Source: a virus
Virus record (IMG/VR): IMGVR_UViG_3300047546_000963
Coordinates: 1-23,267 of that record
Direction: 5' to 3' (one strand)
DNA length: 23,267 bases
The notes below the pieces were generated by a model. The model saw only the letters and a list, made by a program, of their open reading frames with translations. It searched no databases and was not told the origin of the DNA. The position numbers and the translations under genes are program-made. This document shows positions 1-23,267 of this stretch, in pieces (position 1 is the stretch's first letter; each line of letters begins with the position of its first letter).

Positions 1-33
1 CATTGGGTGACATCGATATGTTGAAGGTGGGGG

Positions 34-62
34 TTGACTGTCTCATAAAGATGACCGATACT
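34..62 (+). promoter_or_regulatory. sigma70-type promoter for the LuxR-like/integrase pair
   Basis: A -35 box TTGACT (34-39) and a -10 box GATACT (57-62) are separated by exactly 17 bases. Transcription would start near 69, inside the inverted repeat at 67-86, and the first gene begins at 105 with a strong Shine-Dalgarno. The boxes are read directly; promoter activity is inferred. Confidence 0.6.
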
Positions 63-66
63 CTCA

Positions 67-86
67 TTGTCACACTTAGGTGACAA
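67..86. promoter_or_regulatory. operator: perfect inverted repeat TTGTCAC-N6-GTGACAA
   Basis: Two 7-base arms, TTGTCAC (67-73) and GTGACAA (80-86), are exact reverse complements around a 6-base spacer. The repeat covers the expected transcription start of the 34-62 promoter, the usual place for a repressor site. A further half-site GTGACAT lies upstream at 7-13. The same half-site recurs at the promoters near 7548 and 10260-10313. Confidence 0.6.
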
Positions 87-104
87 CCTCAGGAGGGTAG
101 CGAT

Positions 105-539
105 ATGCGTTCCCAGCAGGACATTGAAACGATTTACAAAAGACTGGCTGCACTTGAAGCCAACGTGCAGATGTTGGCCAACATGCTCAGGGTGCATCCA
201 CATCAAGGGCCACCAGTTGCCGAGACAAGCACCGACTTCGCCGCGTTTGGCGTGATGACACCAAAGCAGAACGCGACATTACAGATGATCTTGAGAGGTG
301 CGAGGAACAAAGAGATCGCTGACAGATTCGGAGTCACTGAAAGCACGGCCAAGATATATCTCACGGGAATCATGCGACACGTTGGCGTGACCAACAGAGC
401 CGCAGTCATTATGAAGATGAGCGCACCGTTCAAAGAGATTAGTGCAGATGAGTATCGACGAATCACAACTGTGCCGAAAGATTGGGACTTGAATTGGAAC
501 AGGCATAAGAGCTTGAAGGGATTGGAAAGGAGAGCGTGA
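105..539 (+). CDS. stand-alone LuxR/GerE-type HTH protein
   Basis: This 144-residue protein is probably a DNA-binding transcription regulator. The C-terminal half, about residues 48-105, fits the LuxR/GerE four-helix HTH: a MTPKQ entry, then an IADRFGVTESTAKIYL recognition segment. The N-terminal 35 residues look like a short amphipathic helix (IYKRLAALEANVQMLANML) that could dimerise; no receiver or autoinducer-binding domain is present. The ATG follows AGGAGG at a good distance. The stop overlaps the integrase start (GTGA), so the two are probably translationally coupled. That position next to int suggests a role in controlling integration or excision, which is inference. It is not shaped like a classical CI or Xis protein. 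Confidence 0.75.
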   Translation: MRSQQDIETIYKRLAALEANVQMLANMLRVHPHQGPPVAETSTDFAAFGVMTPKQNATLQMILRGARNKEIADRFGVTESTAKIYLTGIMRHVGVTNRAAVIMKMSAPFKEISADEYRRITTVPKDWDLNWNRHKSLKGLERRA

Positions 540-1690
540 TGCTGAAGTTGAGCATGACAAAAACAAGTTGGGTAGTGAGTGGAACAGTAGCGGGGCAGCG
601 CATACGCAAAGCGTTGAAAGGTATTCCTCCGAGAAAGGAATACAAAGCTGATGCGCAACGTGCGTTGATGGAGTTGGAGCGAGCGGCGTTTAGTGGGACG
701 GGCGCTAAACAGTTTACGTTTGATGAGTGCGCGCAGCACTACGAAACATTCAAGCGTAGAGAGGGGCGCAGCATGGATGGCATCACGCCCTATGTGACAC
801 GATTGATTGCTGCGTTTGGCAAGAGAAGTGCGTCGAGCATTACTGCGTTAGATGCAACGATGTATGCGAATGACCTCGGACGAGTGCAAGCTGGGACTAT
901 TCGCAGACACCTCGTTGCGCTGAAGGCGATTCTCAATCATGCGAATAAGCACGGCATGCTGGATGTTGTGCCAAGGATTGAGTTGCCACGAGCTGATGAT
1001 GCGAGAGATCAACACCTTGAGATTGACGAGATCGATGCTGTGTTGGCATGGGTCAAGACGAATAGGTCGGCGCACTACATGGCGTTGACGATGCTGATTG
1101 ATACTGGGCTACGACTGAATGAGTTGCTCAGGTTGCAATGGCGTGATGTGGCGACGGACAAGATCGTTGTGCAAAGGGTGAGTCACGGCAAGGCCAAGAC
1201 ACGGACAGTCCCCCTGTCCAAGCGTGCGCAGGCTGCGCTTGCTGGGTGTGGTGCGACCAGCTTTGTGGGTAGCGTGGTGCTGAATGCGAGTGGCGGCGCA
1301 TACAAGGATAGGCATGACGCTGCGAGACGCTGGCGCTCTGCCCTATGGGCTGCGTGCGATGCGCTGAAGATTCCTCGGCTGAGACTGCATGATCTACGGC
1401 ACACGTTTGCGTATCAGGCGGCAACGCATGGCGCAGACCTCGGAGATTTGCAGGGGATGATGGGGCATGCGAACGTGTCGATGACCATGCGTTACAGGGG
1501 ATTCATACCCAATAGAGCGCAGGCAATCATCCAAGACTTTGGCAGGATTCTGCCAAGTGACACGAAGACACAACCAAAAAGAAAGGAGGAAAGCCTTGAA
1601 AGCCTTGCTGTGATTGGTAGGCGCGATTGGACTCGAACCAACGACCCCCACCATGTCAAGACTGAAGATGATGATACTCTATCAGAGTGA
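536..1690 (+). CDS. int: phage tyrosine recombinase (integrase)
   Basis: This site-specific recombinase would join attP to a host tRNA gene. It is 384 residues, normal for the family. The N-terminal part has a core-binding-type region at about residues 60-145, and the catalytic domain spans about 160-335. Active-site residues are visible: Arg193 in TGLRLNELLRL, Lys219 in HGKAKTR, His285 and Arg288 in HDLRHTFA, His311 in GHANVSM and Tyr320 in MRYRGF. The start is GTG 536 or ATG 539, overlapping the LuxR-like gene stop. The last ~20 residues (from GRRDWTRTND) are the antisense translation of a tRNA 3' half, so attP lies inside the gene. After integration the C-terminus beyond the core would be read from host DNA. 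Residues 344-360 are a Lys/Glu-rich linker. Confidence 0.93.
   Translation: MMLKLSMTKTSWVVSGTVAGQRIRKALKGIPPRKEYKADAQRALMELERAAFSGTGAKQFTFDECAQHYETFKRREGRSMDGITPYVTRLIAAFGKRSASSITALDATMYANDLGRVQAGTIRRHLVALKAILNHANKHGMLDVVPRIELPRADDARDQHLEIDEIDAVLAWVKTNRSAHYMALTMLIDTGLRLNELLRLQWRDVATDKIVVQRVSHGKAKTRTVPLSKRAQAALAGCGATSFVGSVVLNASGGAYKDRHDAARRWRSALWAACDALKIPRLRLHDLRHTFAYQAATHGADLGDLQGMMGHANVSMTMRYRGFIPNRAQAIIQDFGRILPSDTKTQPKRKEESLESLAVIGRRDWTRTNDPHHVKTEDDDTLSE
1591..1608. repeat. tandem 9-base repeat beside attP
   Basis: AAGCCTTGA (1591-1599) is followed directly by AAGCCTTGC (1600-1608), inside the integrase 3' end and 7 bases before the attachment core. A strong Shine-Dalgarno-like AAGGAGG sits just upstream at 1583-1589 but leads only to a few codons in another frame. 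The repeat may be a protein-binding element of the att region or chance. Confidence 0.35.
1615..1660 (-). other. attP: attP core: 3' half of tRNA-Val(GAC)
   Basis: Read on the minus strand, these 46 bases fold as the 3' portion of a tRNA: loop TTGACAT with anticodon GAC, anticodon 3' stem GGTGG, variable loop GGGTC, T-arm GTTGG/TTCGAGT/CCAAT, acceptor strand CGCGCCT, discriminator A and encoded CCA. The 5' half is absent: the sequence upstream of the loop does not pair properly with GGTGG. This is the classic core that restores an intact tRNA after integration. Phage genes on both sides show the site is unjoined. Assignment to valine rests on the anticodon read from the loop; the chromosomal attB is not in the window. 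Confidence 0.85.
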
Positions 1691-1692
1691 GT

Positions 1693-1738
1693 CAACTTCG
1701 TCACAACTTATATGCTGTAAAGAACAACTTGCGCAAGT
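1693..1738. promoter_or_regulatory. candidate integrase arm-type sites right of attP
   Basis: CAACTT occurs three times, at 1693-1698, 1704-1709 and 1725-1730, with start-to-start spacings of 11 and 21 bases, close to one and two helical turns. The last copy runs into a perfect 12-base palindrome ACTTGCGCAAGT (1727-1738). Position and phasing resemble arm-binding sites of lambda-type integrases. Binding is inference; the repeats are seen directly. This stretch is otherwise non-coding. Confidence 0.4.
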
Positions 1739-1774
1739 CAACCACTTCTTATCTGAAAGGGAAAGGGCAGGAAA

Positions 1775-1966
1775 ATGACAGACTACATTGTCATTCTCAA
1801 CGAGATCATCAAAAACCTCGATGTCAGCCTAGCGGTCTTGGACGCATCATTGTCCAAGGACATGGGAGAAGAGCTGTTAGTTGAAATGAAGATGAAGTTA
1901 CACGAGGCAATTACTGCCTACGAACACATCACTCACCAAGCACCTTATCGGCCACCGCATTCTTGA
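1775..1966 (+). CDS. small acidic hypothetical protein
   Basis: A 63-residue protein of unknown function with a hydrophobic, helical N-terminus (YIVILNEIIKNLDVSLAVL) and an amphipathic middle. A weak AGGAA precedes the ATG. It is the only rightward gene after attP, and its 3' end overlaps the convergent gene at 1929-2129 by 38 bases. Small size and a weak ribosome site keep confidence modest; no family is recognised. Confidence 0.45.
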   Translation: MTDYIVILNEIIKNLDVSLAVLDASLSKDMGEELLVEMKMKLHEAITAYEHITHQAPYRPPHS

Positions 1967-2129
1967 GTATCGAGAGACTTCTCTCAAGGTGGGCGATGCG
2001 AGCAAGGGCGTCGCTCCACCTCTCAAAAAGAATGTCATGCCTGATTGTTCGATACAAGTTGTCAGCGCTGTATAGACATTCGGAGGCTTCGTCCATGCGC
2101 TCTTCTGTTTCTTCCATGTGGTTATCCAT
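1929..2129 (-). CDS. small helical hypothetical protein
   Basis: A 66-residue, mostly helical, acidic protein (starts MDNHMEETEERMD) with heptad-like spacing toward the C-terminus (ARIAHLERSLSILKNAV), suggesting a short coiled coil. It would be the last gene of the leftward operon. A second Met is four codons in; no strong Shine-Dalgarno is present for either. It converges on and overlaps the 1775-1966 gene. Function unknown. Confidence 0.45.
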   Translation of the reverse strand: MDNHMEETEERMDEASECLYSADNLYRTIRHDILFERWSDALARIAHLERSLSILKNAVADKVLGE

Positions 2130-2235
2130 GAAGAGTCCCCAGCCAATACGCTAGGCACACGCAAAAAATCCAAGTGCCAACATCGCTCATGTCAGCACCG
2201 CTTCGGAGGCTTCTTGCCTTTGCTCTTTTTCATGG

Positions 2236-2373
2236 TCACTTCTTGCGCTTGGGTGCGGCTTTGCGCTCACGCGCTTCCGTCTTTTTCGACTCAGACTTTT
2301 CGTGCTTCTTCATTGCTGCTTTGCTTGAGTAGGTTTCTTTGCCGCCATACTCTTTGATGCGCTTGGTTGCCAT
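2236..2373 (-). CDS. 45-residue lysine-rich basic protein
   Basis: This short gene reads MATKRIKEYGGKETYSSK and ends in APKRKK before TGA. A textbook AAGGAG lies 6 bases before the ATG, and the gene starts 9 bases after the endolysin stop, so it belongs to the same operon. The product is very basic and of low complexity, with runs of Lys, Arg and Glu. It could bind nucleic acid, but no known domain is recognised. Many phages carry such a protein next to the lysis or packaging genes. Confidence 0.6.
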   Translation of the reverse strand: MATKRIKEYGGKETYSSKAAMKKHEKSESKKTEARERKAAPKRKK

Positions 2374-2382
2374 GACTTCTCC

Positions 2383-2859
2383 TTATGCGTAGACCAAACC
2401 AGGTAGATAAACTGTCTTGCCATCCTTCTTGACGGCCGTGAGTTCCTGCTTCTTCAAGTCGGCAGGGTTGTAGGACACATGCACCCAGCCACTATCGGGA
2501 ACACCGATGGTGTAGAACTCAAGGATGAGCTGCGTGTAGTTGAGATTGTCTTTGATGAACAGAGCCAACTCGTGGTTGGGAACACCTGGGATTTCAATGT
2601 CTGCTGCCATGCCTCGTGTGTGGTCAGATGGCTTTGCACCTTGCACACCGCCCACCGCTGCGTTGACTGCGAGAGAGCGATAGCCGCTGTTGACCTTGAC
2701 GCCTTTGCCGTAGTGGTCACGCACGGGTTGCAAGACCTCCTCGCATAGACGCTTGAGGTTTGCTGTGACCTCATCGTCGGGAGTGTTGTCGATGTTCTGG
2801 CGCAAAGCGGTCTCGCTCTTGCACATTTCTGCGAGGCTGAAGTTATTTGTCAGTTGCAT
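2383..2859 (-). CDS. endolysin, M15-type D,D/L,D-peptidase
   Basis: This 158-residue protein would cut peptide cross-links of host peptidoglycan at the end of infection. It fits the peptidase M15A/M15_3 family: VNSGYRS at 56-62, the zinc-ligand motif SDHTRGMAADI with His80 and Asp87, and a later His127 in WVHVSY. No signal peptide is visible, so export depends on the holin just upstream. The ATG at 2859 is chosen because GGAGAG sits just before it; an upstream in-frame Met at 2913 has no such site and adds a basic tail. The start overlaps the holin gene end by 17 bases. Confidence 0.85.
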   Translation of the reverse strand: MQLTNNFSLAEMCKSETALRQNIDNTPDDEVTANLKRLCEEVLQPVRDHYGKGVKVNSGYRSLAVNAAVGGVQGAKPSDHTRGMAADIEIPGVPNHELALFIKDNLNYTQLILEFYTIGVPDSGWVHVSYNPADLKKQELTAVKKDGKTVYLPGLVYA

Positions 2860-3265
2860 CTTTGCTCTCCTTGTCTTTCTTGCCACCCATGATCTTTTCC
2901 AAAGTGCGGCCACCGAAGTAGGCGCTCATAATCAACATGCCCCACTGCCCCATCAGTTCGACATAGGCTTGGTTGACGTTCACATTTACAGCGGAGAACC
3001 CTGCGAACAGGGTGTAGATGACAAGGATGTAGATCAGAGTCATCGGTCGAATGTTCTTGGAGAGCCAAGAGTCCGACTTCATGTCGGCCTCCCAGCGCTT
3101 GGAGACCTCGGCCTGCTCTGCCATGTCAGCTTGAATCTGTGCGAGTTCGCCCTTTTGCTGCATCTCCATGAGTGCTGCTTGAGCTTGAGCTTTGGCTGCG
3201 GGATCGGGAATTACTCTGTCAAGAATCTTCCCGCCCACTTCAAGAAGTGCGCCGATTGGAAACAT
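2843..3265 (-). CDS. holin of the GTA/3TM type
   Basis: A 140-residue inner-membrane protein resembling the holin family PF11351 (GTA_holin_3TM), which lets the endolysin reach the wall. A charged helical region (about 20-65) is followed by the family-typical SWLSKNIRPMTLIYI and two membrane segments near 74-95 and 106-120. The tail KKDKESKDATDK is charged, as usual for a cytoplasmic holin end. AGGAGG precedes the ATG. It is packed between the DUF4337-like gene (1-base gap) and the endolysin (17-base overlap), as a lysis cassette should be. Confidence 0.8.
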   Translation of the reverse strand: MFPIGALLEVGGKILDRVIPDPAAKAQAQAALMEMQQKGELAQIQADMAEQAEVSKRWEADMKSDSWLSKNIRPMTLIYILVIYTLFAGFSAVNVNVNQAYVELMGQWGMLIMSAYFGGRTLEKIMGGKKDKESKDATDK

Positions 3266-3266
3266 A

Positions 3267-3722
3267 TCAACCTCCTACAAACAAAAAGTGCGCGTTCAAA
3301 AACGATGCGATACCCAAGACACCGACAACAATCGACGCCCAGTAGAGGGGCATGGCGATGGCGAGGATGGCTGCTGTAGACAAGACAATCCCGATTTGCA
3401 GCAGGCTGCCTGCGTAGGTGAACCACGGGCTGCGCTTGCGTGCTTGTTCGCGCTCGGCTTCGAGAGCTTTTGCGCGGGCCGAGATTTCTGATTTGTCTTG
3501 CTCCATGCGGGCGGCGTCAGCCTTCCTGCCTGAGGTCTCGTAGATCACGCCACGAATGTTCTTTGCCTGATACCACGCCCACTGGTTGTTTGCCTCGATG
3601 GTGTTGGTCAGAATCTTGCCGCTGTTGCTGTTGCCCAGCAGCGTGTTGATTGCCAAGACAGCAGCAAAGATGCTGATGCTGATCGCAGCCAGGGCTTTGA
3701 TTTCCTTTTCAGTTTTTGCCAT
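3267..3722 (-). CDS. DUF4337-like membrane protein
   Basis: A 151-residue membrane protein with an N-terminal hydrophobic segment (about 10-29), the segment NQWAWYQAKNIRGVIYE near residue 46 that recalls DUF4337 proteins, a charged coiled-coil stretch (75-97) and two C-terminal membrane helices (100-148). DUF4337 has no established biochemical role that I can cite. It sits between a coiled-coil membrane protein and the holin, so a part in lysis or membrane modification is possible but inferred. Confidence 0.65.
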   Translation of the reverse strand: MAKTEKEIKALAAISISIFAAVLAINTLLGNSNSGKILTNTIEANNQWAWYQAKNIRGVIYETSGRKADAARMEQDKSEISARAKALEAEREQARKRSPWFTYAGSLLQIGIVLSTAAILAIAMPLYWASIVVGVLGIASFLNAHFLFVGG

Positions 3723-4232
3723 TTACTTTCCCAGTGGGTTGACTGTTGCGCGACGCAAGACTTGCATCTCTGTGCGCAAAGACTGATTGGTAGTCTCAAG
3801 CTCGGAGCGAATGCCAGCGAGCGCAGCGCGGGATTCCTTTTGCGAACCCTCTGCGATTGCCTTGGTCTCGCGGGCGAGAGCGATGGCGTCGCTTGCCTTC
3901 TCCGACACACGGATCATGGCTTCGCTGAGTTGCACTTGGCGTTCTTTGATTGCGTTCAGCTCGATTGTCTTGGCCGACAGCTCACTTGTTCGAGCTGCCT
4001 GCTCTTGATCGAGACGCACGCGCAGCTCGGCAAGTTCCTTCGATTGACTTGCCGCACGCTTGACGATCTCCTTGTTCTCATCAATCACCGAGACCATCTC
4101 GTTGTAACGAGTTATTGCGGTGTATCCGCCGAAGAACACGCTCGGAATCACGGTGAAGAGCGTCCCCCAAATCACCGTCGGATTCGAGGAAAAGGCTTTC
4201 AAAAAGTTCGTAGCGTCTTCGAGTTTCATCAT
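3723..4232 (-). CDS. single-pass membrane coiled-coil protein, possible inner-membrane spanin
   Basis: A 169-residue protein starting MMKLEDATNF. One membrane segment lies at about 20-42 (VIWGTLFTVIPSVFFGGY), followed by about 100 residues of charged, heptad-rich helix (ELAELRVRLDQEQAARTSEL and on). This layout, next to holin and endolysin, is what an Rz-like inner-membrane spanin looks like, but no clear lipoprotein partner was found, so the role is inference. The start is ATG 4232 or 4229 after AAAGGC; an in-frame ATG at 4268 would add a Ser/Arg-rich tail without support. Its first 152 bases overlap the 3' end of the upstream open frame in another frame. Confidence 0.6.
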   Translation of the reverse strand: MMKLEDATNFLKAFSSNPTVIWGTLFTVIPSVFFGGYTAITRYNEMVSVIDENKEIVKRAASQSKELAELRVRLDQEQAARTSELSAKTIELNAIKERQVQLSEAMIRVSEKASDAIALARETKAIAEGSQKESRAALAGIRSELETTNQSLRTEMQVLRRATVNPLGK

Positions 4233-5124
4233 CTTGCCTTTGTTGCAGCTCGAAGATCGGGAAGACATCGGGCTGCTTGAGTCCAGGCTTCACGAACAAC
4301 TCCAAAGACATCACCAATCCAAAACCTGGGACAAGTGTTTTGCCTGGAGTTGGGGGTTTCAATCCCGTTCCAAGAGAAGCCTCTTGCTTCGTATTGTCTT
4401 GGGGTGGTGCAGGTTTGTCGTCCTTGCGTGCAGGCGCACCTCCGCTATCCCTCTCTCTTGGTCTCTCTTGTGGAGGTGGGGGCGCAGAAGGTGGAGGCGG
4501 CGGAGGTGGTGGTGGCGCAGCGGGAGGCGGAGGCGGAGGCGGTAGCGCCAACGGACTTGTTGGATTCAGAGGTGAAACAGGTGACGATGGATTCGTCGGA
4601 TTGACCAATGTTTTTACGCAGCTGTTTGAAGTCGTCGTCCATGCACCCCACACCGCCGCTCCGTATGGATCGGGACAAGTGGCCATACGGGTCTGGGTAA
4701 TTGAACCTGTATAGCCAGTAGGACAAGACAGACTCTGTGACTCGCTTGAGACTTGACATGTTGGGAGCCTTACGCACGTTGATGCGGTGGTGACCCACGG
4801 CCCCCACAAGGGGGACGTGGAATAGGTATCTGGACAATAGGACTGTCTTGTCTGGGTGGTTGAACCAACATACCCTGCGGGGCATGCGATGGTCTGCGTC
4901 TCAGGCGCAAGCGGCACGCACTTTGGGGCAGCGCCGCTGCACCCAGCCATCGTTGGCCAGATGTTGCACACCATCTGCTGGCATTGCGTCAGCGTATAAG
5001 TTCCATACGCCTGAACTGTTGAGTAGTCAGGCGAGCCAGCACCTCCTCCAATCGAGCAATAGTTCTGCGCTAGTGCGTTAATTGGGAGAAGGAGCAGGAG
5101 CAGGAGGCGTCCAAGTCTTTCCAT
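4081..5124 (-). CDS. secreted Cys-rich repeat/polyproline protein
   Basis: A 347-residue open frame starting with a signal peptide (MERLGRLLLLLLLPINALAQ). The mature part holds two copies of a Cys-rich module: CPAGYVGSTTQTR with C and WGPWVTTASTC, then CPTGYTGSITQTR with C and WGAWTTTSNSC. A low-complexity run with two long proline blocks follows, then a charged, Lys/Pro-rich stretch and GKTLVPGFGLVMSLELFV. Such modules occur in adhesins and phage attachment proteins, so a periplasmic or surface role is likely; the exact job is unknown. The last ~50 residues overlap the next gene out of frame and look like shadow translation, so the real end or a programmed shift deserves a check. The start lacks a good Shine-Dalgarno and overlaps the upstream gene by 47 bases. 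Confidence 0.6.
   Translation of the reverse strand: MERLGRLLLLLLLPINALAQNYCSIGGGAGSPDYSTVQAYGTYTLTQCQQMVCNIWPTMAGCSGAAPKCVPLAPETQTIACPAGYVGSTTQTRQSYCPDTYSTSPLWGPWVTTASTCVRLPTCQVSSESQSLSCPTGYTGSITQTRMATCPDPYGAAVWGAWTTTSNSCVKTLVNPTNPSSPVSPLNPTSPLALPPPPPPPAAPPPPPPPPPSAPPPPQERPRERDSGGAPARKDDKPAPPQDNTKQEASLGTGLKPPTPGKTLVPGFGLVMSLELFVKPGLKQPDVFPIFELQQRQDDETRRRYELFESLFLESDGDLGDALHRDSERVLRRIHRNNSLQRDGLGD
4471..4545. repeat. GGN-rich low-complexity tract encoding polyproline
   Basis: On the plus strand this is an imperfect run of GGAGGC/GGTGGT units; on the coding (minus) strand it is CCN codons giving two proline blocks separated by alanines. Such tracts are prone to slippage and ribosome stalling. 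Confidence 0.75.
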
Positions 5125-5539
5125 ACAACTGGTGGAACCTTTCGGGTTTCATCTTGAACCACGCCAACCTTGCGGTATCTCCAATGGAGCCACCGATTGG
5201 ACAAGGCGACCCGCTCATCTCCATCGCACGCCACACTTTGTCGTCGTCGCACAAGACAGAAACTGCTGCGACCTTGAGGCCCAGGTCATTGAGCGTCTTG
5301 GCCAACTTGATGCGCACGCAGTTGTCATCAAGCAAGACAGTGCCTCCGCTGACTCCAAAGATGGTGGTCGATACAGAACCAGCCACTGGGATGGCGCACA
5401 CGTCTTGGCTGAACGCAGACATCGATGGTGCGATTGCTGACGGCGGCGGCTGACCTTTGTAGTTAATGGTCGTGTCTTGTGCGAGTGATTGGCCGATGGC
5501 TGCAATCCAGCACAACACGACGAGGGCTATGCGTTTCAT
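5078..5539 (-). CDS. small secreted hypothetical protein
   Basis: A 153-residue protein with a clear signal peptide (MKRIALVVLCWIAAIGQSLA, cut before QD). The mature part has four cysteines (in DVCAIPV, DDNCVRIK, SVLCDDDK and GSPCPIGG) that could form two disulfides, around KLAKTLNDLGLKVAAVSVLC. I recall this Cys pattern from unnamed phage proteins, but no function is known to me. The C-terminus is Pro/Ala-rich. Its start overlaps the preceding 53-residue gene, and its end overlaps the Cys-rich repeat protein by 47 bases. The pair may work together outside the inner membrane. Confidence 0.65.
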   Translation of the reverse strand: MKRIALVVLCWIAAIGQSLAQDTTINYKGQPPPSAIAPSMSAFSQDVCAIPVAGSVSTTIFGVSGGTVLLDDNCVRIKLAKTLNDLGLKVAAVSVLCDDDKVWRAMEMSGSPCPIGGSIGDTARLAWFKMKPERFHQLYGKTWTPPAPAPSPN

Positions 5540-5697
5540 TTCTTGCCTCCGAGAATTGCGCCAGCGATTGCTTGGTGACGCTGGTTACGCTCGGCTTTCG
5601 ATGCGGGTTCGCCACGAGAGCGAGCCTCCAACTTTTCTTTGACCTTCGCTTCAACCTTTGCGCGAATCTGAGCTGCAAGTTTATCGTTGACTTTCAT
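5536..5697 (-). CDS. 53-residue basic helical protein
   Basis: Starts MKVNDKLAAQIRAKVEAKVK and ends AILGGKK. GGAG lies 8 bases before the ATG. Both gene ends overlap their neighbours by a few bases (stop-start overlaps at 5694-5697 and 5536-5539), strong support that the frame is used. The product is highly charged and predicted helical, with no recognised domain. Confidence 0.65.
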   Translation of the reverse strand: MKVNDKLAAQIRAKVEAKVKEKLEARSRGEPASKAERNQRHQAIAGAILGGKK

Positions 5698-6182
5698 AGG
5701 TGTTCTCCAAATCGAATGATGAATGTGTAGCGGTCTGAACCAGCCGCTTTGACTTCGTGAACGTAGTCAGCGCTTGATGGCGCTAAGACGCATGTGCCTG
5801 CTGTTGGTTTGATGGTGACGCCCTGCTTCGGGAACACGGTCTCTCCACCATCGCACTCGTTGAGGAAAATAATTGCAGAGCTTGAAAAGAAATGACGAAC
5901 TGTCCACTCTCCATCCTCTGACCACACACCGTTGTCAGCATGCAAGTCCATCGATGATCCGCTGACATACTTCAAGACATGAGTGTTCTTGACCAGTGCA
6001 GGATTGCCAACAAGCAAGTTGGCAATCCGTGCCGTCATCTCATTCATCGGGAGATGAGCAACCATCGGGTTCTCACCGTGCATCTTCCCGTCGTATGTGG
6101 GCATGACAGAGCCGCGCTGCGCTTGGGCAATCAACCACTCGCGCTCGACCCTGTTGATGATGTTTGGTATGACGCGAATCAC
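5694..6182 (-). CDS. 2-oxoglutarate/Fe(II) oxygenase, prolyl-hydroxylase type
   Basis: A 162-residue dioxygenase of the P4Hc type, which couples 2-oxoglutarate decarboxylation to hydroxylation of a protein or nucleic-acid substrate. The iron triad is visible: His81 and Asp83 in LHADNG, and His142 in YVHEVKA. Arg151 in SDRYTF is placed to bind 2-oxoglutarate, and GGETVFP at 112-118 is the usual strand after the HxD. The start is GTG 6182, overlapping the upstream stop as GTGA. The substrate is unknown. A second, different member of the superfamily is encoded at 13607-14236. Confidence 0.85.
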   Translation of the reverse strand: MIRVIPNIINRVEREWLIAQAQRGSVMPTYDGKMHGENPMVAHLPMNEMTARIANLLVGNPALVKNTHVLKYVSGSSMDLHADNGVWSEDGEWTVRHFFSSSAIIFLNECDGGETVFPKQGVTIKPTAGTCVLAPSSADYVHEVKAAGSDRYTFIIRFGEHL

Positions 6183-6322
6183 CGCTGACCCTTCTTGGTG
6201 TTCGCTGCTTTGACTGCGCGGTTGCGATACATCTCACGCTTCTCGATGGGCGCAAGATTCTTTGTGGGCTTAGGCTTTTTCTTCATGGCATTTGTCATGC
6301 CGTTGGTCATTGCGTTTTTCAT
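6179..6322 (-). CDS. 47-residue basic protein
   Basis: Reads MKNAMTNGMTNAMKKKPKPT and ends ANTKKGQR. It starts with an ATGA overlap on the NrdR-like gene and ends with a GTGA overlap on the oxygenase, so coupling rather than a strong Shine-Dalgarno supports it. Lysine-rich with several internal Mets, so the true start could be at Met5, 9 or 13. No family recognised. Confidence 0.5.
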   Translation of the reverse strand: MKNAMTNGMTNAMKKKPKPTKNLAPIEKREMYRNRAVKAANTKKGQR

Positions 6323-6690
6323 TTCCACCACCCCATTTGCTTTCCGATGTTGTAGGCTTCTTGATCGCCCCGTATTTCCTCATCCACGTCATCAAACTCG
6401 TTTTGCTTTCTCACCACGCCCTTAACAACGCGGCCATCTTTGACGGTGGTGATCTTTGAATGCTCGATCTTTGGCGTTGGCGTTGGCTTCGTGCTAATGA
6501 GAGCGAGAGCGGGCTTGTTTTCCCTTTGTCTTCCCCTCGAACGCTTGCCAACTTTGACGAGCTTTTCTTCCGTGTGAAAGACTGTCCCGCACCCTTTGCG
6601 TCCGCACACCCTACGCCTTTTGACAACGTCATCTTCCTTCCTGCTGTCTTGAACTTCAGTGTTCAGCGAATTACAGTTCGGACAGCGCAT
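6319..6690 (-). CDS. NrdR-like zinc-ribbon protein without ATP-cone
   Basis: This 123-residue protein begins like the NrdR zinc ribbon: MRCPNCNSLN, VQDSRKEDDVVKRRRVC, then CGTVFHTEEKL. Four cysteines (3, 6, 29, 34) would bind zinc. NrdR represses ribonucleotide-reductase genes, but its ATP-cone is not recognisable here; the remaining ~75 residues are charged and low-complexity. The spacing of the second Cys pair (C-x4-C) also recalls Ogr/Delta late-gene activators of P2-like phages, so a DNA-binding regulator is the safer call. ATG 6690 is chosen because GGAGG lies 4 bases upstream; the in-frame ATG at 6705 would place that site inside the gene. Confidence 0.65.
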   Translation of the reverse strand: MRCPNCNSLNTEVQDSRKEDDVVKRRRVCGRKGCGTVFHTEEKLVKVGKRSRGRQRENKPALALISTKPTPTPKIEHSKITTVKDGRVVKGVVRKQNEFDDVDEEIRGDQEAYNIGKQMGWWK

Positions 6691-6723
6691 CACGCCTCCG
6701 TGCAAATAAGCTCACTGTATTAC

Positions 6724-7125
6724 TCACGCGCTTTGCTGTCGTCCAAGCCATGCCTTGTAGAACTCTGCCCAGTCTTTTAAGCGCATGACGACGAGGGAGT
6801 CTTCGGTTCCGATTCGGTTGCGTCGCGTTACGACTACTGGAATGTCTTGGCTCTTGCGTCCTTCGATCCCACATTCAGCCTGATCCATAGCCTTGTAGGG
6901 AGCAAATGCCTCAACACGCTTCGCTTCGACCCAGACACCAGGAGTGCCGATGAGATCAGCACTTCCGCCACGAATACTGGGATCAACGCTGTGAGAAAAG
7001 CTACGGCCGCCGCCACTAAGAGGGGCACGGAAAGCACAATTCCCGCCCAAGACATTGTCGTTGAGATAGCCCGCAATCTCCCGCTCATACCCATCTCCCT
7101 TTCGTTTACCACTTCTTCCGCTCAT
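6724..7125 (-). CDS. PD-(D/E)XK endonuclease, Holliday-junction resolvase-like
   Basis: A 133-residue nuclease. The fold signature is present: Glu14 in GYEREIAGYL, a Gly/Ser-rich loop near 38-55, Asp57 in SADLIG, and Glu67-x-Lys69 in VWVEAKRVE, followed by an AMDQAE helix. This order matches archaeal Hjc-type and phage resolvase-like PD-(D/E)XK enzymes, which cut branched DNA before packaging or after recombination. A basic N-terminus (SGRSGKRKGDG) fits DNA binding. AGGGG precedes the ATG. Specificity for junctions is inferred from fold only; VRR-NUC-type nucleases are the alternative. Confidence 0.75.
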   Translation of the reverse strand: MSGRSGKRKGDGYEREIAGYLNDNVLGGNCAFRAPLSGGGRSFSHSVDPSIRGGSADLIGTPGVWVEAKRVEAFAPYKAMDQAECGIEGRKSQDIPVVVTRRNRIGTEDSLVVMRLKDWAEFYKAWLGRQQSA

Positions 7126-7133
7126 GTTTGCCC

Positions 7134-7502
7134 CTATTCAAATTGCCAGTCGTCTCCAATGCCGCCGTGGTCACGCGCATTGGCAGCCGTGCATCTAGAG
7201 CAGATGAACTGCCACTTTGGGCGCTTCGTTTCTTTGTGGCATTTGATACATGGACGTGTCCAGTATTCCGTGCGGAACCTGTTTGACACCTGATACTTCG
7301 CACCTTCGAGGGAGACTATCCCCAACCGCACGGCGTAACGCTTTGCGGTGTCGGTGCAAACGCCCAAATGAATGGCTATGGCATCAAAGGTCTCGCCGCT
7401 GCTGATAGCCCGTTCTATGAACTCTTTGTCTTCGTCACTCAAACCTCTCCGCTTTCCCAGGTTGTTCTCCCTAAGGTCAGCGGGTGTGTGTTGCGCATAC
7501 AA
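7134..7502 (-). CDS. HTH plus zinc-ribbon putative regulator
   Basis: A protein of about 122 residues, first in the leftward operon. A helix-turn-helix-like segment (EDKEFIERAISSGETFDAIA then LGVCTDTAKRYAVRLGI) is followed by a C-terminal zinc ribbon with CIKC and CSRC, 12 residues apart. This points to nucleic-acid binding, perhaps regulation of the operon. A longer GTG start at 7523 would lie about 9 bases after the predicted transcription start with no Shine-Dalgarno. The TTG at 7502 follows GAAGGGG at 5 bases and is preferred. Confidence 0.6.
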   Translation of the reverse strand: MYAQHTPADLRENNLGKRRGLSDEDKEFIERAISSGETFDAIAIHLGVCTDTAKRYAVRLGIVSLEGAKYQVSNRFRTEYWTRPCIKCHKETKRPKWQFICSRCTAANARDHGGIGDDWQFE

Positions 7503-7538
7503 CTTGTCCCCTTCATAAAACACTACATGTCGTTAATT

Positions 7539-7567
7539 ATTGTAGTTGTGACATTGAGGCTTGACAA
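7539..7567 (-). promoter_or_regulatory. leftward sigma70-type promoter with operator half-site
   Basis: On the minus strand TTGTCA (7567-7562) and TACAAT (7544-7539) are 17 bases apart. The spacer contains the half-site ATGTCAC (7554-7548 on the minus strand). The stretch CTCAATGTCACAACTA is shared word for word with the rightward promoter region near 10257, indicating a common operator. A weaker inverted copy (ATGTCG) lies at 7527-7532. It drives the operon from 7502 down to about 1929. Confidence 0.6.
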
Positions 7568-7628
7568 GTGCTTTTTTTGACGATACGCTTGCGCTGTCGG
7601 AGCGCATAAGAGGAAGCATATACATTTA

Positions 7629-7658
7629 AGAGGAAGGAGCATAAATGCTCCTTCCTCT
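7629..7658 (-). terminator. long hairpin after the primase operon
   Basis: Two exact 14-base arms, AGAGGAAGGAGCAT (7629-7642) and its reverse complement (7645-7658), leave a 2-base centre. It begins 11 bases past the stop of the dATP/dGTP hydrolase-like gene in the leftward direction, a terminator position. No run of U follows on either strand, so it may instead be a processing site or protein-binding element. Confidence 0.5.
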
Positions 7659-7676
7659 ACTTATAAGACTTATAAG
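7659..7676. repeat. tandem 9-base direct repeat ACTTATAAG
   Basis: ACTTATAAG occurs at 7659-7667 and again at 7668-7676, directly against the hairpin and running into the end of the 7670-7981 gene. Related AAGAGG words recur at 7609-7633. Purpose unknown. Confidence 0.5.
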
Positions 7677-7981
7677 AGGGTCTTGTAGCGGTCATCCATA
7701 TCAGGCCGCCCCTGCGTCATCCCAAGCAAGAACATCAGGCAGCACATCGCATGAGCGAGGTGCGGCAGACCTGACTCTGGATCGTTGTCCTCACCGCTGT
7801 TGAAGGCGTGTATATGGCGTAACGCAGCCGCGACAAGCCTGCTGTATGCCAAGCCGTTGCGCCAGTTGTGAGCCGCATACTTCTGCGCGCCAAAGCCCAG
7901 CACCAAGGCCAGCTGTTCGATGGCGAACCTGTCGAGCAAATCCATGCGGGGCTTATCTTGATCGTGTTTGATACCACTCAT
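7670..7981 (-). CDS. dATP/dGTP diphosphohydrolase-family protein (DUF5664)
   Basis: A 103-residue, all-helical protein of the phage family formerly DUF5664, now named dATP/dGTP diphosphohydrolase. Family marks are KHDQDKPRMDLL near the N-terminus, FGAQKYAAHNWRNG, then RHIHAF and SGLPHLAHAMCCLMFLLG, giving the His/Asp/Glu residues of a metal-bound nucleotide site. Relatives include MazZ, which supplies dGMP for 2-aminoadenine DNA synthesis; the partner PurZ is not seen here, so general dNTP-pool control is just as likely. Its ATG overlaps the primase stop (ATGA), so it is coupled to replication. Confidence 0.7.
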   Translation of the reverse strand: MSGIKHDQDKPRMDLLDRFAIEQLALVLGFGAQKYAAHNWRNGLAYSRLVAAALRHIHAFNSGEDNDPESGLPHLAHAMCCLMFLLGMTQGRPDMDDRYKTLL

Positions 7982-9993
7982 GCTTCATCCTTTAATCCGA
8001 GCCATTGCCGCACAATGATCTGCGGCACTTTGAGGAGGTGAGAAATCTCGCCAACGGTCTTGCCTTGGCTGAGGTAGAACATCGCCTTCTGCCTTGGCGA
8101 CTTGGTGCTGGTGATGTATTCGTTGGCCGTGTCGTAGTGTTCGCAGAAGCCAACGTATTGCCGTGTGTGGTTGTCGGTGTATTGACGCACCTTGCCAAAG
8201 CTCACCTGCTGCACCATGACCAAGCGGCTCTCAGGCTCAAGCCTGTTCTCCAGATATGACCAAGGAGTCCACACCTTGCCGTTCATGTCCGTGACTTCGA
8301 GGTCGTCATCTGCTAGGCCAGCGATGGCCTTGGCCTCGTCCTTCGTCTTGGCCACCTGCGTCACCATCACCTGCGTGTCGATGTCTGTCAGCTGCGCGGT
8401 TGACCCAGCTTCACGGCCAAGGCCACCCTCCCCTGGCTTGTTGCGGTGGTGGACGAGGATGACAGCGCAGCCCATGTTGCGTAGCGTCTTTGCTACATGG
8501 TTCACAACCGCCCACGATTGAGGGCTGAATTCGTCAAGTCCCCTGAAGGCGTTGCGTATCGTATCGATGACAACAACGTCTGGAGTCCATGTCTTCACCC
8601 ACTCGCCAAGCTCCGCAAACCCGCTCTCCGTGGACAACACGAAGGGTTCGACGAAGTCCTCGAAGGTCGATGGCAGGTTCAGGGAGACGGTCATAAAGTT
8701 CTCGCCTGGGTCACCGTAAGATGACAGCCACTTGCTGATGCGATGCTCCATCGTGGCTGCTGGCATCTCGAAATCGAAATACATGCAACGCCAAGGGCGG
8801 TCAACTTGGAACGGCCCGAAGGGACGGCCAAGGCTGACCTGATACAGCATGTTGCCGATGAACAACGATTTGCCGTGCCCGTTGTATCCCACCACCTGCG
8901 TGATCGTCCCAGGTTTAAGGATGGGGTCGAGGATGTATTTGTCCTCCTTGAGGTAGTTCTTCAGACGCCCCATATCGCTGGCCAGAAGGGGGCGTAGCGC
9001 CTTTATTTTGGCTGGCTGGGGGGTTACCCCTTCCTCTGCCTTGAGCGTCCCATCAGCGTCGTATCTGTCGGGGTGGTTGCGCTTGTCGATCTCCTCTGCG
9101 CTCTGGATCGTGCGGATGAATTCATTGCGCGGCAGCGGGTCTTCAAAGTAGTGGTCGCAGAAGGACTCGCAGGCCAAGACAAGATCGTCGCCAATCACGC
9201 CCTGTGCAATCCGCTCTCCCGCATACCTGATGAGCCACGAGTTCCTGCCGTCCCCGTTGCCCATCTTCCTACCCTGCCGAAATACCCAGAGCTGCGCCTG
9301 ATCCCAGACAGACAGGAAGTCCTGCGGCGTTTGCACCTTGACCCCAGAGAGGTCAAGCTCGCCAAATGAGAACTCGCCATCTGGGGCTGGGGACTTGGTG
9401 GCCTTTGTCTTGCGCCACGTCTGAAGCTCATCCCACGCAAGGGTATCGTCAACGACCCACTCGTATTGGTGCTTAAGCGAGCCGTCTTGATTGAACGACA
9501 CGCTGGGTGGCAGCAAAGCGTATCCGCCGTCGCCCCTGAAATCCAAGCCCTTGAGGTCAGGCCAATCGTTGGCGTTGCCGCCCACCTTGTTTTGGTAGTA
9601 GCCGTCGCCAGGGTGCTTCCAGTAGTAGTGCGCACCCCTTGAAGTGCGCACCTGCCAGAAGGAGAAAAGCCCGTTGTCCGAGCAGAACTCCTTGGCCTCG
9701 GAATTGTCGGCATCGACAATGACCACACCAGAGATGGAGCCAGTCACGATGGCAAGGTTGAACACCTTGACGAACGATCCTGACTCAGTCTCTACACCCC
9801 TCGTGAACCACTCATTCACCTCGGCGTCTGTCACCCGCCTCGATTGGTAGTCCTTCCATTTAATTAACGGCTTCTTGTCGGCTATCGATATGGGGATGAT
9901 GTTCCACCCCCTCGTCAGATACTCCCGCGCTGCTTTGTGCATCTCCGCTTTCAGCGTCGATACCAGCTGATCCTGTCCCGTCGTTTCCTGCAT
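7978..9993 (-). CDS. primase-helicase: Prim-Pol plus RecA-like ATPase plus HTH
   Basis: A 671-residue replication protein. Residues about 15-180 form a bifunctional primase/polymerase domain (Prim-Pol, PF09250): Asp94 and Asp96 in VIVDAD, His122 in RTSRGAHYYW, Asp151 in LDFRGDGGYALLPPS. A linker to about 355 leads to a RepA/AAA_25-type ATPase with Walker A GYNGHGKS (369-376), Walker B VVVIDT (Asp477) and VILVHHRNK near 515. The end (KSPRQKAMFYLSQGKTVGEI onward) is a helix-turn-helix that could bind an origin. It likely primes and unwinds phage DNA. ATG 9993 is chosen for AAGGAGAG just upstream; longer in-frame starts lie inside the Cro-like gene. Confidence 0.88.
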   Translation of the reverse strand: MQETTGQDQLVSTLKAEMHKAAREYLTRGWNIIPISIADKKPLIKWKDYQSRRVTDAEVNEWFTRGVETESGSFVKVFNLAIVTGSISGVVIVDADNSEAKEFCSDNGLFSFWQVRTSRGAHYYWKHPGDGYYQNKVGGNANDWPDLKGLDFRGDGGYALLPPSVSFNQDGSLKHQYEWVVDDTLAWDELQTWRKTKATKSPAPDGEFSFGELDLSGVKVQTPQDFLSVWDQAQLWVFRQGRKMGNGDGRNSWLIRYAGERIAQGVIGDDLVLACESFCDHYFEDPLPRNEFIRTIQSAEEIDKRNHPDRYDADGTLKAEEGVTPQPAKIKALRPLLASDMGRLKNYLKEDKYILDPILKPGTITQVVGYNGHGKSLFIGNMLYQVSLGRPFGPFQVDRPWRCMYFDFEMPAATMEHRISKWLSSYGDPGENFMTVSLNLPSTFEDFVEPFVLSTESGFAELGEWVKTWTPDVVVIDTIRNAFRGLDEFSPQSWAVVNHVAKTLRNMGCAVILVHHRNKPGEGGLGREAGSTAQLTDIDTQVMVTQVAKTKDEAKAIAGLADDDLEVTDMNGKVWTPWSYLENRLEPESRLVMVQQVSFGKVRQYTDNHTRQYVGFCEHYDTANEYITSTKSPRQKAMFYLSQGKTVGEISHLLKVPQIIVRQWLGLKDEA

Positions 9994-10189
9994 GGTCGTT
10001 CTCTCCTTCTCCAAAGTAAGCATCAATTGACACGGAGGGGTAGGCCGCCTTGATTGCTCCAAGAGAACGACTGCTGACGTAGTCGTGCGCTATCCAACGG
10101 TAGGGCGTAGTCCTAGCAACTCCAATCGCTTGAGCCACCGCAGCCGCACCGCCAAGATCACGCACCAATTGCTTGATGTTCAACCTCAT
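9860..10189 (-). CDS. Cro/CI-type HTH repressor
   Basis: The first ~60 residues are a compact XRE/Cro-like HTH: LVRDLGGAAAVAQAIGVART with recognition segment TTPYRWIAH, then SLGAIKAAYPSVSIDAYFGE. The ATG follows GGAGCG. The open frame continues to 109 residues, with the last ~45 overlapping the primase gene by 134 bases in another frame; that tail is Gly/Asp/Ser-rich and looks like shadow sequence, yet no earlier stop exists. Divergent orientation to the rightward early operon, with an operator between, is the classic Cro/CI layout. It is the best candidate to bind the (A/T)TGTCAC sites, which is inference. Confidence 0.7.
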   Translation of the reverse strand: MRLNIKQLVRDLGGAAAVAQAIGVARTTPYRWIAHDYVSSRSLGAIKAAYPSVSIDAYFGEGENDHAGNDGTGSAGIDAESGDAQSSAGVSDEGVEHHPHIDSRQEAVN

Positions 10190-10223
10190 GGTTTTCGCTC
10201 CAAAAAAAGTTTTTGAAAGGGGG

Positions 10224-10252
10224 TTGCGTTTCGCTCCTGTCGGGCTTATGAT
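10224..10252 (+). promoter_or_regulatory. rightward early promoter
   Basis: TTGCGT (10224-10229) and TATGAT (10247-10252) are 17 bases apart. Transcription would begin near 10259, at the left edge of the operator, and the first gene starts at 10329. It lies in the 139-base divergent region between the Cro-like gene and the early operon. No clear opposing promoter was found. Confidence 0.6.
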
Positions 10253-10259
10253 ACACTCA

Positions 10260-10313
10260 ATGTCACAACTAGGCTACACCTTAGTGACATGATTTGCCGA
10301 AATGGCGTGACAA
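10260..10313. promoter_or_regulatory. operator cluster with three (A/T)TGTCAC half-sites
   Basis: ATGTCAC (10260-10266) and its exact inverse GTGACAT (10284-10290) span 31 bases. A third half-site GTGACAA lies at 10307-10313. The cluster covers the start point of the 10224-10252 promoter. Spacing between arms differs from the 6 bases at 67-86, so binding may involve separate dimers or a flexible regulator. Confidence 0.55.
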
Positions 10314-10328
10314 TTTGAAGGAGCCAGC

Positions 10329-10745
10329 ATGAGCGATTGGGACACATTCGACTCCCCAGCCGATAAGGCGAACAGGGAAAGACGAGAGATGGCAGTCAAG
10401 CTGCAAGAGCTATACCGCCAACAAGATGAACTGAAGCGTCACATCCAAGCGACAGAAGACGCGATCCTGCAAGACTTCACCGAAGACTTCGGTGAGCAAG
10501 TCAGAACCTACGATGACATCGAGGTTCGAGTCACACGAGCCGAGAAGTGGTCGTGGGACGCCGCTAAGTTGGAGGCAATCCTCCCTAACACGGGCGCTCT
10601 ACCCCCCTACGTCAAGAAGGGTCTCACGGTAGACAAGCGGAAATTTCTTCGAGCGCCAGCCGAAGAGCAAGCCCTACTCAAACCAGCACTTACACGCAAC
10701 ATCGGAACGACCAGCATTTCTGTTGCACCCCGTGGCGCTGACTGA
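10329..10745 (+). CDS. early hypothetical protein
   Basis: A 138-residue hydrophilic protein, first in the rightward operon, preceded by AAGGAG. Residues 15-48 are a charged helix likely to form a coiled coil (RREMAVKLQELYRQQDELKR). The rest contains VRVTRAEKWSWDAAKLEAIL and a Lys-rich KKGLTVDKRKFL. I recognise no named family. Its place directly upstream of a Sak4-like ATPase and an SSB-like protein suggests a part in recombination or in host nuclease control, as inference. Confidence 0.65.
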   Translation: MSDWDTFDSPADKANRERREMAVKLQELYRQQDELKRHIQATEDAILQDFTEDFGEQVRTYDDIEVRVTRAEKWSWDAAKLEAILPNTGALPPYVKKGLTVDKRKFLRAPAEEQALLKPALTRNIGTTSISVAPRGAD

Positions 10746-10774
10746 TTTCCTCAACCAACTCGAAAGGAGTTCCT

Positions 10775-11581
10775 ATGGCATTTAAGCCAATGTCCACGAA
10801 GGACGCGCTGACCGCGCAACGAAAAGTCTTGCTCTACGCCCATCACGGGTGGGGCAAGACAACGCAAATGAAGTTCTATCAGGAGCATTACGGCCCTGGC
10901 TTCATCATCAGCGGGGAGGCTGGGCTTTCGTCCATCCGCTCCGCCAACATCGACTACCTGCCGTTCTCTTCATGGGATGGTGAGGTGGACGAAGCCAAAG
11001 GCATCTACTCATTCCGAGCAATTTGCAAGATGATCGCCAGCCCTGAGTTCCAAAAGATGGGCTACAAGTGGATCGGTCTCGACTCTCTTACTGAGCTTGG
11101 CGACCATTGCTTTGCGGCCGTCGAAGCCAAATACAACGGCGACAAGAAAAACGGTTTTGCGATTTGGGGTGAATACGCCACGTCGATGATCGGCGCATGC
11201 AAGTGGGTGCGTGATCTACCGTGTCAGGTCATCGTGACCTGTCTTGCGAAGGAAGAAAGCAACGACAACGGAGACACCGAATACTGGCCGTTCGTCAAAG
11301 GCAACAGTGTGCAAAAGCAGTTGCCAGGAATCTTCGATGCTGTGTTTGCTGGAGTGCGTCACACAAGTGTGGCTAACCCCCAGCGTCCAGCCGAAGTGGA
11401 AATCACGCGCTTCATCGTGACTGAAGAAGTCAAGGGATGGCACGGAAAAGTGCGTGATGAAAACAAGCGCCTCAAGCCAATCGAGCGAACAGGCAACGTA
11501 GTAAGTCTTCTCAAGCGACTCGACATGTCCAATGAAGAGTTCGAGAAATTCAGCAAACAATCCGATTCAAACAAGGAGTAA
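10775..11581 (+). CDS. Sak4-like RecA-fold annealing ATPase (AAA_24)
   Basis: A 268-residue P-loop ATPase of the phage nucleotide-binding family (AAA_24), to which Sak4 single-strand annealing proteins belong. Walker A is AHHGWGKTT (22-30), and the Walker B strand ends in WIGLDSL with Asp103. It would anneal or pair single-stranded DNA in phage recombination. AAAGGAG precedes the ATG. The next two functional genes, an SSB-like protein and a Cas4-like nuclease, complete a recombination set, which supports the call. It is not a RecT/Redbeta or Erf type. Confidence 0.8.
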   Translation: MAFKPMSTKDALTAQRKVLLYAHHGWGKTTQMKFYQEHYGPGFIISGEAGLSSIRSANIDYLPFSSWDGEVDEAKGIYSFRAICKMIASPEFQKMGYKWIGLDSLTELGDHCFAAVEAKYNGDKKNGFAIWGEYATSMIGACKWVRDLPCQVIVTCLAKEESNDNGDTEYWPFVKGNSVQKQLPGIFDAVFAGVRHTSVANPQRPAEVEITRFIVTEEVKGWHGKVRDENKRLKPIERTGNVVSLLKRLDMSNEEFEKFSKQSDSNKE

Positions 11582-11585
11582 TACC

Positions 11586-12074
11586 ATGACATTTTCTTTT
11601 CGTGATCTGACCCTGGGTGACGTTCAAACGCAGTCGAGCGGCTCGCTCGCACCTGGACGCTACGTTGCAACCGTGACTGAAGCCAAGATTGACAAGACAC
11701 AATCTGGCGGCACGCAGCTGATGGTGCAATTCAAAGACACCAGCAGCGGCGTTGGCATTCGTGACTACATCACCCTGCACACGCCGAAGTCTGAAACCGC
11801 TGGCCGCATTGGTCGTGAGCGCCTCAAAGCTCTGCTGGTGCATGGCGGTCACAAAGACCCCGACAACATCGGACAGCATGGTGTTGAGTCCATGCGCAAC
11901 CTCACCGTTGGCATCACCGTTGTCGAAGACACCTACATGAAGGACGGCCAAGAGCGTAAAGGCTCACGCCTGAAACAAAACGGTTGCTACTTCCCTCCCT
12001 CTGACATGGGCGGCTCAATCATCCATCGTGACGATGGAACGATTGCAGGGATGAAGGATGATGTCCCGTTCTGA
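11586..12074 (+). CDS. SSB-like single-strand DNA-binding protein
   Basis: A 162-residue protein beginning MTFSFRDLTLGDV after AAGGAG. The central part (PGRYVATVTEAKIDKTQSGG then MVQFKDT) reads as a beta-rich, OB-like domain of the DUF669-type phage group often found next to Sak4. The last residues, MKDDVPF, copy the acidic tip of bacterial SSB (DDIPF), which recruits repair and replication partners. The family call is moderate; the tail is seen directly. An in-frame ATG at 11532 lies inside the Sak4-like gene and is not used. Confidence 0.7.
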   Translation: MTFSFRDLTLGDVQTQSSGSLAPGRYVATVTEAKIDKTQSGGTQLMVQFKDTSSGVGIRDYITLHTPKSETAGRIGRERLKALLVHGGHKDPDNIGQHGVESMRNLTVGITVVEDTYMKDGQERKGSRLKQNGCYFPPSDMGGSIIHRDDGTIAGMKDDVPF

Positions 12075-12384
12075 TGCAACGGTTGCCGCTCCCGCCCACG
12101 GCGGGGCGGCAAGATCACTCAAGCACGAATGGTGGGAATGGCACAAAGCCAACCCACACGTTTATGAATTGTTCAAACGATTCACATGGCAAGCAATCAA
12201 CAGCGGCCACAAGCACCTAAGCGCATGGTTGATCGTCAATCGAATCAGGTGGGAGACATCCATAGAGACCAAGGGTGATGACTTCAAGATCAGCAATGAC
12301 TTCATCGCCTTCTACTCTCGCCTGTTCATGCACGAGTTTCCGCAATACCAGGGCTTCTTCAGAACAAAACAACTAAAGCGATAG
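12058..12384 (+). CDS. conserved phage hypothetical protein
   Basis: A 108-residue protein with a disordered N-terminus and a compact, aromatic-rich core: WWEWHKANPHVYELFKRFTW, GHKHLSAWLIVNRIRWET and FYSRLFMHEFPQYQGFF. I recall the pattern of NPHVYELF followed by IRWE from many phage recombination regions, but know of no assigned function. Its start overlaps the SSB-like gene by 17 bases, so it is coupled to that protein. Confidence 0.7.
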   Translation: MMSRSDATVAAPAHGGAARSLKHEWWEWHKANPHVYELFKRFTWQAINSGHKHLSAWLIVNRIRWETSIETKGDDFKISNDFIAFYSRLFMHEFPQYQGFFRTKQLKR

Positions 12385-12392
12385 GAGTTAGC

Positions 12393-13214
12393 ATGAAAGC
12401 AAAAGACGTTGTCGAAGCAATCGACAAGGCGTATCTAAACAAGAAAAAAGAAAAGCCAAGACAGTATCTTGGGGCATCGATTGTCGGAGACGGATGCACG
12501 GCATACCTATCGCTGTCTTTGCGCGGATTCCAAGACACACCTCCAGACCCCAAGCTCATGCGCATCTTCGAGGACGGCCACCGCATCGAAGACAGGGTGG
12601 TGAAAGACTTGGTCAATGCTGGGTTTGATGTCAGCAACATCGATGGCTTTACTGGCAAGCAGCACGCATTCCAAAAGTTTGGCGGTCACTTCTCTGGACA
12701 CGCTGACGGGATCATCATCATTGATGACCAAGACCATTTGCTTGAGATCAAGTCTATGAATGAAGGTCGATTCAAAGACTTCGTTCGACAGGGTGTTCGG
12801 TCATCGCACCCCAAATACTATGCGCAGATGCAGGCCATGATGGGTATGTCAGGGCTTCGCCGAGCCATGTTCATCGCATACAACAAGAACACCAGCGAGT
12901 ATCACGTTGAGTTCATCGAGTTCGATGAGTTCTACTACAGCGGCCTTGAGGCCAAGGTTGAAGGTGTTTTGGCTGGCTCGGCTTTGCGCATCTCTGAGGA
13001 TGACACCGACTGGCGCTGCCGCGCATGCTTCAAGCGAGATGCTTGCTGGAACCCTTCGTATCACGCAGAAATCACGGCCACCAACGGAGCCACATGCGCT
13101 AAGTGCATGCACTCGCTGCCATCAGTCAACGGCCAATGGCATTGCAACAAGCACAACAGAGAAGCTCTGGAGATTTGTGGTGATTGGAGCTTGTTCAAGG
13201 TGAGACCGAAATGA
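12393..13214 (+). CDS. Cas4/RecB-like PD-(D/E)XK exonuclease
   Basis: A 273-residue nuclease. The catalytic core shows HRIE (63-66), Asp105 in GHADGIIII, Glu118-x-Lys120 in LLEIKSM and Gln145 in YYAQMQ. Cys35 near the N-terminus plus Cys209, Cys212 and Cys218 at the end of the core match the four-Cys iron-sulfur staple of Cas4/AddB-type nucleases. Beyond it, CAKC and C-x2-H in GQWHCNKH suggest an extra zinc-binding tail. It likely makes single-stranded tails for the Sak4-like partner. TAGGAG precedes the ATG. The cluster metal is inferred from Cys spacing. Confidence 0.78.
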   Translation: MKAKDVVEAIDKAYLNKKKEKPRQYLGASIVGDGCTAYLSLSLRGFQDTPPDPKLMRIFEDGHRIEDRVVKDLVNAGFDVSNIDGFTGKQHAFQKFGGHFSGHADGIIIIDDQDHLLEIKSMNEGRFKDFVRQGVRSSHPKYYAQMQAMMGMSGLRRAMFIAYNKNTSEYHVEFIEFDEFYYSGLEAKVEGVLAGSALRISEDDTDWRCRACFKRDACWNPSYHAEITATNGATCAKCMHSLPSVNGQWHCNKHNREALEICGDWSLFKVRPK

Positions 13215-13393
13215 TAGAGACACAAGTCGAGATGATTAAAGACATCATGCTCAAGCATGAAGAGGAGTCTCGCTTGGCAGAGCGAGAGGAGTGTGCGCTG
13301 CTTGTTGAGAAGCTCGGAGCAGAAGGCTTCGGCACGCTCTACATTGCCGCGTGTATCAGGTTGAAAGGAGAGAAGAATGGTGACGCAAAGTGA
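13211..13393 (+). CDS. small coiled-coil hypothetical protein
   Basis: A 60-residue acidic, helical protein starting MIETQVEMIKDIML. The ATG overlaps the nuclease stop as ATGA and follows AAGGTGAG; a longer in-frame start at 13184 lies inside the nuclease gene. The middle is highly charged (KHEEESRLAEREE) and the end contains GFGTLYIAACIRLKGE. Function unknown. Confidence 0.55.
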   Translation: MIETQVEMIKDIMLKHEEESRLAEREECALLVEKLGAEGFGTLYIAACIRLKGEKNGDAK

Positions 13394-13610
13394 GCGCAAG
13401 GCATACGGGCTACTTGGCAGACCGCCAGATTCTGTCTTGTTCAACAAGGCATTCTTGAGTCAATGGATGGAGCTGGAGCTTAAAGCGCGAGATGTCGTGA
13501 GGGTGCGCGACGTCTACAAGCGAGAACAGATGGCAAAACAAATTGAGATGGATCACCACCGCATCATCGCTGCCGCAGAGAAGTATCAATCCCAGGGAGC
13601 GAAAGCATGA
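13377..13610 (+). CDS. small hypothetical protein
   Basis: A 77-residue basic protein preceded by GGAGAG. It starts 17 bases before the upstream stop and ends in an ATGA overlap with the oxygenase gene. It is mostly helical (LSQWMELELKARDVVRVRDV), with no recognised domain. Close packing supports it as a real gene of the early operon. Confidence 0.6.
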   Translation: MVTQSERKAYGLLGRPPDSVLFNKAFLSQWMELELKARDVVRVRDVYKREQMAKQIEMDHHRIIAAAEKYQSQGAKA

Positions 13611-14236
13611 GAATTGAAAAGAGAACCATACCAGTCCCACACCTCCTCTGTTTCGATGTCTTTACTGAAGACGAACTCAAAGACATTTGGAACGAAGCAA
13701 GGTTCCTCATACATGAGCGCAGACTCATGCCACCAAAGTTTACTGGCTCGATGCGTAATGAGGACGGTATTCCCTTGAAACAGAACAAGGGAGTTTGGAT
13801 GTCCGAGATTTACAAGGACAGTTCCGCTAGTGACATTTGTTTCTACACGCACAGAGCATTCCTCAATGACGCCGTTGCAGACGCTCTTGCAAATGGTGAT
13901 GAGATTCACCATTGGTATCGCATGACGAACAGTGCTGACACGCTGCTCTCATACTACGAGGGCGGGAACAAGTATGAATACCACACGGACGCATCGCTCT
14001 ACACGATCTGCGCATACCTGTTCCACGAGCCAAAGCAATGGCAAGGCGGCGAGCTTTGCCTGCGTGGTAATGGACAGGAGATTGTGTATTCGGTGTCCAA
14101 CAACATGGCCGTGCTTTTCCCGTCAAGCACTAAGCATGCGGTCAGACCCGTAATCATGGAGCCACAACCAAGGGTTGCAGGAGACTCTCCTCGTAACGGG
14201 AGAATCTGCCTGACAACCTTCGTGAAGATTGTTTAG
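13607..14236 (+). CDS. second 2-oxoglutarate/Fe(II) oxygenase
   Basis: A 209-residue dioxygenase of the 2OG-Fe(II) superfamily, last in the rightward operon. Iron ligands are His126 and Asp128 in YEYHTDAS and His177 in SSTKHAVRP; Arg199 in NGRICLTTF would bind 2-oxoglutarate. The strand after the HxD carries QGGELCL. It differs clearly from the 162-residue enzyme at 5694-6182, so the two are unlikely to be recent duplicates. Substrate unknown: phage or host protein, or DNA bases, are all possible. It starts by ATGA overlap and ends with its stop overlapping the convergent giant gene's stop. Confidence 0.82.
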   Translation: MRIEKRTIPVPHLLCFDVFTEDELKDIWNEARFLIHERRLMPPKFTGSMRNEDGIPLKQNKGVWMSEIYKDSSASDICFYTHRAFLNDAVADALANGDEIHHWYRMTNSADTLLSYYEGGNKYEYHTDASLYTICAYLFHEPKQWQGGELCLRGNGQEIVYSVSNNMAVLFPSSTKHAVRPVIMEPQPRVAGDSPRNGRICLTTFVKIV

Positions 14237-17200
14237 TTGCCGACATCTGGCGTCCCGACAATCATATTTTCTCCGCTGTCGCCCTCTTTCCAGACGTTGG
14301 CTCCTCTGCCCCATGCGCCCTTGAGTTCCAACCCTTTCATCTTGATGCCGTGCATCTTGGTGACTGGGGCGTTGGAGACCTTACGGGCTTCGCCAGCGAT
14401 CAGATCAGTTGTGCCTTCTCTGAAGTCACGGTTTGAACCTATGACTGGGATACGGCCGCTGACGTTGCGAACTGCCTGACGTCGGTCGCCGTTGCCTGGG
14501 TCATCGCTGAGCGCCTCCGCAAAGCCAGACAGCACCTGCTGGCCTTCCACCAGCGTGGACACCGATGGCCCGAAGACACCGCTCAAGACACGGACAGTTC
14601 CGTATGCGCCGTTATCCAACTTCTGGGCGCTATTGAACAGCATGTCGCCAAGCAGGCCGATGCCGATGACGGAGACCATAGACTCAACATACCAACCGAG
14701 GAACTTGTCCAAGTCCTTGTTCATCATCAAGGCTGTTGGCTGATCGATACCAAACTCTTTGAGAATCTTGGTCATCGAGCGGTCGCGTAGAGCGCGGCTC
14801 TTCTCGTCTTCCCCGCCGCGTGACTGGATGTAGTCGCGGATGGCAAGACTGCCCATACCAAAGCCAGCTGCCACGGTGGTCAGATAAGTCAGCGGCATGA
14901 CGTTGCCCTGCTTGGCCTCCGACAAGACATGCTTGGCCAAGCGGCCCATCATCATTGGGTATGACTTCAGCTGCCAAGCGATAGCGCCGAGTGGGCTTTG
15001 TGCCCAAAGCGGGATGTCGTTCTTGTTCGGGCTGAACACCGACTCGTTGGCAAAGCGGATCAGGGCCATGCGAACCTTGTCTTGCTCCATCGCCTTCTCG
15101 ATGTTGTCGAGCATCGGCGCACCTGGCTCAAGGAAATCCTCAAGACCGAAGTGACGCAGGATTCTGTCTGCCTTCCTGAAGGCGCGGGTCTGGATGTTCC
15201 CGTTGGCGTATGCCGCATGCGCAATGCGCTGCTCGGCCTGCAACATGTGGAAGCCAGTGAGCGCCGCCAACTCCCTGTTCATCGCAGTCCAAGGAGTCAA
15301 CAGGTTCAACTGGAAGAACGCGTTGGTGAATCTGCTGCTGGCTTGACCGTCGAGCTGGGCCAACCTGTCATGCACCAAATTCTCCATCGAGACGCCAAGG
15401 TTTCTGACGGCTTGACGATAGCGATCATCGACGTTGAACCAGCTGGACACACCCTTGAGGAATGACGCCATGTCGCCAGAGCGAACCAGCGGCAGGATGA
15501 AGTCAGGGATAGACGCCAGGGTGGACATCGAAAGTAAGGTAACGGCGTTAAAGTTACGCAGTGTCTTGGATGTCTTCTTCAGCAGCTCAGGATAGTTCTG
15601 AGTGCCAGGAGAGTGAGACATGGCCGCATACATGTTGGCCATAAAGTCCATTTCGCTGCGAGACATTGTCTTGCCGTTGAACCCGAAGTCCGAGAGCGCA
15701 GCCACGATGGCGTCAGAGCGTCGTGCCCAGTCGCCAGACTCGTCTGCGTGCCCGTAGATTTTCTCCAGGTAAGCCTTGGCCGTTCCGCGAGCGGCGTCTT
15801 CGTTGCCACGACCAGCTGACGTGAAGATGTATTCCAGCTGCTGCGCAACTGCACGAGCCTGCGCTTCAGGCATGCCAACAACCTGTGTCTTGGTGATGGA
15901 TGTCACCTCGCGCTCCAAGTCTGTATTGCGCAGGAACTGCTTGTTCTCCTCGGTCACGTTCTTCATCAGCACATCAACCAGGGCATCACGTCCGCCGTGA
16001 GCGATGTATCGATACGCGGTCAAGCCGTGAGCGTTGGTTCCAAACTTCTCGTGCAGGATGAGGCGTCGAACGGCCGAGTCGTAGTATTTGACGATGATGC
16101 CTTCGATGTCATTGACCAGGTATTTGTTCATACCCAGGCGCTGCATCTGCTCAGGATTCATCGCCAAGACACGGCGCATGAAGTGGTCTCCGCCATCAGC
16201 AAATGCCGCGTCGTATGGCAGCGTCACGCCAGCATCGTTGTCCAGACGCATGATGACTCCGTCTGCTCGGCGTAAAGCATCTGCTCGCACCGCCTCTGGC
16301 GTCATCTTCCCAGTTGAGAAGGTGGGGTCTTCCATGAAGAAGTCGGCAAGCGAGTTGCGGAACTTGTCCACGTCTTTCTTGATGAGTTCAACGTCCCACA
16401 CTTGCGGGAAGTAATCACCGCCGTAGCGCTTGGCGTCGCCAACCAACACACCAGAGTCGGTCAGCTTCTTCCAGATGTTGTTGAATTCGTCACGAATCTT
16501 GAACGCAACATTGCGCTCAGCTTCGGCCAGGTTGGAATAAGAACCCATGCGGATCGCGTCAGCAATGCGCGTGTAGCTCTTGGGCAACGCAGGCCCAGTG
16601 TGACCAAGTGTGGCCAGCGGCTTGAGGTTGCCGACCCACCGTTTGAACCCGCTGCTTGCATCTTCGAGAGTGTGCAGCGCGTCGATCAAAGGATAGACAA
16701 TCTTGCCGAACTCGCTGTTGTGCTGCTCAAAGAAACCCACTCCGTCTTTCGGGCTGATGTAATCCGCAAACCAGCGAGCGCCGTCTTGACGCAGCCTGCT
16801 TGAATTCGTGCGCAACTGCAACGCCTTGAAGTCTGCAATACGAGAGACATCGCTCTCGCTTGTAGCCTCTCGTCTTGCGATCTTGCGCAGGAAAGCTGCA
16901 ACGTCTGCCGTTGCACCACCACTGCCAACAGCGGACTGTATGCCAGCACCGATGTCTTCCCCGCCCATCATTGCGCCGAGGAGTTTAGGAACGGGCTTAC
17001 CGTTCTCAAGCTCGCGCTCGGCCATCAGGTTGGGCTGTCGTTCTTTGAGGAACTGCGGGTCGTTGAGTGGTCGAACCCTGCTCTCATCAAAGACGACCAG
17101 CTTTTCAACCATTGATCCATCATCCAGACGCTCCACAACTCGAATGGAGTCATAACCGCGTCCAACCAGCGATTCATAAAGTGCATTCTTGCCACCCTTC

Positions 17201-20200
17201 CCGAATGATGCGACCATGCCGTCATACAGACCTGGCGAGGAAGCATCAAAGATTTGGCCAGTAGACACGAACACAGGCGTGGTTCTGTTGAACTGCTCAG
17301 CAGTGCGTCCAGAGATCACCTTGTTTGCAAGACCCTCTGTCATCATGTTCTCTGCGATGGCGGCTGGCGTGCTATCAGCGTGCTGCATCATCTTCAGTGT
17401 CTGTTCATCGAGAACATGCACGGCCGATTCAACAGCACCTGATGTCGCATGGTCACCAGCACGCAAGGCACGCATGATGTCTTCGGCTGTCTTGGTTGCT
17501 GCCAAGCCAGCTTTCTTGTAGTGGGCCAGATAAATCCCTGGGCCATACTGACCATCCAGCCGAGGGAATGTTTGTGGGCCGTCCAGGGTCACGAAGATGT
17601 GATCCTTCAGATCGATGATCTTGGACTGCGGCGCGTTGATGAAGTCAAGCGCAGCGGCGCGTTGCTCAGGCGTCATGTTGACGAGAGACTCTTCAACATA
17701 CTTGCGAGCAAACATCGGGTGGGTTACGTTCTCACCATACATCTGACGAGACAGCCCAATCGCGCTGGTCTCTGGGCGCATCTGCGAGAAGACGTCACCG
17801 TATGCGGCCAGGTAGAAATACTTGCGAGAGAAGTCAGGGTTTGCGTGGTTACCGCTGAACATGTAGCCCAGCTTTTCTGCCACGTCTTGACCAATGTTGG
17901 CCAGACGTGCAGCGCCTGAGTTTGTGCCCCATGCAAGTGCAAGAGGACGCTCGCCAGCCAGCCAAGACTGAACGCCGTTTACAAAGAAGTCTTCGGCGTT
18001 CTCCATCTTGGTAGTGCCTCGGCGTGCGGCTTCGGCAAATGCTTGAGCCACAACCTTCTGGCTGGACTCGTCAATGACGCCGCGATACAGCAATCGAGAA
18101 GCTATGTTGACGGCGACGTCGGCGTCACCGCCAACTTGTAAGTTGGCAGCAAGGCGTCGCATGTCTTTGCGCAGCGCCATGAACGACTCTGACGACACGT
18201 CAAGGCCAACATTGGATGTCTTGGATGCGCGAACACCAGAGAGTCGCTCGTTCACAAATTGACCGATGTCTTGCGACGCGCCAGTCATGTCTCGCTCTGT
18301 CATGTCCATCATGGTCATCAAGCGATTGCCAATCGAACGCATAGAGGTTTGTGCCACTGGGTCGCGATGAGTCATGCGCACCAACCACTCGGTGACCTGC
18401 GGTGTTGCGTTGGCAGGGATGCTGACAAACTCAGGAGCGCCCACGCTGTCGAGCATTTCTCTGCGCATTGCATTGAGCGTTGATCCAGACTTCATGGCGA
18501 GATACTTGAAGTCCTCTCCAGCAGCCAGCGCTCTTTGGGCGCGAGCGCCTAGCATGTGTGCCGCAGCTTGTGCCACCACCGAGTCGCCACTCTTCATGGC
18601 TTCCACGAGACGATTGGCCAACTTCTTGTTTCCAAGCTGATGGAGTTCTTTCATCAAGTCATCGCCAGCAGCCGCTGGGCGAGGGATCGCTGCGGCTTGA
18701 CGCTGGAACCTGCTGCCGATCTCCTTTGCCAAGGCGTCAGCACGCTTGGATTCTGGGTTGAGTTCTGGGTTACGCAGCTCTGCCAGCATCTCAGGCATGG
18801 TCATTGTCTTGGCTGCGCGGGCCTGGGCGCTGGCCCCAGCTTCTGCTGCCGAGCCAGGAACGGTAGTGGAACCTGCCTCTGCAATGTCGGCTGCTGCCTT
18901 GGCCTCCAAGGCTGCGCGTTGCTCGCGAGCCTTCTTGACCTTTTGGCGATCCTCGACAATGTCTTTATACCCACGGCTCTTCTTGATGTTCACACCATCG
19001 CGCTGCATTGCAACGCTGGTTTGAGACTCAATGTGTGATGCGAGCTTTTCGCTGAATGCGTCGAGCGCAGCCAGCGCACGCACTGCCAAGCCGCCAAGCT
19101 GAGCCATCTCGTTGGGAGAGGCGGCAGCATTGAAAGCGTCAGCCAGAGCGTCGAATGATGTGACGTGTTCGTTCGCCATGTCTGCAATGGCAGACTCTTC
19201 GAGGCCACGAGAGAATTTTGGATCAACAGCAAACTGCTCCAAGAACTTGTTCGTGTCGTCGTTCCATTGGCGAACAAACTCGCTCCACTTGACTTTGCCT
19301 TCCTTGCCTTCGCCAACGTGCATGGCTTTGTAAGCATGCTCAAGGAAGTTTCCTTCGCCATGCTCCTTGACAAACTGAGCGTAGTCGCGGTTCACCGACT
19401 TGTAGATGCCATAGAGGAAGTTGCGAACTGGGCCGTCACCAGCATCTCCGCCGTGGAACAGCATGCTGCGCAGAGAATCTGCCGATCCAGTTGAGATGGC
19501 GTCAGACAGCTGCTGGCGCATACGCGCCATCTTGTCGAAGAACAAGACAGTGGGCTGGATTCCAGGTGCAAAGAACCCATCCTCGGTGCGAGTAATGAAC
19601 GATGCGCCGTTTGGCATTTCGTCGGGGAAGATTTTTGAATACAGAACTCCAGCCCCATCAACCAGCTTGTCATCGTGGTGCTTGCCAAACAAGCGCTCGA
19701 CCACCCCGTTGATCTTGGCAATGAAGCCACGGATGATTTCCTGAGCTTGCTGGATGAATGTCTTGCTCTGCCCAGCCATTTGCTCAGCACCAGTGCGAGT
19801 AATCGCGCTGTTCAATCCCTCGGCAGCGGTTCTCACCACATGCTCAAAGCCAGGGATGTTCATCTTGGCTGCAACAAAAGACACCATCTGATTGGCGAAC
19901 AACTCTTGCGGGCTGGCAAGAGCGTTGCTGCCACTACCAGTAGCTTGATAGTAGGTGTAGTCCTGAATCTTGGTGGTGTTCAGCGTGCCGTCAGCGTCAT
20001 ACATCTCCCGACGAATCATGCTGAGCCACTCAACCCGCTCACTTGGCGTGAGGGTGTTGAAGTAACCCCAGTGACCAAGCTCGTGGATGAGGGTCAAGAC
20101 AGGAGACATCGAGCCAGGGTCTCTGTTGCCAATGGGCAAATCAGTGACCGCAATTGCCTGCCTGTCGTATGGGTTGAACTGAGCCTTATCTGGGCGAACT

Positions 20201-23200
20201 TCGCCATTGACGCCAAACAATGCGCCAGCCACGCCTTCAGAGCGCATGCTTTCTGAGCCAGGGATGAACTCTGGCGAGAACTCCCCGCCAAGTCGGCGGA
20301 GAATGATTTGCGCCGTGTCTTGCTCTTCTCGGCTGAATGTCGAGAACGTGTCATGCAGCATCTGCAAACCGCGACGGCGAGTCGTGTTGTTTGCCTGAAT
20401 GCCATCGGGAGCGTAGTGCTTGATGATGTCAGTCAGGAACTTGGACTCAGCGATCACGGCGTCAAGCTGGGCGGCCGTGCCGATTTTGTCCCAGCTGATT
20501 TGCATGATGCCGTTCAAAGCGCGATGGGCTTGGAACAGGGTGTATTGCGAGTAGTCGGTTCCGCTGGGGGAGAGCTTCGACCCAGTCGCAGTAACAATCC
20601 CAGTCTCATCCAGAGCGGTGGTCGCCGCTTTGGCCTCGCTCATCACCTTGGCTGGCATTGCTTTCTTGACAGAAACACCAGGTTTCACGTCAGAGTAAGG
20701 GGTTTCACCTAGACGACGGAATGTCTTGCTTGCGTATTGGGTGTTGCTGGTGGCTCCGACTGGAACAGTCCCGATCTCCCACTTTGCAGCATCAAGCTGC
20801 TGCCCGTATACCTTGCTGCTGCCAGCCATCTGGGCAGGTGTTTGGCGCGTGCCGTTGGCGAAGTTGTTGTCGCCTTCTGCACGAACGAGGAATGTGCCCT
20901 TCTCTGCCATAGCGTCACTGACAAACGTCGGGAAGCGAATGGCCAACTTGTGTGTGTCAGGGATGCCAAGCTCAGCGGGAGACAAGTCTTTCCCTTTAAC
21001 CCACAGCTGCGGATCAAGCGGGTCGATGCTGGACACGCCAGCGATCCTGTCTTTCAGGTTAGAGAGCGAGTCGCTCGACATCGACGCAATCGGCTTCGGA
21101 CTGGAGTTCGACTTGGTCAATTTGCCAGCCGCGCCCATGCGGTCGATGATCTTGCCAGATGCCTCGGTTGCAGCCAGGAAGACACTGGTTGGGTCTGAGT
21201 GGACTGTCTTGACTTGGACGCCAGTGTCTCCGTCGAGACGACTGAACGTGACAGTGCCGTCAGCATTCTTGGCAATGCTGCCGATTCGTTGGCCAGCAAA
21301 GCGCACGGTTCCGCTCGGCTCAATCTTGAAGTCAGTGCCACGGACTTCATAGCCGTTGTATAGATACACGTTTGGCGTGTCTGATGTCGTGGCCGCCTTA
21401 CCAGCCGCCTGTTTGATGTGTTCTGCTGCTGTTTTGAGGCCAGCCTCGCCATTGACAGCGCCTTTCTCAACCAGGCGGGCAACGGCCTCGGAGTCGTTGG
21501 TGATGCGCATTGCCTCATCCAAGACACGGTAGGCGTCACCGAGAGCAACGCTGATCTCGTTGGCGGTGGTGTTGTGCAGGCGCATTACCTCGGCCAGCTG
21601 GCCTTTCATGCGCTCATAGGAAATGGGCGACACCTTGCCAGCTGCCAGCCTAGAGAAGCGATCACCAACGTCAACGCGTTTGTCGGCTGGAGTGGCAGCA
21701 TCGACCATGCGTTGCGTGAAGTTGTCGAAGTTCGACACGTTCACACCAGCGTCCTGCAAGCGGCCCACGCGCTCTTCCAAGACAATGCGGAACACGCTGT
21801 CGCGGAAGATTTGCTGCTTGGCTGCGATGTGGATCGCGTTCGCTTTGGCTGCGTCGGCAAACGCCAAGCCAGTCAGAGGCTCAATAAAGAGAGCGTTGCT
21901 CGACTGCTTGTATGTTCCGCCAGAAACCAGCGTCTGGTTAGGGGAAACACCAGTCTCTGCCTGAGCTTTGGCTGCTGCTGCCTCTGCCTGCGCAAGAGCT
22001 TCGTTGGTCTGCTTCTTGAGTTTTGCGATTTCTGCACGAGCGGCGTCCCGCTTGGCGACCAACACCCTGCTGATTTCTGACTTAACTGCTGCATCAGCTG
22101 GCCAGTCACCAGCGCCATCCCAGCGGAACTTCTTGCCATCTCGCGAGATCGGGAGTTCCGTGTGCTGCAAGGCAAGCTCATACAAGTCCTTCTTGCTGCG
22201 CATCTTTGCCAGCTTGTCCAGCACCGCGCTTGCTTGGCTGGCTTCGGTGGCGTGCGTGGAAATTTGTCCCGCGAAACTCTGGTTGATGTTGTATTTCTGC
22301 TGGTCAAGCGTTGGCCCAACGCGAGCAGTCATGCCACCCAACACCTCGTCCGATTGAGAACCAGGTGCGGCTGGACGGCGGGTAACGCCGTCCGCCGTGG
22401 TCATGGACATGTTCTCCCAATCGAGGTAGCGCTGATTGGTGATCGGGTCTACAAAGAAAGCCTTGCCATGAACCCGACGATTCTCCATCGCAACAGATGC
22501 GAGGAACAATTCCATGCCACCGTCACCAGGTTCCCAGCGAGACTTGATCTCATCGAAGTCAGCAAACTTGCTGTAATCGATGCCCTTCTCAACCTCTTTG
22601 GCAGAGAAGTCTCCAAGACGCGCACGGTATTCGGTGGTGCGCGTGCTTGGCAAAGACATCAATTTGCGAGCGCCATCGGATTCGGGCGAGTAAAGCGTTC
22701 CAACTTCCCTGGCGTTCTTGGGTAGGTTGCCCATAAACGCTGCGTGAATCTGGGCTGCATACTTGGACAGCCAAGGATATTTCCGACTGATCGGGCTATC
22801 AAACTTGGAGACCTTGCCGAAGTAGCCATGCGAGTTCGCTGTCTTGACGGCGTTCTCCATCGCATGTTTGGCCAGGATGTAGACGGTTCCGTTCAGCCCA
22901 GGCTCGAAGACAAACTTGCCATCTCGCTCAACCAGGCGTCCCTTGAGCGGGCGCAGCCCAGTCAAGACAGCGGTCTCGATCTGGCCAGACTCTGGATTCA
23001 GAGCGGGGCCAACGATAGCGTCTTCGAGATTGATGATGCCGTTGCCACCAACATCTGGCGTGAACTTGCGGCCAGCCGCCTTGTCTGCGATGGCCTTCTT
23101 GATTAGCTCAGATCGGTATTGAGCCACGATCTCTTTGCGAGCCGTCTCATCTAGGCCGCCATCCTTGGCGTAGCGCAGCATGGTTCTGCCGTAGCGATCA

Positions 23201-23267
23201 GCCTCGGCTTGAATCACGCGCACGAGATCGGCGATCTCATTTGGCGCATCCTTGAACGCTTCTTGCA
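14233..23267 (-). CDS. giant polyvalent/ejection-type virion protein (5' end outside window)
   Basis: An open frame of more than 3,000 codons running off the right edge; residue 1 here is the GTG at 23223, but the frame stays open upstream. Coiled-coil stretches lie near 388-422 and 1413-1510. A zinc metalloprotease site is complete: HELGH at 1047-1051 plus Glu1107 in SPQELFANQ. Residues about 1890-2040 resemble an ADP-ribosyltransferase of polyvalent proteins: YGPGIYLAHYKKAG, then GYDSIRVVER and EKLVVFDESRVRPL. DYFPQVWD lies near 2270. Hydrophobic segments occur near 2785-2805 and 2845-2865. Such proteins travel in the capsid of podovirus-like phages and are injected into the host. Processing by its own protease is possible. 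The fold calls for ART and ejection are inference. Confidence 0.7.
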   Translation of the reverse strand, partial: QEAFKDAPNEIADLVRVIQAEADRYGRTMLRYAKDGGLDETARKEIVAQYRSELIKKAIADKAAGRKFTPDVGGNGIINLEDAIVGPALNPESGQIETAVLTGLRPLKGRLVERDGKFVFEPGLNGTVYILAKHAMENAVKTANSHGYFGKVSKFDSPISRKYPWLSKYAAQIHAAFMGNLPKNAREVGTLYSPESDGARKLMSLPSTRTTEYRARLGDFSAKEVEKGIDYSKFADFDEIKSRWEPGDGGMELFLASVAMENRRVHGKAFFVDPITNQRYLDWENMSMTTADGVTRRPAAPGSQSDEVLGGMTARVGPTLDQQKYNINQSFAGQISTHATEASQASAVLDKLAKMRSKKDLYELALQHTELPISRDGKKFRWDGAGDWPADAAVKSEISRVLVAKRDAARAEIAKLKKQTNEALAQAEAAAAKAQAETGVSPNQTLVSGGTYKQSSNALFIEPLTGLAFADAAKANAIHIAAKQQIFRDSVFRIVLEERVGRLQDAGVNVSNFDNFTQRMVDAATPADKRVDVGDRFSRLAAGKVSPISYERMKGQLAEVMRLHNTTANEISVALGDAYRVLDEAMRITNDSEAVARLVEKGAVNGEAGLKTAAEHIKQAAGKAATTSDTPNVYLYNGYEVRGTDFKIEPSGTVRFAGQRIGSIAKNADGTVTFSRLDGDTGVQVKTVHSDPTSVFLAATEASGKIIDRMGAAGKLTKSNSSPKPIASMSSDSLSNLKDRIAGVSSIDPLDPQLWVKGKDLSPAELGIPDTHKLAIRFPTFVSDAMAEKGTFLVRAEGDNNFANGTRQTPAQMAGSSKVYGQQLDAAKWEIGTVPVGATSNTQYASKTFRRLGETPYSDVKPGVSVKKAMPAKVMSEAKAATTALDETGIVTATGSKLSPSGTDYSQYTLFQAHRALNGIMQISWDKIGTAAQLDAVIAESKFLTDIIKHYAPDGIQANNTTRRRGLQMLHDTFSTFSREEQDTAQIILRRLGGEFSPEFIPGSESMRSEGVAGALFGVNGEVRPDKAQFNPYDRQAIAVTDLPIGNRDPGSMSPVLTLIHELGHWGYFNTLTPSERVEWLSMIRREMYDADGTLNTTKIQDYTYYQATGSGSNALASPQELFANQMVSFVAAKMNIPGFEHVVRTAAEGLNSAITRTGAEQMAGQSKTFIQQAQEIIRGFIAKINGVVERLFGKHHDDKLVDGAGVLYSKIFPDEMPNGASFITRTEDGFFAPGIQPTVLFFDKMARMRQQLSDAISTGSADSLRSMLFHGGDAGDGPVRNFLYGIYKSVNRDYAQFVKEHGEGNFLEHAYKAMHVGEGKEGKVKWSEFVRQWNDDTNKFLEQFAVDPKFSRGLEESAIADMANEHVTSFDALADAFNAAASPNEMAQLGGLAVRALAALDAFSEKLASHIESQTSVAMQRDGVNIKKSRGYKDIVEDRQKVKKAREQRAALEAKAAADIAEAGSTTVPGSAAEAGASAQARAAKTMTMPEMLAELRNPELNPESKRADALAKEIGSRFQRQAAAIPRPAAAGDDLMKELHQLGNKKLANRLVEAMKSGDSVVAQAAAHMLGARAQRALAAGEDFKYLAMKSGSTLNAMRREMLDSVGAPEFVSIPANATPQVTEWLVRMTHRDPVAQTSMRSIGNRLMTMMDMTERDMTGASQDIGQFVNERLSGVRASKTSNVGLDVSSESFMALRKDMRRLAANLQVGGDADVAVNIASRLLYRGVIDESSQKVVAQAFAEAARRGTTKMENAEDFFVNGVQSWLAGERPLALAWGTNSGAARLANIGQDVAEKLGYMFSGNHANPDFSRKYFYLAAYGDVFSQMRPETSAIGLSRQMYGENVTHPMFARKYVEESLVNMTPEQRAAALDFINAPQSKIIDLKDHIFVTLDGPQTFPRLDGQYGPGIYLAHYKKAGLAATKTAEDIMRALRAGDHATSGAVESAVHVLDEQTLKMMQHADSTPAAIAENMMTEGLANKVISGRTAEQFNRTTPVFVSTGQIFDASSPGLYDGMVASFGKGGKNALYESLVGRGYDSIRVVERLDDGSMVEKLVVFDESRVRPLNDPQFLKERQPNLMAERELENGKPVPKLLGAMMGGEDIGAGIQSAVGSGGATADVAAFLRKIARREATSESDVSRIADFKALQLRTNSSRLRQDGARWFADYISPKDGVGFFEQHNSEFGKIVYPLIDALHTLEDASSGFKRWVGNLKPLATLGHTGPALPKSYTRIADAIRMGSYSNLAEAERNVAFKIRDEFNNIWKKLTDSGVLVGDAKRYGGDYFPQVWDVELIKKDVDKFRNSLADFFMEDPTFSTGKMTPEAVRADALRRADGVIMRLDNDAGVTLPYDAAFADGGDHFMRRVLAMNPEQMQRLGMNKYLVNDIEGIIVKYYDSAVRRLILHEKFGTNAHGLTAYRYIAHGGRDALVDVLMKNVTEENKQFLRNTDLEREVTSITKTQVVGMPEAQARAVAQQLEYIFTSAGRGNEDAARGTAKAYLEKIYGHADESGDWARRSDAIVAALSDFGFNGKTMSRSEMDFMANMYAAMSHSPGTQNYPELLKKTSKTLRNFNAVTLLSMSTLASIPDFILPLVRSGDMASFLKGVSSWFNVDDRYRQAVRNLGVSMENLVHDRLAQLDGQASSRFTNAFFQLNLLTPWTAMNRELAALTGFHMLQAEQRIAHAAYANGNIQTRAFRKADRILRHFGLEDFLEPGAPMLDNIEKAMEQDKVRMALIRFANESVFSPNKNDIPLWAQSPLGAIAWQLKSYPMMMGRLAKHVLSEAKQGNVMPLTYLTTVAAGFGMGSLAIRDYIQSRGGEDEKSRALRDRSMTKILKEFGIDQPTALMMNKDLDKFLGWYVESMVSVIGIGLLGDMLFNSAQKLDNGAYGTVRVLSGVFGPSVSTLVEGQQVLSGFAEALSDDPGNGDRRQAVRNVSGRIPVIGSNRDFREGTTDLIAGEARKVSNAPVTKMHGIKMKGLELKGAWGRGANVWKEGDSGENMIVGTPDVGN

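Follow-up and report, generated by a model that had tools for sequence, protein, structure and literature searches.

What reads the heptamer CAAGACA in the DNA of this phage? The window, the whole stretch of 23,267 bases of viral DNA analysed here, holds 46 exact copies, 22 as CAAGACA and 24 as TGTCTTG, identical to the hand count of the initial annotation. The first copy starts at 1195 and the last at 22963, a mean of about one per 500 bases over both strands. A literature search, which covered few subscription journals, found no earlier report of CAAGACA or of over-represented primase sites in phage genomes. The sites are listed below as exact matches to CAAGACA (+) or TGTCTTG (-) in window coordinates.

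1195..1201, +, exact CAAGACA site
2413..2419, -, exact CAAGACA site
3315..3321, +, exact CAAGACA site
3381..3387, +, exact CAAGACA site
3494..3500, -, exact CAAGACA site
3654..3660, +, exact CAAGACA site
3966..3972, -, exact CAAGACA site
4395..4401, -, exact CAAGACA site
4724..4730, +, exact CAAGACA site
4844..4850, -, exact CAAGACA site
5252..5258, +, exact CAAGACA site
5333..5339, +, exact CAAGACA site
5473..5479, -, exact CAAGACA site
5973..5979, +, exact CAAGACA site
6645..6651, -, exact CAAGACA site
6843..6849, -, exact CAAGACA site
7048..7054, +, exact CAAGACA site
9175..9181, +, exact CAAGACA site
9406..9412, -, exact CAAGACA site
10855..10861, +, exact CAAGACA site
11240..11246, -, exact CAAGACA site
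11693..11699, +, exact CAAGACA site
12457..12463, +, exact CAAGACA site
12531..12537, +, exact CAAGACA site
13433..13439, -, exact CAAGACA site
14584..14590, +, exact CAAGACA site
14923..14929, +, exact CAAGACA site
15078..15084, -, exact CAAGACA site
15562..15568, -, exact CAAGACA site
15667..15673, -, exact CAAGACA site
15886..15892, -, exact CAAGACA site
16165..16171, +, exact CAAGACA site
17488..17494, -, exact CAAGACA site
18217..18223, -, exact CAAGACA site
18267..18273, -, exact CAAGACA site
18805..18811, -, exact CAAGACA site
19543..19549, +, exact CAAGACA site
19759..19765, -, exact CAAGACA site
20095..20101, +, exact CAAGACA site
20316..20322, -, exact CAAGACA site
20722..20728, -, exact CAAGACA site
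21205..21211, -, exact CAAGACA site
21520..21526, +, exact CAAGACA site
21778..21784, +, exact CAAGACA site
22840..22846, -, exact CAAGACA site
22963..22969, +, exact CAAGACA site

Excess of CAAGACA at the DNA level

No other 7-mer of the window is as frequent as CAAGACA, and the runner-up among those that do not overlap it has 22 copies. In 1000 shuffles that preserved the protein sequence and the codon counts, 6.0±2.2 copies arose and never more than 14, an excess of about 7.7-fold (z about 13-16), and no other independent 7-mer came near it in enrichment. The two checks on which the initial annotation had staked its claim, a codon-preserving shuffle and a search for equally enriched 7-mers, thus left the over-representation standing; its figure of 16-fold over 2.8 expected copies was inflated because uniform base use had been assumed. 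The Markov models it had also proposed gave a divided answer: a low-order model expects 14.1 copies against the 46 counted, and a maximal-order model does not flag CAAGACA, because the word itself raises its own sub-words. A synonymous shuffle preserving junction dinucleotides has no freedom (46/46 in every shuffle) and is hence uninformative.

Each of the 21 one-mismatch variants has 0-13 copies in the window, and therefore all seven positions matter, as had been claimed, while the flanks, described as random, hold little information. Some tallies had to be revised. CAAGACC, CAAGACG and CAAGACT occur 7, 9 and 7 times, or 23 and not about 19; among the first-base variants, the 13 copies of AAAGACA and the absence of TAAGACA were correctly given, but GAAGACA has 13 copies and not 8-9.

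The signal lies in the DNA and not in a protein motif, as had been argued from the reading frames. Beyond the shuffles with protein sequence kept, the sense and antisense strands of the called ORFs are separately enriched (26 and 17 copies; balanced z 9.4), and codon choice follows the word: AAG ACA is used in 16 of the 24 Lys-Thr pairs preceded by C, and GTC TTG in 21 of the 37 Val-Leu pairs, while TTG makes up 140 of the 571 Leu codons. Chi, KOPS, DUS/USS and HIP1 are likewise short, very dense words kept via synonymous codon choice. Unlike Chi and KOPS, CAAGACA is not polar, with 22 against 24 copies on the two strands and no change of strand preference from one end of the window to the other (P 0.35), and the earlier argument against a directional signal holds. 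Spacing is random (CV 0.90, P 0.32); even spacing was looked for in the window and not seen. A scan of IMG/VR for triple CAAGACA returned at least 120 stretches; among the matches listed, none longer than 3 kb nears the window's two-strand 2 per kb, and the densest are short or strand-biased.

All 46 sites lie within genes, structural genes included, and in both orientations. This bears on the proposal that they silence by binding a repressor, in the way of L5-type mycobacteriophage stoperators. Temperate cluster A phages carry tens of such dispersed asymmetric sites, and the window phage too is temperate, judging by its integrase. Cluster A stoperators are, however, 13 bp long, mainly intergenic and oriented with transcription, unlike the 7-bp genic sites with uninformative flanks found here, and coliphage N4 and Salmonella phage SE4, with no integrase among their listed genes, have strong words as well. 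We consider silencing very improbable. A non-palindromic 7-mer would also fit a Type I, III or BREX-like site, recognised by a methyltransferase or restriction system. Such sites are usually lost and not gained by phages, no methyltransferase was recognised among the scanned window genes (a subset of the ORFs), and the words change between relatives; this is the least credible of the readings considered.

The Prim-Pol and its replication module

The window encodes the following replication and regulatory proteins.

7978..9990, - strand, Prim-Pol primase-helicase (AEP catalytic domain, PF09250; helix bundle; RepA/AAA_25-type helicase), candidate reader of the word
10775..11581, + strand, Sak4-like ATPase/ssDNA annealing protein, rival reader, part of the primase's replication module
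12393..13214, + strand, Cas4/YqaJ-type exonuclease, rival reader, part of the same module
6724..7125, - strand, Holliday-junction resolvase (PHROG 'RusA-like', phrog_244), part of the same module
105-539 and 7134-7523, HTH proteins (window regulators)

The primase scores 74.3 bits against PF09250 (cut-off 22.8) and 17.7 bits against PriCT_1, under the cut-off of 21.1; in AEP Prim-Pols the template site is read by this helix-bundle domain. Residues D93, D95 and H121, of its hhhDhD and sxH motifs, are invariant in 27 relatives. In a structure model, the predicted head is closest to pRN1 ORF904, which it matches across the catalytic and helix-bundle parts (Z 12.8-13.1); the alignment to ORF904 (9aam) runs through residue 308, helix bundle included (Z 13.1, rmsd 8.2). 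The head matches NrS-1 PrimPol with Z 7.0, and the helicase part matches RSF1010 RepA with Z 21.6. The window enzyme is thus predicted to have a head of the same fold and domain order as the AEP Prim-Pols NrS-1 and ORF904, with a RepA-like helicase unlike theirs. ORF904, an enzyme with sequence-specific priming, recognises GTG (PMC12205980). NrS-1 PrimPol requires 5'-TTTGGTTA or GTGG/GTGA (PMC8718748), a site similar in length to CAAGACA. The NrS-1 genome holds its 8-mer site in two copies only (PMC7102993), unlike the window with its putative priming word about every 500 bases.

We give an even chance to CAAGACA/TGTCTTG being the template recognition word, at which priming starts, of the phage's own Prim-Pol primase-helicase, dense on both strands. 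Both the primase's role as reader and the step from reading to priming are inferences. As single-stranded template passes the helicase ring, the word would be recognised by the AEP and helix-bundle head, which would begin a primer at that point; the strand read could be either one. By chance, a long word would offer too few start points in a genome of 20-60 kb, and selection acting via synonymous sites would therefore maintain the word on both strands at a density of about one per 500 bases. The AGAC/GTCT core would be old, with the word's flanks changing from one lineage to the next as the specificity of the reader drifts. Against priming, a model in which only the lagging strand is primed from a fixed origin predicts a strand switch, and none was seen along the genomes. 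The spacing is also random where it might have been even, and some Prim-Pol phages lack such a word.

Another phage protein might read the word instead. This could be Sak4 or the Cas4/YqaJ exonuclease, acting in a Chi-like manner, or else a DNA-binding or packaging protein. The Chi-like role would consist in pausing or loading as recombination-dependent replication proceeds. Conservation alongside the word is as strong for Sak4 and the Cas4-type nuclease as for the primase; SE4 encodes both of these rivals, and N4 and DSS3phi2 encode Sak4. Chi-type signals are polar, however, whereas CAAGACA is balanced, and lambda, which encodes its own exo/beta, has no strong word comparable to CAAGACA. Neither Sak4 nor phage YqaJ nucleases are known to us to be sequence-specific, and we consider such a reader unlikely, if a serious contender. 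Sak4 and the Cas4-type nuclease travel with the primase, and therefore comparison cannot separate the three candidates; single-residue covariation with the base before AGAC was found in none of the three.

The AGAC/GTCT core in related phages

CRP-810-type phages have a core Prim-Pol, AAA ATPase (Sak4) and PD-(D/E)XK nuclease in conserved synteny, and an integrase; their core genes also include the portal, terminase large subunit and major capsid protein (PMC11288001). The window proteins are 41-44% (primase), 50% (Sak4) and 47% (Cas4) identical to those of CRP-810, in the same relative gene order. The window has an integrase, adjoined by a LuxR-type regulator, by which we judge the phage to be temperate. 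Membership was read from the replication genes and integrase, the portal, terminase and capsid genes lying outside the 23 kb fragment. In the tree, the window primase falls far from the CRP-810 clade, and therefore the window is a distant relative of these temperate phages, an outlying member at most.

Repeating the count in related phages, as had been suggested, extended the signal beyond the window. The top enriched 7-mer has an AGAC/GTCT core in 24 of 39 dereplicated relatives, versus 2 of 72 unrelated viral loci and 3.1% expected. Their AGAC-core top words include CAGACG (the word of CRP-810), CAAGACG, AAGACGA and CAGACTT; the other 15 relatives have other top words or no clear one. A Sphingomonadaceae prophage has 100 copies of CAAGACG in 62 kb, versus 12 of the reversed word. 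GC content among the relatives ranges from about 34 to 69%, and their reported hosts are Roseobacter, Sphingomonadaceae and SAR11 (PMC11288001). They keep the core while the flanks change, unlike the case of Chi, KOPS, DUS/USS and HIP1. The CAAGACA word belongs to the phage lineage, and its core is common to the family.

These comparisons bear on whether the phage has copied a host-wide word, be it an uptake tag, HIP1-like or other. Pervasive genome words such as DUS and HIP1 do exist. The AGAC core nevertheless turns up again and again in phages whose hosts differ, and is not a top word in Roseobacter host plasmids or in the roseophages SIO1, DSS3phi2 and CRP-901; nor is it in lambda, Mu or HK97. 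The enteric-host phages T7, N4, SE4 and lambda differ in their words, while N4 and DSS3phi2 have a common word on different host classes. Unlike DUS/USS and HIP1, the window word is thus phage-lineage-specific and not host-wide as far as tested (in relatives' Roseobacter hosts), and copying from the host is improbable. Among the options offered by the initial annotation, the host-wide word and uptake tag are disfavoured because the core is family-wide across hosts and absent from Roseobacter host DNA, and a Prim-Pol priming site is now best supported by the comparative evidence.

Word sites are also conserved. Between relatives, conservation is 0.93 at word sites versus 0.54 for same-composition words in the case of SE4, and the other comparisons give 0.90/0.64, 0.75/0.53, 0.78/0.61 and 0.77/0.64. 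This is as expected under purifying selection and argues against a mutational or repair bias, in which, for example, a phage enzyme converts near-words to CAAGACA with no selection for reading. The count of a word can rise through a Vsr-like process, and the absent TAAGACA and low neighbour words would fit one; depletion is, however, not limited to one neighbour. Of the 19 differences that set the window apart from L002, none makes or breaks a site, though few such changes were expected. We regard such a bias as quite improbable.

Words and primases of other phages

The N4 word CTGGTTC/GAACCAG (68 vs 16) and the SE4 word TTGTGGG (36 vs 4; strands 18/18) are as strong as CAAGACA but different, with different primases. 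DSS3phi2, an N4 relative on Ruegeria, has GAACCA in common with N4 (96 vs 38), and the primases of both carry PriCT_1. Comparing profiles of the window's primase family and the SE4 and CRP-901 primases gave no significant match, and therefore the AEP status of the SE4 enzyme rests on its PHROG name (DNA primase) and on motifs read by eye.

T7 gp4 is also a phage-encoded primase-helicase, with 5'-GTC sites (GGGTC, TGGTC, GTGTC) used along the lagging strand. TGGTC, a known T7 priming site (PMC11109968), is over-represented, ranking 7 of 512 pentamers (z 4.9; 126 vs 80); GGGTC, the site at which T7 primes best, comes only 44th, and several pentamers that are not primase sites stand above TGGTC. 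Unlike the window enzyme, gp4 is a TOPRIM/zinc-ribbon protein unrelated to AEP, and its enrichment is mild and its site shorter, so the GTC in both the T7 site and the window word may be coincidence. The T7, N4 and SE4 words all differ, which makes three different words among enteric phages. No strong word was found in Streptococcus phage P738 (Prim-Pol with PriCT_1) or in CRP-901, and the known site CCAAC of lactococcal phage 1706 is not enriched (76 vs 66). Since 1706 and NrS-1 are without enrichment, over-representation of a site supports sequence-specific priming but is not required for it.

We tentatively propose, at somewhat less than even chances, that phages with their own long-site primase write its start word genome-wide on both strands, making specificity and its evolution readable from sequence; examples would be CAAGACA in the window, CAGACG in CRP-810, GAACCAG in N4 and TTGTGGG in SE4. 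If true, a k-mer count would predict the template specificity of many uncharacterised phage primases, the word would link a phage to its replication enzyme, and priming words would account for a constraint on the synonymous sites of phage genomes that has gone unrecognised. For N4 and T7 in E. coli, the question arises whether priming-site density limits lagging-strand replication enough for selection. If the reader is another protein, the word stands as a new genome-wide phage signal still in need of an explanation. The N4 word TGGTTC overlaps the NrS-1 site TTTGGTTA, and the SE4 word TTGTGGG contains the NrS-1 GTGG.

Excess of CAAGACA in the window

The 46 copies of CAAGACA counted in the initial annotation (22 on the plus strand and 24, as TGTCTTG, on the minus strand) were recovered exactly on recounting, at the positions implied. 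Its expectation of about 2.8 copies was too low; the fair figure is 6.0±2.2, from 1000 shuffles that preserve each protein sequence and all codon counts, none of which gave more than 14. Nor are many 7-mers equally enriched, the next independent ones reaching z of about 6 on the same scale. Within called ORFs the excess is found in gene sense and antisense separately (26 and 17 copies, balanced z 9.4), so the word cannot be put down to a peptide or to a preference for certain codon pairs; the annotation had also argued against a protein motif. Lys-Thr pairs preceded by C use AAG ACA in 16 of 24 cases, and Val-Leu pairs use GTC TTG in 21 of 37, though TTG makes up a quarter of Leu codons. The excess is real and unusual, and is a property of a phage family. 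Neither a strand switch nor even spacing of the copies was seen, and no earlier report of such a word was found in the open-access literature searched.

Two IMG/VR contigs are near-identical to the 23 kb record (G000). The nearest isolate is Roseobacter phage CRP-810, around which a family of marine temperate phages has been described (PMC11288001); it shares gene order and has 41-50% identity in the replication module. No tRNA genes were found in the window.

Genes of the window
5694-6182, minus: 2OG-Fe(II) oxygenase
7670-7981, minus: small protein with a 117-bit match to PF18909, the N-terminal domain of dATP/dGTP diphosphohydrolase
7978-9990, minus: Prim-Pol primase-helicase
10775-11581, plus: Sak4
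12393-13214, plus: Cas4-type exonuclease
13607-14236, plus: second, separate 2OG-Fe(II) oxygenase in this small fragment (CRP-810 has one annotated in the part examined)
14233-23265, minus: end of a giant virion protein, one frame of 3010 codons or more, still open where it reaches the window edge; its C-terminal 800 residues hit PHROGs for virion structural/internal virion proteins
Also present: integrase with adjoining LuxR-type regulator; resolvase, named RusA-like by PHROGs; peptidase-M15 endolysin

Related words and their retention

Relatives were collected through the primase and Sak4. CAAGACA itself is sparse in most of them (locus L165, with 20 copies, is an exception), and they mostly have a dense word of their own. 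The top 7-mer contains AGAC/GTCT in 24 of 39 dereplicated loci, the window included, and in 2 of 72 unrelated viral loci; AGAC is by far the most frequent tetramer common to the top words, the chance share being 3.1% of 7-mers. The binomial (1e-26) and Fisher (4e-12) probabilities both overstate independence, since the loci are related. The control loci were fetched for carrying a CAAGACA triple, a bias toward the core that works against the contrast, and are on average shorter, which lowers their z; ORFs in the compared loci come from a simple greedy caller. The primase tree reaches deep branches, and words change along it. Flanks of the core differ by lineage, and in some relatives that lack AGAC the word is one or two steps off in an unchanged frame.

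Words by lineage
Window: AAGACA only
CRP-810: CAGACG
L172, L247: TAGACG
L185: CAGACT and CAGACG
L200: AAGACG
L165: AAGACA and AAGACG
L262 (no AGAC): CACGACA
L171 (no AGAC): CAAGCCA
L204 (no AGAC): CACGCTC/CAAGCGC

A complete prophage of 62 kb, which was reported in a Sphingomonadaceae bacterium, has 100 copies of CAAGACG (42 plus, 58 minus) and 12 of the reversed word. In L004 and L270 (CRP-810), ACGTCTG and CAGACG are accompanied by another strong word, ACGTACG (in L004, 40 vs 9 expected); ACGTACA occurs as well in the L215 group of 35-37% GC.

Exact retention of word copies was compared with that of same-composition words between relatives at 80-97% identity; within each group the pairs have a common reference, and each was counted in both directions. 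In sequence comparison, the retention argues for selection, not drift.

Fraction retained, word vs same-composition words
SE4 group (Salmonella phage): 0.93 (26/28) vs 0.54
AAGTCTG: 0.90 vs 0.64
ACAGACG: 0.75 vs 0.53
GCCAGAC: 0.78 vs 0.61
CAAGACG: 0.77 vs 0.64

Host word or phage word

Hosts of CRP-810-type phages include Roseobacter, Sphingomonadaceae and SAR11 (PMC11288001), and the AGAC core persists despite these differences. No AGAC-core word is among the top words of two Roseobacteraceae plasmids or of roseophages SIO1, DSS3phi2 and CRP-901. Phages of the same enteric hosts differ: coliphage N4 (NC_008720, 1-49900) has GAACCAG (GAACCA 141 vs 43 expected, CTGGTTC 68 vs 16, each on both strands), SE4 (MK770413, 1-49900) has TTGTGGG (as CCCACAA 36 vs 4, 18 per strand, conserved in its relatives L281 and L282), and lambda, Mu and HK97 have no comparable word. 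GAACCA recurs across host classes, in N4 (E. coli) and DSS3phi2 (Ruegeria; 96 vs 38). These patterns from relatives and other phages suggest that the word is not the host's, though only indirectly for CAAGACA itself.

The Prim-Pol primase-helicase as proposed reader

The best-supported reading, to which we give about an even chance, is that CAAGACA is a primase initiation word. The window enzyme combines PF09250 Prim-Pol with an AAA_25 helicase, and its presumed catalytic Asp, Asp and His are invariant among 27 relatives. Its structural model (mean pLDDT 85.6, 89.3 over the first 320 residues) aligns with the catalytic domain and helix bundle of pRN1 ORF904 (Z 13.1), with NrS-1 PrimPol (Z 7.0) and, in the helicase part, with RSF1010 RepA (Z 21.6). 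NrS-1 PrimPol requires 5'-TTTGGTTA or GTGG/GTGA (PMC8718748) and ORF904 requires GTG (PMC12205980), so sequence-specific starts are established for this architecture. The N4 word TGGTTC overlaps TTTGGTTA, and the SE4 word contains GTGG; the N4 primase carries PriCT_1. Copies on both strands would fit a genome in which either strand can be primed. Next comes the reading that some other phage-encoded protein recognizes the word: Sak4 and Cas4 co-occur with the primase, the comparative data do not separate the three, and residue covariation with the word was null for each.

Phage T7, a control with known priming sites GGGTC, TGGTC and GTGTC (PMC11109968), mildly supports the priming reading: these rank 44, 7 and 104 among 512 pentamers, and TTGTC shows no enrichment. 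Against this reading stand the lack of a strand switch and of even spacing, and the absence of a strong word from CRP-901, from Streptococcus phage P738 and from lactococcal phage 1706, whose site is CCAAC (76 vs 66); in the NrS-1 genome the 8-mer of that enzyme occurs twice (PMC7102993). A priming word can therefore be sparse, and for it to be dense something more is needed, perhaps a primase specificity that is both strict and long.

Phage ctLpZ231 (MW202444) has CTTGAGC (16/18 vs 9 expected) and an enzyme with Prim-Pol, AAA_25 and PriCT_1 domains, an architecture that the window enzyme probably shares. L050, an unrelated phage from the IMG/VR control loci, has a balanced word, CTGGCCA (8/8 vs 2.5 expected), and further phage families with such balanced dense words may exist.
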